Below, in pieces: positions 1 to 64,000 of a stretch of DNA of 64,000 bases. The notes under the pieces were generated by a model. That model was given only the letters and a program-made list of their open reading frames with translations, was not told the DNA's origin and did not search any database. The position numbers and the translations under genes are program-made. The stretch covers positions 115,474 through 179,473 of the forward strand of contig JAFWNM010000014.1 of assembly GCA_017510335.1 (NCBI GenBank). The letters run 5' to 3'. The DNA comes from Paracoccaceae bacterium (GTDB lineage Bacteria; Pseudomonadota; Alphaproteobacteria; Rhodobacterales; Rhodobacteraceae). The first letter of the stretch is position 1, and every line of letters begins with the position of its first letter.

Positions 1-314
1 GATATCGGGCTGAATAACCCGATGATCTGGTCGGCGTCATCTTCCACCTGGCGCATCCGTTCAAAATACGCCAGCGCGTTCGGAATATACTCGATCCCCA
101 CCCCCAGAAGCGTGGGCAGCGAAACCTTCAATTCCCGCGAAATCGACGCCAGCGTTTCAATTTTGGTGATCTCGCCCTTTTCGGCGCGATACAGCGCTGC
201 GCGGGAAATGCCGATTCGCAGCGCCAGTTCTTCCGGCCCCAATCGGCGCCCGATCCGGTGCGCACGCAATCGCGCACCGATATCGGTGAAACTGATCCTG
301 TCAATATCCGTCAC
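1..314 (-). CDS. XRE-family transcriptional regulator, N-terminal part (runs off the window)
   Basis: The reverse strand opens with a GTG at 314, seven bases after a GAGGAG ribosome-binding site, and continues past base 1; about 104 residues are visible. Residues about 10-65 form a classic helix-turn-helix (GARLRAHRIGRRLGPEELA, then RIGISRAALYRAEKGE), as in XRE/Cro-type repressors. What follows is a linker that mentions no recognisable ligand domain before the edge. It lies 118 bp downstream of the ABC transporter operon and in the same direction, so it may be its last gene or have its own promoter. An upstream ATG at 338 is out of frame, which decides the GTG start. Function beyond DNA binding is unknown. 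Confidence 0.8.
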   Translation of the reverse strand, partial: MTDIDRISFTDIGARLRAHRIGRRLGPEELALRIGISRAALYRAEKGEITKIETLASISRELKVSLPTLLGVGIEYIPNALAYFERMRQVEDDADQIIGLFSPI

Positions 315-432
315 GACGCTCCTCGGCTTTGCGGCGCATGCCTGTCGTCTAAGTTCTGATACAAAACGCCATGGAACGCAACTGGCATAGACGCAAAGAC
401 GGCGCAGGCAGGTCCACCGGCAGTGTGCCGCC

Positions 433-2007
433 CTATTCCGTTGCGGCCATGCCCATTCTGGCAAGAACGCGCCGCTCGATCATCAGGACAATCTGATAAA
501 ACCCAACAGAGATCAGCACCGAAACGGCGGCCACTGTCCAGATCATGTTGAAATCCAGATAGCCGCGCGACTGGTTCAAAAGGTTCCCAAGACCGCGCCC
601 CGTTGCCAGCCATTCTGCGATCATCACCCCCAGAAGGGCGCGCGGGGCCGTCAGGCGCATGGCGGCAAACACATAGGGAATGGACGCGGGAATGGCCACA
701 AGACGCAATTCCGCCCACGCTTTGGCCCCATAGGCGCGGGGCAATTCCACTGCCGCGCGCGGCACCAGCAAAAGCCCCTGCGCCATCATGACATAGGCCG
801 GGAAAAACGTGACCGAGATTGTGACCCAAAGTGTCAGCGATGTGCCGCGCCCCAGTATCAGCACCAGCAAGGGCGTCAGGGCGACCAGCGGCATGGTCTG
901 GGTGATCAGCGCGACAGGCATGAAGGCGCGTGTGAATTCCGGCAACAGCCGCGATGAGACAGCAAGCACAAAGGCAAACCCCATGCCCAGTATCATGCCT
1001 GCAAACGTAATGGGCAGCGTTTCGGCCAGGGCACTGAACAGCCTGCTTTGGGCCGTGGCGCGAAGCTCGCTTAGAAACAGGTAATGAATCACATCCCAAG
1101 GGGTTTTGCCCAGCATGGACGGAACACTCAAAACCCGCAGAAAGGCCCACCAGACCACGAATGGCAGCGCAACGGAGCACAGAAGCAAACCGATGCGGTG
1201 CCACCATGGGCTGGGATCAACGCGCAAGGCCGGCGGCGCGGCGGGGTTCAGGGAAACTGCGCGACTGGTCCCGACAAGGCGTGCAGACAGCAGCGCAAAC
1301 GCCACATAACTTAGCCCCGCAATAAGCGTGGCCACCAGCCCGATCCCCCATATCCGCGCAGGTTCCCCCCGCCCAAGCGATCCCAGCAAGTAAGTGCCAA
1401 GCCCCCAACGCCCGCCACCGCCGAATTCCGCAAGGATCGCCCCCAGAACAGCGGCAGGCGCGGCAATACGAAACCCCGACAGGATAGCAGGCAGCGCGCC
1501 ACGCAGTTGCACCCGCCACAACACCTGCCACTTGGCCCCGCCATAGGCGCGCACCAGATTCGCCGCGCGGCTGTCATACTGGCTTAACCCGATCACCGTA
1601 GCGCTCATGGTCACGAAATAGACGCCAAGCGCGGCCAGCGTGATGCGCGGGGCCATGCCCGACAGCGTCAGCGCAAGGATGGGCGCGATGGCGATGGGGG
1701 GCAGCGCAAAGATTGCAATATTCAGCCCCCGCGTGATGCGCAGCAAAACCGGAAAGGTGACGAACAAGACGCCCGCAAGAATGGCAATCGTATTGCCAAT
1801 CAAAAACCCGCTGGCCGAGGCTGAAAGCGTCGCCCAGATATGGCCGGGGTAATCGGCCCGGTCCACCCACAAACGCAGGACAATGGCGCTTAAGCTGGGC
1901 AAGGCCCCGCCCGCAACCAGTTTGAACTGTCCGACCAATTCCCAAATCGCAATCAGCACCAGCGCGTTGCGCAGGCCTGGCCACCGCTGCCACAGGTCAA
2001 CCCCCAT
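433..2007 (-). CDS. ABC transporter permease, two permease domains fused in one chain (NMT1/thiamine-precursor type)
   Basis: Inner-membrane protein of 524 residues that contains two consecutive BPD_transp_1 (SsuC/TauC/ThiX-like) domains, about residues 10-245 and 265-515. Each has the EAA-type loop that docks the ATPase, near residues 147-176 (ending ALPAILSG) and 417-446 (ending ASIPYVFA). Most relatives are single-domain proteins of about 250-260 residues that dimerise; here the dimer is built in cis. The ATG at 2007 overlaps the end of the ATPase gene by 11 bp, so the two are translationally coupled; an in-frame start upstream would lie deep inside the ATPase gene. With the upstream ATPase and Tat-exported binding protein it forms a complete importer. 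Confidence 0.88.
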
Positions 2008-2770
2008 GCAGCACCTTCGCAATATCATCGCACAGCGCGTGAAAATCCGGCTGGCCAAACAGTTCCGCTGCCCGCGGGCGCGGGAAGGGAATGTCGATCA
2101 CTTCGGCAATACGCCCCGGTGCGGCCTGCATGACCACCACACGGTCGGCCAGAAACACGGCTTCATCAATGCCATGCGTCACCAACAGGGTCGTGGCGCC
2201 AGTTTCGCCCCAGATGCGCTGCAATTCTATGTTCATCTGACGGCGCAAAATCTGGTCCAGCGCGCCAAAGGGTTCGTCCATGAACAGCACTTGCGGGCGC
2301 GTGACCAACGCGCGGGCAATCGCCACGCGCTGGCGCATACCGCCCGACAATTCGCCCGGCAGCGCGTTTTCATACCCTTTCAGGCCGACCAGCGCGATAA
2401 GTTGCGCAATATCATCGCGGTAATCCGCCACCCTGCGCCCCAACACTTCCAGCGGCAGGGCAATGTTGTTGGCCACGTTGCGCCACGGCAGAAGCGCGGA
2501 ATCCTGAAAGGCAACGCCTGTCACCCCGGCTGCGGCGGCCTGTTGCGGGGTTTGCCCACCAATGCTGACGCTGCCGCAATCGGCAGGTTCCAACCCCAGC
2601 AGAATGCGCAGCGCCGTGGATTTACCGCAACCAGATGGGCCGATAAGGGCAGTAAACGACCCCTGATCACAGTCCAGCGTGACATCGCGCAGGGCCTCTA
2701 CGTCCTTGCCGCGCCCGCGATAGGTTTTGCCGATGGCTGTCAGCGAAATTCCGGCGGGCGCGGCGGTCAT
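1997..2770 (-). CDS. ABC transporter ATP-binding protein (nitrate/sulfonate/taurine/THI5 type)
   Basis: A 257-residue cytoplasmic ATPase that powers the neighbouring permease. Walker A (GPSGCGKST, about residues 43-51), the ABC signature (LSGGMRQR) with the following Walker B ([12 protein letters not shown]) and a switch histidine in [10 protein letters not shown] are all present, so it should be active. The sequence fits the SsuB/TauB/ThiZ family. Its ATG overlaps the binding-protein stop codon (ATGA at 2767-2770 on the reverse strand), and its own end overlaps the permease start, so the three transporter genes are one translationally coupled unit. Confidence 0.93.
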
Positions 2771-3741
2771 CAGAGTTCCTCTAGCAAGGTGGTGTCGAAC
2801 ATGTCGCGGGTGCCATTGATGCCCACGCGCGCAAGCGCTTCAAGATTGGCCTCGATCCCTTCTTCGGTCATGGCCATGTAGCCTGCGGGCGACGCCATCA
2901 GCGGTTGCTGGGCGTGGTTGAAGAACAGTTCATTTTCCAGACTGCGGCCCGTTCCGGCAAACCATGTGTCCATCCAGCGCGGGGGCCACAGGTCGGGGTC
3001 TTCAAAATTCTCGACCCACCCGCGCCGCGAGGCGCGCAACCACCCCACCAGTTCCGCGCGTTTTGTGCGCAGGGTTTCTTCGGTCACCACCACAGTGTCA
3101 TTGTAAATTGTGAACCCGAAATCATACAGCAAGAAGGACACGGCTTCTTCGCCCATGGTTTCGATGGTGTAGGGCACGTTGGTCGTGAAATCGAGGCTGG
3201 CGTCGATTTCACCGCGAATAAGCGGCGTAGGGTCATAGGAATAGGGCACGATATTGACCTGCGACCGCTCGATCCCGTTGATGGCCAGCACGGCTTCCAC
3301 CGAAATCGTGTTGACGGGGGGCACAGCGATCGTCTTGCCGATCATGTCTTGCGGGGTCAGGATCGGGGACTTGGCAAGGCTGACAATGCCGATGGGGTTT
3401 TTCTGGTATTGCGCCCCGATAATTTTGAACGGCGCACCCTGTTCGACAATTGCCTTGATCGTCGTGTCAGGCGTTGTCAGCGACAGGTCAGCGCGCCCTG
3501 CGATGATCGAACTTTCGGGAATGACATCTGGGCCACCGGGCAGATAGGTCAGATCAAGCCCTTCTTCCGCGTAATAGCCTTGATCAAGGCCAATGAAATA
3601 GCCTGCAAATTCAGCATCATTGATCCATGCGGACTGCATGGTGAACGGGGTTGTCGCACGCGCCCGACCGGGCAAGAAGGGCAGCGCCGCAGCGCCTGCG
3701 CTTGCCCCCAGAAAATGCCGGCGGTTCATCTGAAGTCTCAT
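2770..3741 (-). CDS. Tat-exported ABC substrate-binding protein, NMT1/THI5-like
   Basis: A 323-residue periplasmic binding protein. The N-terminus carries a twin-arginine signal ([11 protein letters not shown], then a hydrophobic stretch and cleavage near RARA), so it is probably exported folded. The mature part ([19 protein letters not shown], later [11 protein letters not shown]) has the start typical of the NMT1/THI5-like family, which binds thiamine pyrimidine precursors, sulfonates or riboflavin-like molecules. The start is preceded by AGGAGAGA. It lies 32 bp after the cyclo-ligase-like gene in the same operon. The partner gene argues for a thiamine precursor as substrate, but the sequence alone cannot fix the ligand. 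No TPP riboswitch fits into the 32-bp gap. Confidence 0.88.
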
Positions 3742-3773
3742 GGCTCTCTCTCCTGTTGGGGTTTGAATAATGT

Positions 3774-4511
3774 TCAGGCAAGACCCTGAATTCTTTGTAA
3801 TTCCTGTAGTGGCGGGGTCTCAAGTATCTGGCGGGGGTCAAGCAGGGGCCATTTTACGCCATGTGGCCGCTTTGCCCGGCGCGGCACTTCGTGCAATTCG
3901 GTGGGCGTGGCAATCCAGTCCACCAGAATATCGGTTTCCGACGGGATCAGTTTTTCCTGCACCATCTGGCAGTCATGCACGACAGCCACGACGGGCGTGG
4001 TTTCATCAACCAGCCCCAGATCGGTGAACATGCCCCATTCAAGATCGAAAAACCCGTGCCCCTTGCCAAAGCGCACCCCGTCAACCGACACGGCAGAGGC
4101 ACCCGTGACCATGAAATCAAACCGTCCCCTGCGCGCGATTTCTTCCAGCGTGATGGGGCGGGCGAAATGTTCCATCCCATCCAGCCACGCGGCATAAAGT
4201 TCCGCGCCAGCAGGCACCATTCCCGGTTCCATCAGCAGAAAGCCCCGATAAATACCATATGTCGACATGACAAAGGGCTTGCCTGCCGCAATCATCCGGC
4301 GGCGCAGGTCCACAAGGCAGTTGTCCGGGGTTATGAAGGCAAATTCTGTTGTCTGATAGGCAGGAAGCGTCACAAGGTTGTCCGTCGCCACCTCGGACCC
4401 CTCGAAATCCGGGATCACCTCGGCAAAGTTCAAGTTAAAACGCGTATCTGGTCTGGCGACATCGCGCAGTTTCGACCATATTTGCTGCCGGATGATTTTG
4501 GACTTGGACAC
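3774..4511 (-). CDS. 5-formyltetrahydrofolate cyclo-ligase-like protein (COG0212 paralogue)
   Basis: Cytoplasmic protein of about 245 residues, longer than true 5-formyl-THF cyclo-ligases (about 180-200). It carries the paralogue-type motif GVRFGKGHGFFDLEW near residues 150-165 instead of the GxGGGYYDR of the real enzyme. From memory, this COG0212 paralogue group has been tied to thiamine metabolism in plants and bacteria by comparative genomics. That agrees with the NMT1/THI5-type importer encoded immediately downstream. I place the start at GTG 4511, five bases after a perfect AGGAGG; an in-frame ATG at 4529 would put the start codon inside the operator repeats. First gene of the operon, divergent from the RpiR regulator. 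Confidence 0.82.
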   Translation of the reverse strand: MSKSKIIRQQIWSKLRDVARPDTRFNLNFAEVIPDFEGSEVATDNLVTLPAYQTTEFAFITPDNCLVDLRRRMIAAGKPFVMSTYGIYRGFLLMEPGMVPAGAELYAAWLDGMEHFARPITLEEIARRGRFDFMVTGASAVSVDGVRFGKGHGFFDLEWGMFTDLGLVDETTPVVAVVHDCQMVQEKLIPSETDILVDWIATPTELHEVPRRAKRPHGVKWPLLDPRQILETPPLQELQRIQGLA

Positions 4512-4522
4512 GGGCCCCTCCT

Positions 4523-4558
4523 GTTTCATTGTTTCATAATACTGAAACTGTCGTTTCA
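4523..4558. promoter_or_regulatory. Four GTTTCA half-sites between the divergent cyclo-ligase-like and RpiR genes
   Basis: GTTTCA occurs at 4523-4528, 4531-4536 and 4553-4558, and its complement TGAAAC at 4543-4548. The middle pair forms a 6-bp inverted repeat with a 6-bp spacer, and the last pair one with a 4-bp spacer. Placed in the 88-bp divergent intergenic region, this is the natural operator for the RpiR regulator, which probably represses or activates both directions. The claim is inferred from position and symmetry. Confidence 0.6.
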
Positions 4559-4599
4559 ATATCGCAAGGAAAATCTGTGCGAAACAGCAAGAGGCAGGC

Positions 4600-5451
4600 A
4601 TGGCAACACGTTTGACGCTCAGAATTCAGGAACGCATGGCCCGCCTGACCCCGTCAGAGGCTAAAATAGCAGCAGTTCTGCTTGAGAATCATGCATTTCT
4701 GGAAACCCACACGGCGACCGAACTGGCCGGGCTTGCCGGTGTTTCCAAAGCGTCGGCGGCGCGATTCTTCCGCACGCTTGGCTACGCGGATTTTGACGAG
4801 GCACGCAATCAGGCCCGCGAGGAACGCAACCGCACCCAGCCATATGCCTATTCGGTCGCAACCGATGACAGGGTTGTTCTGGGGCGCACCTTGGGCGAGC
4901 ATCTGGAACTGGAACTTACCAACCTGCGCCGCAGCTTCGAGGAGTTGCGCCCTGATCTATTGCGCGACACGGCCCAGCTTTTGGCAGATGCGCCGCGCGT
5001 GTGGTGTCTGGGGTTCGGGATGGAAGAAGGCCCTGCGCGGATGGCGCGGCTAATGCTGGCGAAGCTGCGGCCAAATGTTAATTTGCTGGGCGTTCACACG
5101 GGGTCCTGGGCGGAAGATCTGGCCATGACAGGCCCGCGCGATGCGCTGATCCTGTGCTCGCTTCCGCCGCGCCCGCGTGCGCTTTCGGCGCTGACGACCT
5201 ATGCACGCACGACACGGATGAATATTATAACCCTGTGCGAACATGCGTTCATCCCGCAGGCGCAACGCTTTTCGCGCGTGATTTTGCCCTGCCATGTGGC
5301 GTCTTACGGGCAGGTTCCCACCCATGCGACAATGACCAGCATGCTAAGACTGCTGGCAATTGCCCTGCATGGCCAGATCGGGGATGCCGCCAGCCAGCGC
5401 AGCATTCTTATCAGCGACATTGACGAAGAACTGGACCTCAACGACCTGTGA
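4600..5451 (+). CDS. MurR/RpiR-family transcriptional regulator
   Basis: A 283-residue regulator with an N-terminal RpiR helix-turn-helix (residues about 1-75: RLTPSEAKIAAVLLENH then LAGVSKASAARFFRTLG) and a C-terminal SIS sugar-phosphate isomerase-like fold (residues about 120-260, including CLGFGMEEGPARM and DALILCSLPPRPRA). In this family the SIS domain senses a phosphorylated small molecule. It is transcribed away from the cyclo-ligase/transporter operon across a region with GTTTCA half-sites, so it is the likely local regulator of that operon. GAGGC precedes the ATG by four bases. It ends before a strong bidirectional terminator. Confidence 0.9.
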   Translation: MATRLTLRIQERMARLTPSEAKIAAVLLENHAFLETHTATELAGLAGVSKASAARFFRTLGYADFDEARNQAREERNRTQPYAYSVATDDRVVLGRTLGEHLELELTNLRRSFEELRPDLLRDTAQLLADAPRVWCLGFGMEEGPARMARLMLAKLRPNVNLLGVHTGSWAEDLAMTGPRDALILCSLPPRPRALSALTTYARTTRMNIITLCEHAFIPQAQRFSRVILPCHVASYGQVPTHATMTSMLRLLAIALHGQIGDAASQRSILISDIDEELDLNDL

Positions 5452-5482
5452 AGACGGGCGGGGCCTGATGCGCAGCGCATGA

Positions 5483-5513
5483 CAGCGGCCGCACCATCAT
5501 CGTGCGGCCGCTG
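5483..5513. terminator. Bidirectional intrinsic terminator between convergent genes
   Basis: Perfect 12-bp arms CAGCGGCCGCAC (5483-5494) and GTGCGGCCGCTG (5502-5513) enclose a 7-base loop and are followed by TTATT. The hairpin sits between the convergent RpiR gene and PRC-barrel gene. Confidence 0.75.
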
Positions 5514-5540
5514 TTATTCATATGTGCGTTTTTTTGGTGA

Positions 5541-5900
5541 TCAAGCAGTGTGGTGCGGCATTGCCTTGAGCTTTTCCTTGGTGGTGTCCAGATGGACACG
5601 AACCTTGGTTCCGCTGGTTTCGCGCTGCACGTCCAGTTGACTGAACGGCACCAGCACCGAATGGGCACCCATGCCCAGAAAACCGCCGACATCGATCACT
5701 GCCTCGGTGATTTTTCCATCTGCCCCAAGGTTCAGCGCATTGATAGAGCCGATGCTTTCATCTTCGCGCCCATAAACATAGGCACCTTCAAGGTCAGATG
5801 TTTTCAGATCATGCACGTCGACGCGATCATAGCCTTCGCGCACGAAAGCGAAGGCGCCGCCAGTGCCGGTTCCAGGCTGGGTGTTGGATGCGTGTGTCAT
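5541..5900 (-). CDS. PRC-barrel domain protein, probable general-stress protein
   Basis: Small soluble protein of 119 residues. A PRC-barrel domain spans about residues 28-105 (VHDLKTSDLEGAYVYGRED, later VIDVGGFLGMGAHSVLVPF). PRC-barrels occur in photosynthetic reaction-centre H subunits, RimM and many stress-induced proteins of unknown molecular role. The start at 5900 is set by AAGGAG eight bases upstream; the longer open frame to 6296 lacks a ribosome-binding site. A perfect EcfG-type promoter lies 150 bp upstream (6050-6074), so the gene is probably in the general stress regulon. No signal peptide or membrane segment is visible. Confidence 0.85.
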   Translation of the reverse strand: MTHASNTQPGTGTGGAFAFVREGYDRVDVHDLKTSDLEGAYVYGREDESIGSINALNLGADGKITEAVIDVGGFLGMGAHSVLVPFSQLDVQRETSGTKVRVHLDTTKEKLKAMPHHTA

Positions 5901-6049
5901 TTCATTCTCCTTGATCCCGCAAATGCGGCACCAGTGGCGACAGGGGCCCCCTGCCGGGTTGCGACCAAGCATGACATTTCGGCACCTGTCCCGCGCGTTT
6001 GCACCGCGAACAGGGCCTGTTGTCCAGTCACGCTTCGTTACAAAGAAAG

Positions 6050-6074
6050 AACGCGTGCGCGCATTTGTCGTTCC
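6050..6074 (-). promoter_or_regulatory. EcfG-type (general stress) promoter for the PRC-barrel gene
   Basis: On the reverse strand GGAAC (6074-6070), 16 bases and CGTT (6053-6050) match the known alphaproteobacterial EcfG consensus exactly. Transcription would start near 6043 and give a leader of about 140 bases before the PRC-barrel ATG. Confidence 0.7.
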
Positions 6075-6088
6075 ACGCCAGCATCGCG

Positions 6089-7231
6089 TCAGCCAGGTTT
6101 TGCCAGAAAGAACCGGATCATCAACGCCGAGGCATCTGGCCCCTTCGTGTCGGTATATGATCCCGCCTTGCGGCCTCCGGACCACGCGTGCCCTGCGCCG
6201 GTCACACGCCACAATTCCACCGGCCCCACCCCCGCCGATGCAGCATAGGTGCTTTTGACATAAGCGCGCCCGCGCACCGACCGCGACACCACGCAAGATG
6301 GGACCGCATCTTTTCCTAACGCCCCCGCGACAATGCTGCTGGCGTTGGACGGGTGCACTGTGCTGTCACTGCCCCCTTGAAAGATGATGCGGCGCACGGG
6401 GTCTGATAGCACTGTTATAGCGGGTGTGTGCTGGTCAGCGCTGCCATTGCGCATGGCCGACATGGCGGAAATCACATCATGCGCGGCCCCTCTGGCCAGG
6501 CCGGAATGGATACCGGCACCGGCAAACACCTCTGGATATTCGTCAACAAGAATGGCCGCCATCGCCCCCCCTGCCGACAAACCCGCCACAAAGGTTCTGT
6601 CCCGCACCACGCCGAATTCCTTCATCAGCTTGCGCGCCAGCGCTGCCAGAATAGCAGGCTCGCCCGAACCGCGCGCCTGATCACCGGGGCGGAACCAGTT
6701 CCAGCACGAAGCCGCGTTGTTTTGCCGGGTCTGGGCGGGATAGGCCACAGCAAGACCATGCTTTTCCGCCAGCTGGTTCATATGCGTGCCAGCGGCAAAA
6801 TCATCGGGGGACTGGCTACAGCCATGCAGCATGATGATCAGGCCCTTGGGCCGTTTGGGCTGGCTGGCAGGCAAATACAACTTGTAGCGCCGCGCGCCAG
6901 CCGCGCACCGATACCGCCGCGCAAGATAACGCGCCCCATCCGGAACCCTGGGTGCAGTCTGGCCCTTTTGCGTGCCTGCAAACGCGGCAGGCATCAAGGG
7001 CTGACCGGCGCGCAGCTGCGTCACCGCCATACCAAGCGATCGCCCCACCACCCTTTTGCGCGCGCTGCGCTGCTTGGCCAGTTTTGACGTGAGCGCGGCC
7101 AATGGGGCATAGGCAGCATCAACCATGGTGACGGCCATTGCCTTTTGGACTTTGCGAACGGCCTTGGCCTGCGCGCGCGGGCGCAACAGGCGTCTGGTGC
7201 GGCGCATCGACGCCACAAGACTGGGGGACAT
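6089..7231 (-). CDS. PHB-depolymerase family esterase (Esterase_phd)
   Basis: A 380-residue alpha/beta-hydrolase. The catalytic serine is in GLSAGGA, the oxyanion region is LIIMLHGCSQSPDDFA, and the catalytic histidine is in GAGHAWSGG near the C-terminus; family members cleave short polyester or aromatic ester bonds. No signal peptide is evident; the first about 110 residues are basic and look disordered, as in intracellular PHB-depolymerase-like proteins. Start chosen at 7231, behind AAGGAAACCCC, rather than 7270. A perfect EcfG promoter lies at 7303-7327. A paralogue with the same architecture is at 14841-15980. Confidence 0.88.
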   Translation of the reverse strand: MSPSLVASMRRTRRLLRPRAQAKAVRKVQKAMAVTMVDAAYAPLAALTSKLAKQRSARKRVVGRSLGMAVTQLRAGQPLMPAAFAGTQKGQTAPRVPDGARYLARRYRCAAGARRYKLYLPASQPKRPKGLIIMLHGCSQSPDDFAAGTHMNQLAEKHGLAVAYPAQTRQNNAASCWNWFRPGDQARGSGEPAILAALARKLMKEFGVVRDRTFVAGLSAGGAMAAILVDEYPEVFAGAGIHSGLARGAAHDVISAMSAMRNGSADQHTPAITVLSDPVRRIIFQGGSDSTVHPSNASSIVAGALGKDAVPSCVVSRSVRGRAYVKSTYAASAGVGPVELWRVTGAGHAWSGGRKAGSYTDTKGPDASALMIRFFLAKPG

Positions 7232-7302
7232 GGGGTTTCCTTGAGAAGACTCGTCGACATTGCCCGCCAAGGCCGTGCCAACCCGTTAAGATATGCTGCC
7301 TA

Positions 7303-7327
7303 AACGCCGCAATCGGGCTTATGTTCC
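7303..7327 (-). promoter_or_regulatory. EcfG-type (general stress) promoter for the esterase gene
   Basis: GGAAC (7327-7323), 16 bases and CGTT (7306-7303) on the reverse strand are an exact consensus match, about 70 bp upstream of the esterase ATG at 7231. It fits in the short gap behind the hybrid kinase gene and so gives the esterase its own promoter. Confidence 0.7.
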
Positions 7328-7351
7328 CAAATCGCCCCGAAAGGCACCCTG

Positions 7352-10300
7352 TCAGGCGTCCTGCACATCAGCGGCCAGCGCCATGCGCACCAGCGCAGGC
7401 AAGGACGCGGCCCCGGTTTTGCGCATGACGGATGCGCGGTGGTTTTCAACTGTGCGCTGATTTATCCCCAGATCGGCGGCAATAATCTTGTTGGGTTCGC
7501 CTGCAAGAACATGCGCCAAGACCTGGCGTTCACGGGCGGTCAGCTTGGCAAAGCGCTGGTTGGCAGCCTTGCGCGACCCTGTTCGCGCAGGACCGTTCTG
7601 CGCGGTCCGCACAGCATGGCGCACACTGGCCAGCAATTCTGCAGCGCTTGCGGGTTTCTCGATCAGGTCCGAGGCACCGGCCTTCATGGCGGCAACCGCC
7701 ATTGCCGCATCGCCATGGCCCGTCAGCACCACAGCGGGCACTTGCGAATTCTCGGCCTGCAACAGGGCCAGCAGGTCAACCCCGCTCATGCCGGGCAGCA
7801 GGGCATCAACCAGAAGACAGGCCACAGTGTCAGGGCGCGGCACGGCCAGAAAATCCTCGGCGGTGGCATAGCAGGTCACATTCCAGCCTTCGGCCTCGAA
7901 CAGGCGGCGCATGGTTTCGCGGATCATGGGGTCATCGTCGATGACGTGCACGGTCGATGTCGACGCGTCCATGCGCCTTTCCTTGTGCGAAGTTGCGCTG
8001 TGCTTTGCGTGTAGCATGTCCGAAATCAGCGCCAGCAGCACCTGTGGCATGATCGGTTTTGTGACTTGCTTGAATTCCGTCTTTGCGATGGCTTTCAATG
8101 TCTGGGCTGTGATGTCGCCTGTCAAAATGATGGTCGGCACGGAATTGCCAAGAACATCGGGCAGGTCCTGCGCCAGCCGCAGGCCACTGGTCCCGCCGCG
8201 CAGGTCGAAATCCGTCAGCAACAGATCGGGCTGCGATGCGCCCTCGCTGGCCCAGGACAGTGCATCCTTTGCATTGGAATGGGCGATAACAGTATGCCCT
8301 TCCTTGACCAGGAATTCTTCCAGCAATTCCCGCAGCGGTCCTTCATCTTCCACCATCAGAATAACGCCTTGGCGGGGTGCCCCGCGCGGCGTGTCGGTGG
8401 CGTGCTGCATCAGCGGCGCAGCTTCCGGCGCGGGATCGACAATCGGCAGGGTGATCATGAAGGCCGACCCCCTGCCGGGGTTCGAACGCACAGAAACCTG
8501 ATGGTCCAGCAATTCCGCCAGCCGCTGAACAATGGACAGCCCCAGCCCAAGGCCCTGCGCGTCCAGCGCCTGAACCTGTGACCCCTGATGATAGGCGTCA
8601 AAAATCGTGCTGACTTCGGATTGCGGCACCCCTATGCCAGTGTCATACACCTGAATGGTCAGCGACGTGCCACGCCGCCGGCAGCCAAGCAAGATGCCGC
8701 CATCATGCGTATATTTCAGCGCGTTGGACATCAGGTTTCGTAACATCTGTTCCAGCAATTGCGGGTCCGTTCGCACCCATGCCGTACAGGGCACGAAGCG
8801 CAGTTTCAGGCGCTTCAAGTCGCATTGCGGGGAAAATTCATCGACCAGACGCTGCATCAGGCGCGCAATCACCACAGGGCGCATCACCGGACGGACAACG
8901 CCCGACTCTATGCGGTTCACATCCAGCATCGAATCCAGCATCGCCGTCATCGAGGTCAGCGTCTGGTCCAGAAGCGCCGTCAGACGCGCCCCCTCGCTGG
9001 AGCGTTTGTGCCGTGCGATAAGCGAGTTGAGAAGCGCCATCGCTTGCATTGGCTGGCGCAGATCATGGCTGGCAGAGGCCAGAAACCGCGATTTGGCGCG
9101 CGTTGCACGGTCAGCTTCTTGTGTGGCGGCAACAAGGGCCGCGTTGACCCGTTTGCGTTCGGTGATGTCAACATAAGTGATCACCACCCCTTCGAACCGC
9201 CCGCCTTCGGCACGGTAGGGCTGGACACGGCGCAAAAACCACTGTGCGTCAGACCCCGCGATTTCACGTTCAATCGGTTCGGCAAGACGCAATACGGCGC
9301 GGGCATCTTCGGTGGGGTCGTCGTCGCGCGTGACCGAGGCCAGATCCGCCAGCGGTCGGCCAATATCGGACGCGATCACACGAAAAATCGCGCGCGTGGC
9401 AGGGGTGAAAAAGCGGATATTCAGGTCAAGATCCAGAAACAGGGTCGCAACATCAGTGCTGAACAGCACGTTTTGCAGGTCGTTGGCGGTGGTGCGGTGG
9501 CGCTCCAGGGTTTCTTGCAGCTGACTGTTCAGCGCAGTCAGTTCTTCATTCAGCGATTGCAATTCTTCTTTCGAGGCCAGAAGTTCCTCATTGGTGGACT
9601 GGAACTCCTCATTCACAGACAACGCTTCGGCGCGATCGGCGCCATGCGCCTCGACTTCCTGTTCCAGATCACGCAGCGCGTCGGACAAATCGCTGCGGGT
9701 GGCTTCCAGCGCGGCTTCCAGGTCCGATTTTTGCCTGTCCTGTCCAATGGCAATGTCGGTGCCCGGCACGTCGGACGATGTGCGCACAACGTCTATGAAA
9801 CACGCAAGGAACAGCGGGTCTGCGCCTTCTGTGACCGCATGCACGGCAATGTCAAAACCGACGCCCCCGATACCGCGCCCGCCTGCAATCCTGACCACAG
9901 GGGTGTCGGTGCCGCAGGACGCGACGGCGGCGCGAAACCTTGCGCGCAAGCCCTTGGGCAGCATGCCTAGAATACCCGGATCAAGATGACCTTGTGTGAT
10001 CTTCAGGTATTTTTCAATTGGTCCCAGAAGATAGACACAATCAAGCTGCGCATTCAGCAAGGCCGCCGCAGGGGCATAGTTTTCCAACACCAGCCTTTTG
10101 CACAGATCCGCCAGAGAGCTGCGGCGTCCGGGCGTCTGCCCGGGGGTGTGGGCGGCCTCGTCGCGTTTTCCAACTGCAAAATGCATATCGCCCGTGTGGC
10201 TTCTGCCGACACGGCGCCACAACCGTGCTTCCTTGTCGGCAATCGCAAAGCAGGTGTCCCCCTGCCCCGGCATTTCCGCCGCACCCAACAGCAAAAGCCC

Positions 10301-11656
10301 CCCCTGACGCAGCGCGAAACAACAGCGCGCGATCACCCGCTTTTGCGCTTCCGGTCCCAGATAGATCAGCACATTACGACAGGACACCAGATCGATCTTG
10401 GAAAATGGCGGGTCCGACAGCAGATCCGCGACAGTGAAAACAATCAAATCCCGCAAAGAGGAACAGACCCGCCAGCCCCCGTTCTCGGAAACAAAAAACC
10501 GCGCCAGTCGCTCTGGTGACACATCGGATTCGATGTCCTTTGTGAAAAACCCTGCCCGCGCTGCCGCGATGGCCTCTGGATCGACATCAGAGGCAAGGAT
10601 CTGCAAACTGGCCTTGACACCGGCCTTTTCCATAACCTCCATGAAGGTCATGGCAAGGCTGTAGGCTTCTTCGCCCGTGCTGCACCCGGCCACCCATACC
10701 CGCAATGGCCGGTCCATCACCATGCCGGCCAAAAGGTCAGGCACAACATTCGCGGATAAATGTTCAAATACCTTCGGGTCGCGGAAAAATCCGGTCACAT
10801 GGATCAGCAAATCAGCCGAAAGCTGCGCAAGCTCCTCGGGATCAGCTTTCAGAATGTCATGATAGCGTGCCACCTCCTCTGTGCGCAGGCCAAGCATTGC
10901 CATACGACGCCCGATGCGCCGCTCCAATGTGCCGCGCTTGTAAAGCGAGATGTCCTGCGCGGCGCGGTCATCCAGAAAAGACAAAAGTTCCCCATAGTCC
11001 ACCTTTGGCGCGGGGGTGGAAGTGTTGTTTTGCTTTGGCAAAAGGGGTTCGGCGGAACTGCCGCCACGGCGTGTCAGGGTAATGAACGCATCCAGCGCGG
11101 CGACCATCTGGCTGGTTGGCAATATCTGGTCCACGAAGCCTGTTGCGATGGCGCTTTCAGGCATGCCGGGATAACCCGCATCCTTGGGGTCTTGTGCAAG
11201 AACAAGCCCGCCGGCGGCATGAATATCGGCAATACCCACACTACCATCTGACCCGGTGCCCGACAGCACGATACAACCCGCCTGCTTTGCCGCATCTTTT
11301 GCAAGTGACCGCAGCAGCACATCAAAGGGCAGTCGCACGGATTTCCCGCCATCGGGCGCGGACAAATGCATCACCTGTTGCGCGACCGTCAGGAACGCCC
11401 CGGGCGGGATGACATACACATGCCCCGCCTTCAGCGGCATGCCGTCCGCAGCCTGCACAACCGTCAGCGCCGTGTGGCGTGCCAGCAGGTCAACCATCAT
11501 ACTGTCATGAGAGGGGTCCAGATGCAGGATCAGAATGAACGCGGCGTGCAAATCAGCCGGCATATCCCCCAAAAGCGCGCGGCTTGCTTCCAACCCGCCC
11601 GCAGAGGCACCAATAGCGATGACAGGCAGGCCGGTTCGTTCTGTATGCTCAGACAT
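7352..11656 (-). CDS. Giant hybrid CheB-CheR-PAS-histidine kinase with a receiver and a fused FixJ/LuxR response regulator
   Basis: A single uninterrupted frame of 1434 residues without membrane segments. Order: CheB methylesterase (about 10-195, GASAGG, SGTGSDGS), CheR N-terminal and SAM-binding domains (about 215-485, VAGCSTGEEAYS), weak PAS, coiled coil (about 640-725), PAS (725-835), HisKA with His864 (SASHDLRQ), HATPase (960-1075, DTGIG, GLGLGLS), receiver 1 (Asp1149), receiver 2 (Asp1284) and a LuxR-type helix-turn-helix (1370-1430, LTARERQVL). It is probably a cytoplasmic stress or light/redox sensor that reaches DNA in the same chain. Start 11656 follows GGAGG. The C-terminal 206 residues look like a once separate FixJ regulator: Met1229 (7972) has its own AAGGAAAGG. 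Confidence 0.9.
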   Translation of the reverse strand: MSEHTERTGLPVIAIGASAGGLEASRALLGDMPADLHAAFILILHLDPSHDSMMVDLLARHTALTVVQAADGMPLKAGHVYVIPPGAFLTVAQQVMHLSAPDGGKSVRLPFDVLLRSLAKDAAKQAGCIVLSGTGSDGSVGIADIHAAGGLVLAQDPKDAGYPGMPESAIATGFVDQILPTSQMVAALDAFITLTRRGGSSAEPLLPKQNNTSTPAPKVDYGELLSFLDDRAAQDISLYKRGTLERRIGRRMAMLGLRTEEVARYHDILKADPEELAQLSADLLIHVTGFFRDPKVFEHLSANVVPDLLAGMVMDRPLRVWVAGCSTGEEAYSLAMTFMEVMEKAGVKASLQILASDVDPEAIAAARAGFFTKDIESDVSPERLARFFVSENGGWRVCSSLRDLIVFTVADLLSDPPFSKIDLVSCRNVLIYLGPEAQKRVIARCCFALRQGGLLLLGAAEMPGQGDTCFAIADKEARLWRRVGRSHTGDMHFAVGKRDEAAHTPGQTPGRRSSLADLCKRLVLENYAPAAALLNAQLDCVYLLGPIEKYLKITQGHLDPGILGMLPKGLRARFRAAVASCGTDTPVVRIAGGRGIGGVGFDIAVHAVTEGADPLFLACFIDVVRTSSDVPGTDIAIGQDRQKSDLEAALEATRSDLSDALRDLEQEVEAHGADRAEALSVNEEFQSTNEELLASKEELQSLNEELTALNSQLQETLERHRTTANDLQNVLFSTDVATLFLDLDLNIRFFTPATRAIFRVIASDIGRPLADLASVTRDDDPTEDARAVLRLAEPIEREIAGSDAQWFLRRVQPYRAEGGRFEGVVITYVDITERKRVNAALVAATQEADRATRAKSRFLASASHDLRQPMQAMALLNSLIARHKRSSEGARLTALLDQTLTSMTAMLDSMLDVNRIESGVVRPVMRPVVIARLMQRLVDEFSPQCDLKRLKLRFVPCTAWVRTDPQLLEQMLRNLMSNALKYTHDGGILLGCRRRGTSLTIQVYDTGIGVPQSEVSTIFDAYHQGSQVQALDAQGLGLGLSIVQRLAELLDHQVSVRSNPGRGSAFMITLPIVDPAPEAAPLMQHATDTPRGAPRQGVILMVEDEGPLRELLEEFLVKEGHTVIAHSNAKDALSWASEGASQPDLLLTDFDLRGGTSGLRLAQDLPDVLGNSVPTIILTGDITAQTLKAIAKTEFKQVTKPIMPQVLLALISDMLHAKHSATSHKERRMDASTSTVHVIDDDPMIRETMRRLFEAEGWNVTCYATAEDFLAVPRPDTVACLLVDALLPGMSGVDLLALLQAENSQVPAVVLTGHGDAAMAVAAMKAGASDLIEKPASAAELLASVRHAVRTAQNGPARTGSRKAANQRFAKLTARERQVLAHVLAGEPNKIIAADLGINQRTVENHRASVMRKTGAASLPALVRMALAADVQDA
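7976..7984 (-). promoter_or_regulatory. Internal ribosome-binding site before the FixJ-like part of the hybrid kinase
   Basis: AAGGAAAGG (reverse strand) ends three bases before ATG 7972, in frame with the large kinase. It could allow separate synthesis of a 206-residue receiver-LuxR protein (7352-7972). Whether it is used is unknown. Confidence 0.45.
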
Positions 11657-11669
11657 TGCGACCTCCGAA

Positions 11670-11687
11670 GGTGCGCCGCTGCGCACC
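11670..11687 (-). promoter_or_regulatory. Short hairpin in the leader of the hybrid kinase gene
   Basis: Arms GGTGCGC (11670-11676) and GCGCACC (11681-11687) with a CGCT loop lie a few bases upstream of the GGAGG that serves ATG 11656. The position suggests an effect on translation or a regulator site; no family match is known. Confidence 0.35.
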
Positions 11688-12084
11688 ATAAGTTTTAACC
11701 GTATCAGAGTTTCGCAAAACCCCAAACGACATTCCCCGCACAGGTCTGAGTAGTCGCGCAAACGCTGACCCCGGCACATGAGTAGATTCCGATCCTACCG
11801 GCACGCGCCGCAAAGCCGTAACTTCATCTTACGAAGCGTTGTGAGTCACGAGTAGGCCGGGCCGTCGGGCCTTTGAAACTGCAGTCAGGGTCTTTCCCTC
11901 CCCTGCTATACTTCTGCAATTTCACGATGCGCGTGGTTTGCCCGCCCGGCCAGCGTACCCAACGATCGCGCAGCATCCTGCTGCGCCAGCATATCATGCC
12001 GGGTAAGGCGCGATGCCCGAAATCTGATCCGCTCCGCCGTTGTGAAAAGTGGCGCGGGCACGTCCACACCGGAAAGAACCACCC
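11688..12084. other. 397-bp divergent intergenic region
   Basis: Separates the hybrid kinase (left) from the small-membrane-protein operon (right). I found no exact GGAAC-N16-CGTT in either direction, no RNA gene and no credible small gene here. It must hold both promoters, but none can be named with confidence. Confidence 0.5.
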
Positions 12085-12159
12085 ATGAACCAGATCATTT
12101 ACATCGTCGGCGCCGTTGTGGTCGTCATCGCAATCCTTAGCTTTGTCGGACTGGCCTGA
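12085..12159 (+). CDS. Very small single-span membrane protein (24 aa)
   Basis: ATG-TGA frame of 24 residues starting MNQIIYIVGAVVVV; nearly the whole chain is one hydrophobic helix ending in SFVGLA. GGAAAG lies nine bases upstream. Coding-like short membrane peptides of this kind recur next to stress genes in Rhodobacteraceae as far as I remember, but I cannot name a family. First gene of a rightward cluster with the larger membrane protein at 12184, a second mini-protein at 13190 and DUF892, suggesting an envelope-stress role. Confidence 0.6.
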   Translation: MNQIIYIVGAVVVVIAILSFVGLA

Positions 12160-12183
12160 ACACACGCCCCGAAACACAGGACT

Positions 12184-13152
12184 ATGCCAATGATTACCGA
12201 ACACCAACCGCCCCGGCGGATTACCCCGGGTATGACTGAAACAGCCACAGCCGACAGCAGCTACATGCAATGGGGCGCGATTATCGCGGGCAGTATCTTG
12301 ATGCTTGCCTTCTCGTTTCTGTTGATCAGCTTTGGCGCGTCCCTTGGTTTGTCGCTGACATCGCCCTATCGGGGCGAAGGGGTATCTGCTGCATGGCTCG
12401 CGGTTGCTGCGGGTATCTGGTTTGCGTGGGTCATGGTTTCGGGCTTCGGGGCGGGGGGATACCTTGCAGGGCGCATGCGCCGCCATGCCGGGGACGGGAC
12501 CCCCCACGAAGTTGCCTTGCGCGATGGCGCGCATGGGCTGGTGGTCTGGGCCACTGCTGCCTTGACCAGCACGCTGATTGCCGCAACGGGTGTCGGCGGG
12601 GTGCTTGGCGCGGGCGCGGCGGTCGTCGGAACAGCCACCGAGGTGACATCCCAGGCCGCATCCAGCGACTACTTCGCCAATGTCTTGTTGCGCAGCGGTG
12701 TGCAGGCCCCGCAAACCGGCACCAATGACACTGCACCAATGGCTGATGGGGGTGCCCCCGCGTTGCCTGCGGGTCAACAAGCCGCCCCTTCCGGTCAAGG
12801 GGGACAGGCCACACTCCAGCAAGAGGTTGCGGGCATTCTTGCGCGCAGCGCAACCGAAGGCGAACTGGCAGGCCGCGACCGCCTGTATCTGGCACAACTG
12901 ATCGCCGCCAACAGCGACCTTGACCAGGACGCAGCACTTGCGCGTATCGACGACATCACCGCCGAGATTGACGCCGCCCGCCAAACCGCCATGGACGCAG
13001 TGGAACAGGCGCGGGTTGCGGGTGTTGTCTTCGGGTTTATCGCGGCCGCCACATTGCTGATCGGGGCCATCGCCGCCGTCTTCGCTGCCGTTGCGGGGGG
13101 CAAGCACCGCGACGACGGGCTGGACCTGACTGCGCTGACCCTTCGGCGCTGA
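12184..13152 (+). CDS. Multi-span membrane protein of unknown function
   Basis: A 322-residue integral membrane protein. Hydrophobic segments lie at about residues 30-57, 69-98, 118-148 and 275-302. Between the third and fourth is a long Gln/Gly/Ala/Pro-rich soluble stretch (about 165-270) that includes TLQQEVAGILARSATEGEL. Small-residue-rich helices (ATGVGGVLGAGAAVVG) suggest close packing, as in glycine-zipper proteins. It is 24 bp after the 24-aa gene and 37 bp before the 23-aa gene, so one operon is likely. I do not recognise a named family. The extensive reverse-strand reading frame over this gene is a codon-composition artefact. Confidence 0.78.
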   Translation: MPMITEHQPPRRITPGMTETATADSSYMQWGAIIAGSILMLAFSFLLISFGASLGLSLTSPYRGEGVSAAWLAVAAGIWFAWVMVSGFGAGGYLAGRMRRHAGDGTPHEVALRDGAHGLVVWATAALTSTLIAATGVGGVLGAGAAVVGTATEVTSQAASSDYFANVLLRSGVQAPQTGTNDTAPMADGGAPALPAGQQAAPSGQGGQATLQQEVAGILARSATEGELAGRDRLYLAQLIAANSDLDQDAALARIDDITAEIDAARQTAMDAVEQARVAGVVFGFIAAATLLIGAIAAVFAAVAGGKHRDDGLDLTALTLRR

Positions 13153-13189
13153 TGAAACCCGCCATTCCTGAAACCCGAAAGGATATCCC

Positions 13190-13261
13190 ATGCCTGCCAT
13201 CATCGCCTGGCTTCTTGGCGCCCCCTTGCTGGTCGTGATCATCATTGCGGTCCTGCTTTGA
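13190..13261 (+). CDS. Very small single-span membrane protein (23 aa)
   Basis: Frame of 23 residues (MPAIIAWLLGAPLLVV and a further hydrophobic stretch ending AVLL) with GAAAGGA seven bases upstream of the ATG. It is a single predicted transmembrane helix with no soluble part. It follows the 322-aa membrane protein by 37 bp and precedes the 74-aa gene by 53 bp. With the 24-aa peptide it gives two mini-membrane proteins bracketing one larger membrane protein. Confidence 0.58.
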   Translation: MPAIIAWLLGAPLLVVIIIAVLL

Positions 13262-13314
13262 ATGCCACGTCTTCCGACCTTCACGGCCATATCTTTGCAA
13301 AAAAGGCGTTCCCA

Positions 13315-13539
13315 ATGCTTAAGGAAAATTCCGCAGCGCTGTTCATCCGTCTGCTGACACAGGCCCACGAGGCCGACCGCCTAATCCCCAAAACCCGGCT
13401 TGCGCACCGGAACAAGGCACAGGCCGATACATTCAAACAACAGCAGTTGGCGGCCCTTTACCAGTTCAAAGAAGCGCTTGAACCGCTGGATTGCGTTCAA
13501 CTGATGGGGCCGGACATTCCGGACCGGCCCCTTGGCTAG
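13315..13539 (+). CDS. Small soluble protein of unknown function (74 aa)
   Basis: Starts MLKENSAALFIRLLTQ and is rich in charged and Gln/Lys residues in the middle (HRNKAQADTFKQQQLAALYQ), probably helical. AAGGC lies upstream of the ATG; codon choice and third-position GC look like the neighbouring real genes. It lies between the mini-membrane gene and DUF892 on the same strand. I do not recognise it, and a random open frame of this size is possible. Confidence 0.5.
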   Translation: MLKENSAALFIRLLTQAHEADRLIPKTRLAHRNKAQADTFKQQQLAALYQFKEALEPLDCVQLMGPDIPDRPLG

Positions 13540-13648
13540 GATGCGGGCCGCGCCCCACCCAACACGCCAATCCACGCAGCCGCTTTTTGCGTGGCAGGGC
13601 CTTGCACCCGACACCAGGCTCAACTCCTCAACCCAAAGGAACACTCTC

Positions 13649-14134
13649 ATGACCATCGAAAATCTGGACGACCTTTTCCTTCATACCCTGAAGGACGTGC
13701 TTTACGCCGAACGCAAGATTTTGAAAGCGCTTCCGAAAATGGAACGCAAGGCAACCGACCCGAAGTTGAAAGCGGCCCTGTCGTCGCATCGGGACGAGAC
13801 AGAGACGCAAATTTTGCGGCTTGAAGACGTGTTCGAAAGCCTTGGAAAAGCGGCACGCGGCGCAAAGTGCGACGCCATGGTGGGGCTGATCGAAGAAGCC
13901 GACGGCCTGATGGCGGAAATCGAAGATACCGGAACCATGGATGCCGCACTCATCTCGTTGGCGCAGGCGGTCGAACATTACGAGATTGCGCGCTACGGCA
14001 CGCTTGTCGCCTGGGCAACACAGCTTGGCCACCCCCAGGCAGCAAAGCTTCTGAAAGAAACGCTGAAAGAAGAATATGGCGCTGACAAGGCCCTGTCACA
14101 ACTGGCCGAAGATCGCCTGAATGCGGCAGCCTGA
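13649..14134 (+). CDS. DUF892 (YciE/YciF) ferritin-like protein
   Basis: A 161-residue four-helix-bundle protein. The N-terminal IENLDDLFLHTLKDVLYAER and the later HYEIARYGTLVAWA, EEYGADKAL segments match the DUF892/YciF family. The metal-site carboxylates and histidine are spread over the four helices (Glu in LYAERK, Glu/His in AVEHYE). Members are strongly stress-induced in enterobacteria and alphaproteobacteria; their reaction is not known. Start at 13649 is fixed by AAAGGA. It is 45 bp upstream of the ECF sigma gene on the same strand. Confidence 0.9.
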   Translation: MTIENLDDLFLHTLKDVLYAERKILKALPKMERKATDPKLKAALSSHRDETETQILRLEDVFESLGKAARGAKCDAMVGLIEEADGLMAEIEDTGTMDAALISLAQAVEHYEIARYGTLVAWATQLGHPQAAKLLKETLKEEYGADKALSQLAEDRLNAAA

Positions 14135-14179
14135 GCCACAAACCAAAAATTCGCGCCACACCTTCGAGAGGATCTCTCA

Positions 14180-14707
14180 ATGACAGAGCGTCATCCCTTT
14201 CATAACCTTTTGCCGCCGCAAACACGCGCATTAAAACAATTCGCCCTGCGCCTGACCGCCAATGACCACCGCGCCGAAGATCTGGTTCAGGTCACCATGC
14301 TGAAGGCCTGGGCCAAGCGCGACAGCTTCAAGCCGGACACCAATCTGCGCGCGTGGTTGTTCACGATCCTGCGCAACACATTCTATTCGGATCTGCGGAA
14401 ATACCGGCGAGAGGTTGAAGACGTCGATGGCATTCGCGCAGCAGCACTCTGCGAGGAACCGCGTCAGGACCATGTGCTGGCATTGAAAGAACTGGTTTCC
14501 GCGATTGTCGGTTTGCCACAGAAACAGCGCAAACCAATCGTCCTGATGGGCGCCTACGGGTTTTCGCAACTGGAAGCTGCCGCTGCCTGCGGATGTACGG
14601 TCGGCACAATCAAAAGCCGCGTCAGCAGGGGCCGCACGACCCTTTGCGCCGTGCTTGACCATGACATGGACAGACCGGACCGTGCCGGCAATGACGCTGT
14701 GATCTGA
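14180..14707 (+). CDS. ECF sigma factor of the EcfG (ECF15) type
   Basis: A 175-residue sigma factor. Region 2 spans about residues 15-80 (RAEDLVQVTMLKAWAKRD, FKPDTNLRAWLFTILRN) and region 4 about 105-155 (ending CGCTVGTIKSRVSRGR). The pattern is that of EcfG, the general stress sigma factor of alphaproteobacteria, although the residues after LPQKQRKPIV differ from the usual form. Exact EcfG-type promoters are dense in the neighbourhood, which suits it. The usual neighbours nepR and phyR are absent, so this may be a second EcfG copy or be regulated from elsewhere. GAGAGGATC precedes the ATG. Confidence 0.85.
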   Translation: MTERHPFHNLLPPQTRALKQFALRLTANDHRAEDLVQVTMLKAWAKRDSFKPDTNLRAWLFTILRNTFYSDLRKYRREVEDVDGIRAAALCEEPRQDHVLALKELVSAIVGLPQKQRKPIVLMGAYGFSQLEAAAACGCTVGTIKSRVSRGRTTLCAVLDHDMDRPDRAGNDAVI

Positions 14708-14774
14708 CCGGCCCTTCAACGCGGGCACTGCGGCGCGACGGTGCCAACCCGCAGGCCCGCTGCGGCTGTTTGCC

Positions 14775-14815
14775 AAAAAATTCCACCGGGGGGCCAAGCG
14801 CTTTGCATGGCCCCC
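14775..14815 (-). terminator. Intrinsic terminator of the second esterase gene
   Basis: Arms GGGGGCCA (14789-14796) and TGGCCCCC (14808-14815) form the stem; on the reverse strand it is followed by six T residues (14780-14775). It lies between the convergent sigma factor and esterase genes and may weakly stop both. Confidence 0.65.
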
Positions 14816-14840
14816 GCATTGTGCGCCACTGCGCCGCGCG

Positions 14841-15980
14841 TCAGGTTGTCTTGTGTTGCAGGAAAAACCCCAGCATCGCGCGAGAGGCATCTGGGCCGGA
14901 CGGGTCGGTATAGCTGCCGCGTACGTCGCCGCCCGCCCAGGCATGGCCCGCGCCGGAAATTTCCCAATGCTCGGCCATGCTGCGCCCATCCGTGCCAATA
15001 TGGCGGGTTTGCTGATAGTCGCGGCCCGCGGAACGGCCTTGGTCTGTTCTGATGCTTAGGCCTGACCGCGACTGAAGGGCCTGCGCAATCACCGCCGCGC
15101 CATTGCCCGGATGCACAGTTGCATCGGCCAGCCCGTGGAAAACGATGGTCGGGACGCTTAGCCGCGCCCCCCTGCCCTGCGATCCGCTGCGCATGGCCGC
15201 AAAGGCCGACGCCACATCCTGCGCGCTGCCCACCGGCAAACCGGAATGCACACCGACTGCGGCAAAGATTTCCGGATAGGCCGCCCCCATAATCGCGGCC
15301 GCCGCCCCGCCTGCGGACAACCCCGCAACATAGACGCGCGCGGCATCTGCGGGGTAGTGTTGCACGATATCCGCGACAATTCCCGCAATCACGGCAGGCT
15401 CCCCGCGGCCCTTGCCTTGATCCTGGGGGCGGAACCAGTTCCAGCATTTCTGCGCATTCGCGCCCTGTGGTTGGGCCGGATAGGCAATCAGGCAACCGAA
15501 TTCTTCCGCCAATGCGTTCATGCCGGTGCCGATGGCGAAATCCTCAGGCGTCTGGGTGCAGCCATGCAGCATGACAACCAGCGACATATCGCGCGCGCGC
15601 CGGTTTGCCGGAACATACAACCGATACTCCCTTCTGCCTGATGGCCCGGCATGGGCCAGTGACAGGAATTCCGCGCCATGCGGCAGGTCCGGCGTCACGG
15701 GCGCGCGCAACTTCTGCTTTGGCATTCCGCCCGCCGCAATGTCGCGCAGCGTATCCTTCAACCCCTTGCGCGCTTTGGGGGTGGTTTGCGCAGGCGGCGC
15801 GCTGTCGCCTGATCGGGTGAAAGTGCCTTCCAGCACGTCCGGGTCATTTGTCGGGGCAGGTGCAGCAAGCGCAGCACCAGGGTTCAGAAGGGACTGGATC
15901 AGCGCTGTCGCTTCATCCAGTCTGCCAGCCTGTGTCAGTTCCGTAGCGCGGCTCATGCCACGGGCGAAGGGCGTGTTCAT
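14841..15980 (-). CDS. PHB-depolymerase family esterase, paralogue
   Basis: A 379-residue alpha/beta-hydrolase with the same plan as the esterase at 6089-7231: SLVVMLHGCTQTPEDFA, the nucleophile in GLSAGGA and the catalytic His in GAGHAWAGG, followed by SYTDPSGPDAS in place of SYTDTKGPDAS. The first about 100 residues differ (helical MNTPFARGMSRATELTQ then Pro/Ala-rich) and no signal peptide is seen. It starts 27 bp after the ribbon-helix-helix gene and is very probably co-transcribed with it under the palindromic operator, unlike its EcfG-controlled paralogue. Confidence 0.87.
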   Translation of the reverse strand: MNTPFARGMSRATELTQAGRLDEATALIQSLLNPGAALAAPAPTNDPDVLEGTFTRSGDSAPPAQTTPKARKGLKDTLRDIAAGGMPKQKLRAPVTPDLPHGAEFLSLAHAGPSGRREYRLYVPANRRARDMSLVVMLHGCTQTPEDFAIGTGMNALAEEFGCLIAYPAQPQGANAQKCWNWFRPQDQGKGRGEPAVIAGIVADIVQHYPADAARVYVAGLSAGGAAAAIMGAAYPEIFAAVGVHSGLPVGSAQDVASAFAAMRSGSQGRGARLSVPTIVFHGLADATVHPGNGAAVIAQALQSRSGLSIRTDQGRSAGRDYQQTRHIGTDGRSMAEHWEISGAGHAWAGGDVRGSYTDPSGPDASRAMLGFFLQHKTT

Positions 15981-16006
15981 GGGGGGGCTTTCAAGGTTGG
16001 GGGGGG

Positions 16007-16423
16007 TCAGGTGATGCGGTCTGCAAGGGCCGTCTTGACGGCATCGGGGGCTTGCAACGTGCCAAGCACGCTAAGTGATGAAATTGTATCGCGGGCCAGA
16101 TCGGGTGTTACATCCGGCGCGATGATGACCAGCCCCAGCGCGCGGATCTCCAGCATATGCCCTGCGGCGTGGGCGGCCATCAAATCCTTGCGCGTCACAT
16201 GGCGCAGGCCCAGATCAACGCTTTTGCGCACCACGATCTGGCGCACAGTGTCAGCATGGCGTTCAATCTGGTTGCGGATGGCAGTGCGAATGAAATCGCT
16301 GCGGTTGGAATAGAACCCTTCCTGCACCAGAAGCTCGATCTGTCCCAGATCCACAAACCCCAGATTGATGGTGATCTTCTCGGAATCGGGCGTTTTCGGT
16401 TTTTGCTGGGGGGTGGCTGCCAT
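16007..16423 (-). CDS. Ribbon-helix-helix (CopG/NikR-like) transcriptional regulator
   Basis: A 138-residue protein. Residues about 17-60 (EKITINLGFVDLGQIE, then SNRSDFIRTAIRNQIER) are a ribbon-helix-helix DNA-binding domain. The C-terminal half (about 65-135) is a separate domain ending in VKTALADRIT, possibly for ligand or dimer contacts. I start it at 16423, because the longer open frame would run through the operator. A 12-bp perfect palindrome lies just upstream. It is the first gene of a two-gene operon with the esterase and most likely represses itself. Confidence 0.82.
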   Translation of the reverse strand: MAATPQQKPKTPDSEKITINLGFVDLGQIELLVQEGFYSNRSDFIRTAIRNQIERHADTVRQIVVRKSVDLGLRHVTRKDLMAAHAAGHMLEIRALGLVIIAPDVTPDLARDTISSLSVLGTLQAPDAVKTALADRIT

Positions 16424-16432
16424 AATTAAAAT

Positions 16433-16462
16433 CCATATACCATCTGTATGGATGGTATATGG
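16433..16462. promoter_or_regulatory. Perfect 12-bp inverted repeat operator upstream of the RHH gene
   Basis: CCATATACCATC (16433-16444) and its exact complement GATGGTATATGG (16451-16462) are separated by a 6-base spacer and end 10 bp before the RHH start codon. Size and position suit an autoregulatory site for a ribbon-helix-helix dimer pair, covering the -10 region. Confidence 0.75.
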
Positions 16463-16488
16463 GGGTATTGGGGCCATATGCAAGCCCT

Positions 16489-16523
16489 GCGCGGGGGACA
16501 TACCAACAAATTGCCCCCCGCGC
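16489..16523 (-). terminator. GC-rich hairpin downstream of katE
   Basis: GCGCGGGGG (16489-16497) can pair with CCCCCGCGC (16515-16523). It lies 16 bp after the katE stop, before the RHH operator. There is no T-tract, so termination would be imperfect or factor-assisted. Confidence 0.4.
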
Positions 16524-16538
16524 GCGCAAGCTAGCGTC

Positions 16539-18632
16539 TTACTTGGCCATCAAATCTTCGCGCTTCCAGAACCGCAGCCCGCGGCACGCTGTGACGAAGG
16601 CGTGGGCAGACCCGTCATCGGTCAGCGCATGCATGCCGCCATCCTGCGCGCCGTCCAGCCCACTGGCCGCGACCAGGTCCATCGCGGGTTTCGTCAGCCC
16701 GATATATTTGCAATGCACATACGCATCTTTCACGAATTCAAGCGCTGCAGGCGTTTGCGCAAGGCTTCGGGTTCCGGGCAGAATGGCAACCGCATCGAAC
16801 AGAACGGAAGGTGCGCCACCAAGCTGGTCGGTTACCGGGTGCAGATGGCCATTGTTGCACATGGCGCCACCGATTTTCGGCGCAATGGTGCGCACCACGC
16901 CGCCCTCGCCCTCTGCAGCGGATTTCAGCGCCATCAGCATTCCGCCGTCGAACCCGTCGCTGATCAGCACGCCCAGAATGCGCCCTTTGAAACTGTCGGG
17001 CGGGGGGGACTGAATGCTCAGCGCTGCAGACGGTTTCAGGTCCGGTCGTGTGGGCTGCGCGGCAGGCGGCGGGGTCGGCATGTCGGCAAGGCCCAGTTTT
17101 TCTGCCGCCGCTTTTGCAAGGCTTTCGTCAATATGCATCAGATGCGCGACCATCCGTGCACGGATTGCGGGTTCGACACATTTCGACAGTTCGAACACCA
17201 GCGCGGCAAGGATATGTCCCTGCTCGGACGGGGTCTGGCTGATATAGAACTGCCGCGCCTGACTGTAATGGTCGGCAAAGCTTTCAGGGCGCAACCGCAG
17301 CTTGTCCCCCTCGACGGGCTGTTGATAGCTGACATACCCCTCCAGCGGGTGCGCGCGCGGCCCCTGTGCCCAGCCATTGGGTTCATAATTGACGCGCCCC
17401 TTGCGGGCGTCTGTCTGCATATGCCCGTCTTGCTGATAGTTGCTGACCGGACACCCCTTGGGCGCATTAACGGGCAGTTTGGTGAAATTCGGCCCACCAA
17501 GGCGTTTCAGCTGCGTGTCAAGATAGGAGAAATTGCGCCCTTGCAGTAGCGGGTCGTCACTGAAATCAATGCCGGGAATGACATTTGCAGTGCAGAAAGC
17601 AACCTGTTCGGTTTCGGCGAAGAAGTTGTCCACTGCGCGGTCCAGCCGCAATGTGCCGATGAATTCCACGGGGCATTCTTCTTCGGGGATAATCTTGGTG
17701 GGGTCCAGCACGTCAAAGGCAAAGCTGTCGGCGAAGTCCTGATCGAACATCTGCACGCCCAGGTCCCATTCCGGAAAATCGCCCCGGTCAATGGCATCCC
17801 ACAAATCGCGGCGGTGGCGGTCAGGGTCGGCACCATTGCTTTTTACCGCTTCGTCCCAGACCACCGATTGCAGGCCCATGCGGGGCTTCCAGTGGAACTT
17901 CACGAAGGTGGACTGCCCCTGGGCATTTACAAACCGGAAGGTATGCACGCCAAACCCTTCCATCGTGGTGAAGGAACGCGGGATGGTGCGGTCGGACATC
18001 TGCCACATGACCATGTGCATCGCTTCCGGTGTAAGCGATATGAAATCCCAAAAGTTATCATGCGCCGATTGGGCCTGCGGAAACCCCCGGTCGGGGGCGG
18101 GTTTGACAGCATGGACCAGATCAGGGAACTTGATCGCATCCTGAATGAAGAACACCGGAATGTTGTTGCCGACAATGTCCCAATTGCCTTCATCAGTGTA
18201 GAATTTAACCGCAAACCCGCGAACATCGCGCGCCAGATCGGGCGACCCTTTGCTGCCCGCCACCGTCGAGAAGCGCACGAAAACTTCTGTTTTCTTGCCT
18301 TCGGACGCAAACGGCGCAGCGCGCGTCACATCGCCCAGCGCGCGGGTGCAAGTGAATGTGCCATGCGCCCCATAGCCACGGGCATGCACAACACGCTCTG
18401 GAATGCGTTCGTGGTCAAAGTGAAACAGCTTTTCACGCAGCACAAAATCTTCCATCAGCGTCGGGCCGCGCGCGCCTGCGCGCAGCGAATTCTGGTTGTC
18501 AGCGATCACCACACCTTGCGCGGTTGTCAAACGCGCGCCATCATCGGATGCGTGCTGATGCACTTCACCGCCCGCGCCGGTTTTGGAATTTAATTTGGCG
18601 AAATCGGTGGTCTTCTGGGTGGGGTCAGTCAT
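16539..18632 (-). CDS. katE: Large-subunit catalase HPII (KatE type)
   Basis: A 697-residue haem catalase that dismutates hydrogen peroxide. The catalytic core spans about residues 40-510: active-site His in [14 protein letters not shown], distal Asn in [15 protein letters not shown], and the haem-ligand Tyr in [15 protein letters not shown]-terminal class-I glutamine amidotransferase/DJ-1-like domain (about 545-690, starting [18 protein letters not shown]) marks the large clade-II enzymes such as E. coli HPII. Start 18632 follows AAGGA; the longer frame to 18791 has no ribosome-binding site. It probably follows a 69-aa gene under an EcfG-like promoter (18981-19005), consistent with katE being a general-stress gene. 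Confidence 0.95.
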
Positions 18633-18712
18633 AAGCGCATCCTTTTGTGAACACTGGGTGGTGAAACGAGGGGGGCAAGGGGGCACCTTCTGGGGCGCAC
18701 CGGCGTCGTGCC

Positions 18713-18922
18713 TCAGGCTATGGTGCGGGGTGGGTCTGTCCGGGCAAAACTGTCCTTTGTATTTGCGTGAAACCGGCCTGCGCCTGCCCACATGCGGGCC
18801 GCCTTCGTGACCTGTTCATATGCGTCTGGCGCTGGCCCCTTGATGGCTGTCGCCGCGCGGCCCATCGCTGGCCTTGCGGCGTTTGGGCAACCCTGCGGGG
18901 GCGCGATTTTTTCATCCTTCAT
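18713..18922 (-). CDS. Small hypothetical protein upstream of katE (69 aa)
   Basis: Starts [20 protein letters not shown] and ends [12 protein letters not shown]; about 69 residues, mostly soluble, with one Cys. AAAGG stands nine bases before the ATG, codon use is like the neighbours, and a near-consensus EcfG promoter sits 59 bp upstream on the same strand. It is 80 bp upstream of katE. Together these make it a probable real stress gene, but I recognise no family and the coding case rests on context. Confidence 0.45.
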
Positions 18923-18980
18923 CGGGTTTGCCTTTCTGGTGGCGACGCCTTGTTGGGGCGGGGGCCAACCACCCAGTCAC

Positions 18981-19005
18981 AACACGGGCGTCGATCATTT
19001 GTTCC
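18981..19005 (-). promoter_or_regulatory. EcfG-like promoter (8 of 9 bases) for the 69-aa gene and katE
   Basis: GGAAC (19005-19001), 16 bases, then TGTT (18984-18981) on the reverse strand; only the first base of CGTT differs. It is well placed to drive the 69-aa gene and the catalase. Confidence 0.5.
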
Positions 19006-19144
19006 ACGCCTTCACCAGCCATGGGCAGAAGGGGCGCGCGACATCGGCCTGCTGCACCCCATATCCCCGCGCGCTGATGATGCGGGCCAATGGAAGCGGA
19101 TGAGGGGCAGATGGCAAAATCTGCCGCTTGGTGCAAAAAAATAG

Positions 19145-19169
19145 GGAACATGCTGGCGTAACGGACGTT
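19145..19169 (+). promoter_or_regulatory. EcfG-type (general stress) promoter for the cytochrome/amine dehydrogenase operon
   Basis: GGAAC (19145-19149), 16 bases and CGTT (19166-19169) match the consensus exactly. Transcription would start near 19176, about 40 bp before the start codon at 19218. Confidence 0.7.
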
Positions 19170-19217
19170 TGCCTAAGGTAGCCATTCCAATAGCCACTTT
19201 CGTTGAAAGAAAAATTC

Positions 19218-20759
19218 ATGGGCCTGAAGCGCTGGATCGAACCCGCCCCGACGCGCCTTGACGCGGACCCCCGCATCACACCGACGCGCAGTGCGGCATT
19301 GCCAGACATAACATTGGCGCGACCCGGGTTCGCACACTGCCTGACGTCCGGCAAAACGCTGTGCCATATGTTCGCGGGCGCGGCAGCGCTGGTGTTTTCC
19401 GCACCGCTGGCCGCAGAAACCGCCCGCGCGCAGATCGAACAAGGCGAATATGTTGCGCGGGCTGCGGGCTGCATGTCCTGCCATGGCGAGGATCTGGCAG
19501 GGGGCTATCAGGTTGAAACCCCGATGGGCACGATTGTCGCCAGCAATATCAGCCCGTCGCGCGACCACGGCATTGGCAGCTACAGCCGCGATGATCTGGC
19601 ACGCGTCCTGCGCAAGGGGGTCAGCCCAGACCGCAGATTGTATCCCGCCATGCCCTATACGTCCTATCGGGGCATGACCGACCCGGATATCGATGCGCTG
19701 TATGTCTGGCTTCAGGATCAGCCGCCCGTCGAACAAGACCCCCCGCAGCAAACCGACCTGCCCTTCCCATTCAACATCCGCACGGGGGTGCTGGCATGGA
19801 ACTGGCTGTATCTGGGCGACCGCGATTTACCGCAGTTTGATGACCCGGTGCTTCGCCGCGGCGCCTATCTGGTGGACCATCTGGGCCATTGTGGCGAATG
19901 CCACACCCCGCGCAATGACCTGTTCGGCATGCAAAACGACCTGTATCTGGCGGGCGAGGTGATGGACGGGTGGCTGGCCCCGAACCTGACATCGGACCCG
20001 GACACCGGACTGGGTGGCTGGAACACACAGGACATTGTCGACTATCTGCGCACAGGCACTGCAGACAACATTGTTCAGGCCGCCGGGCCTATGGCACAAT
20101 TTGTTCGCCACGCGACCAGCCATCTTGATGACGCGGACCTGCACGCAATGGCGGCCTACCTGAAAACCGTGCCCGCAATTGACACGCGCGATCAGGATAT
20201 TCCCGTCCTTGTGCCCGTGGCCCAGCGCGAAACCCCGCAACACCGTTTCAACCAGATCCGCGAGGAAATGGCCCAGGCCCGCACCCGCGACGACCTGTCA
20301 GAACCCGAACACCTGTTTCTTGACCATTGCGCAGCCTGTCACGGCGTCACCGGACAGGGCCAGCCACAGGCATATTACCCGCCATTGGTGCAAAATGCCG
20401 CGCTGCGCCGCGAAGACCCTCGCAATCTGTTGATGGTTCTGGCGCATGGCGTGCCTGCGGGCAAATTGTATCGCGTGCCCGCAATGCCCGGCTTTGAAGA
20501 TGAGTTAAGCCATGACCAGATTGCCATGCTGGCCAATTACACCCGCACCACATTCGGCGGGCGACAAGACAGCACCCTAAGCGGGGCCGATGTCGCGCGC
20601 GCCATTACCCCCGATAACCAGATGCCTGCCACCATGCGCGCCCTGCAAATGGCGGCATGGGTCGCGCTGGTCGTGGCAATCGGGCTGCTGGTGGCTGTGC
20701 CGCTGCTGTGGTGGGTGCTGGCCCGCCGGCGCGGGTTGAAGAAACAGCAGGAGGGGTGA
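19218..20759 (+). CDS. Membrane-anchored triheme cytochrome c (dehydrogenase cytochrome subunit type)
   Basis: About 513 residues with three c-type haem sites: CMSCH (residues 85-89), CGECH (225-229) and CAACH (371-375). A C-terminal membrane helix (about 485-507) is followed by a basic tail. This is the plan of the cytochrome subunit of membrane alcohol, gluconate and sorbitol dehydrogenases, which passes electrons to ubiquinone or oxidases. The hydrophobic stretch MFAGAAALVFSAPLAAETAR (about 51-70) looks like a signal sequence but sits unusually deep, so the true start could be later (ATG 19368) although only 19218 agrees with the promoter. It precedes the FAD amine oxidase by 4 bp. Confidence 0.85.
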   Translation: MGLKRWIEPAPTRLDADPRITPTRSAALPDITLARPGFAHCLTSGKTLCHMFAGAAALVFSAPLAAETARAQIEQGEYVARAAGCMSCHGEDLAGGYQVETPMGTIVASNISPSRDHGIGSYSRDDLARVLRKGVSPDRRLYPAMPYTSYRGMTDPDIDALYVWLQDQPPVEQDPPQQTDLPFPFNIRTGVLAWNWLYLGDRDLPQFDDPVLRRGAYLVDHLGHCGECHTPRNDLFGMQNDLYLAGEVMDGWLAPNLTSDPDTGLGGWNTQDIVDYLRTGTADNIVQAAGPMAQFVRHATSHLDDADLHAMAAYLKTVPAIDTRDQDIPVLVPVAQRETPQHRFNQIREEMAQARTRDDLSEPEHLFLDHCAACHGVTGQGQPQAYYPPLVQNAALRREDPRNLLMVLAHGVPAGKLYRVPAMPGFEDELSHDQIAMLANYTRTTFGGRQDSTLSGADVARAITPDNQMPATMRALQMAAWVALVVAIGLLVAVPLLWWVLARRRGLKKQQEG

Positions 20760-20763
20760 AACA

Positions 20764-22359
20764 ATGACACTGACAACACCGACCCGCAGGCAATTGCTGG
20801 CCATGATCGGACAGGTCGCAGGGGCAGCGGCCATGTATCAGGCGATGACCAGCATGGGGTTTGCCGCCGAGTCGGGCTATGCGGGCGCACCCGAATTGCA
20901 AGGCCCCCGTCAGGGGCGGCGCGTGCTGATCCTTGGGGCTGGCATTGCTGGCATGGCCGCCGCCTATGAGATGCGCCGCGCAGGCTATGCGGTCAAGATC
21001 CTGGAATACCAGGACCGCACTGGCGGGCGCTGCCTGACGCTGCGCGGTGGCGACCGATACACCGAAATGGGCGGGCACGAGATTGCCTGCGATTTTCAGG
21101 GCGATGGCTATCTGAACGCCGGTCCATGGCGTCTGCCGGTGCATCACCGCGCGGTGTTTGACTATTGCCGCAGGCTGGGCGTGGCCATGCACCCTTTCAT
21201 CATCAAGAACAACCGGGCCTTTCTGCATTCCGCCAGTGCCTTCGACGGGCAGCCGCAGCGCATAGGAGACGTGGAAAAGGATATGCGCGGCCATGTGTCC
21301 GAACTTCTGGCGAAGGCGTTGAATCAGGGGGGCCTGGATGATGCTGTCACCCCCGAAGACCGCGAAAAACTGCTGGAGGGGCTGAAGGACTGGGGCGTTC
21401 TGGACAGGAATTATACCTACCGTGCCAGCGACGATCTGGGCGGGGTGCGCGGGTGGGACATTCCACCAGGTGGCGGGTTGATGCCCGAAAAGAAACCCTC
21501 GCAACCAAATGACCTGTCGCGCCTGCTGCACTCCGGGTTGTGGGACCAGGTGTTCAATTTCAACAGCTATAGTTTCGAACCGCCGATGTTCGAACCCGCA
21601 GGCGGGATGGACGCCATCACCGACGCCTTCGCCCGCGAGGTGGAGGACGTGATCCAACTGAATGCCCGTGTTACCCGCATCGCACAACATGACGATGGCG
21701 TGACCGTCACCTATGAAGATGGCGGGCGCGGTGGCACAGTGCGCGAACAAACTGCCGACTGGTGCATCTGCACAATTCCGCTGTCCGTGCTTGCCCAGAT
21801 ACAGGTCGATTGCTCGGACGCGATGCGCAAGGCGATTGCGGCGGTCCCGTATGCGTCGGCCTTCAAGGTCGGGCTGGAATTCAGACGCCGCTTTTGGGAA
21901 GAAGAAGACGGCATTCTTGGCGGCGTCAGCTATACCGACCTGCCATTGGTGCAGATCGCATACCCCAATTACGGCTTTCTGTCCGCAGGTCCGGCAGTGC
22001 TGCAGGCGGCCTATGACACGGCAACGGGGGGGCGCAACTTCACCTATTCCTGGTCCAGCATGACGCCGCAGGAACGGATCGACGCGGCCCTTGCGTTTGG
22101 CCGCCAGATCCACCCGCAATATGACGCGGAATTCCTGTCGGGCACATCCTGGGTATGGCACCGCGTGGACTGGTCGCTGGGCTGCTACGGGCAATGGACG
22201 CAAGAACTGCGCGACGAGCACTACAAGACCCTGTGCGAAATCGACAACCGGCTGGTACTGGCGGGCGAGCATTGCTCGCATATTCCGGCATGGCTGGAAG
22301 GGTCGCTGCTGTCGGCGCTGGATGCGATCAAGCGTCTGGACCAAAGGGAGAACGCCTGA
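20764..22359 (+). CDS. Tat-exported FAD amine oxidase/dehydrogenase (flavin monoamine oxidase family)
   Basis: A 531-residue flavoprotein. TRRQLLAMIG with the following hydrophobic stretch is a Tat signal, so it probably folds with FAD in the cytoplasm and acts in the periplasm. The FAD-binding Rossmann motif is VLILGAGIAGMAAAYEM and then EYQDRTGGR (about residues 54-90), and the C-terminal FAD contact is in LVLAGEHCSHIPAWLEG. The family oxidises primary amines or L-amino acids to imines. Its embedding between two cytochrome c genes suggests that electrons go to cytochromes instead of oxygen. Substrate unknown. The 4-bp gap to the cytochrome and 1-bp gap to the next gene indicate one operon. 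Confidence 0.88.
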   Translation: MTLTTPTRRQLLAMIGQVAGAAAMYQAMTSMGFAAESGYAGAPELQGPRQGRRVLILGAGIAGMAAAYEMRRAGYAVKILEYQDRTGGRCLTLRGGDRYTEMGGHEIACDFQGDGYLNAGPWRLPVHHRAVFDYCRRLGVAMHPFIIKNNRAFLHSASAFDGQPQRIGDVEKDMRGHVSELLAKALNQGGLDDAVTPEDREKLLEGLKDWGVLDRNYTYRASDDLGGVRGWDIPPGGGLMPEKKPSQPNDLSRLLHSGLWDQVFNFNSYSFEPPMFEPAGGMDAITDAFAREVEDVIQLNARVTRIAQHDDGVTVTYEDGGRGGTVREQTADWCICTIPLSVLAQIQVDCSDAMRKAIAAVPYASAFKVGLEFRRRFWEEEDGILGGVSYTDLPLVQIAYPNYGFLSAGPAVLQAAYDTATGGRNFTYSWSSMTPQERIDAALAFGRQIHPQYDAEFLSGTSWVWHRVDWSLGCYGQWTQELRDEHYKTLCEIDNRLVLAGEHCSHIPAWLEGSLLSALDAIKRLDQRENA

Positions 22360-22360
22360 G

Positions 22361-22810
22361 ATGACCCCGAACCCGCTATATCTGTTCGCCGCGCTAACTG
22401 TGCTGGCCACAGGTGCCCTGGCACAACAAACAAGCACGCCGCCCCCACCCGCGCAGGATATCGACACGCTGCTGTCGCGGTTTTCCGATGATCCCGACCA
22501 CTTCACCCAGACAGATGGCGCAGACCTTTATCGCGCCACCTGTCAAGCCTGCCATATGGAAGATGGGCGCGGCGCGATGGGTGCGGGCGCGCATCCACCG
22601 CTGGCGGGCAACCCCAAAATGCGGTCCAAACACTTCCTTGCAGGGGTTATCCTGACCGGCTATCACGCCATGCCGCGTTTCGGGCATATGATGTCCGATG
22701 ATCAGGTTGCAGCAGTCACGAATTATGTGCGCAGCCATTTCGGCAATGACTTCCCTGATGTCATCACCGCCGCAGAAGTTGCCGATCTGCGCCCCCCCGA
22801 GGACGAATAG
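22361..22810 (+). CDS. Small exported c-type cytochrome
   Basis: A 149-residue protein. A signal peptide (LYLFAALTVLATGALAQ) is followed by a short Pro-rich linker and one haem site CQACH near residues 64-68 with the conserved Met ligand in AMPRFGHMM. It is a class-I cytochrome that probably receives electrons from the Tat-exported flavoenzyme and hands them to the triheme protein. Start two bases after the flavoenzyme stop, with GGGAG upstream. Confidence 0.88.
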   Translation: MTPNPLYLFAALTVLATGALAQQTSTPPPPAQDIDTLLSRFSDDPDHFTQTDGADLYRATCQACHMEDGRGAMGAGAHPPLAGNPKMRSKHFLAGVILTGYHAMPRFGHMMSDDQVAAVTNYVRSHFGNDFPDVITAAEVADLRPPEDE

Positions 22811-22818
22811 ACCCGCAG

Positions 22819-22847
22819 TGGAACATGTCCCGCTGTGCAATGTTCCA
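22819..22847. repeat. 8-bp inverted repeat that also contains an EcfG-like promoter
   Basis: TGGAACAT (22819-22826) and ATGTTCCA (22840-22847) with a 13-base loop lie between the cytochrome stop and the next gene. The same bases hold GGAAC-N16-TGTT on the forward strand, one mismatch from the EcfG consensus. It could be a stem or a stress promoter for 22898. Confidence 0.4.
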
Positions 22848-22897
22848 AAGGCAGGGCCAGTCCGGCCACCACCACACACCACAGGTCAGTCAGAACA

Positions 22898-23515
22898 ATG
22901 CTGGGATTCCTTGTCGATCACGTCGATGTCGTGAACGCCGTGCTGAACGGTATGATGGTGCTGATCTGGACGATCTATCTGCATCTTTTCCTGATCAACC
23001 ACCTGCGCCAGTCCAGAAGCGTGATCCATATTGACATTGGCGCTGCAAAAGGGGCGCGGTCACGGTGCCTTGTCACAAATTTAAGCCCCACACCCGTCTA
23101 TGTTCAGGGCATCGTGGCAGATCTTGCGCATAACGGGAACAAGGCGCGCACAATCGTCACGGAACGCAACGAAATATCCGAAGATGATGTTCAGGACCCA
23201 CTGGCGCGCACCAATCGCGGCACACTTGGCCCGGGGCAAACTGTTGATATCGGTTCACTTTCGGAACTGGTCACCCGCGCCCGGATCAGTCTGGGGGAAG
23301 ACTGGTCTGCAGACCAGATCGACAGCGTGACAATCACGATCGTCGCCATCCCGGGGCTTTCGGATTGTATTGTCGGAGCAAGCAAAACCTTCAATTCGGA
23401 AGAATACGCTGGCAGCAACATCTTCTCATCCCAAAGAATACTTACCCAGCAACTGCGCCCGCGCCAGACGCGCGAACAGTTCAACCACATATTGCGCGAT
23501 CAAATGCAGGGCTGA
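22898..23515 (+). CDS. Membrane-anchored protein of unknown function
   Basis: About 205 residues: an N-terminal membrane helix (about 12-30, NAVLNGMMVLIWTIYLHLF) and a soluble domain of about 170 residues rich in beta-forming sequence (RCLVTNLSPTPVYVQGIV, IDSVTITIVAIPGLS). It reads like a small sensor or adaptor, but I recognise no family. Start 22898 is chosen since it opens the hydrophobic helix. It follows the amine dehydrogenase operon by 87 bp and ends before a strong terminator, so it is probably the last gene of that unit. Confidence 0.68.
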   Translation: MLGFLVDHVDVVNAVLNGMMVLIWTIYLHLFLINHLRQSRSVIHIDIGAAKGARSRCLVTNLSPTPVYVQGIVADLAHNGNKARTIVTERNEISEDDVQDPLARTNRGTLGPGQTVDIGSLSELVTRARISLGEDWSADQIDSVTITIVAIPGLSDCIVGASKTFNSEEYAGSNIFSSQRILTQQLRPRQTREQFNHILRDQMQG

Positions 23516-23558
23516 CCGGCACAGGCAACAGTTTGGCGCTTGGTGTCTATGAAGATAA

Positions 23559-23591
23559 CGGCCAGAACATATCCTGTCTGGCCGGTTTTTT
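23559..23591 (+). terminator. Intrinsic terminator
   Basis: CGGCCAGA (23559-23566) and TCTGGCCG (23577-23584) flank a 10-base loop and are followed by G and a run of six T residues. It ends transcription of the 22898 gene. Confidence 0.8.
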
Positions 23592-23803
23592 CTGGAATGA
23601 AAACCCAGAAGCGGGCAGTGCGTCACGCCCCTGATTTGCGACCGAAGATGCCCCCGACAAATGGGATAGAAGCTCGACTGCCGTTTCGTTGGCTACAGGG
23701 TGAAATCGGGAAAACCCCTGTATTCTTCTTGCCATTGCGCCCGATTGACATGCCGGGGACACCTTCAGGATATAAACCCGCGCCGCGCTGTAAGGTTCCC
23801 GCT
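23592..23803. other. Intergenic region with no identified gene
   Basis: Between the terminator and the orphan stress promoter I saw no coding frame with a ribosome-binding site and no RNA family motif. Short open frames on both strands here lack any support. Confidence 0.4.
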
Positions 23804-23828
23804 GGAACGCTTGCGCAAGCCGCGCGTT
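23804..23828 (+). promoter_or_regulatory. Orphan EcfG-type promoter with no clear protein gene behind it
   Basis: GGAAC (23804-23808), 16 bases and CGTT (23825-23828) match the consensus exactly. Transcription would start near 23835 and read into a strong hairpin and then against the 29-aa gene on the other strand. Confidence 0.6.
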
Positions 23829-23834
23829 CTGTTT

Positions 23835-23981
23835 CGCCAAGACGCAGCCATGACCCTTGATGGCGGGGACATCATGTGTGTCCGTCGCCATCAGGGACCA
23901 TGCCACCCCGTTCCAAGGCAGTCACGTCATCCTGTTGCGGCTGGCAACCGGATCAGACGGGCTGAAGTATCATCACAGTGA
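23835..23981 (+). ncRNA. Candidate stress-induced small RNA (hypothetical)
   Basis: Placed behind the perfect EcfG promoter at 23804. The predicted transcript contains CCCTTGATGGCG (23854-23865) pairing with CGCCATCAGGG (23886-23896), one bulge, with a nested GGAC/GTCC. The end is not defined by a terminator; I use the only downstream stop codon. An ATG frame of 44 residues (23850-23981) runs through it and could instead be the product. Purely inferential. Confidence 0.3.
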
Positions 23982-24042
23982 CTGTGTAAATCGCGGTTCC
24001 AGCAAAGAACCCTGCCACAAGCCATAAACGCAGCGTATCCAT
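23953..24042 (-). CDS. Very small membrane protein (29 aa)
   Basis: MDTLRLWLVAGFFAGTAIYT and a further hydrophobic stretch ending QPV, 29 residues forming one membrane helix. A perfect AGGAGG stands six bases before the ATG, which makes translation very likely. It follows the 109-aa exported protein by 60 bp on the same strand. The family is unknown to me. Confidence 0.68.
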   Translation of the reverse strand: MDTLRLWLVAGFFAGTAIYTVTVMILQPV

Positions 24043-24102
24043 CTGCGACCTCCTGAACGAATAATTTCCGATGCGCCTGCGGTGCAGGCCACGACTTTTC
24101 GA

Positions 24103-24432
24103 TCAGATGGGCAGCGGCGGCGCGCGCGGGGGGTTGCCTGCAGTCGCGGTTTGTTGAACAGGCCCGGAACGGGCCGCAGCACGCAGCTGCGCTGCATTGG
24201 CCAATGGCGTGGTTGTTGCAGCGCCACAGTGACAGGGTGCTGTGTCTGGACCGGCGGGATCAGGCTCTGCCTCCAGATGCGCTGACGCGCGCCCGACATG
24301 TTCCAGCAAAAGCGCGCCAAGCGTTTGCGGCGGCGTGTCCTTGTCAGCAAATGACGCGGCAGTATGCGCATGCGCGTACGACAGCCCCGACAGGGTCAGC
24401 AAGAAAGCCAGAAGCAAGGCGAGGTGGCGCAT
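24103..24432 (-). CDS. Small exported hypothetical protein
   Basis: About 109 residues. MRHLALLLAFLLTLSGLSYA with the following HAHTAASFADKD looks like a signal peptide cleaved near Ala-His-Ala. The mature part has a CHCGAATTT segment and ends in RAPPLPI. The His and Cys content would suit metal binding, but nothing further supports it. No obvious ribosome-binding site stands before 24432, so the start is uncertain. It is probably expressed with the 29-aa gene. Confidence 0.5.
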   Translation of the reverse strand: MRHLALLLAFLLTLSGLSYAHAHTAASFADKDTPPQTLGALLLEHVGRASAHLEAEPDPAGPDTAPCHCGAATTTPLANAAQLRAAARSGPVQQTATAGNPPRAPPLPI

Positions 24433-24646
24433 ACCGGAACAGGCCCAAAAGGGAACATGCTGATTATGCGCGTCAGCTGTTCCTTGTCCACCGAATTGAT
24501 GCCGGAACACGGGAAATTGCCTGCCGTGATGCGCGCGCCCCTTCCCTTGGTTGTGGCCGCGGCGGGCCGCGCATGCAGCTTTGACATTGCGCTGCGTCAA
24601 GATAGGCTGGTGGACGCCGACACATCCGCTTGCCCAAAGGAACCCC

Positions 24647-25213
24647 ATGTCCCATTTCCCCCAGATCGAAGATCTTGACCTGCATGCGCTGTTTAGCAAA
24701 TTCCACCAACGCGGGGTTCTTCCGCTGCTGGAATATCATGATGCCATCCTGCGCGAGGACAGTGAATTGACCATTGCCGAACGCGAACTGATCGCGGCCT
24801 ATGTCTCGTCTATCAATGGCTGTCACTATTGTTTTTCGGCGCATCGTGACCATGCCCGCGCATGGGGAATCGATGAAGGGGCCTTCGGGAATGTCGAGAT
24901 CGACCTTGCCCACCCGGCCATTCCCGCACGCATGCAGCCTGTTCTGGCCTTCGCGCGCAAGCTGACGCTGGCACCGTCATCGGTCACCATGGCCGATGCG
25001 CAAGCGGTCTATGACGCGGGTTTTACTGAAGAAGGGTTGTTCGACATCCTGTCGGTCACCGCGCTTTATAATTTCATGAACCGTATCCTTGAAGGTGCGG
25101 GGATCAAGCAGCACAAAACACAGTTGAAAATGTCCGACGATATGCGGCGCAAGTTCCGCTATAAGAACCTGTGGCGAATTTTCACGCGGCAGGCAGGCCG
25201 CGACGGTCAGTAA
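24647..25213 (+). CDS. AhpD/carboxymuconolactone decarboxylase-like peroxidase-related protein
   Basis: A 188-residue protein. The CxxC redox motif with its helix is at SSINGCHYCFSAHRDHA, the AhpD-like hallmark; the C-terminal helix RFRYKNLWRIFTR is basic. AhpD-type proteins reduce peroxiredoxin or act directly against peroxides, acting in the cytoplasm. AAAGGA precedes the ATG. The stop overlaps the convergent TetR gene by 7 bp. Its redox role fits the adjacent stress genes. Confidence 0.87.
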   Translation: MSHFPQIEDLDLHALFSKFHQRGVLPLLEYHDAILREDSELTIAERELIAAYVSSINGCHYCFSAHRDHARAWGIDEGAFGNVEIDLAHPAIPARMQPVLAFARKLTLAPSSVTMADAQAVYDAGFTEEGLFDILSVTALYNFMNRILEGAGIKQHKTQLKMSDDMRRKFRYKNLWRIFTRQAGRDGQ

Positions 25214-25827
25214 GGGGCGCGCGCCAGCATGCGCACCGCCTCGGCTGCGGCCTGTTCCAGCAGGTCACGCCCGGTGCCGGCACGCGCCCGCAGCATCAGG
25301 CCCCGCGCGATTGATGCAATCACGATGGCACGCGCCGCTATATCGCCGGTTTGCACACTGTCCCATTCAAGGCGGGCACGGATGCGCTGTTCCAGCGCGA
25401 CAAATCGGCGGTCCAGTTCGGCGCGAAACTGCGGATTGGTGCCCGCTGCATCGGCAAGCACACAAGAAATCAGGCAACCGCGCGCGTCTGGTTCAGATGT
25501 GGCAAGATCTATGACGGCGGCAAGGAAAGCGGCAATATCTTCGTGCAATGCACCGCGTGGTCCCAGTGCCGCCCCGACCCGCGCGGTGCGTGTGTCCGCG
25601 TAATGCGCAACACTTGCCAGAAACAGGCCCTGTTTGTCCCCATACACCTGATAAAGCGTGGCGCGCGGCATGCCGGTCTGGCGCGCAAGCTGGTCGATGG
25701 AAGCGCCCTCATACCCCTCGGCCCAGAACACTTTCATCGCCGCCTCCAATGCGGCAGCAGGCTCGAACCCGCGCGGACGTCCGCGCGCGCGGGGCTGACA
25801 AGAAAGGTGGCTGCTTTTTCCATTCAT
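25207..25827 (-). CDS. TetR-family transcriptional regulator
   Basis: A 206-residue repressor. The N-terminal helix-turn-helix spans about residues 15-62 (RGRPRGFEPAAALEAAMKVF, then IDQLARQTGMPRATLYQVYG). The C-terminal two-thirds is the ligand-binding and dimer domain typical of the AcrR-like group, with Cys in RGCLISCVLADAAG. Start ATG 25827 fits the usual length; the longer frame to 25860 adds a poor extension. Convergent with the AhpD-like gene. Its target is not evident; the DUF3179 gene just to the right is on the same strand, so a divergent operator is not visible. Confidence 0.87.
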   Translation of the reverse strand: MNGKSSHLSCQPRARGRPRGFEPAAALEAAMKVFWAEGYEGASIDQLARQTGMPRATLYQVYGDKQGLFLASVAHYADTRTARVGAALGPRGALHEDIAAFLAAVIDLATSEPDARGCLISCVLADAAGTNPQFRAELDRRFVALEQRIRARLEWDSVQTGDIAARAIVIASIARGLMLRARAGTGRDLLEQAAAEAVRMLARAPY

Positions 25828-25874
25828 AACGCTGTGAATATACACATTGCGCAGACACACAACAGGGTCGGGGG

Positions 25875-26843
25875 TTATTGCCCAAGCATCCAGACACCAT
25901 CCGGGTAAAAGGCGTGAAATGCGAAGGCGAAGGGGATGTCATGGGCAATATCGCGGCCCTGGTCGTCGCGCACGCGCACTGTGCCCACATCGCGGCCCTG
26001 TGCGATGGTGCGGTTGTCCAGCGCTGATGCCTGTCCCGCTGTCCAAGTCAGCACCACGCCCCCCTCGCGGATTTCACCGGCCTCGCGCACGCGCGCGAAA
26101 GTCCAGGCGCGGTTCCCCACCCGGACCACGCGGGCCAGCGGGTTGATGCCATGGGGCGGGTCTTCGCCCTGATACAGAAAGGGGCGCGCTGCAGTATCAT
26201 AGCCGACATAAGGGTTTGACCCATAGGCGCGCTGCCAGTCGGGTTCATCCATCACCAGCCCGTCAGGGTTGCGGTCGCGGAAATCGGCCCAGGCCTCCAT
26301 CCAGGCGGGCAGCTGGACCAGACGCGCACCCGCATGTGCACCCACGACCCCTTCGCCAATGGCCTGCTGCCACCAGCTTTGTGTTTCAACGTCATACATG
26401 ATCATGTCAGAGTGGCGCAGCTTGCCCGATACCCCGAAAGTGTGGCGCACCCCATCCACGCGCGCATCGAACACCATGGCGGAATTGCACAGCGGGCAAT
26501 AGGTGACGGCGACAGGCACCCCGCCCACAATGTCATTCACAATCTCGTGCCACATCAGATACCGGATGGGATAGGCCCGCGCTGCCGCGCCGTCGCGTTC
26601 ATAGGTCAACACTGGTTCACGGTTATGCAGGCGGGTTTCATCTGCCGCCGCAAGAAGCGCAGGTTCCCGGATCGCTGGAATACCATCCTTCGGCGGCCCG
26701 CCGGAAATGACCTCGGCAAAATCGATGGTCGTGCGGGTGAAATCGGTCTGCGGCCATTCGCGCGCCCAATGCGCAGGGTCCGCAAGCGCCGTGGCACCAA
26801 AGACCGCAAGAACCGGGGCGACAAGGTATCTGAATACATCCAT
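25875..26843 (-). CDS. Exported DUF3179 family protein
   Basis: A 322-residue protein. Residues 1-22 are a signal peptide (LVAPVLAVFGATALA). The DUF3179 hallmarks follow: TYCPLCNSAMVFDARV with a paired-Cys motif, TFGVSGKLRHSDMIMYD and QSWWQQAIGEGVVG. The biochemical role is unknown; such proteins are found in periplasm and membranes of proteobacteria and archaea. AAGGAAACTTTG precedes the ATG at 26843. A small CAACH protein lies upstream on the same strand, so they are likely a pair. Confidence 0.9.
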   Translation of the reverse strand: MDVFRYLVAPVLAVFGATALADPAHWAREWPQTDFTRTTIDFAEVISGGPPKDGIPAIREPALLAAADETRLHNREPVLTYERDGAAARAYPIRYLMWHEIVNDIVGGVPVAVTYCPLCNSAMVFDARVDGVRHTFGVSGKLRHSDMIMYDVETQSWWQQAIGEGVVGAHAGARLVQLPAWMEAWADFRDRNPDGLVMDEPDWQRAYGSNPYVGYDTAARPFLYQGEDPPHGINPLARVVRVGNRAWTFARVREAGEIREGGVVLTWTAGQASALDNRTIAQGRDVGTVRVRDDQGRDIAHDIPFAFAFHAFYPDGVWMLGQ

Positions 26844-26950
26844 CAAAGTTTCCTTCCTTAGCGGGCGAACGCCCATGCAAAACCTGCCGGATGCAGGCAC
26901 ACCATGTGCAGGGCAAAGGGACAGACCGATGCCCTGCACGCAAATACAGG

Positions 26951-27199
26951 TCAGTTTCGAACGCGGTATTGCGGTTCCATGAACAGAAGGTCATCAGTAT
27001 CCGCGCCCCGGCCCATATGGCAGGCGGCGCAGGGGTTTGCAGCGCAGGCTCCCAATGCCGCGCTACTGCTTGCCAATGCGACAAAAGCCGCCCCGCCCAG
27101 ACGGCCTGTCCCCATCATCAACGCCACACTCGGCACCGTGCCAGACCGCAGCCCCGCGCGTCGCCTTAGGGTCCAGGGGTGTTGGGTGAATTTCGGCAT
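26951..27199 (-). CDS. Small exported protein with a CxxCH haem motif
   Basis: An 82-residue protein from ATG 27199, which follows GGAGG by five bases. Basic N-terminus, then a hydrophobic stretch (VALMMGTGRLGGAAFVALAS) and the motif CAANPCAACHMG near residues 54-65, which contains one CAACH haem-binding sequence. It stops about 17 residues after the motif, too short for a normal cytochrome c domain. It could be a mini-cytochrome, a haem-tagged lipoprotein or a remnant. It lies 107 bp upstream of the DUF3179 gene. Confidence 0.6.
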   Translation of the reverse strand: MPKFTQHPWTLRRRAGLRSGTVPSVALMMGTGRLGGAAFVALASSSAALGACAANPCAACHMGRGADTDDLLFMEPQYRVRN

Positions 27200-27378
27200 G
27201 TTTTCCTCCATCATGATGTGGCGTGTCAAAACGCCATCACGACAACAGCGTTTCCTGAACAGTTCGCACCAGACAGCAAGCGGGTTACAAAAATAATCAC
27301 GGGTCCTGGCACACAATAAATTCAATCGTATTTCATGTGTCTGCGTGTAGGCTCGGGCGTCAAAAGGGGCGCTGGGAC

Positions 27379-27651
27379 ATGGGTTTTAGCGCAACAGCAA
27401 AAGACACTCAGGACGCAGATTGCCCCACCCTTGAAACCCTGATGCAACGTGCGCAGGCCGGGAATGCCAGCGCCTATCATCTGCTGTTGTCGGAAGTGGC
27501 AAACCGGATGCGGCGTCTGGTGCGTCGCCGCGCCCCCTGGCTGCGGCCCGAGGATGTCGAAGATATCGTGCTGTCCCTGCATCAGGGGCGCAACACCTGG
27601 GACCCCGCGCGCCCGTTCCTGCCGTGGATTGTCGCCATTGTGCGGGCGCGC
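27379..27651 (+). pseudogene. Truncated ECF sigma factor fragment (SigF-like)
   Basis: About 90 residues of region 2 are readable: LMQRAQAGNASAYHLLLSEV, RRRAPWLRPEDVEDIVLSLHQ, NTWDPARPFLPWIVAIVRA. After about 27651 the frame loses homology and the expected region 4 is missing. This is the partner sigma of NrsF-type anti-sigma factors, which are usually encoded next to it. The break joins directly to a fragment of that anti-sigma, so an internal deletion removed region 4 and the beginning of nrsF. Confidence 0.65.
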
Positions 27652-27890
27652 TTTGGCTTGGCACACTGTCGTTTGGATGTCTGCAGGACTGGGCGCAGAT
27701 GGGCGCCGAAGGGGTGCGAATTCCCCGTGACCCGGCCTGCTTTGGCTATATCGCGCTGATCGGGTTCTTGCCTGCGCTGGTGCTGTTATGGATGCTGCGC
27801 CGTGGTGTGCCGCTGGCCCCGCGCTGGACAACCCTGCTGGCCGGGCTTGCTGCAGCGGGGCTTGGCAATTTTGCCCTGCGTTTGTTCCAC
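27652..27890 (+). pseudogene. NrsF-type (DUF1109) anti-sigma fragment
   Basis: In a different reading frame from the sigma fragment, the stretch CFGYIALIGFLPALVLLWML, RRGVPLAPRWTTLLAGLAAAG, GNFALRLFH matches the middle and C-terminal membrane helices of NrsF-type anti-sigma factors. The first half and the end are missing, and it runs straight into a DUF6969-like sequence. Assignment is from remembered family patterns, not from a search. Confidence 0.55.
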
Positions 27891-28518
27891 ATGCAGGCCG
27901 CAGGCCAAGAAGTGGCCGAGTGCCTGCGCGTGCTGCGCAAAGTCAACCTGAATGTCGTGGGCGAGGTGCTGAAGGGCCAAGGCCAGTTCGTAAAGCTGAC
28001 CCACTACCCGCAGGGCGATGTCTTTGACCGTGAAACCCACGCCCAGTATTATTATCACGCCCATCGCGATGGCGAGCATGGGCATTTCCACCTGTTCCTG
28101 CGCGCCGGTGCCACAGGCGGCGGGGCGCGACTGGCCAGCGGGCGAACAGGCATTGTCGCATCTGATCGCCATTTCAATGGACGGGTTCGACACGCCCACA
28201 GGCCTGTTCACAACAAACCGCTGGGTCACGGCGGAAACATGGTATCCGGCGCCAGATGTTATCCGTATGCTACCGCATTTCGCCATTGATCACGCATGGC
28301 CCAGTTGGCCCACAAACCGCTGGCTGACAGCAATGATGCGCCTGTTCCAGCCCCAGATCATCGAACTGGTCACCGCACGCGATGCGGCCCTTGCGGCGCG
28401 GCGCGCAACACATCCTGACCGCGACGTATTCGAGGCTCGTGACATCGAAGTGCTGAGTGAGGCACACATCGATATCGCAACACAGATGAAGGCCATTGCG
28501 CAGGCGCTGGCCCCCTGA
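27891..28518 (+). pseudogene. Frameshifted DUF6969-like gene
   Basis: The first 70 residues (QEVAECLRVLRKVNLNVVGE, HAQYYYHAHRDGEHGHFHLF) are in one frame and the rest (ALSHLIAISMDGFDTPTGLF, NRWVTAETWYPAPDVIRML, SWPTNRWLTAMMRLFQPQII) in the next. The switch is at about 28100-28125. Both halves look like one DUF6969-type protein, so the original gene is broken by a +1 (or minus two) shift, unless it is a sequencing error. Its N-terminus merges with the NrsF fragment, so it also lacks its normal start. Confidence 0.6.
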
Positions 28519-28613
28519 TCGCTGCGCAGGCGCGCGAGAATGTTCTTGTATGCCCTGCCGTTTATTGAAATGATCGTTCTGATAATCCTCAATCCAACCA
28601 GTCGGAGCCGCCA

Positions 28614-30188
28614 ATGACCCGAATTGCCATGCTCGCCAGCACGACCTTGCTTGTCGCCGCGTCAATAAGTCTGCCGGCGCAGGCGAAAACTTTCCGCTGG
28701 GCCAGCACCACCGACCCGCAGACAATGGACCCGCATGCGGCCAATCTGGCCCCTGTCACTTCGTTTCTGAACAATATCTACGAAGGGCTGGTGCGGCGCA
28801 ATGCGGACATGGCCATCGAGCCGTCGCTGGCAACCTCATGGCAACCACTGGAGGGGGAACACGGCTGGCGCTTCACCCTGCGCGAAGGGGTGACATTCCA
28901 TGGCGGCGAGGATTTCACCGCAGATGATGTGCTGTTTTCCTATGAACGCGCAATTACCGAACAATCCGACGTGCGGTCATGGTTCGCCCCTGTGTCCAAG
29001 GTGCGCGTGGTGGATGATTTCACAATCGACTTTGTTACAGCGGCCCCGAACCCGCTATTTCCCGACAGCATTGCCAATTTCATGATCCTTGATCGCGGCT
29101 GGGCAGAAGCGAATGGCGCTGATGTCCCTGCGCGCGACGAAGAAAAATTCACAACCCGCAATACCAATGGCACCGGCCCCTTCATTTTGACCGCGCGCGA
29201 ACCGGGGGTTGAAATCCGGCTGGAACCTTATGCCGGTTGGTGGGACGAGGCATCGCACAACCTGTCCGAGGCAATTTTCAACCCGATCGAAAACGACGCA
29301 ACGGGTCTGGCTGCCTTGCTGTCGGGCGAGATTGACATGCTGGCCCCTGTTCCGGTGCGCGACGTGGCGCGATTGCGCGACACTGACGGCATCCGCACAT
29401 TCGAAGGGTTGGAAACGCGCGTGATCATGCTTGGGTTCAACCACACCGCAGATGAACTGTGGTGGCGCGGGGCCGATGCTGCGGCCAACCCTTTTGCCAA
29501 CCCGCTGATCCGCCGTGCCGCTGCCCATGCTATTGATGTCACGGCCATCAATCAGGTCTTGATGAGTGGCCTTGCCGAACCCGCCAGCCAGCTTCTGCCC
29601 GAAGGTCTGTCCGGCTGGTCCAGCGCACATGCCGAACGCCCCGCCCATGACCCGGACCGCGCGCGCGCCTTGCTGGCAGAAGGGGGGCACCCGGATGGCT
29701 TCACCTTCGGCTTGCGCTGCACGAATGACCGCTACCTGAACGATGAAAATGTGTGTCAGGCCATCACTGGCATGCTTCAGCAAGTGGGCCTGAATGCGCA
29801 ACTGGAAACCATGCCCGTGCGCAATTACTGGGGCGAGCTGCGCGAGGGCAGTTTCGACATGTTCCTTCTGGGCTGGTCGCCCGGCACGTTCGACGCCGAA
29901 CACCCGATCCGCTTTCTTGCCGCCACCCCCGATGGCACATTGGGCAGCTGGAATTTCGGGGCATTCTCGGACCCGCGCGTAGATGAATTGTTGCCGCTGA
30001 TCCAACAGGAACTGGACGCGCAAACGCGTCAGGACATGCTGGACGAAGTTGCGGAAATTCTTGAAGACCGGGTGGCCTATATCCCGCTATATACCGAACC
30101 GCTGGTCTGGGCGGCGCGCGACGGGATCGAACTGATCCAGCGCCCCGACAATTTCTTCATGCTGCGCTGGGTAAGCGTGGCGCAGTAA
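28614..30188 (+). CDS. Periplasmic dipeptide/oligopeptide-type binding protein (SBP_bac_5), cluster A, first copy
   Basis: A 524-residue substrate-binding protein with a Sec signal (MLASTTLLVAASISLPAQAK) and the SBP_bac_5 core (WASTTDPQTMDPHAANLAPV, FEGLETRVIMLGFNHTAD, LRCTNDRYLNDENVCQAITG). The family delivers peptides, nickel, opines or other small ligands to an ABC importer. The only permeases nearby are those of cluster A behind a second binding-protein gene, so this may be an alternative ligand receptor for the same channel. GGAG precedes the ATG by six bases. A long inverted repeat follows the gene. Confidence 0.9.
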   Translation: MTRIAMLASTTLLVAASISLPAQAKTFRWASTTDPQTMDPHAANLAPVTSFLNNIYEGLVRRNADMAIEPSLATSWQPLEGEHGWRFTLREGVTFHGGEDFTADDVLFSYERAITEQSDVRSWFAPVSKVRVVDDFTIDFVTAAPNPLFPDSIANFMILDRGWAEANGADVPARDEEKFTTRNTNGTGPFILTAREPGVEIRLEPYAGWWDEASHNLSEAIFNPIENDATGLAALLSGEIDMLAPVPVRDVARLRDTDGIRTFEGLETRVIMLGFNHTADELWWRGADAAANPFANPLIRRAAAHAIDVTAINQVLMSGLAEPASQLLPEGLSGWSSAHAERPAHDPDRARALLAEGGHPDGFTFGLRCTNDRYLNDENVCQAITGMLQQVGLNAQLETMPVRNYWGELREGSFDMFLLGWSPGTFDAEHPIRFLAATPDGTLGSWNFGAFSDPRVDELLPLIQQELDAQTRQDMLDEVAEILEDRVAYIPLYTEPLVWAARDGIELIQRPDNFFMLRWVSVAQ

Positions 30189-30230
30189 CACACCCGACGC
30201 CCCGCCGCCAAGCGGGGTGGTCCTGGCCTG

Positions 30231-30275
30231 CTGCCGGGTTTCAAGACCCGCTTTCGTGGTCTTGAAACCCGGCAG
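30231..30275. repeat. 18-bp perfect inverted repeat downstream of the first SBP gene
   Basis: Arms CTGCCGGGTTTCAAGACC (30231-30248) and the exact complement (30258-30275) enclose a 9-base loop, 43 bp after the SBP stop. No T-run follows, so it may protect the mRNA end or terminate weakly. Confidence 0.6.
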
Positions 30276-30640
30276 TGGCATTCTGCGGACCATCTTGAAC
30301 CTTCACCATTGTCGAACATCACGCTGTCAAAGGCGCGGCCCAAAACACCGGCAGGGCCGTTCCTTTCGCGCATCCGGCGAAGGCTGCCACATTGTCAAAC
30401 GGGGGCCTTACAACCAGGGCCGTGACGGTCCCGCCGCCACCACTGGGCGCCATCAGACCACCCGTTCAATCCTGTCAGCATACCCGGCGCCCCGACACGG
30501 GGCGCGCTTTGCACATCTGCGCCGCGCGTGAGCGACCGCGATGAACCAGCCCCACCCCGATAATATCGCGCCCAGTTGCAACAGCGTTGGGCAGTCTGGC
30601 GTGGTCCCGACAGTAATTTATAAAATGTTGAAATTCACAA
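30276..30640. other. 365-bp intergenic region
   Basis: No gene with a ribosome-binding site was found. The last 40 bases become AT-rich towards the GntR promoter. I see nothing else that can be named. Confidence 0.4.
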
Positions 30641-30669
30641 TTGACATGTTAATACCTGCTTACTAGCAT
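30641..30669 (+). promoter_or_regulatory. Sigma-70-type promoter of the GntR gene, predicting a leaderless mRNA
   Basis: TTGACA (30641-30646), a 17-base spacer and TAGCAT (30664-30669) form a good housekeeping promoter. The start point would fall at about 30676, which is the ATG itself, and no ribosome-binding site precedes that ATG. Confidence 0.6.
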
Positions 30670-30675
30670 TTTTAT

Positions 30676-31464
30676 ATGTTAGACAAAAATTCCCCATTCG
30701 CCGTGCCAACTGCCCCCCGCCGGGGCGAAAACCTGTCATCACTGGCACTGACCTTGCTAAGTGATGCCATTGTGGCGGGGTGCCCTGCACCGGGCGCCAT
30801 GGTTTCGGAACTGGACCTGAGCGCGCGTTTCGCTGTGGGCCTTGCGCCCACGCGCGCCGCGCTGGCGCGACTGGCGGCAAACGGATGGGTCACTGCGGAA
30901 GGGCGGCGGGGCTGGCGCGTGCTGCCGGTTTCTGGCGAACATCTGGCGGATTTGCAGGCCGCGCGCGACTGTCTGGAACGGGTCTTGCCCGACCATCGCC
31001 CCCCTGCCCCGTTGCGCGCCGAATTGTTGAACCGCGCACATCTGCACAAGGCCGCGCTGCACCGGCTAAGCGCCGATACACTGTTCCATCAGGAACGCAG
31101 TCTGTTGACCCTGTCGGCGCAAGTCATGGCCGCACCACGGCTGCGCGCGTGGTTGATCGACAGCTGGGACTTGTCCCTGCGCGCTGACCGCTTTGTGGAT
31201 ACGCATTTCGGAATAGATCGCGCGCCCTTGCCCGTTGCCGACCTGGCCGAAGCGCTGGCGCAGGGGGACGCGGCAGGCGCCCATGACCTGCTAGGCGCCA
31301 TGCGCCATGATTTTGCGGACAGGTGCGCGCGGGCACTGTCGCGCAGCGACGTGCAAATTGCCCCACCCCTCAAAACGGCACAGACTGCCATCACCACCCC
31401 CCGCACTGCCCCCGCGCCGGACGGGACCAAACCAAGAAATGCCCAACACGGAGAACCCAAGTGA
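30676..31464 (+). CDS. GntR-family transcriptional regulator (FadR/FCD-like)
   Basis: A 262-residue regulator. Winged helix-turn-helix about residues 20-75 (SELDLSARFAVGLAPTRAA, LARLAANGWVTAEGRRGWRV). A helical effector domain follows (90-230), with LEQRSLLTL-like segments replaced by HQERSLLTLSAQVMAAPRLR and histidines such as HMxx sites in FGIDRAPLPVADLAEAL and MRHDFADRC. FCD members bind metal-coordinated carboxylates. The end overlaps the second SBP gene by 4 bp (GTGA), so regulator and transporter are translationally coupled, and the regulator probably controls cluster A. No ribosome-binding site stands before the ATG. Confidence 0.86.
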   Translation: MLDKNSPFAVPTAPRRGENLSSLALTLLSDAIVAGCPAPGAMVSELDLSARFAVGLAPTRAALARLAANGWVTAEGRRGWRVLPVSGEHLADLQAARDCLERVLPDHRPPAPLRAELLNRAHLHKAALHRLSADTLFHQERSLLTLSAQVMAAPRLRAWLIDSWDLSLRADRFVDTHFGIDRAPLPVADLAEALAQGDAAGAHDLLGAMRHDFADRCARALSRSDVQIAPPLKTAQTAITTPRTAPAPDGTKPRNAQHGEPK

Positions 31465-32966
31465 AACGTATACCCCGCCTGATGCTTGCTGCGGCACTTG
31501 CCGCCACCACTGCCCTGACGGCACCCGCCGCTTGGGCGGATGCACAACTTCTGACTGTGGATCTGGTGAACGAACCATCGTCCCTTGACCCGCATTTGCA
31601 GTGGAACCCTGACAGCTATTACGTCTACCGCAACATATTCGACAATTTGCTGACCCGCGACGACGCGGGCGAGATTGTTGCGCAGGTTGCCACCGAATGG
31701 GAACAGGTTTCCCCCACGGAAATCGTATTCACAATCCGCGATGACATTACCTTCCATGACGGGTCGGCCCTGACCGCGCAAGATGTTGTCTATTCCGTGC
31801 AGCGCATCACCGACCCCGAACTCGGGTCGCCGCAACTGTCGCAATTTGCCACCATTGCCACCGCTGAAGTGCTGGACGGCAACAAGGTAAAACTGACAAC
31901 AAATGCCCCTTATCCGGCACTGATGGGGCAGCTTGTGAAACTGTCGATCGTCCCGCAGGCCATTGTCGAGGAAATGGGCAAGGACGCGTTCAATCAGGCG
32001 CCGGTCGGCTCCGGCCCCTACAAGTTTGATGGCTGGGATCGCGGCGTCGAAGTGCGGTTGACCCGCAATGATGACTACTGGGGCCAGACAGGCAGCTTCC
32101 CTGCGGCGGTGTTCCGCGCGGTGCCCGATGCGTCCACGCGCGTGGCCAATCTGGTTTCTGGCGCGTCAGATCTGGTCGTGACCATGGACCCTGATATGGC
32201 GATGCAGCTTGATGCAGCCGCTGGCGTTGGTCCACGCTCGGCGCTGACCGAACGCGTTGCCTATCTGGCCGTGAATGGCGCGAAACCCGGGCTGGATGAT
32301 TTGCGCCTGCGTCAGGCCATTGCCCACGCCATTGACCGCGACCTGATTGTAGAAGGGTTGCTGGGCGGGTTCGACATGCCGGTGGGCCAATTGCTGACGC
32401 CCGCCCATGTCGGCTGGGTCGAAGGGTTCGAAGGCGTGTCCTATGACCCCGACAAGGCCCGCGCCCTGATCGCGGAAGTGGGCGAAGCGGCCACCCGCAG
32501 ACTGTCTTTTGCGACCTCGCCTGTGTTCGACCAGCGCATCGTTCAGGCGTTGCAGCAAATGTTGACCGAAGTTGGCCTGAATGTCGACATAGAGCTGACA
32601 GACATGGCCACCTATCTGGGCAGGGTTCAGGGTGACCCCGCGCAAAGCCCTGACATGTCCTTCGGGCGCTGGTCCTGCGCGTGTCAGGATGCTGATGGCG
32701 TGGTCTATCCGTTGCTGCATTCGTCCAGCAGCTGGTCGCGGGTCAGCAACGCCGAACTTGATGCCGTGCTTGAAGCGGCGCGCGGCGAACTGGACGAAGA
32801 AACACGTCTGGGGCACTACCGCGTCGTTCAGGAATGGGTGCGCGACAATGTTTCACAGGTGCCGCTGTATCAGGCGGCCATCATTTACGGGGCAAGCGAC
32901 AATCTTGAATGGCAGCCCACCCCGAATGAAAGCCTGTTCCTGAACCGCATGAGCTGGTCAGAATAA
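31461..32966 (+). CDS. Periplasmic dipeptide-type binding protein, cluster A, second copy
   Basis: About 501 residues from GTG 31461 with GGAG upstream; the GTG overlaps the GntR stop codon. Signal peptide RLMLAAALAATTALTAPAAW; SBP_bac_5 core (VDLVNEPSSLDPHLQWNPD, DDITFHDGSALTAQDVVYSV, LRLRQAIAHAIDRDLIVEGL). A Cys pair (WSCACQDADGV) is near residue 408, unusual for this family and possibly a disulphide or metal site. The downstream permeases and ATPases complete the importer. Confidence 0.9.
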   Translation: MKRIPRLMLAAALAATTALTAPAAWADAQLLTVDLVNEPSSLDPHLQWNPDSYYVYRNIFDNLLTRDDAGEIVAQVATEWEQVSPTEIVFTIRDDITFHDGSALTAQDVVYSVQRITDPELGSPQLSQFATIATAEVLDGNKVKLTTNAPYPALMGQLVKLSIVPQAIVEEMGKDAFNQAPVGSGPYKFDGWDRGVEVRLTRNDDYWGQTGSFPAAVFRAVPDASTRVANLVSGASDLVVTMDPDMAMQLDAAAGVGPRSALTERVAYLAVNGAKPGLDDLRLRQAIAHAIDRDLIVEGLLGGFDMPVGQLLTPAHVGWVEGFEGVSYDPDKARALIAEVGEAATRRLSFATSPVFDQRIVQALQQMLTEVGLNVDIELTDMATYLGRVQGDPAQSPDMSFGRWSCACQDADGVVYPLLHSSSSWSRVSNAELDAVLEAARGELDEETRLGHYRVVQEWVRDNVSQVPLYQAAIIYGASDNLEWQPTPNESLFLNRMSWSE

Positions 32967-32977
32967 CCGGCCCCCGC

Positions 32978-32999
32978 GCGCGCCCCTGACCGGGCGCGC
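32978..32999 (+). terminator. Hairpin between SBP and permease genes (attenuator type)
   Basis: GCGCGCCC (32978-32985) and GGGCGCGC (32992-32999) with a 6-base loop lie 11 bp after the SBP stop. Such hairpins often keep the binding-protein message more abundant than the permease message. A comparable hairpin is present in cluster B. Confidence 0.55.
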
Positions 33000-33026
33000 C
33001 CCCTTCTCCCTACCGGAGCCATCGGC

Positions 33027-33953
33027 ATGAGCGTGTTTCTGATCCGCCGTCTGGTGCAGGCAGCGGTGTCCCTGCTGGGCGTCACCGCCCTGATCTTTTT
33101 CCTGCAACGGCTTGCTGGCGATCCGGTCCTGCTGATGGTGCCCGAAGGGGCCACACAGCAATCCATCGACGCGCTGCGCAGTCAGTTGGGCTTTGACCGG
33201 CCCGTGCATGTGCAGTTTGCCGAATACATGACCGGGCTGATGCAACTGGATTTCGGCCGGTCCATCATACAAAACGTGCCCGTGGCCGACATTGTCGCGT
33301 CGCGCCTGCCCCATACCATCCGGCTGGCAGCAGTTGCGCTTGTGCTGGCCCTTGGGGTTGGTGTGCCGCTGGGGGTGTTCATGGCAGTGCGGCGCAACCA
33401 CCCGCTGTCGCGTCTGGGCATGGGTTTCGTGCTGGCCGGCCAGAGTTTGCCGACATTCTGGAGCGGCATCCTGTTGATCCTGATCTTCGCTGTCTGGCTG
33501 GGGTGGTTGCCGTCTTCGGGTGCGCGACAGACCAGCAGTGTCATATTACCCGCGATTTGCCTGTCATTGCTGTCAATGGCGACCTTCGCGCGCGTGGCCC
33601 GCACGGCGGTGCTGGACGAACTGGGCAAACCCTATGTGCGCGCAGCCCGCGCCAAGGGCCTGCCGCTGGGCCGCGTTGTCACCCGCCATGTGCTGCGCAA
33701 CAGTGCCATTCCGGTAATTTCCATTGCCGCGCTTGAAATCGCCAATCTGCTGTCCGGCGCAGTGATTGTGGAAACCGTCTTTGCCTGGCCGGGCCTTGGG
33801 CAGTTGACCATCCAATCCATCGCCGCGCGCGATTTTCCAATCGTTCAGGCGGTGGTTCTGCTGGGCGCTTTTGTGTCGATCTTTCTGAATCTGGCTGCAG
33901 ACCTGCTGTATAGCGCTGTCGATCCCCGCATCCGGCTGGAGGGGGGCAAATGA
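33027..33953 (+). CDS. ABC permease, DppB type (cluster A)
   Basis: A 308-residue inner-membrane permease with about six helices. The N-terminal MSVFLIRRLVQAAVSLLGV and the EAA loop (RAARAKGLPLGRVVTRHVLR) define the DppB/OppB group. LGLVGVP-like and FAWPGLGQL segments are as expected. The gene overlaps the next permease by 4 bp. Forms the heterodimeric channel with the 33950 protein. Confidence 0.93.
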   Translation: MSVFLIRRLVQAAVSLLGVTALIFFLQRLAGDPVLLMVPEGATQQSIDALRSQLGFDRPVHVQFAEYMTGLMQLDFGRSIIQNVPVADIVASRLPHTIRLAAVALVLALGVGVPLGVFMAVRRNHPLSRLGMGFVLAGQSLPTFWSGILLILIFAVWLGWLPSSGARQTSSVILPAICLSLLSMATFARVARTAVLDELGKPYVRAARAKGLPLGRVVTRHVLRNSAIPVISIAALEIANLLSGAVIVETVFAWPGLGQLTIQSIAARDFPIVQAVVLLGAFVSIFLNLAADLLYSAVDPRIRLEGGK

Positions 33954-34786
33954 CCGCCGCCCTGAAACGCTGGATGCCACCGCGCCTGTGGCCGTTCTTT
34001 GCTATTGTCGTGCTGCTGGTGCTGGCCGCACTTCTTGCGCCCTGGATCGCCCCGCGCGACCCGAATGTGCAAAACCTGCTGGGCCGGCTGCGCGCACCGG
34101 GCACCGAGGTGCGCGATGTGACCTATCTGCTTGGCTCGGACGAACTGGGCCGCGATCTGTTGTCGCGCCTGATCCATGGCGCGCGTGTGTCGCTGATGGT
34201 CGCAGCGCTGTCTGTGGTCGTTTCCGGGGTGGTCGGCACCGCGCTGGGGATGATTGCAGCGTGGTATCGCGGTGTTGTCGGCATGATCATCATGCGGGTT
34301 GTGGATATTGTCTTATCCGTCCCTGCCATCCTGCTGGCCATCATCACAGTGGCCATCCTTGGCCCCGGCCTGTTCAACGTGGTCGCGGTGCTGGCCTTTA
34401 CCCGGTGGCCACGCTATGCGCGTGTGGCTTACGGGCAAACCCTAAGCCTGCTGAACCTGCCATATGTGCGGCTGTCGCGGTTTATGGGCGCGTCAACGCC
34501 GCGGGTGCTGATCCGGCATATCCTGCCCAATATCATCGGGCCGATCATGGTGGTTGTGACGCTGGAATTCGGCCTGATGGTCCTGTTCGAGGCGGGCTTG
34601 TCCTTTCTGGGGCTGGGCGTGCAACCGCCAACGCCCAGTTGGGGCGCGATCCTGTCAGCGGGGCGAAACTATGTCACAACAGCGTGGTGGATCGCGGTGT
34701 TCCCCGGCGTCTTGCTGTTCCTTCTGATCCTTTCGGTCAACGTGCTGGGCGATCATGTCCGCGACGTGGTCGAAGGGCGTCGCTAA
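33950..34786 (+). CDS. ABC permease, DppC type (cluster A)
   Basis: A 278-residue permease with the DppC features: YLLGSDELGRDLLSRLIHGA near residues 58-77 and the loop YVRLSRFMGASTPRVLIRHI near residue 170. About five to six membrane helices. Its ATG overlaps the previous stop by 4 bp. The next gene is the SDR, 22 bp later, so catabolic enzymes and transporter are interleaved in the operon. Confidence 0.92.
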   Translation: MTAALKRWMPPRLWPFFAIVVLLVLAALLAPWIAPRDPNVQNLLGRLRAPGTEVRDVTYLLGSDELGRDLLSRLIHGARVSLMVAALSVVVSGVVGTALGMIAAWYRGVVGMIIMRVVDIVLSVPAILLAIITVAILGPGLFNVVAVLAFTRWPRYARVAYGQTLSLLNLPYVRLSRFMGASTPRVLIRHILPNIIGPIMVVVTLEFGLMVLFEAGLSFLGLGVQPPTPSWGAILSAGRNYVTTAWWIAVFPGVLLFLLILSVNVLGDHVRDVVEGRR

Positions 34787-34808
34787 TCTTGTTGAAAGGG
34801 CCTGTGCC

Positions 34809-35609
34809 ATGACAAAACCCAACCCGCTTCCCTGTGCGGACTTCACCGGCAAGAAAGTTGTCGTCACTGGCGCCGCTGGCGTTGTGGGCCGCTGGATATG
34901 CGAAGCGTTCGATGCCGCAGGCGCAACCCTGCTGCTCTCGGACCGTGACAGCGGCATGATGACGGAACTTGCCGCCACATTGTCGCGCCCGGCCCTGACC
35001 CATGCCACCGAACTGACCGACGCGGACAGTATTGCCCAATTGGTGGACATGGTCGGGCAGGAATGGGGCGCGGCGGATGTCCTTGTTAACAATGCCGCAG
35101 TTTACCCCAGCGCGTTCCTGCTGGATGTGGATGCCGCCGAATGGGACCGCATTTTCGATATCAACCTGCGCGCGCCCTTCTTGCTGACACGCGCAATTGC
35201 CACCCAGATGGTGCACCAACAGGTCAAGGGCAATATCGTGATGATTTCGTCAGGGGCTTCGCGCAAGATGCGCACCACCGCCGCGCCCTATTCCATATCG
35301 AAATCGGCGCTGGACCGCCTGACCAAGGGCTTTGCGGTCGAACTGGCGGAATATGGCATAAGGTGCAATGCCGTGGAACCCGGCTTTGCCGCAGGCAGCA
35401 AGGCCAGCCCCCTGTCGGACAAACATGTGCAAGCCACAACCGCCGCCATCCCATTGGGGCGCGCCTCTCGCTATGAAGATGCGACATCTGCCATCCTGTT
35501 TCTGGCCTCTGAGTTTGCGAACTATATCACCGGGGCGACATTGTCGGTCGATGGCGGAAATTCGGCAGGCACAATCCTTGTCCATCAGGACAAGAAAAAG
35601 GCGTTGTAA
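34809..35609 (+). CDS. Short-chain dehydrogenase/reductase (SDR)
   Basis: A 266-residue NAD(P)-dependent oxidoreductase. Cofactor motif VVTGAAGVVGRW (residues 17-28; a variant of TGxxxGxG), LVNNAA at about 91-96, catalytic Ser in MISSGAS, and the YxxxK pair in APYSISKSALDRL. The C-terminal SVDGGNSAG is the usual family end. It resembles 3-oxoacyl-ACP or sugar alcohol reductases, but the substrate cannot be read. Start 34809 is chosen over 34755, which lies inside the permease gene. Its end overlaps the next gene by 1 bp. Confidence 0.88.
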   Translation: MTKPNPLPCADFTGKKVVVTGAAGVVGRWICEAFDAAGATLLLSDRDSGMMTELAATLSRPALTHATELTDADSIAQLVDMVGQEWGAADVLVNNAAVYPSAFLLDVDAAEWDRIFDINLRAPFLLTRAIATQMVHQQVKGNIVMISSGASRKMRTTAAPYSISKSALDRLTKGFAVELAEYGIRCNAVEPGFAAGSKASPLSDKHVQATTAAIPLGRASRYEDATSAILFLASEFANYITGATLSVDGGNSAGTILVHQDKKKAL

Positions 35610-36490
35610 TGGACCGCCCCGCCTATATCTGGCCAAAGGGCAAGACATCTGCCCTGTGTTTCAGTGTCGATGTCGACGCAGAAGCCCCCTATCTGTGGCA
35701 GCACCGCGCCGGCCTGCCTGACCGGCTGGGCCAGTTGGAACAGCGCCGTTTCGGCCCGCGCGAAGGGTTGTGGCGCATTCTGGACATGCTGGACAGGGTG
35801 GGTATTGCGGGCAGTTTCTATGTGCCCTCGGTCGTGGCGGAACTGCACCCCGAAATCCTGCCTGCGCTGGTCGCGCGCGGCCATGAAGTGGGGCTGCACG
35901 GGCATTTGCATGAACTGGCGGGCGACTGCCCCCAAGACGCGTTCGAAGCCGCGCTGGACCAGTCGCTTTCGGTCTTCCAGGCCCAAGTCGGGCTTCGCCC
36001 TGCGGGCTTTCGTTCGCCGGCCTGGGAAATGACCCCCGCCATGCTGGCCGCCCTTGCTGCGCGCGGCATAGGGTATGACAGTTCGCTGATGGGCTGGGAC
36101 CATCCGTATGACATTGACGGTATGACCGAAATTCCAGTGCAATGGCAAATCGATGATGCGATTTATTTCAAGTTCTTCGGGGGTGGTGCAGATAAATGGC
36201 CCCCTGCCCAGGCTGCGCAAATCGGGCAAGGATGGCGCGATGAATTTGATGCAGGGCGCGCTTATGGGCAATTATTCATGATAACGGTCCATCCCTGGAT
36301 TTCAGGACGGGCACAGCGGGTTGCCATGCTGGAACAATTGCTGCGCCACGCCACCGCGCAGCCCGATGTCTGGGTTGCCCCCGCCGCGCAGATTGCCGCG
36401 TGGCACCAAACCGCGAATGCAGGGCGCTTTGTCGCGCGCAGCGGACTGGACACGCTTGCCGCGCATTTGCCGAAAGGAACACCCGCATGA
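35609..36490 (+). CDS. Polysaccharide deacetylase/PuuE-HpPgdA-like amidohydrolase
   Basis: A 293-residue NodB-type hydrolase. Catalytic Asp pair in CFSVDVDAE (about residues 17-25), the metal histidines in HEVGLHGHLHE (about 92-102) and the third motif RPAGFRSPAWEM (about 131). It probably removes an acyl group from a nitrogen or opens an amide in the cytoplasm; no signal peptide is seen. The PgdA/PuuE group also includes allantoinase-like enzymes. Overlaps the SDR stop (TAATG) and the next gene by 4 bp, so all are one operon. Confidence 0.83.
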   Translation: MDRPAYIWPKGKTSALCFSVDVDAEAPYLWQHRAGLPDRLGQLEQRRFGPREGLWRILDMLDRVGIAGSFYVPSVVAELHPEILPALVARGHEVGLHGHLHELAGDCPQDAFEAALDQSLSVFQAQVGLRPAGFRSPAWEMTPAMLAALAARGIGYDSSLMGWDHPYDIDGMTEIPVQWQIDDAIYFKFFGGGADKWPPAQAAQIGQGWRDEFDAGRAYGQLFMITVHPWISGRAQRVAMLEQLLRHATAQPDVWVAPAAQIAAWHQTANAGRFVARSGLDTLAAHLPKGTPA

Positions 36491-38046
36491 CCTGCACATG
36501 GACCCCCGGCAAGGCAATGGCCCAAGGCACCGGCGGGATGGTTGCAGCGCAGCATCAGGTTGCCGCCCGGGCCGGTGCCGCTGTGCTGGCGCGTGGCGGC
36601 AATGCCATGGATGCCGCTGTCACCACCGCGCTGGTGTTGTCTGTGGTGGAACCATGGCTAAGCGGTATTGGCGGTGGCGGTTTTCTGGTCTGGCGCGACG
36701 GGACAAGCGGACAGGCCAGAACGCTGGATTTCGCCATGCGCGCCCCCAAGGGATTGCGGCCACAGGATTACCCGCTGGCCGCAGGCAAGGACGGTGACTG
36801 GTTCGACTGGCCACAAGTCGAGGGCCAGCGCAACCTGATAGGGGTGCATTCCATCTGCGTGCCCGGTGCCATTGCCGGCCTGTCCGAAGCGCTGTCGGAA
36901 CTGGGCACCATCAGCTGGGCCGAAGCCCTGGCCCCCGCGATTGAAGAAGCGGAAAAAGGGCTGCTGGTGGACTGGTTCACCAACCTGTGTTTGTCGATCG
37001 ACGCGCCAAACCTGCTGACCGACCCTGTTTCGGCCAACATGCTGCTGCGCAACGGGCGCGCGCCCGTTGTCGGCAGTGCCGGGGCGGAAACACGCCTGCC
37101 GCTGGGCAACAAACCTGCCACGCTGCGCCGGTTGGCAGAAAGCGGCGCGCAGGATTTCTATCAGGGCCAGATCGCCCGCGACCTGACCCGCGACATGGCA
37201 GAACTGGGCGGGCGCATGACGCTTGACGACCTGTCGTCCTATCGCCCGCGCTGGGACACACCCTTGACGATGGACTGGGCAGGCGCGCGTATCCTTGCCA
37301 TGCCGGGGCTGTCGGGCGGGCCTGCGCTGATGGATGCGCTGGCCCGGATCGGCGGCGCAGGCAGCGGCCAACCCGATGCCAGGCACCACGCCACTGTGGC
37401 CGACGCCCTGCGCGCAGCCTATACCCTGCGGCTGAACACGGCAGGTCATGGCGCGCGTGCGGGAATTGATCCCGGCTGCACCAGCCATATCAGCGTGATT
37501 GACAATCAGGGCAATGCCGTCGCGCTGACCAACACGCTTTTGTCGCGCTTCGGGTCCAAGGTCACGTCGGGGCGCACCGGAGTTTTGCTGAATAACGGCA
37601 TGATGTGGTTCGACCCCCGCCCCGGCCAGCCCAATTCAATGGCACCGGGCGCACAACCGCTGGCCAATATGTGCCCAATTCTGGCGGAACTGCCGCAAGG
37701 CGGGGTTCTGGCCATCGGGGCTGCGGGCGGGCGGCAGATCATGCCTGCGCTGGTGCAATTGCTGGCCTACCGGCTGCTGCATGGCATGGATCTGGGGCAG
37801 GCATTGTCACACCCCCGGCTGGACGCATCGGGGCCGCGCATTGTGCTGGACCGCCGCCTGCCGGATGGCACTGCGGGGCTTATCGGGCGCAAGCATGATG
37901 TCGAAGTGGTGGATGACGTGCTGTATCCGGTGCAATTCGCCATTCCCAGTGCCGTGGAACGGCGCAGCGATGGCATGGTTTACGGCATGGTGCACCCCAA
38001 CCACCCCTGGTCTGCTGCCGTGCCCGAACAAGAGGCCGCACCATGA
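36487..38046 (+). CDS. Gamma-glutamyltransferase/transpeptidase homologue
   Basis: A 519-residue N-terminal nucleophile hydrolase. The conserved start is ATGGMVAAQHQVAARAG-like (QGTGGMVAAQHQVAARAG), and the autocatalytic cleavage site is CTSHISVIDNQG, with Thr332 as nucleophile. Conserved small-subunit segments such as LNNGMMWF and RPNSMAPGAQPL-like (PNSMAPGAQPLAN) follow. No signal peptide, so it acts in the cytoplasm, and it is shorter than the usual about 580 residues. The family cleaves gamma-glutamyl bonds, which fits peptide import by this cluster. Stop overlaps the next ATPase gene by 4 bp. Confidence 0.88.
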   Translation: MTCTWTPGKAMAQGTGGMVAAQHQVAARAGAAVLARGGNAMDAAVTTALVLSVVEPWLSGIGGGGFLVWRDGTSGQARTLDFAMRAPKGLRPQDYPLAAGKDGDWFDWPQVEGQRNLIGVHSICVPGAIAGLSEALSELGTISWAEALAPAIEEAEKGLLVDWFTNLCLSIDAPNLLTDPVSANMLLRNGRAPVVGSAGAETRLPLGNKPATLRRLAESGAQDFYQGQIARDLTRDMAELGGRMTLDDLSSYRPRWDTPLTMDWAGARILAMPGLSGGPALMDALARIGGAGSGQPDARHHATVADALRAAYTLRLNTAGHGARAGIDPGCTSHISVIDNQGNAVALTNTLLSRFGSKVTSGRTGVLLNNGMMWFDPRPGQPNSMAPGAQPLANMCPILAELPQGGVLAIGAAGGRQIMPALVQLLAYRLLHGMDLGQALSHPRLDASGPRIVLDRRLPDGTAGLIGRKHDVEVVDDVLYPVQFAIPSAVERRSDGMVYGMVHPNHPWSAAVPEQEAAP

Positions 38047-39029
38047 CTGCCCCGCCCGTCTTGTCCGTGCGCGACCTGCGCATTGAAATCGCCGGACAGC
38101 CCGTGGTTGATGGCGTGACATTCGACATTGCCGCAGGCGAAACCCTGGCTGTGGTCGGGGAATCGGGCTGCGGCAAAAGCATGGGCGCGCTGGGGATTAT
38201 GCGCTTGCTACCCGATGTCGCGCACCAAACTGCGGGCCAGATCATGCTGGAAGGCACGCGCATAGACACCCTGCCGGAACGCGGCATGAACCGCCTGCGC
38301 GGTGCCCGTATCGGCATGATCTTTCAGGAACCTGTCGCGTCGCTTGATCCGCTGATGCCTGTGGGCAAACAAATCGCGGAAGCGCTGGCCATGGATGCGA
38401 CCATTCCGCCCGCACAAGTGAAAGCACGCATTCTGGACATGCTGGAACGTGTCGGAATTGACCGCCCGGACCTGCGCGCGCGGCAGTTTCCTTTTGAACT
38501 GTCGGGCGGCATGTGCCAGCGCATCATGATCGCCATGACCATGATCCGCCGCCCGGTACTGTTGATCGCGGATGAACCGACCACCGCACTGGACGTCACG
38601 ATCCAGAAACAAATTCTGGAACTGATGGCCGAAATGCGGCGTGAAACAGGTGCCGCAGTCCTGCTGATCACGCATGATATGGGCGTGGTTGCCGAAAGCG
38701 CGGACCGCGTGGCGGTCATGTATGCCGGGCGCGTGGTGGAAACCGGGCCAGTGGCGCAGGTTTTCGCCCGCCCGCGCCATCCCTATACAACGATGCTGTT
38801 GCGCACGATCCCCCGTCTGGATGGCGCGCGCAAGGTGGCGCTGCCCGCCATCGCCGGTGCGGTGCCTGACATACGGAACTGGCCCGAAGGCTGCCGCTTC
38901 AACACGCGCTGCCCGCTGGCCACCGCGCAATGCCGCCAGGACGTACCGCCGCTGGAAAACGCTGGCACACCGGGCCATGCCAGCGCCTGCTGGAACCGCG
39001 ACCGGATAGAAACGGAGCTTGCGCCATGA
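38043..39029 (+). CDS. Peptide-type ABC transporter ATPase, DppD type (cluster A)
   Basis: A 328-residue ATPase. Walker A GESGCGKS (about residues 39-46), signature LSGGMCQR, Walker [13 protein letters not shown]. The Cys of the C-terminal oligopeptide-family zone are in GCRFNTRCPLATAQCRQ (about 282-298), as in DppD/OppD. The gene overlaps its neighbours at both ends by 4 bp. Confidence 0.93.
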   Translation: MTAPPVLSVRDLRIEIAGQPVVDGVTFDIAAGETLAVVGESGCGKSMGALGIMRLLPDVAHQTAGQIMLEGTRIDTLPERGMNRLRGARIGMIFQEPVASLDPLMPVGKQIAEALAMDATIPPAQVKARILDMLERVGIDRPDLRARQFPFELSGGMCQRIMIAMTMIRRPVLLIADEPTTALDVTIQKQILELMAEMRRETGAAVLLITHDMGVVAESADRVAVMYAGRVVETGPVAQVFARPRHPYTTMLLRTIPRLDGARKVALPAIAGAVPDIRNWPEGCRFNTRCPLATAQCRQDVPPLENAGTPGHASACWNRDRIETELAP

Positions 39030-39826
39030 ACCCTGCCCCCATCATCTCGGTGCGTGACCTGAAAGTGCATTTCCCCATTCGCAAGGGTTTGCTGGGCCGC
39101 GTGAGAGATCATGTGCGCGCGGTTGATGGCGTCAGCTTCGATCTGTATCCCGGCCGGACACTGGCCATCGTGGGCGAGTCCGGCAGCGGGAAATCGACCA
39201 CCGGCTATGCGGTCATGGGGATGGAAGAACCCACATCAGGACAGGTGCTGATCAATGGCAAGGATCGCGCGCATATGTCCCCTGCCGAACGTCATGCTGT
39301 TACGCGCCAGTTGCAGCTTGTGTTCCAGGACCCCGCTTCGGCACTGAACCCACGCATGAAGGTGCGCCATTGCATTGCCGAGCCGCTGGAAATTCACGGC
39401 ATCGGCAACACGGCCAGCCGCGCGAAACGGGTTCGGGACTTGCTGGATCTGGTGGGCCTGCCAGAGTCGGCGCTGGACCGGCTGCCGCGCGAATTTTCGG
39501 GCGGCCAGAAACAGCGTATTGTGATTGCCCGTGCGCTGGCGCTGAACCCCAAGGTCATTATCTGCGACGAGGCAGTTTCAGCGCTTGATGTGTCCATCCA
39601 ATCGCAAATTCTGAATTTGCTTATGGACCTGCAGGCGCGGCTGGGACTGGCCTATCTGTTCATCAGTCATGACCTGTCGGTGGTGCGCCACATCTCGGAC
39701 GATATTGCCGTGATGCATCGTGGTCGCGTGGTAGAGGCTGGTCCGACAGACCAGCTATTCGCCCAGACCCGCGACCCGTATACGCGCCAGTTGCTGGCCG
39801 CTGTCCCACAGGCCCGGCCCCGCTGA
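39026..39826 (+). CDS. Peptide-type ABC transporter ATPase, DppF type (cluster A)
   Basis: A 266-residue ATPase. Walker A GESGSGKST (about residues 46-54), signature FSGGQKQR, Walker B VIICDEAVSALD and the switch His in ISHDLSVV. Last gene of cluster A; overlaps the DppD-type gene by 4 bp. The usual Cys-containing C-terminal segment is missing, so the protein ends after the PQARPR stretch. A possible pseudoknot lies immediately after the stop. Confidence 0.92.
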   Translation: MNPAPIISVRDLKVHFPIRKGLLGRVRDHVRAVDGVSFDLYPGRTLAIVGESGSGKSTTGYAVMGMEEPTSGQVLINGKDRAHMSPAERHAVTRQLQLVFQDPASALNPRMKVRHCIAEPLEIHGIGNTASRAKRVRDLLDLVGLPESALDRLPREFSGGQKQRIVIARALALNPKVIICDEAVSALDVSIQSQILNLLMDLQARLGLAYLFISHDLSVVRHISDDIAVMHRGRVVEAGPTDQLFAQTRDPYTRQLLAAVPQARPR

Positions 39827-39828
39827 CA

Positions 39829-39865
39829 CATCAGGACGGCCCGCACAATACCCTGATGACGGGCC
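39829..39865 (+). other. Interleaved pairing elements after cluster A (possible pseudoknot)
   Basis: CATCAGG (39829-39835) pairs with CCTGATG (39852-39858), while GGCCCG (39838-39843) pairs with CGGGCC (39860-39865). The order A-B-A'-B' fits an H-type pseudoknot or two mutually exclusive hairpins. It starts two bases after the dppF-type stop. Confidence 0.45.
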
Positions 39866-39884
39866 ACAGACCCTACAGGATGTC

Positions 39885-39971
39885 GCGTTCATTCATATTC
39901 ACGCGACATTGTGTAACTTATTGAGTTTGCATTTGCGAGAAGCTCGAAACCAGTTCCCACTTTTGAACAAC
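39885..39971 (+). repeat. 87-bp dispersed repeat, copy 1
   Basis: Aligns without gaps to 51855-51941 at 56 of 87 bases, with conserved ends (GCGTTCATTC; TTGAACAAC) and a diverged middle. It sits just beyond cluster A. The end block looks like an intergenic motif I remember as common in alphaproteobacteria, which I cannot verify here. Confidence 0.6.
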
Positions 39972-39998
39972 ATGCTCTATCCTGCGGTCATCCTCGGG

Positions 39999-40859
39999 TC
40001 ATCTGCGCCTGTATAGCCACAGCACCAGCGGCGCCAGCCCCAGTGTCAGCACCACTGGCGCAATCAGCGCAAGCCCGATCTGGGTCAGGGTTGCCGTGCC
40101 CGACATCAGCCCGCGCAGCGCTGTCGCCATCAGCGACACGGGGTTCACATCCACAAAGCTGCGCAGCCAGTCGGGCATGGTGGCGGGGTCCACCATGATG
40201 TTCGACGCGAAGGTGATCGGAAACAGAATGGTGAACCCAAGCGTCATGACGGTCATGGGCGTGCGCACCACCAGCCCCAGCACAATGAACACCCATCCCA
40301 TACCAAACCCGATTGTCAGCAGCATCGCAAAGGCCAGCACTGTGCCAATCAGCCCCGCTTCGGGCCGGTAACCAAGGATCAACCCTATCCCCAGAATGAT
40401 ACCGCCCGCAATAAGGTGGCGCAGCATGTCGCCCACCATCAGCCCCGCAAAAGGCGCCAGCGACCAGATTGGCAACGTGCGGAAGCGGTCAAACAACCCC
40501 TTCTGGAAATCTGTGGACAGCCCCATCCCCGAATAGACCGAATTGAACACAACCGTTTGCACAAGGATGCCGGGCAGGAAGAATTGCAGGTATTCCCCCG
40601 GCGACCCTGCCAGCGCCCCCCCGAACACGAAGGTGAACAGCAAGGTGAACATGATCGGCGTCATGACCAGATCGAACAATTGTTCGGGAACATGCCGGAA
40701 TTTCAGGATCGCGCGCCAGCCGAACACCAGCGCGTTCGACATTGGCCCCGGCGGGGCGGGCGGGGCGACATGGCGCAGCGCGGCAATGCCCTGCGCCCCG
40801 CCCACGGGGGTGTGGCTGTCACGCTGTGGCGCGGTGGGGGGTGCGGTGATATCGGTCAT
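39999..40859 (-). CDS. ABC-2-type permease, DrrB-like (exporter)
   Basis: A 286-residue membrane protein. A Pro-rich cytoplasmic N-terminus of about 40 residues precedes six helices (MSNALVFGWRAILKFRHVPE, LAPFAGLMVGDMLRHLIAGG, LFPITFASNIMVDPATMP). It fits the DrrB/ABC2_membrane drug exporters. Start ATG 40859 overlaps the ATPase stop by 4 bp, forming a two-gene exporter. Substrate unknown; the pair is oriented opposite to cluster A and may be independent of cluster B. Confidence 0.88.
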   Translation of the reverse strand: MTDITAPPTAPQRDSHTPVGGAQGIAALRHVAPPAPPGPMSNALVFGWRAILKFRHVPEQLFDLVMTPIMFTLLFTFVFGGALAGSPGEYLQFFLPGILVQTVVFNSVYSGMGLSTDFQKGLFDRFRTLPIWSLAPFAGLMVGDMLRHLIAGGIILGIGLILGYRPEAGLIGTVLAFAMLLTIGFGMGWVFIVLGLVVRTPMTVMTLGFTILFPITFASNIMVDPATMPDWLRSFVDVNPVSLMATALRGLMSGTATLTQIGLALIAPVVLTLGLAPLVLWLYRRR

Positions 40860-41866
40860 GACGCTGCCTTCTCAAGGGGGCTGTGCGTGGGGGCAGTTGG
40901 GTCGGTCTTGCCGGTCAGCGCGAAGAACACTTCATCAAGGCTGGGCGCGCCCATGCGGAAATCGGCCACAGTGAACCCCGCGTCGAGTAGGGCTGTAAGC
41001 GCTGCATTGGCGTCGGCGGCGGTGCCAGCCAGAACGGACAGTTCCGCCCCTTCGGGGCTGCGCTGCACCACCGCCCCCAGACGCGCGGCCAGCAGGTCGG
41101 CTGCGCCATCCAGTTGGCCCTGATCCACGAGGGAGACATGCAGCACGCCCGACCCTGTCGCGGCTTTCAATTCGCGGCTGGTCCCTTCGGCAATCTTGCG
41201 GCCATGGTCGATCACGGCAATCCGTTCGGCCAGTTGGTCGGCTTCTTCAAGGTATTGGGTGGTCAGCAATATTGTGACGCCAGACTCCGCCAGTTGCCTT
41301 ATCAGTTGCCACACGCCTTGCCGCGCGGACGGGTCCAGCCCGGTGGTTGGTTCATCCAGAAACAGCACCCCCGGTGTCACAATAAGGGACGCCGCAATAT
41401 CCAGCCTGCGCCGCATGCCGCCCGAATAGTTCTTGACCTGCTTGCGCGCGGCGGCTGACAGGTCGAACGCTGCCAGCAGCGCATCGGCGCGCGCCCGCGC
41501 CGCAGCCCCGCGAAAACCCCAAAGCCGCGACAGCATGATCAGGTTGTCGCGCCCCGTCAGATCTTCGTCCAGCGAGGCAAACTGCCCTGTCATGGCAATG
41601 GATGCGCGCACCTTTTGCGGTGCTGCAGCAATGTCGTGCCCCATCACAGTTGCAGTGCCGCCGTCTGGCGCAGTCAATGTGGCCAGCATCCGCAACAGCG
41701 TGGTTTTGCCCGCGCCATTTGGCCCCAGCACGGCAAAGATCATGCCGCGCGGCACGTCAAGGTCAATGCCTGCCACTGCGGTCATGTCGCCGAACCGGCG
41801 GACAAGCCCGCGCGCGTGAATTGCAAGATGGGTGGTATCGGTGTTCAAGCTCAGGGTTCCGGTCAA
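40856..41866 (-). CDS. ABC transporter ATPase, DrrA-like (exporter)
   Basis: A 336-residue ATPase. Walker A GPNGAGKTT (about residues 50-58), signature YSGGMRRR, Walker B VLFLDEPTTGLD, and the DrrA-type C-terminal domain from about 240. Only a TTG at 41866 opens the usual N-terminus, with no clear ribosome-binding site, so the exact start is uncertain. Works with the DrrB-like permease encoded next to it. Confidence 0.88.
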   Translation of the reverse strand: MTGTLSLNTDTTHLAIHARGLVRRFGDMTAVAGIDLDVPRGMIFAVLGPNGAGKTTLLRMLATLTAPDGGTATVMGHDIAAAPQKVRASIAMTGQFASLDEDLTGRDNLIMLSRLWGFRGAAARARADALLAAFDLSAAARKQVKNYSGGMRRRLDIAASLIVTPGVLFLDEPTTGLDPSARQGVWQLIRQLAESGVTILLTTQYLEEADQLAERIAVIDHGRKIAEGTSRELKAATGSGVLHVSLVDQGQLDGAADLLAARLGAVVQRSPEGAELSVLAGTAADANAALTALLDAGFTVADFRMGAPSLDEVFFALTGKTDPTAPTHSPLEKAAS

Positions 41867-42026
41867 TTGGGGACAGGGTGTTTCGCGCCAAGGTATAAGC
41901 CCCTCACGCCCGCCTGAACAGCCCGGCAGTTTGCATATGGCGGGCTTTTGCCCGCGCGCCCATATCTATGACAGGCGCGCGCCCAAGGCGGTAACACTGG
42001 CTCCAATCATCAGGGGTGCCCCGGCC

Positions 42027-42989
42027 TTAGGCTGCATCCACAGGTTGGGCAAGCCGGACAGCGGTTTTACCGGGCCACAACCGGGCCGAAGGCATGATCA
42101 GAACCGTGGTGGAATGGGGCGCGCGGATTTCCTCGGCCCCGTCATGCCCGATCAAGGTGCCCTGCGGCAGATGTTCGAACCCGCGCCAGTCTTGCGCAAA
42201 GCGGAAATCGTCGGTTTGAATCGTCACCGGGCCGGAAACTTCGTAAAACCGCATGCTGTCGGGCTTCGGCAAGGGGCGGTGCGTGTCGGCAAAATCCCGG
42301 GGGATGGTTGCAGTTGCCGCAAGAAATGCCAGCGCTGTGTCCAGTGCGATATCGGCGGCAGGCGCTTCCCAATGCTGGCCGCATTCAACCAGCAGCGCGT
42401 TGCGCTGGGACGCGGGGTCGGCAAACGCGGTGTAATCGCGCATCCGCACCCCTTCGGCATGGCCACGGTCGCTGACCACAACTGCAGGCGTGCCAACATC
42501 GCGGGCCAGCGCGCGCCCCTTTTGCAGCGGCCCCGCAATGGTCAGGGGTTCGGTTTTGTGCTGCATCGAATGAATATCCAGCAACAGATCGACACTGTCC
42601 AGCCATGGCCGGATTTCGCGCGCGCGCGCCAGTTCAACGGTCAGCTTGCGGTCTGGATCATCCAGCACATCGGGCGACCACAGGCGGTTGAAATCCTCAT
42701 CCACCCAGCGGCTGGCATTGGGGTCGGCTGCATCAAACGCGTGATAGGCCGCGATGTTGATGAAGGCCAGCGACAGCTTGCCCTGCACCGGACGCACGTT
42801 GTTTCTGAACAGCCAGTCCAGCGCGATGGCCCCGCAAGGTTCATTGCCATGCACAACAGCCGTCACAGCCACATGCGGGCCGGGTTGGCCGCTGTCATAG
42901 GTCCAGACATATGGAATGCCGGTATTGCCGGGCGCATAGGGCGTAATGTCGGGCGGGGTCAGTTCAACAGGATAATCGGCAGTGTTCAT
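42027..42989 (-). CDS. Aspartoacylase/succinylglutamate desuccinylase-like zinc hydrolase (M14 family)
   Basis: A 320-residue enzyme. The zinc site is HGNEPCG (His and Glu) with a later His in LLLDIHSMQH; WVDEDFNRLW is the conserved region. It belongs to the AstE/AspA deacylases that split N-acyl amino acids, but the N-terminal part (SGQPGPHVAVTAVVHGN) also fits other M14 amidases. It overlaps the HutG-like gene by 4 bp and is the last gene of cluster B. Cytoplasmic; no signal. Confidence 0.86.
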   Translation of the reverse strand: MNTADYPVELTPPDITPYAPGNTGIPYVWTYDSGQPGPHVAVTAVVHGNEPCGAIALDWLFRNNVRPVQGKLSLAFINIAAYHAFDAADPNASRWVDEDFNRLWSPDVLDDPDRKLTVELARAREIRPWLDSVDLLLDIHSMQHKTEPLTIAGPLQKGRALARDVGTPAVVVSDRGHAEGVRMRDYTAFADPASQRNALLVECGQHWEAPAADIALDTALAFLAATATIPRDFADTHRPLPKPDSMRFYEVSGPVTIQTDDFRFAQDWRGFEHLPQGTLIGHDGAEEIRAPHSTTVLIMPSARLWPGKTAVRLAQPVDAA

Positions 42990-43858
42990 GCGGTTTGCTT
43001 TCGCGAAGGGTCAGTGACGAACCCGGCCAGATGCACGGCCAGGTCGGACATAAGGGATTGCACAGCGGCGAAACCGTCATTGGGGTCGCGCGTTGCTTCG
43101 TCCATATACAGGCGGCGGTTGATCTCTACCTGCAGGGAATGCCGCCCCGCTGCAGGGTTGCCGTTGGCGCGCACCAGTTCGACCCCCTTATACGGATCGT
43201 TCACGCGGACAGAAAACCCCCGCGCCGCAATAAAGGTGCGCACGGTTTCGGTGAATTCGGGCGCGCAGGTGGTGCCGTCGCGGTCGCCCAACACAAAATC
43301 GGCGCGCGTGGTGCCCGGCGGTTCGGGCGACATGGCGCTGGCGCGGTGGGGCATGGAATGGCAGTTGATGTGCCACACCTGCCCCCAGCGCGCATGCGCA
43401 TTGTCCAGCAAGTCGCGCAGCGCATTCTGATAGGGTTGATGATATGTGGTGATGCGGTGCATCACCTGTTCCGCGGTCAGGGGGCGGTCATACATGGGGG
43501 CACCATCAGGCGGCACGCGGGTCCAGCACAGGCCAATTCCGTCACGGCTTTTGACAGATGGCCGCAGTTCCATGGGCAGGGTGCCGTCAATCTGGGCGGG
43601 GTCCAGATCATCCATCGCGCGGTTGGTGTCCACATAGGCGCGCGGGAACAACGCGTGCAACATCACAGCACCCGCGTCGACTGCGCCGGAAAACAGCGTA
43701 TGGACATGGGTATCTTCGGCCATACGCAACAGGGCGGGGTCAGCGATGGGGCGAAAATCAGCGGGATAATCGGTGCCGGAATGGGGGCTGTCAAACACCA
43801 GCGGCAGATGCTGGGTATCAGCGCCAAGAATTTCCAGCACAGCAGGACCATGCGTCAT
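42986..43858 (-). CDS. N-formylglutamate amidohydrolase family protein (HutG-like)
   Basis: A 290-residue metallohydrolase. Conserved SPHSGTDYP (about residues 22-30), AYVDTNRAMDDLD, WHINCHSMPH and HSLQVEINRRLYMD (about 250-263). The family removes formate from N-formylglutamate; here no other histidine-degradation gene is adjacent, so a related N-acyl substrate is possible. The ATG at 43858 overlaps the ATPase stop by 4 bp; earlier in-frame ATG codons lie inside that gene. Confidence 0.88.
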   Translation of the reverse strand: MTHGPAVLEILGADTQHLPLVFDSPHSGTDYPADFRPIADPALLRMAEDTHVHTLFSGAVDAGAVMLHALFPRAYVDTNRAMDDLDPAQIDGTLPMELRPSVKSRDGIGLCWTRVPPDGAPMYDRPLTAEQVMHRITTYHQPYQNALRDLLDNAHARWGQVWHINCHSMPHRASAMSPEPPGTTRADFVLGDRDGTTCAPEFTETVRTFIAARGFSVRVNDPYKGVELVRANGNPAAGRHSLQVEINRRLYMDEATRDPNDGFAAVQSLMSDLAVHLAGFVTDPSRKQTA

Positions 43859-44856
43859 GCGACACCCCCATCTTCCAGATGACAGGCCACGGCGCGCGGG
43901 CCAGTATGGCGCAGGGCTGGAACCTCGCGCGAACAGCGCGGCCCCGCGAAGGGGCAGCGCGTGTGAAAATGGCACCCGGGCGGCGGGTTCATGGGCGATG
44001 GAATTTCGCCCTTGATCGGTTCAAACCGGCGCTTTTCGAATGACAGGCGCGGCACTTCGGCCAGCAGCGCCTGTGTATAGGGGTGGCGCGCATCGGCATA
44101 CAGCGCCTCGGTCGGGGCAATTTCAACAACGCGGCCCAGATACAGTATTACCACGCGGTCAGAAATATGTTCAACCACACCCAGATCATGGCTGATGAAC
44201 AGATAGGCCAGCCCCAATTCCCGGCGCAGCCGCATGAACAGGTTAAGCACTTGCGCCTGAATGGACACATCCAGCGCGGCCACGGATTCATCACAGATCA
44301 GGAATTGCGGACTGACAGCCAAGGCGCGCGCAATCACGATGCGCTGGCGTTGCCCGCCCGAAAACTGGTGCGGATAGCGGTCGCCCGCCGTAGGTTCCAG
44401 CCCCACACGTTCCAGCATCTGCGCCACGAACTCGCGCGCCTGCGCCTGTGTGATGATGCCATGATAAACCGGCGCTTCGGAAATGATGTCCCGCACCCGC
44501 ATCCGCGGATTGAGCGAGGACATGGGATCTTGAAAGATCATCTGGATCTGCAGCGCCGCCGCCGTGGTTTCGGCGCGGTTGCGGGTGGTGATGTCCGCCC
44601 CTTCAAACCGGATTGTGCCATCTGTCGGTGGCAGCAACCCTGCGATCATCCGGCCAATGGTGGATTTGCCGGACCCGGATTCCCCCACCAGCCCCACCAC
44701 TTCGCCGGGGGCGACGCTGAAACTGACATTGTCAACCGCATGCACAGTGGCGGGTTCATGCCCCATGCCCATACGCGCGGCCAGCCGCGCGGCCATGTCA
44801 TGATCCTCGCGGAAGCGTTTTGACAGATTGGAGATTTCGATCAGCGCATCGGTCAT
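43855..44856 (-). CDS. Peptide-type ABC transporter ATPase, DppF type (cluster B)
   Basis: A 333-residue ATPase. Walker A GESGSGKST, signature FSGGQRQR, Walker B FLICDESVAALD, switch His in ISHDLGVV; the oligopeptide C-terminal Cys motif is present (CHFHTRCPFAGPRCSRE). Its start at 44856 was chosen because it overlaps the preceding gene by 4 bp. Couples ATP to the two cluster B permeases. Confidence 0.93.
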   Translation of the reverse strand: MTDALIEISNLSKRFREDHDMAARLAARMGMGHEPATVHAVDNVSFSVAPGEVVGLVGESGSGKSTIGRMIAGLLPPTDGTIRFEGADITTRNRAETTAAALQIQMIFQDPMSSLNPRMRVRDIISEAPVYHGIITQAQAREFVAQMLERVGLEPTAGDRYPHQFSGGQRQRIVIARALAVSPQFLICDESVAALDVSIQAQVLNLFMRLRRELGLAYLFISHDLGVVEHISDRVVILYLGRVVEIAPTEALYADARHPYTQALLAEVPRLSFEKRRFEPIKGEIPSPMNPPPGCHFHTRCPFAGPRCSREVPALRHTGPRAVACHLEDGGVA

Positions 44857-45833
44857 TGTGCCACCTCGGACTTGCGCATGGGGTGGATGCAGCGAGCCAT
44901 CTGGCCTGTGGGCATTTCGCGCGCAGGCTGTTGCGCGCGGCACGCATCGGTCGCGTTGGGGCAGCGCGGGCGAAATGCACAGCCTTCGGGCAGGTCCAGC
45001 AAGGGCGGTGTCATCCCCGGAATCTGCGCCAGATCAACCCCGCGCTTGTTGCGGCTGGGAATCGATTCAATCAACCCGTGCGTATAGGGGTGCGCGGGGT
45101 GGCGCAACACAGTTGCCGCGCGCCCCTGCTCGACCACGCGGCCCGCATACATCACGGCAATATTGTCTGCCAGACTGGACACCACACTCAGGTCATGGGT
45201 CACCCATATCAGCGCGGTGCCGCTGGTTTCGGCCAGTTTTTGCACTTCGGCCAGAATTTGGGCCTGAATGGTGACATCAAGCGCAGTTGTCGGTTCATCT
45301 GCAACAATCACTTCGGGGTCGTGCAACAGCGCAATGGCAATGGCCACCCGCTGGCGCATACCGCCCGAAAACTGGTGCGGATAGGCGTCCATGCGTTCTG
45401 CAGGGGACGGGATGCCCACGCGCGCCAGCGTTGCAAGACAGCGTTCGCGTGCGGCCTGTTTGCTGATATCGACATGCGCCTGCACTGCCTCGATCATCTG
45501 GGTAGAGATTTTCAGCACCGGGTTCAATGTCATCATCGGGTCTTGAAAGATCATGGCGATATGGCGGCCACGGATGGCCTGCCATTCACGTTCACTCAGG
45601 TTGGCAAGGTCGCGCCCCTGATACAGGATGCGCCCGTCCACAATGCGCCCCGGCTTGTCCACCATGCCCATGATCGAAAAGCCGGTGACAGTCTTGCCAG
45701 ACCCGCTTTCGCCCACCAGCCCCATCACCTCGCCACGGTTCACCGAAAAGCTGACACCGTCCACAGCAGGAACCACGCCTGCGCGGGTGAAGAAATGGGT
45801 TTTCAGGTTTTCTACCTGCAAAACAGCAGTCAT
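44853..45833 (-). CDS. Peptide-type ABC transporter ATPase, DppD type (cluster B)
   Basis: A 326-residue ATPase with Walker A GESGSGKT, signature FSGGMRQR, Walker [13 protein letters not shown] and a C-terminal Cys zone ([19 protein letters not shown]). Starts one base after the DppC-type gene on the same strand. Third to fourth gene of the cluster B importer. Confidence 0.93.
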
Positions 45834-45834
45834 A

Positions 45835-46758
45835 TCAGCGCCTCAGACGGGGGTTAAGGACATCGCGCAACTGGTCGCCCACCAGATTGATGGCAACAAT
45901 GGCGATCAGCAGCGCAATACCGGGATAGACGCTGATCCAGTAAGCGCCCGACAGAAGGTAGGAATACCCGTTCGCAATCAGCAGGCCCAGCGACGGTTCA
46001 GTGACCGGCACCCCCACCCCAAGGAAGGACAGGGTCGCTTCCAGTGCGATGGCCTGCGCGATTTGCACAGTGGCCACCACAATCAACGGCGGCAATGTGT
46101 TGGGCAACAAATGGCGGAACATCACCCGCGCGTGGCCCAGCCCTAGCCCGCGCGCAGCGGCAATATAGTCGCGCTGGCGTTCCACAAGGGCCGAACCGCG
46201 CACTGTGCGCGCGTAATAGGCCCATTGCACGATCACCAGCGCAATGATCACCTTGTCCACACCCTTGCCCAGAATGGCCAGCAGGATCAACGCCACCAGA
46301 ATGGCAGGAAACGACAATTGCAGGTCCACCACACGCATGATCAGCGTATCAATGCGCCCGCCGAAATAGGCCGCGGTGATGCCCATCGCCATGCCAATGG
46401 CCAGCGCGCACAAGGTGGCAGTAACCGCGACCAGAAGACTCATCCGCAGGCCATAGATGATGGCCGACAACATGTCGCGGCCCTGCGGGTCAGTGCCCAG
46501 CCAATAGGTCATACCCCCGAAGGATTCCGACCCCGGACGCATGTTGTTGTCCATGATGGACAGTTGCGACAGGTCATAGGGGTTCTGCGGCGTAATCCAG
46601 GGCGCGAATACCGCCGCCAGCACCATGGCCACCATCATCACAAGCCCGATCATCGCAAGCGGGCTGCCTGCGAAATCCAGCATGGCCGCGCGCAACGGGC
46701 TGACAGCGGCTTTCTTGGGGGCCTTTTCTTCGGGGGCGGGAATTGGAATATTGGTCAT
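45835..46758 (-). CDS. ABC permease, DppC type (cluster B)
   Basis: A 307-residue permease. A Lys/Pro-rich cytoplasmic N-terminus precedes six helices; LGTDPQGRDMLSAIIYGLRM and the EAA loop (YIAAARGLGLGHARVMFRHL) are diagnostic. Its ATG overlaps the DppB-type gene stop by 4 bp. Pairs with the 46755-47735 permease. Confidence 0.93.
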   Translation of the reverse strand: MTNIPIPAPEEKAPKKAAVSPLRAAMLDFAGSPLAMIGLVMMVAMVLAAVFAPWITPQNPYDLSQLSIMDNNMRPGSESFGGMTYWLGTDPQGRDMLSAIIYGLRMSLLVAVTATLCALAIGMAMGITAAYFGGRIDTLIMRVVDLQLSFPAILVALILLAILGKGVDKVIIALVIVQWAYYARTVRGSALVERQRDYIAAARGLGLGHARVMFRHLLPNTLPPLIVVATVQIAQAIALEATLSFLGVGVPVTEPSLGLLIANGYSYLLSGAYWISVYPGIALLIAIVAINLVGDQLRDVLNPRLRR

Positions 46759-47735
46759 GACGTGCCCCGTTGTGCCAGCCGAACGCGGGGATCAAGCACT
46801 GAATACAGCAGATCCACCAGAAAATTGATCAGCACGAAAAGGAAAACAATCAGCATCAGATAGGCCACAATCACAGGGCGGTCCAACCTGTTGATGCTGT
46901 CGATCAGCAGCTTGCCCATGCCGGGCCATGCGAACACGGTTTCTGTCACCACCGCAAACGCGATCATGGACCCCAGTTCCAGCCCAAGAATGGTCACAAC
47001 CGGAATCATGATGTTTTTCAGCACATGAACCAGCACCACACGGCGGTGTGACAGCCCCTTGGCGCGGGCAAATTTGATGTAGTCCTGCATCATAACCTCG
47101 CGCGTTCCCGCACGCGCCAGCCGGATGACCAGCGCCATCTTGAACAAGGCAAGGTTGAACGCCGGAAGCAGCATGTGTTTCAGCCCGTCCGCATTCAGGA
47201 AACTGACACGCATGCCCAGAAATTCGGTCGTCTCTCCGCGTCCGCCTGCGGGCAGCCAGCCCAGAAATACCGCGAATATCAGGATCATCATCAAGCCTTG
47301 CCAGAAATTCGGCAAACTGAACCCCAGAATGGACCCTGCCATGATGCCCCGTCCGGTGACTGTGTCGGGCTTCAGGCCCGCAATCACGCCCAGCGGCACA
47401 CCCAGCACGATGGCCAGCACCAGCGCAAACAGCGCCAGTTCCATGGTCGCGGGCAGGCGTTGCAAAATGACAGACATGGCGCTTTCACCATAAACGAAAG
47501 ACCGGCCAAAATCGCCTTGCAACAGATTGCTGAAATAGACCCAGAATTGTTCCCAAAGGGGGCGGTCCAGTCCCATCCGTTCCATGACCTCCAGACGCTG
47601 ACGCTCGGTCGCTTCCGGGTTGATCAGGATGTCAACGGGATTGCCGATCGCATAGACGCCGACAAAGACCAGCACCGCCATTGCAATCACGGCAAGCAGG
47701 CTTTGGCCCAGACGCCGAAGCAGATAAGCCACCAT
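46755..47735 (-). CDS. ABC permease, DppB type (cluster B)
   Basis: A 326-residue permease starting MVAYLLRRLGQSLLAVIAMA, with the long periplasmic loop and the EAA-like IKFARAKGLSHRRVVLVHVL. I set the start at 47735, after GGAG; the open frame to 47756 adds seven residues only. It lies 75 bp downstream of the binding protein gene; the gap contains a strong hairpin. Confidence 0.92.
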   Translation of the reverse strand: MVAYLLRRLGQSLLAVIAMAVLVFVGVYAIGNPVDILINPEATERQRLEVMERMGLDRPLWEQFWVYFSNLLQGDFGRSFVYGESAMSVILQRLPATMELALFALVLAIVLGVPLGVIAGLKPDTVTGRGIMAGSILGFSLPNFWQGLMMILIFAVFLGWLPAGGRGETTEFLGMRVSFLNADGLKHMLLPAFNLALFKMALVIRLARAGTREVMMQDYIKFARAKGLSHRRVVLVHVLKNIMIPVVTILGLELGSMIAFAVVTETVFAWPGMGKLLIDSINRLDRPVIVAYLMLIVFLFVLINFLVDLLYSVLDPRVRLAQRGTS

Positions 47736-47765
47736 GATGATATTCTCCGCTGGCAAAATAAAAAT

Positions 47766-47793
47766 GATGCGCCGGGGTCAGACCCGGCGCATC
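47766..47793 (-). terminator. Hairpin between SBP and permease genes (cluster B)
   Basis: GATGCGCCGGG (47766-47776) and CCCGGCGCATC (47783-47793), perfect 11-bp arms with a 6-base loop, lie between the SBP stop and the permease start. As in cluster A, it probably holds back read-through and stabilises the SBP message. Confidence 0.6.
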
Positions 47794-47809
47794 GTGTGAC
47801 AACACGCGA

Positions 47810-49420
47810 TCAGTCAGCGCGCAAGACTGCGGAACCGATGGTGTACTGGTCTGCGCGGGCTTCATATTCCAGACCGGGGGCCAGTGCCCAGGTGGTCAGT
47901 TCGTAATGAATGGGCACAATGGCGAATGTGTCCATCGCCAATGCGCTGGCCTGACGCAGCAAATCCTCGCGGGCGCTGTCATCGACAGTGCGCAGCGCTT
48001 CTACCAGCAGGTCGTCGATTTCCGTGTTGGAATGGCGGGCAAGGTTGGTGCCGCCAAGGCTGCGGTCAGGGTCGCGGGTGGCCACCAACGCGCCCAGCGG
48101 TGACGACATTTCGCCGGTGCCAGCCCCCCAGCCCGCAAGGAACGCGGAGAAGTTGAAACCGTTGCGATCCGCGATGAAGGCCGAGAAGGTCTTGGCGTCC
48201 ACTTCGGTGCGCACGCCCACTTGCGTCCACATCTGGGCCACTGCCTGCGAAATTGCGCCATCGTTGATGTAGCGGTCATTCGGTGTGCCCAGAATAATCT
48301 GGAACCCGTCCGGATAGCCGGCTTCCGCCAGCAATTCGCGGGCGCGGTCGGGGTCATAGGGAATGGCCGGACGGTCGGGGTTGGTGCCGAACATCGGCGC
48401 AGGCAGCAATTCGCCCGCAGGTTCCGACAGGCCCAGCATCAGCCGTTCCTGAATTGCAACGCGGTCAATGGCCAGCGCAAGCGCTTCGCGCACGCGGGCG
48501 TCCTGCAGCGGGTTGGTGTCGCCCGAAATACCCGGTGTGGGGGCTTCACCCTGATCCAGCGCGATATAGATAACGCGGTTGGACAGACCAGACGCAATCA
48601 CGAACCCGTCACCTTCGATGCGGGCAATATCCTGTGTCGGGGGGTTTTCGATCATATGCACATCACCCGCCAGCAAGGCCGCAACGCGTGCGCCCGCATT
48701 GGTCAGCGGACGCATGACGATCTGTTCCCATGCGGGCGCGTCGCCAAAATAGCTGTCATTGCGTGTCAGGCGCAGCTCCTCGCCGCGGATATAGGCATCA
48801 AGGGTATAGGGGCCGGTGCCAATGGCAAAGGCAGGGTCGTTGAATTCAGCCGATGCAGGCGCATCGCCGACACCTGTGCACCCGTCAGTGCTGAACGTCA
48901 GATCATCCTCTGCACCCGACACACTGGCCGAAATAATGCCGAAGGTTGAAAGCTGGTTGGGCAGCAAGGGCGCGGGGCCGTCAGTGGTCACAATCAAGGT
49001 GTGATCGTCCTCTGCCTCCAGCCCGGCGATTGCGCGGGTATACAGGGTAAAGGGCGACGGCGCATCCGGCACCAGCGGAATGCGGCACACCGTGTAGATT
49101 ACGTCGCGCGCCGTAAACGGCGCCCCGTTAGAGAAGGTCACGTCTTCGCGCAGCGTGATCCGCCAAGTGGTGTCGTCGATCGCCTCCCACTCTGTTGCAA
49201 GGCCCGGTTCCAGCAGCTGGTTTGCATCCTGCGCGATAAGCGGTGTGAAGATATGGCGGGCCAGCGCGTTGTTCGGCCCAAGGTTGTGGTAATGCGGGTC
49301 AACCGATGTGGGTTCGGACGCAAGCCCGATGCGCAAAGTGTCGGCGCCGGCAACGCCAGCCGAAAGCGCAAGCGCCGCGCTCGCGGACATCAGAAAGGCA
49401 CGTGATGAAGTATTGGGCAT
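47810..49420 (-). CDS. Periplasmic dipeptide-type binding protein (cluster B)
   Basis: A 536-residue SBP_bac_5 protein. Signal peptide from MPNTSSRAFLMSASAALALS to about residue 27. Core motifs: LRIGLASEPTSVDPHYHNL, WRITLREDVTFSNGAPFTAR and the DGFQIILGTPNDRYINDGA segment. GGGAG stands seven bases before the ATG. The gene diverges from the LysR gene. It is the first gene of the cluster B transcription unit reading to 42027. Confidence 0.93.
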   Translation of the reverse strand: MPNTSSRAFLMSASAALALSAGVAGADTLRIGLASEPTSVDPHYHNLGPNNALARHIFTPLIAQDANQLLEPGLATEWEAIDDTTWRITLREDVTFSNGAPFTARDVIYTVCRIPLVPDAPSPFTLYTRAIAGLEAEDDHTLIVTTDGPAPLLPNQLSTFGIISASVSGAEDDLTFSTDGCTGVGDAPASAEFNDPAFAIGTGPYTLDAYIRGEELRLTRNDSYFGDAPAWEQIVMRPLTNAGARVAALLAGDVHMIENPPTQDIARIEGDGFVIASGLSNRVIYIALDQGEAPTPGISGDTNPLQDARVREALALAIDRVAIQERLMLGLSEPAGELLPAPMFGTNPDRPAIPYDPDRARELLAEAGYPDGFQIILGTPNDRYINDGAISQAVAQMWTQVGVRTEVDAKTFSAFIADRNGFNFSAFLAGWGAGTGEMSSPLGALVATRDPDRSLGGTNLARHSNTEIDDLLVEALRTVDDSAREDLLRQASALAMDTFAIVPIHYELTTWALAPGLEYEARADQYTIGSAVLRAD

Positions 49421-49532
49421 TGATAACTCCCTGTTTGCGATTCTCGCACGCGGGACGTGCGGCATCATCTTTGTCTTTTGACAGAACGACCTGTGGCAGT
49501 GCATGACCGGCAACAGTCCGCCCTTGCGTTAA

Positions 49533-49555
49533 ATGCTATGATGCATTAAAAGCAT
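49533..49555. promoter_or_regulatory. Probable LysR operator in the divergent region
   Basis: ATGCT (49533-49537) and AGCAT (49551-49555) form an inverted repeat of 5-bp arms with 13 bases between. It lies between divergent SBP and LysR genes, where a LysR-type T-N11-A-like site is expected, and the region is AT-rich. Assigned by position. Confidence 0.5.
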
Positions 49556-49598
49556 TGTAAATAGAAAACATCATAACCAAAACGCATAGGCGACGGCG

Positions 49599-50531
49599 GT
49601 GCCTGAAGATACCAGCAAAATTGACGGGTCCGACATACGACTGCGGGAATTGCGGGTCTTGCGTGCAATTGTCACCGCAGGAACCACGACCGCGGCAGCG
49701 GATATGCTGGGAATTTCGCAGCCTGCGGTCAGCCGCGCATTGGCGCAACTGGAAGAACGTCTTGGACGGGTGCTGTTTTCGCGCGAGGGGGGCCGCCTGT
49801 TGCCCACAGCCGAAGCGCTGGGTGTGGATGCAGAACTTGACATCCTGTTCAAGGTGCTGGCCCGCATCGAAAACCCGGACCGGCGCGCCCCTGACCCGAC
49901 TGTGCCGTTACGGATTGCGGCCCCCCCCACCATCGCGCATCGCTTCTTGCCCGGCCCGGTTGCAGATTTCGCGCGCCATTTTCCTGACCAGAATATCCTG
50001 ATTGATGTGCTGTCCAGCGATGTTCTGGTCACGCAGGTGGCCGAAGGACGCGTGGACATTGCCCTGTCCGATGCCGAACCCAACCACGCTGCGGTCCGTG
50101 TGGAACCGTTTCGCGATTCCCATGTCGTATGTCTGATGAAACGCGACCATCCTTTGGCGTCAAAAACGGTTATTCGCCCCGAAGATCTGGACGGGCGCGC
50201 CTATGTTGCGCAAACCCGCCGCCATTCGGCACGGGTGGCCAAGGATCGTGCGCTGGCCGCCGCCGGGGTGCAACCGCGCATCACAATCGAAACGGCAACT
50301 GTGGTATCGGCGGCGGAACTGGTGCGCGAAGGGTTGGGGGTTGCGCTGATCAACCCTTTCCCCACAGCGCTGCGGCTGGATGCCAGCCTGACCACGCGCC
50401 CGTTCGAACCCAGGATCACACTGCAAACCAGCTTTCTTTCCCCTGCGGACATCCGCCATTCGTCGGCCACGCTGGCCTTCATGGCCATGGTGCGCGCGCG
50501 GGTCAACCAAACCCAAACCGGAGAATTCTGA
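49599..50531 (+). CDS. LysR-family transcriptional regulator
   Basis: A 310-residue regulator from GTG 49599. N-terminal winged helix (residues about 12-72, TTAAADMLGISQPAVSRALA). Effector domain 95-300 (VPLRIAAPPTIAHRFLPGP). It diverges from the cluster B binding-protein gene, so it likely controls both that importer and the deacylase gene to its right, whose start overlaps its stop by 1 bp. Confidence 0.9.
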   Translation: MPEDTSKIDGSDIRLRELRVLRAIVTAGTTTAAADMLGISQPAVSRALAQLEERLGRVLFSREGGRLLPTAEALGVDAELDILFKVLARIENPDRRAPDPTVPLRIAAPPTIAHRFLPGPVADFARHFPDQNILIDVLSSDVLVTQVAEGRVDIALSDAEPNHAAVRVEPFRDSHVVCLMKRDHPLASKTVIRPEDLDGRAYVAQTRRHSARVAKDRALAAAGVQPRITIETATVVSAAELVREGLGVALINPFPTALRLDASLTTRPFEPRITLQTSFLSPADIRHSSATLAFMAMVRARVNQTQTGEF

Positions 50532-51688
50532 TGCCAAGCGCCGCCACGCGGACCGCCCTGGAAGCCCTGATCGGTTTCGATACAACCAGCCGCAATTCCA
50601 ACCTGCCCTTGATGGACTGGGCACAGGACTGGCTGACCAGCCATGGCGCGACCTGCCGCCGCGTGTATGATGCAACCGGAACCAAGGCAAACTTATGGGC
50701 AACATTCGGCCCCGCGGATGTGCCGGGCTGGGTGCTGTCGGGCCATACGGACACTGTGCCGGTGGACGGACAGGACTGGAGCGTGGACCCTTTTCGCCTG
50801 ACGGAACGTGACGGCCTGTTCTATGGGCGCGGCACCTGCGACATGAAAGGGTTTATCGCGTGTTGTCTGGGGCTTGCGCCTGTTCTGGGCCAGACACCGC
50901 TGGCACGCCCCGTGCATCTGGCCTTGTCCTATGACGAAGAAGTGGGGTGTCTGGGGGTGCGCGAATTGCTGCAAATGGTCATGGCCGAACCCGTGCAACC
51001 CATGGCCTGCATCGTGGGCGAACCCACGCTGATGCAGGTGTGCATCGGCCATAAGACAAAACGCAGCTTGCGCGCCACCTTCACGGGCACCGCGGGCCAT
51101 TCGTCGCGCGCGCCGCAATTTGTCAACGCTGTCGAATATGGCGCGCGTCTGATTGCGCATATGCAGTCCATCGGCGTGCGGCTGGCCACCAAGGGGTTGC
51201 GCGATCCCTTGTATGACACCCCCCACAGCACGGCCCATGTCGGCACAGCCCATGGCGGGACGGCCTTGAACATTGTTCCCGCACGCTTCGTCACCGATTT
51301 CGAATTCCGCGTTCTGACACAAGAAGACGCCGATGCCCTGGTAGAGGAGGTGCGCAGCTTCATTAACGACGAATTGCTGCCCGAAATGCAGCGCACCGAT
51401 CCCGCCGCGGCTGTCGATCTTGAACTGACCTCGTTCTACCCGGGCTTGGATACCGCCGTGGATGCCCCCGTCGCCGTGACCGCGCGCAGGCTTGCCAACC
51501 GAAATGACAGCATCAAGGTTGCCTTCGGCACCGAAGGCGGCTTGTTTCACGAAATGGCGAATATTCCGACGGTCGTTTGCGGACCAGGCTCCATTGGGCA
51601 GGCGCATCAGGCGGATGAATTCATCGCCGCCGCACAACTGGACGCTTGCGAACGGTTCCTGCGCGGCATCGTTGAGGAGTGCCTCTGA
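50531..51688 (+). CDS. M20-family deacylase (ArgE/acetylornithine deacetylase-like)
   Basis: A 385-residue zinc hydrolase with the M20 sites: SGHTDTVPVDGQDWSVDPF (about residues 69-87), GRGTCDMKGF, DEEVGCLG with the catalytic Glu, and GEPTLM. Such enzymes cleave N-acyl amino acids, best known for N-acetylornithine. Co-transcribed with the LysR gene and next to the HutG and M14 hydrolases, it should belong to the same catabolic system, although its product could equally be the arginine precursor ornithine. Start ATG 50531 overlaps the LysR stop. Confidence 0.9.
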   Translation: MPSAATRTALEALIGFDTTSRNSNLPLMDWAQDWLTSHGATCRRVYDATGTKANLWATFGPADVPGWVLSGHTDTVPVDGQDWSVDPFRLTERDGLFYGRGTCDMKGFIACCLGLAPVLGQTPLARPVHLALSYDEEVGCLGVRELLQMVMAEPVQPMACIVGEPTLMQVCIGHKTKRSLRATFTGTAGHSSRAPQFVNAVEYGARLIAHMQSIGVRLATKGLRDPLYDTPHSTAHVGTAHGGTALNIVPARFVTDFEFRVLTQEDADALVEEVRSFINDELLPEMQRTDPAAAVDLELTSFYPGLDTAVDAPVAVTARRLANRNDSIKVAFGTEGGLFHEMANIPTVVCGPGSIGQAHQADEFIAAAQLDACERFLRGIVEECL

Positions 51689-51854
51689 CCTTCCGGGAAG
51701 AACCGGCGGCGCGGGGGCATCGTCATGTCATCTTAGGCAAAGTCAAGAATGCCGCCCGCCAGTGCGACCGCATTGGGCACCACAAAAATGGCCTGTGCAG
51801 CGTCGTTCTGGCGTGTTCTTTTCCGAACAACGCTATGACCGTCTGGCGCATGTT
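51689..51854 (+). other. Intergenic region with no identified gene
   Basis: Downstream of the ArgE gene, before the dispersed repeat. Short open frames with no ribosome-binding site were rejected. Confidence 0.4.
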
Positions 51855-51941
51855 GCGTTCATTCGCACTCATTGGACATGTGCTGATTTATTGATGGCCC
51901 ATGCTTGATTCACGCAAAACCGGTCCCCACACTTGAACAAC
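51855..51941 (+). repeat. 87-bp dispersed repeat, copy 2
   Basis: Counterpart of 39885-39971, same orientation and length, with the same end blocks. It lies downstream of the ArgE gene, so both copies frame the 40-52 kb segment. Confidence 0.6.
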
Positions 51942-51956
51942 ACGTCCCAAAAACCG

Positions 51957-51987
51957 TGCGCGCGCCATAAATTGTATGGCGCGCGCA
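51957..51987. terminator. Strong hairpin downstream of the ArgE gene
   Basis: Perfect 13-bp arms TGCGCGCGCCATA (51957-51969) and TATGGCGCGCGCA (51975-51987) with loop AATTG, followed by GGTTTCGTTTTT. It is the probable terminator for the ArgE unit. Confidence 0.7.
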
Positions 51988-52081
51988 GGTTTCGTTTTTG
52001 GCACCACAGCCAGTGTCAGGACAAGGCACCCAACACGGCCTTACACCAGCTGGCCTGCAACGCTGCGGCCCCTTTTGTGGC

Positions 52082-52117
52082 GTTTCAAACCTGAAGGGTT
52101 GAACCTACTTTTGAAAC
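52082..52117 (-). repeat. 8-bp inverted repeat downstream of the first receptor gene
   Basis: GTTTCAAA (52082-52089) and TTTGAAAC (52110-52117) with 20 bases between. It may act as the terminator of the receptor gene that ends at 52162. Confidence 0.4.
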
Positions 52118-52161
52118 CACGCCAAGGGCCGCACTGTCGCAAACACGCCGAAATATCTTGA

Positions 52162-54372
52162 TCAGAATTCAAGAAGCCTTGCTTGCGCGCCATCTGACTG
52201 TCTGCCCAGCGTCCGCTTTGACTGGAAGCTTGGCGCAGCGACGGGCGTTTCGTTCAAGGGCATTTTCAGCACCTTCGCTGCACTTCTGGTCGCTTTGTTG
52301 AATTTGAAGTTTGACAGCTCGCCCAACAGAATATCGGCCTGTTGTTGCAAGGATCCGGCTGCAGCGTTGGTTTCTTCCGCAACCGCGGCGTTTTGCTGGG
52401 TGACCTGATCCAGCTGGTTCACACCAGAGTTGATTTCGCCCAACGCACTGGACTGGTCAGCTGCGGCAATAGCAATGGATGACGCCTGATCAGACACATC
52501 CTTTGCCTTGTGCAGGATTTGCTCAAGGCTTCCGCCGGTCCGTGTGACAAGCGATGACCCCGCTTCAACTTGCTGCGCGCTCTCGGAAATCAACCCCTTG
52601 ATTTCCCGCGCCGATTCAGATGCACGTTGCGCCAGGCCCCGCACCTCTGATGCGACGACAGCAAATCCGCGACCGGCCTCTCCCGCGCGCGCGGCTTCGA
52701 CCCCGGCGTTCAAGGCCAGCAGATTGGTCTGGAACGCAATATCATCGATAACGCCAATGATCCGGTTGATCTGATCTGAAGATTTTTCAATCTTCTGCAT
52801 CGCGGCGATGGCATCGCGGACAATCACCGTCCCCTCCTCTGCAATCATGCGGTTGTCGCGTGTCATGTTTTCAGCCGTCTTGGCAAGCTCTGCGGTGGAG
52901 CGCACACTTTCTGTAAGCTCGTTCAGCGCAGCGGCCGATTGCTCAAGCGTGGCGGCCTGGGTTTCAGCCCGACCCGACAAATCCTGTGCCGCGGAGGTGA
53001 TTTCCTCTGATCCGCCGCGCACCTGTTCGGCAACTGTCACAATACGCGACATCGTATCGGCCAGGTTCGAGGCAACAGTGTTGAACGCCGTGCGGAGTTC
53101 CTCGTATTCGGCAGGGAACGGATCATTCGCAGGGCTGGGGATGGAATGTGTCAGTTCGCCTTGCGCAAGCCGCGTCAGGGCATCTTCGACATCGCGGACA
53201 ACGCGCGCTTGACGACGGCGCTCACTCTCCTGTTTCTCATTGGCAAGTTCTTCAACACGACGCGCTTCTTCCTCGGCCCGCGCACGCGCAACGGCGTTGT
53301 CTTTGAAGACATCCAGCGCCTGCGCCATTTGCGCCAGATCGCCACTGCCGTCGGCGTTGGTTATTTCAATAGACATATCCCCCTTGGCAAGGCGCGTGGT
53401 CTGGTGAACAAGTGTTGACAGTCGGCGTGACAGCGAAACGGACAGGGTAGCGGCAATGCCGGCCCCCAACACAGCGGCAAAGATCACCCCCGCAAGAATT
53501 GAAAACACAGTTTGGTCAATCAGCTGATGTGTAGACGCATTCAGGTTTTCACGCGTCCTACTGATCTCGGCGCGCAGGCGCTCCAGTTGTGACATCACAG
53601 CCGATGTTGTTCCCATAATCAGACTCAAGGCATCACGGCTGACAATTTCGACATTGCGGATTTCTGAAACAAGCGACCAGAATTCTGCCAATCCGCGCTG
53701 GGTTTCCCCAAGCAGCGCGCGTTCTTCGGCATTCAGGCCCGTCGCCATCAAGCGCGAGAGGAACCCAAGCGTTGCTTCATACGGGGCAGTCGCAGTGTCC
53801 AGTTCCGACACAGGCATACCGTCGATGAATCTGTCAACGCGCACACGGGTGACAAGAAAGCTTTCTGACGCCCGCAATGCGAGGTAAGCCGCACTTTCCG
53901 CTTCGCGGTCTTCCAGAAGTGACACAAGGCGCCCCAGATTGCGGCGATGCTCGATCCCCAAGGATTGCAAACTTGTTTTCAGCGTTTCGCGCTGGTTGTA
54001 GGCATCGACAAAGGCCGAAAGCTCTTCAAGATGCCTGTCCTTGAGAATTACCATGTCCAGGGCAGTCTGATAGCCAGCTTCGACGAGAGTTGTGGCAACG
54101 CTGCGCACATCGCGCATTTCCTGGAATGTGCGTTCCGCATCGGCCGGATCGGCGGTCTGCCTGTAGACCTCCAGGGCAAGGCCAGCCTCGTTTACCTCGC
54201 GGCCCAGATCAACGGCAGATATGGTCCGTTCCATCGAGGCTTCGATGTCGCTGACTGCAGTGGTCATCGAAAGAAGCCTTTGCCAGCTGAACAGCCCCAA
54301 GGCGACAATCAGGACAATTATAACGGCAAAACTGCCGGCAATCTGTGTTGCTGTGTTTGTATTTTTCAACAT
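52162..54372 (-). CDS. Methyl-accepting chemotaxis protein with periplasmic sensor
   Basis: A 736-residue receptor. TM1 about residues 10-32, periplasmic helical sensor 33-290, TM2 about 291-314, HAMP-type segments about 315-420, and the signalling coiled coil 440-690, with the hairpin tip ending [20 protein letters not shown]. It ends in a Phe/Leu tail rather than the NWETF-type pentapeptide. Senses an external ligand of unknown type. It follows the multi-span receptor in the leftward part of the chemotaxis cluster by 97 bp. Confidence 0.92.
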
Positions 54373-54469
54373 GGTTACCCTCGGAACTTAGCTTCATGAG
54401 TTGTGAATTTACGGAACCGACCGCAAGATTGGCACGATCGGGCTTTTGCTGGGAAGACAACGTGATTGA

Positions 54470-56125
54470 TCATCCCGCACCTCTGGCAAAACGAATTTGG
54501 GGGGTGGGCGCCATCAGTCCCTCCGATTGCTCGATTTCAGACCAGTCCATCCGGTCCGGCGCAGTCAGGTATGATTGCAGGGTCGCCACCAACTCATCAG
54601 CTTGTTTGCCGATACTGACAGCGACAGCCTGGGCATCCTGCGCGGCATCCTGGGTTTGCAGGTTAATGGCTTCCGCCTGATCAATGACCGAACCCGTACG
54701 ATGCAATCCGGCCACCTGGTCCACGGATGCCGCACTTATGCCATCCATCAGGTTGCGCACCTCGGTGGCGCGTTCGACAATGCCTGACAAGGCGTCCGTC
54801 GTGCGCCGGACCAGCATCGCCCCAGTGCTGACATGGTTGGACCCTTGCGCAATAAGCGCCCGGATTTCCCGTGCGGACCCGGACGCGCGCTCGGCCAGAC
54901 CGCGCACTTCCGCTGCGACGACCGCAAACCCGCGCCCCGCATCGCCGGCCCGCGCTGCCTCTACGCCTGCGTTGAGGGCGAGAAGATTGGTCTGGAAGGC
55001 GATATCTTCGATCACACCGATGATCCTTGATATCTGTTCGGAGCTTTCTTCGATTGCATGCATCGCTTCAACGGCGTCTTGCATGATGCTGCGCCCGGCC
55101 GTCGCCTGGCTTTCGCTTTCGCGGCTTTCGTCAGTGGCCTTGCGCGAATCAGCCTGACTGGATTCAACGAGTTCCACGACACGCTGCAGCGCGACGCGAC
55201 CATCGCGCAAGCTGGCAGTCTGTTGCTGGGCACGTTCCAAAAGCTGCTGGGCCGCACGCTCAATCTCGACGGCTTCCGACCTGACCGACCCGGCGACAAG
55301 GTCAACACGGATCATCAGATCGTCCTGCAAAAGCAAAGTCTGGTTATATGCCTGGCGAATGCTCTCATACTCGGCGGGGAACGGATCATCATCAGGGCTT
55401 TCGATCGGAACTTTCAGATTCCCTTCGGACAGGCGCAGCAACCCTTCTTCCAGATCGCGCACAACGCGTTCCTGACGGACTGCCTCTGCTGCCTTTTCGG
55501 CGGCTGCCTGTCGCGCAATTTCGGCCTGGTGCAGGCGCAGTGCCTCCGCCTCTTGTGTGGCGTTTCTGGCAATTGCGGACTCTACCGCGGCTTTGTACAA
55601 AGCGCGCCGGACCAGTTCGGCAATCACGCCAAGCGCGACCGCTTCGACAAGCAGGATCGCTGCGTGCACCAAAATGCGGGCAATATCCGTCCCGCCCGGC
55701 AAAACCGCAGACGGAAGCACGAACGTCAGCGAAACATGGTGTATGGCGACCAACCCCGTATACAGCACGATCGCACGCCAGTTGCAGTAAATCCCGAGCA
55801 CGGCCAGAGCAGCGAAAAACTGCATATGCATGTCGGGCTGCCAGGGATGGTCCGCAAACTGCGACACCAGCAGCGCCACGCCGAAGGCCAGCGCTGCGGC
55901 AGATGTCAGTTGCACGCTTTCGCCAGCCGGGTTTCGTTTATACTCGACCGTCACGATGCCGGCCAACGCCGCCATGCACACAAGAACATATGTCGATGGC
56001 ACATCAAGCACCCAGCCAATGAGGGCCGCCTGAAGAACCATGCCCCAAAGCAACAAACAAATTCCAAAGGCACCATACTTGCGGATCGCAACCAACATTT
56101 CCGGCGTGCCGTTATTCGTCGCCAT
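54470..56125 (-). CDS. Methyl-accepting chemotaxis protein with a multi-span membrane N-terminus
   Basis: A 551-residue receptor. The first about 180 residues hold around six membrane helices ([20 protein letters not shown] to [20 protein letters not shown]) and little periplasmic sequence. A coiled linker ([20 protein letters not shown]) leads to the signalling domain, with [20 protein letters not shown] and the alpha-helical hairpin [19 protein letters not shown]. Such architecture suggests sensing of membrane, energy or an intracellular cue. The ATG is two bases before the end of the upstream 112-aa gene. Confidence 0.92.
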
Positions 56126-56127
56126 TC

Positions 56128-56466
56128 CTAGTTTTCCTTCGTTTTAGGGAGGTCGGTGCAAAATGTTCCGGCCCGTATTGCCAGCTGAATCGCTGGTTCA
56201 GAAACAAGGCGGGCCAGACCCGTTTTCATCCGGTCCGGAAGGTCCGTCACGTCGAGTTCGACGAGATAGCCATTCCAGCGAATATCGCGAATCGGCAGAT
56301 TGAGGTCGGTGACATCGCGCAGGATTCCGGCGCGCGTTGCTGTTGGGGAAAACACGAGCGCGGCCGTGTCATCCCCTGTGCCCGGCAGCACATGAAGCAC
56401 GCTGAGCGCGAGTACCCCCGACACCGAGGTTATAACTGGAATCACCATTTCGGAGTGTATCGGCAC
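56128..56466 (-). CDS. Hypothetical protein in the chemotaxis operon (112 aa)
   Basis: About 112 residues from GTG 56466 (ATG 56448 is also possible). An N-terminal hydrophobic stretch ([19 protein letters not shown]) is followed by a small domain ([38 protein letters not shown]). It lies between cheD and the receptor and abuts the receptor gene closely, so it is part of the operon. No known chemotaxis family is recognised. Confidence 0.68.
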
Positions 56467-56576
56467 TATTCTGCCCCTTTCGATCTTTCATCAGAATATC
56501 AAAGGCATGTTAATGAGTGCTTATCGTCACCAGACTTCGCCCCGACGATTGCCGCATTGCGCAGCAAGCGCCCGCC

Positions 56577-57095
56577 TCAGAACAGCTCGACCTCACCGGA
56601 CACGGGCCGGGCAACCCTTTCCACAGGGGCTGGCGCGTCATTTCCAAGAAGTTGCACCTGCACCCGCCCGGTGGTTGGCCAGAACCGGACACGCCGCGCT
56701 TCCTGGCCGCACAGATCCCCGTTCACCAGGCGTATGCCGTCAGTTTGGAGGATGCGTTGGGCAGCATCCGCGTTGCGCCGTCCGATATCGGGCAGGGACG
56801 GCATCATTCTTGCGCCACCAAACAGCTTCGCTTGCATCCGGCTGCGGACGGCGCCTTGTCGCAGCAAGCCGTTGATCAGCATTTCCATTGCGGCCGCGGC
56901 ATAGCGAATGTCACCAGAACCAGCGGCAGAATCTGGCAAAAGAAAGTGGTTCATGCCACCGATCCCGCGTTCCAGGTCATAGATGCATGCCGCCACGCAA
57001 GACCCAAGAACCGTCGTGATGATGACATCTGACTGTTCGGAGATACGATGTTCGCCCTGAACGATATGGATTACTTTTTTCTGCGTTTCAGTCAT
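56577..57095 (-). CDS. cheD: Chemoreceptor glutamine deamidase CheD
   Basis: A 172-residue protein that deamidates receptor glutamines, sometimes interacting with CheC phosphatases. The catalytic Thr-Cys-His set is in IITTVLGSCVAACIYD and GGMNHFLLPD, and the ending KLFGGARMMPS is typical. The ATG overlaps the CheB stop codon (TAATG). No cheC is present in the window. Confidence 0.9.
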   Translation of the reverse strand: MTETQKKVIHIVQGEHRISEQSDVIITTVLGSCVAACIYDLERGIGGMNHFLLPDSAAGSGDIRYAAAAMEMLINGLLRQGAVRSRMQAKLFGGARMMPSLPDIGRRNADAAQRILQTDGIRLVNGDLCGQEARRVRFWPTTGRVQVQLLGNDAPAPVERVARPVSGEVELF

Positions 57096-58141
57096 TACAT
57101 TGCCCTGCCTTGTCGATATGCGGCGCGCGACTGGTCGCGCAACAATGCCTTTGCGATGAATCCCAAGGGAAGCACATCAACCACCCCCCCCATTTCGACC
57201 GCAACGCGTGGCATGCCCCAAACCACGGAACTGCCCTTGTCCTGGGCAACAGTGTAGGCACCGGCGGCGCGCAGACTGCGCATCCCGGCGGCACCATCGG
57301 CCCCCATTCCTGTCAGGATTGCCGCATTGATCGAAATTCTGTCAGCAAACAGCGCGCCCTGCTCGAACAGAACATCCACCGAGGGGCAATGCCCCGATAC
57401 AGGCGCCGATTCGATAAGCCGCGTCATCAGGCCACCACGCTGGACCAGGCCCAGATGACAGTCACTGCCCGCGGCAACATGCACTGTTCCCACACGCAGC
57501 GGCACGCCATTCCCCGCCATCACGACCTTCGGGCGCACGGTGTCATCCAGCCGGCGAATCAACCCTTCGGCAAAGCCCGGGCGCAAATGCTGCACAACCA
57601 GGGTCGGCGGACAATCCTCGGGGAAGCTGGACAGAATCGTTTCAAGGGCCGTAATGCCACCTGTCGACGCCCCGATCATGATCAACCGCGTCATTGGCGA
57701 CGAATTCACGGCGGTATTTGAAACAGCGGTGTTAAAAACGCCAGTATTTGAACCGGCATTTGAAAACGTGTCCCTGTTCGACACGGCCACCCGCCGCGTT
57801 CCGACCAGACCGGCTGACAGCAAGGTGACAAGGCGCTGCGCCGAATCGCGCCCGCCAAGCTGGAACACCTGATCGGACATCGCGGCAGGCCCGTCGCCAT
57901 AGATCAGCAATTCGGCCGAAATGATATTCAGCATATCAAGCACCGCATTGAATTCGTGCGTTTTTACGAATTCAACCGCGACAGCGACGCGTTTGGGCAT
58001 ATGCTGTTCCGCACATTGATAAATTTCGCCCAGCGTGCCGGCATCGACGGCAGCATCAATCCCCATCTCCGCACATATCGCCATCAGCATTTTGCGACGG
58101 GCGCGATTCGGGTCCGCAATAAGAATAACCGGATCAGTCAC
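57095..58141 (-). CDS. cheB: Protein-glutamate methylesterase CheB with a degenerate receiver
   Basis: A 348-residue protein from GTG 58141, behind AAAGGAG. The C-terminal methylesterase has its catalytic Ser159 (GASTGG), His185 (VVQHLRPGF) and Asp in AILTGMGADGAAGM. The N-terminal about 110 residues resemble a receiver, but the expected phosphorylation Asp is replaced in RVAVAVEFVK and no Lys follows the usual turn. The linker (SNAGSNTGVF, NTAVSNTAV) is a short repeat. The enzyme is probably active but not phosphoregulated in the ordinary way. Confidence 0.85.
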   Translation of the reverse strand: MTDPVILIADPNRARRKMLMAICAEMGIDAAVDAGTLGEIYQCAEQHMPKRVAVAVEFVKTHEFNAVLDMLNIISAELLIYGDGPAAMSDQVFQLGGRDSAQRLVTLLSAGLVGTRRVAVSNRDTFSNAGSNTGVFNTAVSNTAVNSSPMTRLIMIGASTGGITALETILSSFPEDCPPTLVVQHLRPGFAEGLIRRLDDTVRPKVVMAGNGVPLRVGTVHVAAGSDCHLGLVQRGGLMTRLIESAPVSGHCPSVDVLFEQGALFADRISINAAILTGMGADGAAGMRSLRAAGAYTVAQDKGSSVVWGMPRVAVEMGGVVDVLPLGFIAKALLRDQSRAAYRQGRAM

Positions 58142-58351
58142 ATCAGACTCCTTTAGCAATTAGGGCAAAATAACCCACACTGCTTAAGAAACTCTGTGCA
58201 TCCCGCCCCCGATTTAACAAAAGAAGCGTTTGGCGCGAAACCAATTCTTAAGGGAGCGGTGGTACCCCTAAATCCAACGCGGTCCGGTAATCTTGGATCG
58301 AGAAGGCGGGATATGTCGGACAATTATTGTGAGTTGCGAAAAGGGGGTGCC

Positions 58352-58627
58352 ATGCCAGAACTGAAACTGCCGGAAGTCCTCGATCAGAGAGGTGCGCAGA
58401 TCGTCGCCACCCAACTTCTGGACAGGTTGGGCGAGGAGATGGACCTTGATGCGTGCAATCTTACCCGTCTGGGCGGGGCGGGACTGGAGATGCTGATTGC
58501 GGCGCATCGTCAATGGCAAGAGGACTGCATACGATTTGAAATAACCAATTTGTCGCCATCAATCCTTAGGGTTTTGGAATTACTGGGTGTCGACCCCCAA
58601 ACATTGAGAGTGGAGGTCCAAAAATGA
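58352..58627 (+). CDS. STAS-domain protein at the head of the chemotaxis operon
   Basis: About 91 residues. LPEVLDQRGAQIVATQLLDR, then a short turn and LNPDLSLLG-like helical end (SPSILRVLELLGVDPQTLRV) indicate a STAS fold, as in anti-sigma antagonists and sulphate transporter tails. In Rhodobacter-type chemotaxis operons a small gene of this position is called cheX as I remember it, but it lacks the usual CheX phosphatase motif. AAAGGGGG precedes the ATG; an alternative start is 58313. It overlaps CheY by 4 bp. Confidence 0.7.
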   Translation: MPELKLPEVLDQRGAQIVATQLLDRLGEEMDLDACNLTRLGGAGLEMLIAAHRQWQEDCIRFEITNLSPSILRVLELLGVDPQTLRVEVQK

Positions 58628-58992
58628 CCGCGCGTATTCTGGCTGTTGACGATTCCCCGACCATCCGCGGGCTCGTGGCAGATGTCCTGCGCAAAGCAGG
58701 ATTTGAGGTTTTTCTTGCATCAGATGGTGTCGAAGGCGTTGGCACGCTGACTGATGCGAATCCGGACCTTATCATTACCGATATCAACATGCCAAAGATG
58801 GACGGGTTTGGCCTGATAGAAACTGTGCGCGCCACAGGCAGCTATTCCAGCATACCGATACTGGTGCTCACGACAGAAAGCAGCGCCGAGTTGAAGACGC
58901 GCGCCCGCAACGCCGGGGCCACCGGCTGGATTGTAAAACCATTCGACGATGAGCGCTTGATTGCGGTTATCGATCGGGTCTTGGGAAGGTAA
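58624..58992 (+). CDS. cheY: Chemotaxis response regulator CheY (first copy)
   Basis: A 122-residue single receiver. Acidic pocket AVDDSP, phosphorylation site ITDINMPKMDG, Lys in VKPFDDERL and Thr in LTTES. Overlaps the STAS gene; CheA follows after 5 bp. It should be the direct substrate of CheA and act at the flagellar motor. Confidence 0.93.
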   Translation: MTARILAVDDSPTIRGLVADVLRKAGFEVFLASDGVEGVGTLTDANPDLIITDINMPKMDGFGLIETVRATGSYSSIPILVLTTESSAELKTRARNAGATGWIVKPFDDERLIAVIDRVLGR

Positions 58993-58997
58993 ATTCA

Positions 58998-61109
58998 ATG
59001 CCGGATATGGACGAATTCCTCGAAATGTTTTTTGTCGAGTGTGACGAGCTGCTTGACAGCCTGGCAACCGGACTGCGCGCGATGGAAGCGCCCGACCACG
59101 AGAAAGAGACAGTTCACTCTGTATTCCGGGCAGTTCACTCTATGAAAGGCGCGGCAGCTGCCTTCGGCCTCTCGGATCTGGTGACCTTCGCGCATCGTTT
59201 CGAAACAGTTCTGGATCTGCTGCGCTCGGACAAATTAACAGCAGACGAGGAGGTGATGACAGTCCTGCACCGGTCCTCCGACCTGTTGACCGATCTTGTT
59301 ACTGCCGCGCGCCAATCCTCTGCGGCTGATCCGGTGCGCTTAGAAGAACTTCTTGGCGATCTGGACCGGTTGATCGGTGACGAGGGCGATGACGCGGAGG
59401 ATGACGCACTTGCGATGGAATTCACCCCTCTGACGCTTGATTTCTCCCCTCTCGCGGGGGAACCTGCGATCACAACATACAAGATCGTCATGATGCCTGA
59501 CCCGGAAATGTACCGGACCGGCAATGACCCCGCAGCCCTTATCCACGCATTGTCGCAGCTTGGTGACGCAACCGTAACACTGAACGCAACAAATGTTCCC
59601 AAACTCTCGGTCTGGTCGCAAGATGACACCCGCTTGAGTTGGGAAATCAAACTGGCCACAACAGCGCCAGTCACAGATATTCACCAGATATTCGAGTTTG
59701 TCGTCGATTGCTGCCAGCTTGATATACACGAACTCTCGGATGTTGTCGCGCAGCCTGCGCCAGCGGACAGTCTTGCCGAACCCGAACTGCCCGCGCCGGG
59801 CGAACCAGTGTCTGATCTGGCCCCGTCCGATGTGGAAGCCACGAGCAAAGCCGCAACGCCCGTGGAAGCCGGCGCATCGAAAGCCGGTCAAACCACAGGA
59901 CAGGCCGCGACAATCAGGGTCAGTCTGGACCGTGTAGACAAACTGATGAACATGATCGGCGAGTTGGTGATTAAGGAAGCCATGCTCTATCAGGTCATTG
60001 AGACTGCGGGCTTCACCGAAGACCCCGATGTGGTGACCGCACTTGAAGGTATACGCCAACTTGCGGGCGACATTCAGGAAAGCGTCATGTCCATAAGGGC
60101 GCAACCCCTGAAGCTGGTCTTTCAGCGGATGCATCGCATCCTGAGAGAGGCTGCGGACGCGACTGGCAAGAAAGTGCGTCTGGACACATTGGGAGAGAAC
60201 ACCGAAGTCGACAAGACCATGATTGAACGGCTGATCGATCCTTTGACCCATATGATCAGAAACTCTATCGATCACGGGCTGGAAGACGCCGTCACAAGAC
60301 AGCGCCGTGGCAAACCGCAAGAAGGCACGATTACCCTGTCTGCTGCGCACAGGTCAGGCCGCGTTCAGATCGAAGTTTCTGACGACGGAGGCGGCATCGA
60401 CCGGGAACGAGTCCGACGCATTGCCGAAGAACGCGGGCTTATTCCACAAGGGGCGACGCTTTCTTCAAATGAAATTGACTCCCTTCTGTTCCTGCCGGGC
60501 TTTTCCTCCAAGGATGAGGTTTCTGCGCTTTCCGGGCGCGGGGTTGGGTTGGATGTTGTCCGCCGTGAAATCATGGCGCTTGGCGGGCGTGTGATGATCC
60601 AGTCCAAGGAAGGCGAAGGAACAACCTTTTCTATTGCCTTGCCCCTGACATTGGCTGTGCTCGAAGGGATGCTGATCCAGTTGCGCGACCAGACAATGGT
60701 TCTGCCGATCACGGCCGTTCAGGAAACCTTGCGCCCGACCTCTGCAACGCTGCATGGAATTGGAAAGAACGGGCGCGTGCTGTCAAACAGGGGGGAACTG
60801 ATCCCGATCATCGATCTGGCGTGTTCTTTCGGGCTGCGCGATGCGCCCGCACCCCTTGATGATGGCGTGCTGATCGTCGTCGAGACCGACAGCCACAAAC
60901 GGGCAGCACTGCATGTTGACGGAATTTTTGACCAACGCCAGGTTGTTATCAAAAGTCTGGAAGAAAACTACGGTCGCGTGCCGGGCGTCTCTGCCGCGAC
61001 AATTCTGGGCGATGGTAAAATCGCCCTGATCATTGATCCTGAAGAAATCGTACTCTCCTCATTGTCCGAGCAAGGTCGCTCTGCAATGGCCTTCGCAGCA
61101 AACGGGTGA
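58998..61109 (+). CDS. cheA: Chemotaxis histidine kinase CheA
   Basis: A 703-residue kinase. P1 with the phosphorylation site FRAVHSMKGAAAAFG (His47), a P2-like zone about 150-250, an Ala/Pro linker, dimerisation about 305-370, ATPase 375-535 (MIRNSIDHGLEDA, RGVGLDVVRREI) and a CheW-like domain to 665. It phosphorylates the two CheY proteins and possibly CheB. The CheW gene follows 4 bp later. Confidence 0.95.
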   Translation: MPDMDEFLEMFFVECDELLDSLATGLRAMEAPDHEKETVHSVFRAVHSMKGAAAAFGLSDLVTFAHRFETVLDLLRSDKLTADEEVMTVLHRSSDLLTDLVTAARQSSAADPVRLEELLGDLDRLIGDEGDDAEDDALAMEFTPLTLDFSPLAGEPAITTYKIVMMPDPEMYRTGNDPAALIHALSQLGDATVTLNATNVPKLSVWSQDDTRLSWEIKLATTAPVTDIHQIFEFVVDCCQLDIHELSDVVAQPAPADSLAEPELPAPGEPVSDLAPSDVEATSKAATPVEAGASKAGQTTGQAATIRVSLDRVDKLMNMIGELVIKEAMLYQVIETAGFTEDPDVVTALEGIRQLAGDIQESVMSIRAQPLKLVFQRMHRILREAADATGKKVRLDTLGENTEVDKTMIERLIDPLTHMIRNSIDHGLEDAVTRQRRGKPQEGTITLSAAHRSGRVQIEVSDDGGGIDRERVRRIAEERGLIPQGATLSSNEIDSLLFLPGFSSKDEVSALSGRGVGLDVVRREIMALGGRVMIQSKEGEGTTFSIALPLTLAVLEGMLIQLRDQTMVLPITAVQETLRPTSATLHGIGKNGRVLSNRGELIPIIDLACSFGLRDAPAPLDDGVLIVVETDSHKRAALHVDGIFDQRQVVIKSLEENYGRVPGVSAATILGDGKIALIIDPEEIVLSSLSEQGRSAMAFAANG

Positions 61110-61113
61110 CACA

Positions 61114-61584
61114 ATGCTAGAAACCATGTCCCACAATTCAGCCGGCAAAAAAGATGTTGTCGCATTCAAACTCGCAGAACAGGATTTTTGCATAGATATC
61201 AGTCTGGTCCGCGAAATCCGAGGATGGGCACCTGCAACTGTCCTTCCCCATGCACCAAGCTACGTAAAAGGTGTGATAAACCTGCGTGGATCTGTCGTAA
61301 CTGTTGTCGACCTTTCGGCGCGGTTGGGGTTTGGTCCCTCACAACCCTCGCAGCGCCATGTTGTGATCATCGCCTTTCATGAAGGTCGTATCGTCGGTCT
61401 TTTGGCGGACCTTGTGTCGGATATTGTCACAATAAATGACGAGAATATCCAGGCTGTGCCCGACATTGCCTCTGACCCCTCGCGCGAATTCATAACCGGG
61501 ATGATTACCTTCGATGACGGTCGCATCCTGCGCAAAATCGATCTTGCGCAACTGCTGCCCGCGCCCCAACTTGTTTCCGCGTGA
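61114..61584 (+). CDS. cheW: Chemotaxis coupling protein CheW
   Basis: A 156-residue adaptor that links receptors to CheA. It starts after a short tail at ATG 61114; the core begins DVVAFKLAEQDFCIDISLVR and includes INLRGSVVTVVDLSARLGF. The CheR GTG overlaps its stop by 4 bp. A longer open frame to 61033 extends into the CheA gene and is not used. Confidence 0.93.
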   Translation: MLETMSHNSAGKKDVVAFKLAEQDFCIDISLVREIRGWAPATVLPHAPSYVKGVINLRGSVVTVVDLSARLGFGPSQPSQRHVVIIAFHEGRIVGLLADLVSDIVTINDENIQAVPDIASDPSREFITGMITFDDGRILRKIDLAQLLPAPQLVSA

Positions 61585-62435
61585 CCTTGATGCTGGTTGA
61601 ATCGCCTCCCTCCCTGACATCTGAGCAGTTCAGCCGGCTGGCAAAAATCGTGCATGATGATTCCGGGATCGTGTTAACCGAAGCAAAGCGCGGGCTGTTA
61701 ATGGCGCGGCTGAACCGGCGCCTGCGGGTGTTGGGGCTGTCGGAATACGGCGCCTACTGCACCCTGCTAAGCAGCCCGGAAGGGGACGAAGAACGTCGGC
61801 ACATGCTGTCTGCAGTCACGACCAATGTGACGGCTTTCTTCAGGGAAGACCATCATTTCGATGCTCTTACGCGTCAGGTCTTGCCCCCGCTGATTGAGGC
61901 AGCACGCAAGGGCGGACGGGTCAGGTTATGGTCTGCAGCATGCTCGTCGGGTGAAGAACCGTATTCGATCGCAATCTCGGTGCTCGAAGCCTTCCCGGAT
62001 GTTGCGCGATATGATCTGCTTGTTCTTGCGACCGATATCGATCCTGTCATGGTTGCGAAGGCGGAGGCCGGAATCTTCACTGAAGACGCGGTTCAAGGCC
62101 TCGATCCAGCAAAGCTGAGCAAACACTTCACGCGCGCGGGCAATGCCTATGAAGTCCGCCCTGCATTGCGCAACATGATGCGTTTTGCCGAACTGAATCT
62201 TCACAAGGACTGGCCATTCTCAGGCCAGTTTGACGTGATATTCTGTCGCAATGTGGTGATCTACTTCGACGGGAACGCGCGAAGGTTGCTTTGGCAGCGG
62301 TTCGCGACCCAACTTAATTCCGGTGGGCATTTGTTCATCGGCCATTCAGAGCGTCTCGATGGGCCGGCAAGCGCTGCGTTCCGCCTTACTGGGCCGACCC
62401 ACTATATCAAGGCCGCTTCCGACACGCCGCGGTAA
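61581..62435 (+). CDS. cheR: Chemoreceptor methyltransferase CheR
   Basis: A 284-residue SAM-dependent enzyme that methylates receptor glutamates, the reverse of CheB. N-terminal helical domain to about residue 80; SAM site LWSAACSSGEEPYS near 107-120 and catalytic region FDVIFCRNVVIYF. GTG start overlaps the CheW stop. No obvious extra tetratricopeptide part. Confidence 0.94.
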   Translation: MTLMLVESPPSLTSEQFSRLAKIVHDDSGIVLTEAKRGLLMARLNRRLRVLGLSEYGAYCTLLSSPEGDEERRHMLSAVTTNVTAFFREDHHFDALTRQVLPPLIEAARKGGRVRLWSAACSSGEEPYSIAISVLEAFPDVARYDLLVLATDIDPVMVAKAEAGIFTEDAVQGLDPAKLSKHFTRAGNAYEVRPALRNMMRFAELNLHKDWPFSGQFDVIFCRNVVIYFDGNARRLLWQRFATQLNSGGHLFIGHSERLDGPASAAFRLTGPTHYIKAASDTPR

Positions 62436-62458
62436 TCTGCTTTACGAAGGGTATACTT

Positions 62459-62848
62459 ATGCTGTTAAAATCTCAGCTTCATGTTATGGTTGTCGACGAT
62501 ATGTCCGTCAGTCGCGGACTTATTGAACAAGCACTTGACTGGGCCGGAATATCGAATGTGCAATACGAGGCGAACGGGGAAAGTGCGCTGAAGCGTTTGG
62601 TCGCATCCCCGGTGCATCTGGTCATTTCCGACTATAATATGCCCGGAATGGACGGCATCAGCCTGCTTGAAGCGCTGCGATCCAACAAGACGACGCACCG
62701 GATGGGGTTTATTCTGATCACTGGAAAGGCGGACCGCGCCTTGCTGGAACGCGGACAGCGCGCTGGTATGAACAACTTTCTGACAAAGCCATTCACCAAG
62801 GAAGCGCTGCTGCGATGCATCGAATCCGTAACCGGGAAACTGCAATGA
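62459..62848 (+). CDS. cheY: Chemotaxis response regulator CheY (second copy)
   Basis: A 129-residue single-domain receiver with VVDDMSVSRGLIEQ, phosphorylation Asp in VISDYNMPGMDG and the conserved LTKPFTKE. Distinct from the first CheY, so it may act as a phosphate sink or second output. Ends with ATGA overlapping the next gene. Confidence 0.93.
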   Translation: MLLKSQLHVMVVDDMSVSRGLIEQALDWAGISNVQYEANGESALKRLVASPVHLVISDYNMPGMDGISLLEALRSNKTTHRMGFILITGKADRALLERGQRAGMNNFLTKPFTKEALLRCIESVTGKLQ

Positions 62849-63240
62849 CCCTGCACCAAACCCGTGCGGAAGCATTCGAAAGGGATCACGCTGAAAAGCC
62901 ACGTGTCCCGATGTCTGAAGGTTTGTTACGCGCGGCGAATGAAGCCAGACTGCTGTCGCAAGACGCCGCACAACTTGACCACACTATTGGATTTGCACTT
63001 GCAAACTCCGATCAAATGGGTGCGCGTGAATTGCAAAATGCAGACTTGCTTCGGCAAGGTCTGGAAGGGTTGGCAGATTTTCTTGCAGGACTGGCAGAAA
63101 CAATCGATGTGGAGGGAATGTGCTGCCCTTCGGAGGCAGCCGCTGCATTGCGGATGAAGGATCAATCCCGGCGCCTCGGTGACGAAACAACACCAGATAC
63201 TGTTCTAGAGGCCGCCCCCGCTGGAGAGATCTGGGGTTGA
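62845..63240 (+). CDS. Hypothetical last gene of the chemotaxis operon (131 aa)
   Basis: An acidic soluble protein of 131 residues with predicted helical character (LRAANEARLLSQDAAQLDHT, ELQNADLLRQGLEGLADFLA) and a low-complexity end. The overlap with CheY and the shared strand make it an operon member. The form would suit a small chemotaxis phosphatase or adaptor, but I recognise no conserved catalytic motif. An IS630-type transposase follows. Confidence 0.75.
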   Translation: MTLHQTRAEAFERDHAEKPRVPMSEGLLRAANEARLLSQDAAQLDHTIGFALANSDQMGARELQNADLLRQGLEGLADFLAGLAETIDVEGMCCPSEAAAALRMKDQSRRLGDETTPDTVLEAAPAGEIWG

Positions 63241-63363
63241 CATGAACTTATACCCCCCGTCCCCAAGGAATCCCCGAATCTAAATCGTTTTGCGTTTGAT
63301 CTGAATCGAATGCGGATTCACACGGGACCGTTTGTCTGCTTCACTTCTTCTGGGAGGTGGAAC

Positions 63364-63794
63364 ATGGGCACACCTGAGTCTTCGGATCTTCGGGAACTGA
63401 TCTGCGCATATGTCGCCAAGGGCAATTCCGCTCGTTCGGCAGGGCGGCTTTTCGGGGTGAGCGCCGCGACGGCGGTGCGATTTGCGGCAGGGCATCGAGA
63501 TCACGGAGCGGTCGTTCCTAAGCGGCAGGGTCGCCCCGCTGCTAAGTTTGGCAAACTTGCTCCGCATCGGGATTTTCTGCTGGAGCTCGTGCAGGCCGAA
63601 CCGCACATTACACTGAAGGAACTGGCCGCTGCCTTGTCGGAAACATTAGGCGTAGATGTTCAGCTCTCGTCACTGCCTCGCGCGTCTGAGGGCGCGGGGC
63701 AGTGGTTTTAAAAAAGGACTGGTCGCGGCGGAACGTCATCGGCCCGCGTTGCGTCAGGCTCGCCGGAACTGGATCGCACAACGTCTGGACCTGT
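63364..63794 (+). pseudogene. IS630-family transposase, frameshifted and truncated
   Basis: The N-terminal helix-turn-helix (ELICAYVAKGNSARSAGRLF, DHGAVVPKRQGRPAAKFGKL) is in one frame from ATG 63364 behind GGGAGG. The downstream part (LRARGSGFKKGLVAAERHRP, ALRQARRNWIAQRL) continues in the next frame after about 63660-63690. At 63795 it is cut by the IS3-type element. The DDE catalytic domain is missing entirely, so it is inactive. Confidence 0.78.
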
Positions 63795-64000
63795 TGAACC
63801 GCCCCGGGTTTACCGGAGGGCAAAACTCTCGGAGAATTGCCCGTTATGGAACAGAATCGAAAGAAGACCTCAAAGCCGTATTCACCTGAGTTTCGCGCGC
63901 GTGCGGTGCGGCTTGTCGCGGAGCATCGTGACGAATATCGAAGCGACGCAGCAGCGCATGCTGCGATCGCCAGCAAATTGGGCTGTTCGCCAGACAGTCT
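63795..64000 (+). mobile_element. IS3-family insertion sequence, left end (runs off the window)
   Basis: Begins with TGAACCGCCCCGGG, a sequence I recognise as the usual end of one IS3 subgroup, inserted into the IS630 transposase. It contains an orfA starting at 63846. The right end lies outside the window. Confidence 0.7.
63846..64000 (+). CDS. IS3-family transposase OrfA, N-terminal part
   Basis: Starts [20 protein letters not shown] and continues with [20 protein letters not shown], then [11 protein letters not shown] to the edge, the Tnp-HTH-1 domain of IS3 OrfA proteins. Without the second frame (OrfB with the DDE domain) the protein here is only a DNA-binding part. Confidence 0.82.

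What the first reader, a model, noticed from the sequence alone, without database searches (positions are those of the whole stretch)
5541..24042. A general-stress-response island with four exact EcfG promoters
Exact GGAAC-N16-CGTT sequences occur at 6050 (-), 7303 (-), 19145 (+) and 23804 (+). A rough calculation for one spacing (4 to the power 9 over 128 kb of strands) gives about 0.5 chance matches in the whole window. All four fall within 18 kb, and the same stretch holds KatE, DUF892, PRC-barrel, an EcfG-like sigma factor and an AhpD-like gene just beyond. The island therefore looks like a coordinated EcfG regulon segment, with enzymes (esterase, amine dehydrogenase) not usually considered stress genes.
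Basis: partly seen in the sequence, partly recalled or inferred. Interest (0 to 1): 0.7.

Follow-up and report, generated by a model that had tools for sequence, protein, structure and literature searches.

The report
Second stress-sigma island with own promoters
This stretch is a side branch of a well-known bacterial stress response: it carries a second copy of the master stress switch, with its own slightly different start signals and probably its own on-switch, so it could show how one stress response splits into two separately controlled ones.

Summary
The four GGAAC-N16-CGTT sites are where stated, but they are not equivalent, and the window holds a fifth. The genome has 39; 14 of the 18 promoter-like ones sit at three EcfG-paralogue loci, the densest being the standard NepR-EcfG-PhyR locus on another contig. 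The window island is a second locus around an EcfG-type sigma with no NepR or PhyR beside it. Sites before the PRC-barrel gene (6050) and the esterase gene (7303) are conserved in relatives. Site 19145 is well placed but unconfirmed. Site 23804 faces no gene; an EcfG-type site on the other strand (23775-23799) precedes an Atu_At1 sRNA, and 17 of 18 sRNA copies examined have such a site. KatE and the DUF892-sigma operon lack one. Island-type promoters mostly read GGAACG/A where core-locus promoters read GGAACC (C in 5 of 28 versus 56 of 61), and a box, GTAGATTCCG, precedes the sigma operon in 15 of 18 loci spanning the region, beside a divergent CheB-CheR-kinase-LuxR gene. Best reading: an EcfG paralogue switched on by its own phosphorelay, using a promoter dialect. 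No expression data; who binds the box is inferred.

The parts
5541..5903 (-). PRC-barrel gene, target of the 6050 site
   Evidence: PF05239 E 1.6e-9
6050..6074 (-). GGAACG-N16-CGTT promoter of the PRC gene, conserved
   Evidence: GGAACG at -170 to -194 before the PRC start in the window and 5 relatives: 5 of these 6 exact, one 8/9 (L138 and L146 are one genome); also exact in L281
6089..7231 (-). est1, PHB-depolymerase-type esterase
   Evidence: PF10503; NF050058 296.5 bits, over cut-off
7303..7327 (-). GGAACA-N16-CGTT promoter of est1, conserved
   Evidence: at least 8 of 9 positions in window, L131, L133, L135, L279, L281; not found in L138 and L147, so 6 of 8 genomes
7352..11656 (-). CheB-CheR-PAS-HisKA-HATPase-REC-REC-LuxR hybrid kinase/regulator (start placed by conservation)
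   Evidence: Pfam domains; C-terminal 200 aa hit FixJ PRK09390 at 236.6 bits, cut-off 255; six-sequence alignment
11779..11797 (+). conserved box TGAGTAGATTCCGATCCTA, proposed activator site of the sigma operon
   Evidence: first seen invariant in a 5-species alignment; GTAGATTCCG and CT invariant in the 15 loci aligned, which were picked because they hold the box; one copy in the genome at up to 2 mismatches, the reversed control also giving one
11819..11824 (+). TAACTT, -10-like hexamer at fixed spacing from the box
   Evidence: TA at this position in 14 of 15, A in 15 of 15, no gap from the box
12085..12159 (+). 24-aa hydrophobic small ORF MNQIIYIVGAVVVVIAILSFVGLA
   Evidence: found in 13 of 24 pieces scanned, window included; several pieces do not span the place
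12190..13152 (+). conserved membrane-type protein, no Pfam hit
13649..14134 (+). DUF892 protein
   Evidence: PF05974 E 8.6e-58
14180..14707 (+). EcfG2: EcfG-type ECF sigma paralogue
   Evidence: Sigma70_r2, r4_2 and PhyR_sigma2 Pfam hits; own clade of 18, SH-aLRT 100
14841..15980 (-). est2, paralogue of est1; no EcfG site found
16007..16423 (-). ribbon-helix-helix regulator (RHH_8)
   Evidence: PF17723 E 3.7e-46
16539..18629 (-). katE catalase; no EcfG-type site upstream
   Evidence: best match 6 of 9 in window and L133
19145..19169 (+). GGAACA-N16-CGTT, possible promoter of the cytochrome c-amine oxidase operon
   Evidence: 49 nt before the start at 19218; conservation not shown
19218..22810 (+). 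cytochrome c, flavin amine oxidase, small cytochrome c
23654..23760 (-). Atu_At1 sRNA (RF02496)
   Evidence: 88.3 bits, gathering 60, E 3.9e-14
23775..23799 (-). GGAACC-N16-GGTT, EcfG-type promoter of the sRNA
   Evidence: 17 of 18 sRNA copies have a site at 8/9 or better ending 5-14 nt upstream
23804..23828 (+). exact match without a downstream gene; probably not a promoter

Best explanation
The stretch is a secondary general-stress island of a Rhodobacteraceae bacterium, built around a paralogue (EcfG2) of the general-stress sigma EcfG. Inferred working: the divergent hybrid protein (CheB-CheR-PAS-kinase-receiver-receiver-LuxR) senses an unknown signal, phosphorylates its own receiver, and its LuxR/FixJ-like end binds the GTAGATTCCG box centred near -41 of a sigma-70-type promoter. 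This transcribes small ORF, membrane protein, DUF892, ecfG2. EcfG2 then drives GGAAC(G/A)-N16-CGTT promoters of the PRC-barrel and esterase genes, perhaps of the cytochrome c-amine oxidase operon. The core NepR-EcfG1-PhyR locus elsewhere reads GGAACC promoters. The Atu_At1 sRNA in the island carries a core-like GGAACC site. Shown from sequence: sites, conservation, base-6 difference, box, gene order, absence of an adjacent NepR. Inferred: the operon itself, who binds the box, which sigma reads which site, NepR independence.
For: EcfG2 clade of 18, SH-aLRT 100. The genome's only NepR is on C9; in the genus none of the 25 NepR matches lies on a contig that carries EcfG2. Island order kept in other genera. 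PRC and est1 sites conserved while spacers differ. Base 6: EcfG2 loci G17 A4 C5 T2 of 28 promoter-like sites; core loci C56 A3 G1 T1 of 61; Fisher 5.6e-12. Box in 15 of 18 loci that span the region, at fixed distance from a -10-like hexamer, and between kinase and sigma in all 11 loci where both were on the piece. G137 (95% complete) has EcfG2, the box (2 mismatches) and three GGAACG promoters, but no NepR match and no second EcfG match at E 1e-20.
Against: Base 6 is not absolute: 5 of 28 EcfG2-locus sites are GGAACC, and in G037, G172, G384 and G422 none of 7 sites is GGAACG. The 17 GGAACG sites come from 8 genomes and many are orthologous, so Fisher overstates. Matches in EcfG2 loci that I classed as non-promoter are also mostly G (10 of 15). 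Family-wide, core sites are C in 43 of 55, not all, and the own core locus has one GGAACG. A candidate specificity residue fails a tree-aware test, and G137 breaks it. The box is missing or degraded in L139, L286, L288 and is present in L140 (G037) without the kinase on the 15.8 kb read. Published EcfG paralogues mostly share one motif (passages). No expression data.
Confidence: 0.55

Rival explanations
1. An ordinary part of the single EcfG1 regulon: the core sigma reads all GGAAC-N16-CGTT sites, and EcfG2 is a redundant or dosage paralogue.
For: Methylobacterium and Sphingopyxis paralogues share a motif (passages). Sphingomonas EcfG-regulated promoters include GGAACG and GGAACA (passages). 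The At1 site is GGAACC.
Against: Base-6 split and G137, which has GGAACG promoters without a NepR match or a second EcfG match.
Confidence: 0.25
2. EcfG2 is held by the single NepR like EcfG1, so PhyR-NepR controls both; the box only sets basal level.
For: One NepR in the genome; EcfG2 keeps the general EcfG form, including a PhyR_sigma2 hit.
Against: In the genus no NepR match lies on an EcfG2 contig; G137 lacks a NepR match; a conserved box precedes the sigma genes instead.
Confidence: 0.15
3. The cluster is chance plus a hitchhiking sigma gene.
For: Genome-wide count shows no excess over the reversed pattern; 23804 and 48139 look like chance.
Against: Two sites conserved across genera with diverged spacers; 14 of 18 promoter-like sites at EcfG loci.
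Confidence: 0.05

Closest known systems
Alphaproteobacterial general stress response (NepR-EcfG-PhyR), ECF15
   Same: EcfG-type sigma, GGAAC-N16-CGTT sites, PRC-barrel targets; a complete core locus exists in this genome on C9
   Different: the window locus lacks NepR and PhyR; its kinase is of HisKA, not HWE/HisKA_2 type; its sigma operon has another promoter
Non-canonical EcfG paralogues: R. etli EcfG2 (PMC3892343), Sphingopyxis granuli EcfG1/EcfG2 (PMC7083833), M. extorquens EcfG1-6 (PMC4814048), Rubellimicrobium thermophilum GSR/GSR' (PMC12148442); passages only
   Same: extra EcfG copies, some without an anti-sigma gene; in R. etli only 1 of 19 EcfG2-dependent units matched the EcfG1 motif
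   Different: the passages I saw describe no base-6 split of the -35 and no divergent hybrid kinase-LuxR with a conserved box
FixJ/NarL-type response regulators
   Same: REC-GerE output; site centred near -41 (my count)
   Different: fused to CheB-CheR-PAS-kinase in one chain; FixJ model score below its cut-off
GsrN, sigma-T-dependent sRNA of Caulobacter (PMC5869019; passages)
   Same: an sRNA with an EcfG-type promoter
   Different: Atu_At1 is its own Rfam family; homology to GsrN was not tested

Membership tests
EcfG (ECF15) sigma factors | sigma region 2 and 4 domains, EcfG-like sequence | tested here: met
   Pfam hits; 50% identity to the genome's NepR-linked EcfG. No ECF15 model was run
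EcfG (ECF15) sigma factors | nepR/phyR adjacent (canonical copy) | tested here: not met
   sole NepR on C9; no NepR on EcfG2 contigs of the genus; no PhyR match at EcfG2 loci. So a paralogue, not the canonical EcfG
EcfG (ECF15) sigma factors | own EcfG-type promoter (autoregulation) | tested here: not met
   no conserved site before the sigma, DUF892 or the 12190 gene
EcfG (ECF15) sigma factors | binding by NepR | not testable with these tools
   needs binding assay
EcfG regulon membership of PRC and est1 | conserved GGAAC-N16-CGTT at promoter distance | tested here: met
   PRC 7 of 7 genomes read, est1 6 of 8
EcfG regulon membership of PRC and est1 | sigma-dependent expression | not testable with these tools
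   needs mutants
EcfG regulon membership of katE and DUF892-sigma | conserved GGAAC-N16-CGTT at promoter distance | tested here: not met
EcfG regulon membership of cytochrome c-amine oxidase operon | conserved GGAAC-N16-CGTT at promoter distance | tested here: inconclusive
   L294 has a non-aligned N17 site; the G037 contig ends too early
Atu_At1 sRNA (RF02496) | covariance-model score over gathering | tested here: met
   88.3 versus 60 bits
FixJ (PRK09390) | score over curated cut-off | tested here: not met
   236.6 versus 255 bits; Response_reg and GerE over their cut-offs

The most novel reading that the evidence does not exclude
An insulated second stress sigma system: EcfG2 has left NepR-PhyR control, is switched on at the transcriptional level by a one-protein CheB/CheR-kinase-LuxR phosphorelay through a box found once in the genome, and has moved its promoters to a GGAACG dialect, distinct from the GGAACC dialect of the core response in the same cell.
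Probability: 0.4. Interest if true: 0.7.

Novelty: new variant of a known kind. Interest (0 to 1): 0.55.

Why it matters
EcfG paralogues are common and how they keep apart is unsettled. Here one base of the -35 and one single-copy box give two direct tests. It also gives the Atu_At1 sRNA a likely place in the general stress response across Rhizobiales and Rhodobacterales.

Tried and rejected
Rejected: the idea that all four sites are alike; that KatE and DUF892-sigma are motif-driven; that one recognition-helix residue (Asn versus Ser) sets base 6. That residue correlates (75 core loci: Asn with C 34, Asn without 13, Ser without 25, Ser with C 3) but needs only 5 changes on the tree, the independent-pairs test is not significant (too few pairs), and G137 contradicts it. 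In the SigW structure paper (PMC6713349, passages) base -30 is contacted through the backbone, which also speaks against it.

Led nowhere: 50%-identical amine-oxidase relatives (L230-L233) gave no cytochrome c hit and no site by the amine oxidase (L230 has one GGAACC match near its contig start); Rfam on 22 pieces (19 of relatives, 3 of the own genome) found no other At1; paper searches for At1 plus stress sigma, for -35 specificity of paralogues, for Rhodobacterales EcfG, for FixJ sites and for the hybrid architecture gave nothing on the base-6 split, the box or At1 in what I saw: listings, and passages of the papers named.
Full report
Observation. The four exact GGAAC-N16-CGTT matches are at the stated places; a fifth lies at 48139. 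In the whole genome (3.61 Mb, 43 contigs; window = C8:115474-179473) there are 39 matches with N16 and 23 with N17. The reversed pattern gives 129 and 74, so raw counts carry no signal; position does. With a codon-usage gene finder trained on this genome, 18 of 39 N16 matches are intergenic and within 300 nt of a start on their strand; 14 of these 18 lie at three loci, each with an EcfG-type sigma gene: C8 (window) 3, C9 8, C43 3. Six of 23 N17 matches are promoter-like. Most matches were judged on 3-kb pieces, so a start beyond the piece would be missed. Across 38 genomes of the genus, those with a NepR match have 7.45 matches per Mb (n=20), those without 5.12 (n=18), p=0.0015; the reversed pattern does not differ (p=0.59).

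The core response is elsewhere. Contig C9 carries NepR (PF18557), an EcfG and a HisKA_2/HWE kinase, PhyR (PhyR_sigma2, PhyR_sigma-like and Response_reg over cut-off) and a pair of overlapping divergent sites between phyR and nepR. The window sigma is 50% identical to that EcfG and 42% to the third paralogue on C43. In a 128-protein tree the window type (EcfG2, 18 sequences) is one clade with SH-aLRT 100 (quick method, so moderate trust). EcfG2 at 62% identity or more occurs in 8 of 38 genomes of the genus; 11 of 394 family genomes match at E 1e-50, two of these (G083, G422) at only 55-57% identity. Named holders include Rhodovulum strictum DSM 11289 and MAGs.

What is conserved in the island. 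The order PRC - esterase - hybrid kinase - (divergent) small ORF, membrane protein, DUF892, sigma - (opposing) esterase 2, RHH, KatE recurs in other genera with losses. The PRC promoter is GGAACG in the window and in five relatives, one with 8 of 9 positions, and in L281. The est1 promoter is present (8 or 9 of 9) in the window and L131, L133, L135, L279, L281, and not found in L138 and L147. KatE has nothing above 6 of 9 in the two genomes where its upstream was read; the best DUF892 match (8 of 9, window) is not kept in relatives. The cytochrome c-amine oxidase operon recurs in G142 (74% and 91% identity) with a GGAACA-N17 site 206 nt upstream that does not align with the window's, and in G037 where the contig ends too early.

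Site 23804. No gene follows on its strand for 819 nt. Rfam Atu_At1 lies on the other strand, 23760 to 23654, 88.3 bits against a gathering score of 60, with GGAACC-N16-GGTT at 23799-23775 just upstream (that pattern with N16-17 has 2 matches in the window, 0.79 expected). The plasmid collection gave 22 further copies; I fetched 17, leaving five whose match rows repeat those of fetched ones (H4, H11, H13, H19, H20). Of 18 copies including the window, 17 have a site with at least 8 of 9 positions (C or G accepted as first -10 base) ending 5-14 nt before the RNA (9 of them 9/9; one, L307, reads CGAAC), each reached by 0-3 of 300 shuffles; L309 has none. Where the match began inside the RNA its start was extrapolated. 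At1 therefore looks like a stress-sigma sRNA; EcfG-controlled sRNAs as such are known (GsrN, PMC5869019, passages).

Promoter dialect. Base 6 of the -35: EcfG2 loci, 28 promoter-like sites, G17 A4 C5 T2; core loci, 61 sites, C56 A3 G1 T1; Fisher for C 5.6e-12. All non-promoter matches in the own genome are even (A11 G10 T9 C8 of 38), but non-promoter matches inside the two kinds of loci lean the same way as the promoter-like ones (EcfG2 loci G10 C4 T1 of 15; core loci C12 T2 A1 G1 of 16), so either some are real sites misjudged or the loci share a bias. In the core loci of eight relatives of the genus, 40 of 40 are C; the own core locus has one G. Upstream of phyR over the alphaproteobacterial loci then held, C69 T52 A7 G5 of 133; summed over the unnamed-family rows, C43 T7 A4 G1 of 55. 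Caveats: the 17 GGAACG sites come from 8 genomes and include orthologues; G037, G172, G384 and G422 have none in 7 sites; Sphingomonas EcfG targets include GGAACG (passages). A residue explanation failed.

Control of ecfG2. The divergent region holds a block, GTAGATTCCG...CT, first seen in a five-species alignment. Scanning 24 pieces and relaxing the match, I count 18 distinct loci that span the place; 15 have the block, and aligned they keep it without a gap up to a -10-like hexamer (TA in 14, A in 15). These 15 were chosen for having the block, so their invariance is partly by selection. Without it: L139 and L288, and L286 (a 5-mismatch version before its small ORF); none of the three has the kinase on the piece read. 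The half-sites GTAG...CTAC form an imperfect 17-bp dyad, centre near -41 by my count. It occurs once in the genome, exactly; at up to 2 mismatches there is no other copy, and the reversed control has one match. L140 has the block but no kinase on the piece read, and pieces L137, L284 and L285 are too short to tell. The neighbour kinase ends in a receiver plus GerE domain, the natural binder; this is inference. A 24-aa hydrophobic small ORF follows the box.

Comparison. EcfG paralogues are known (passages). In M. extorquens and S. granuli they share one motif; in R. etli only 1 of 19 EcfG2-dependent units matched the EcfG1 motif. In R. sphaeroides the PhyR cascade has a narrower role (PMC5830050, passages). 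I found no report of this dialect, box or wiring in searches (listings and passages only), so 'new variant of a known kind'.

Verdict. It is better read as an EcfG paralogue's own island: two promoters well supported, one possible, one match on the wrong strand beside an sRNA promoter, and a likely separate on-switch.

Noticed in passing
G000:C43:72845-80164 (L042): Third EcfG-like sigma with an exact GGAAC-N16-CGTT 102 nt upstream, plus two more promoter-like sites (one before a PhyH-type dioxygenase); base 6 is T, A, A.
   Followed up: partly
window 5903-6043, minus strand: The PRC mRNA leader would be long (about 140 nt, start site inferred) and its 3' half (GCAGGGGGC-CCTG, CGGG-TCAAGGAGA) is largely conserved in five genomes; possible leader structure.
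   Followed up: no
window 12085-12159 (+): 24-aa hydrophobic peptide MNQIIYIVGAVVVVIAILSFVGLA, conserved across genera ahead of the sigma genes.
   Followed up: partly
window 19218-22359; L234; L294: The amine oxidase is about 91% identical between the window, G142 and another genus (G037) whose EcfG2 is 73-74% identical to the window's: possible horizontal transfer.
   Followed up: no
window 5390-5518 (+): Sub-threshold Thr_leader Rfam match (31.5 bits, gathering 55).
   Followed up: no
window 6089-7231 and 14841-15980: Two paralogous type-1 short-chain PHA depolymerase-like proteins flank the regulators; only est1 has an EcfG-type site.
   Followed up: partly
window 37956-37980 (+): GGAACG-N16-GGTT match outside the island.
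   Followed up: no
G145: A genome without a NepR match but with 9.6 motif matches per Mb, above the mean of the NepR-less genomes (5.12).
   Followed up: no
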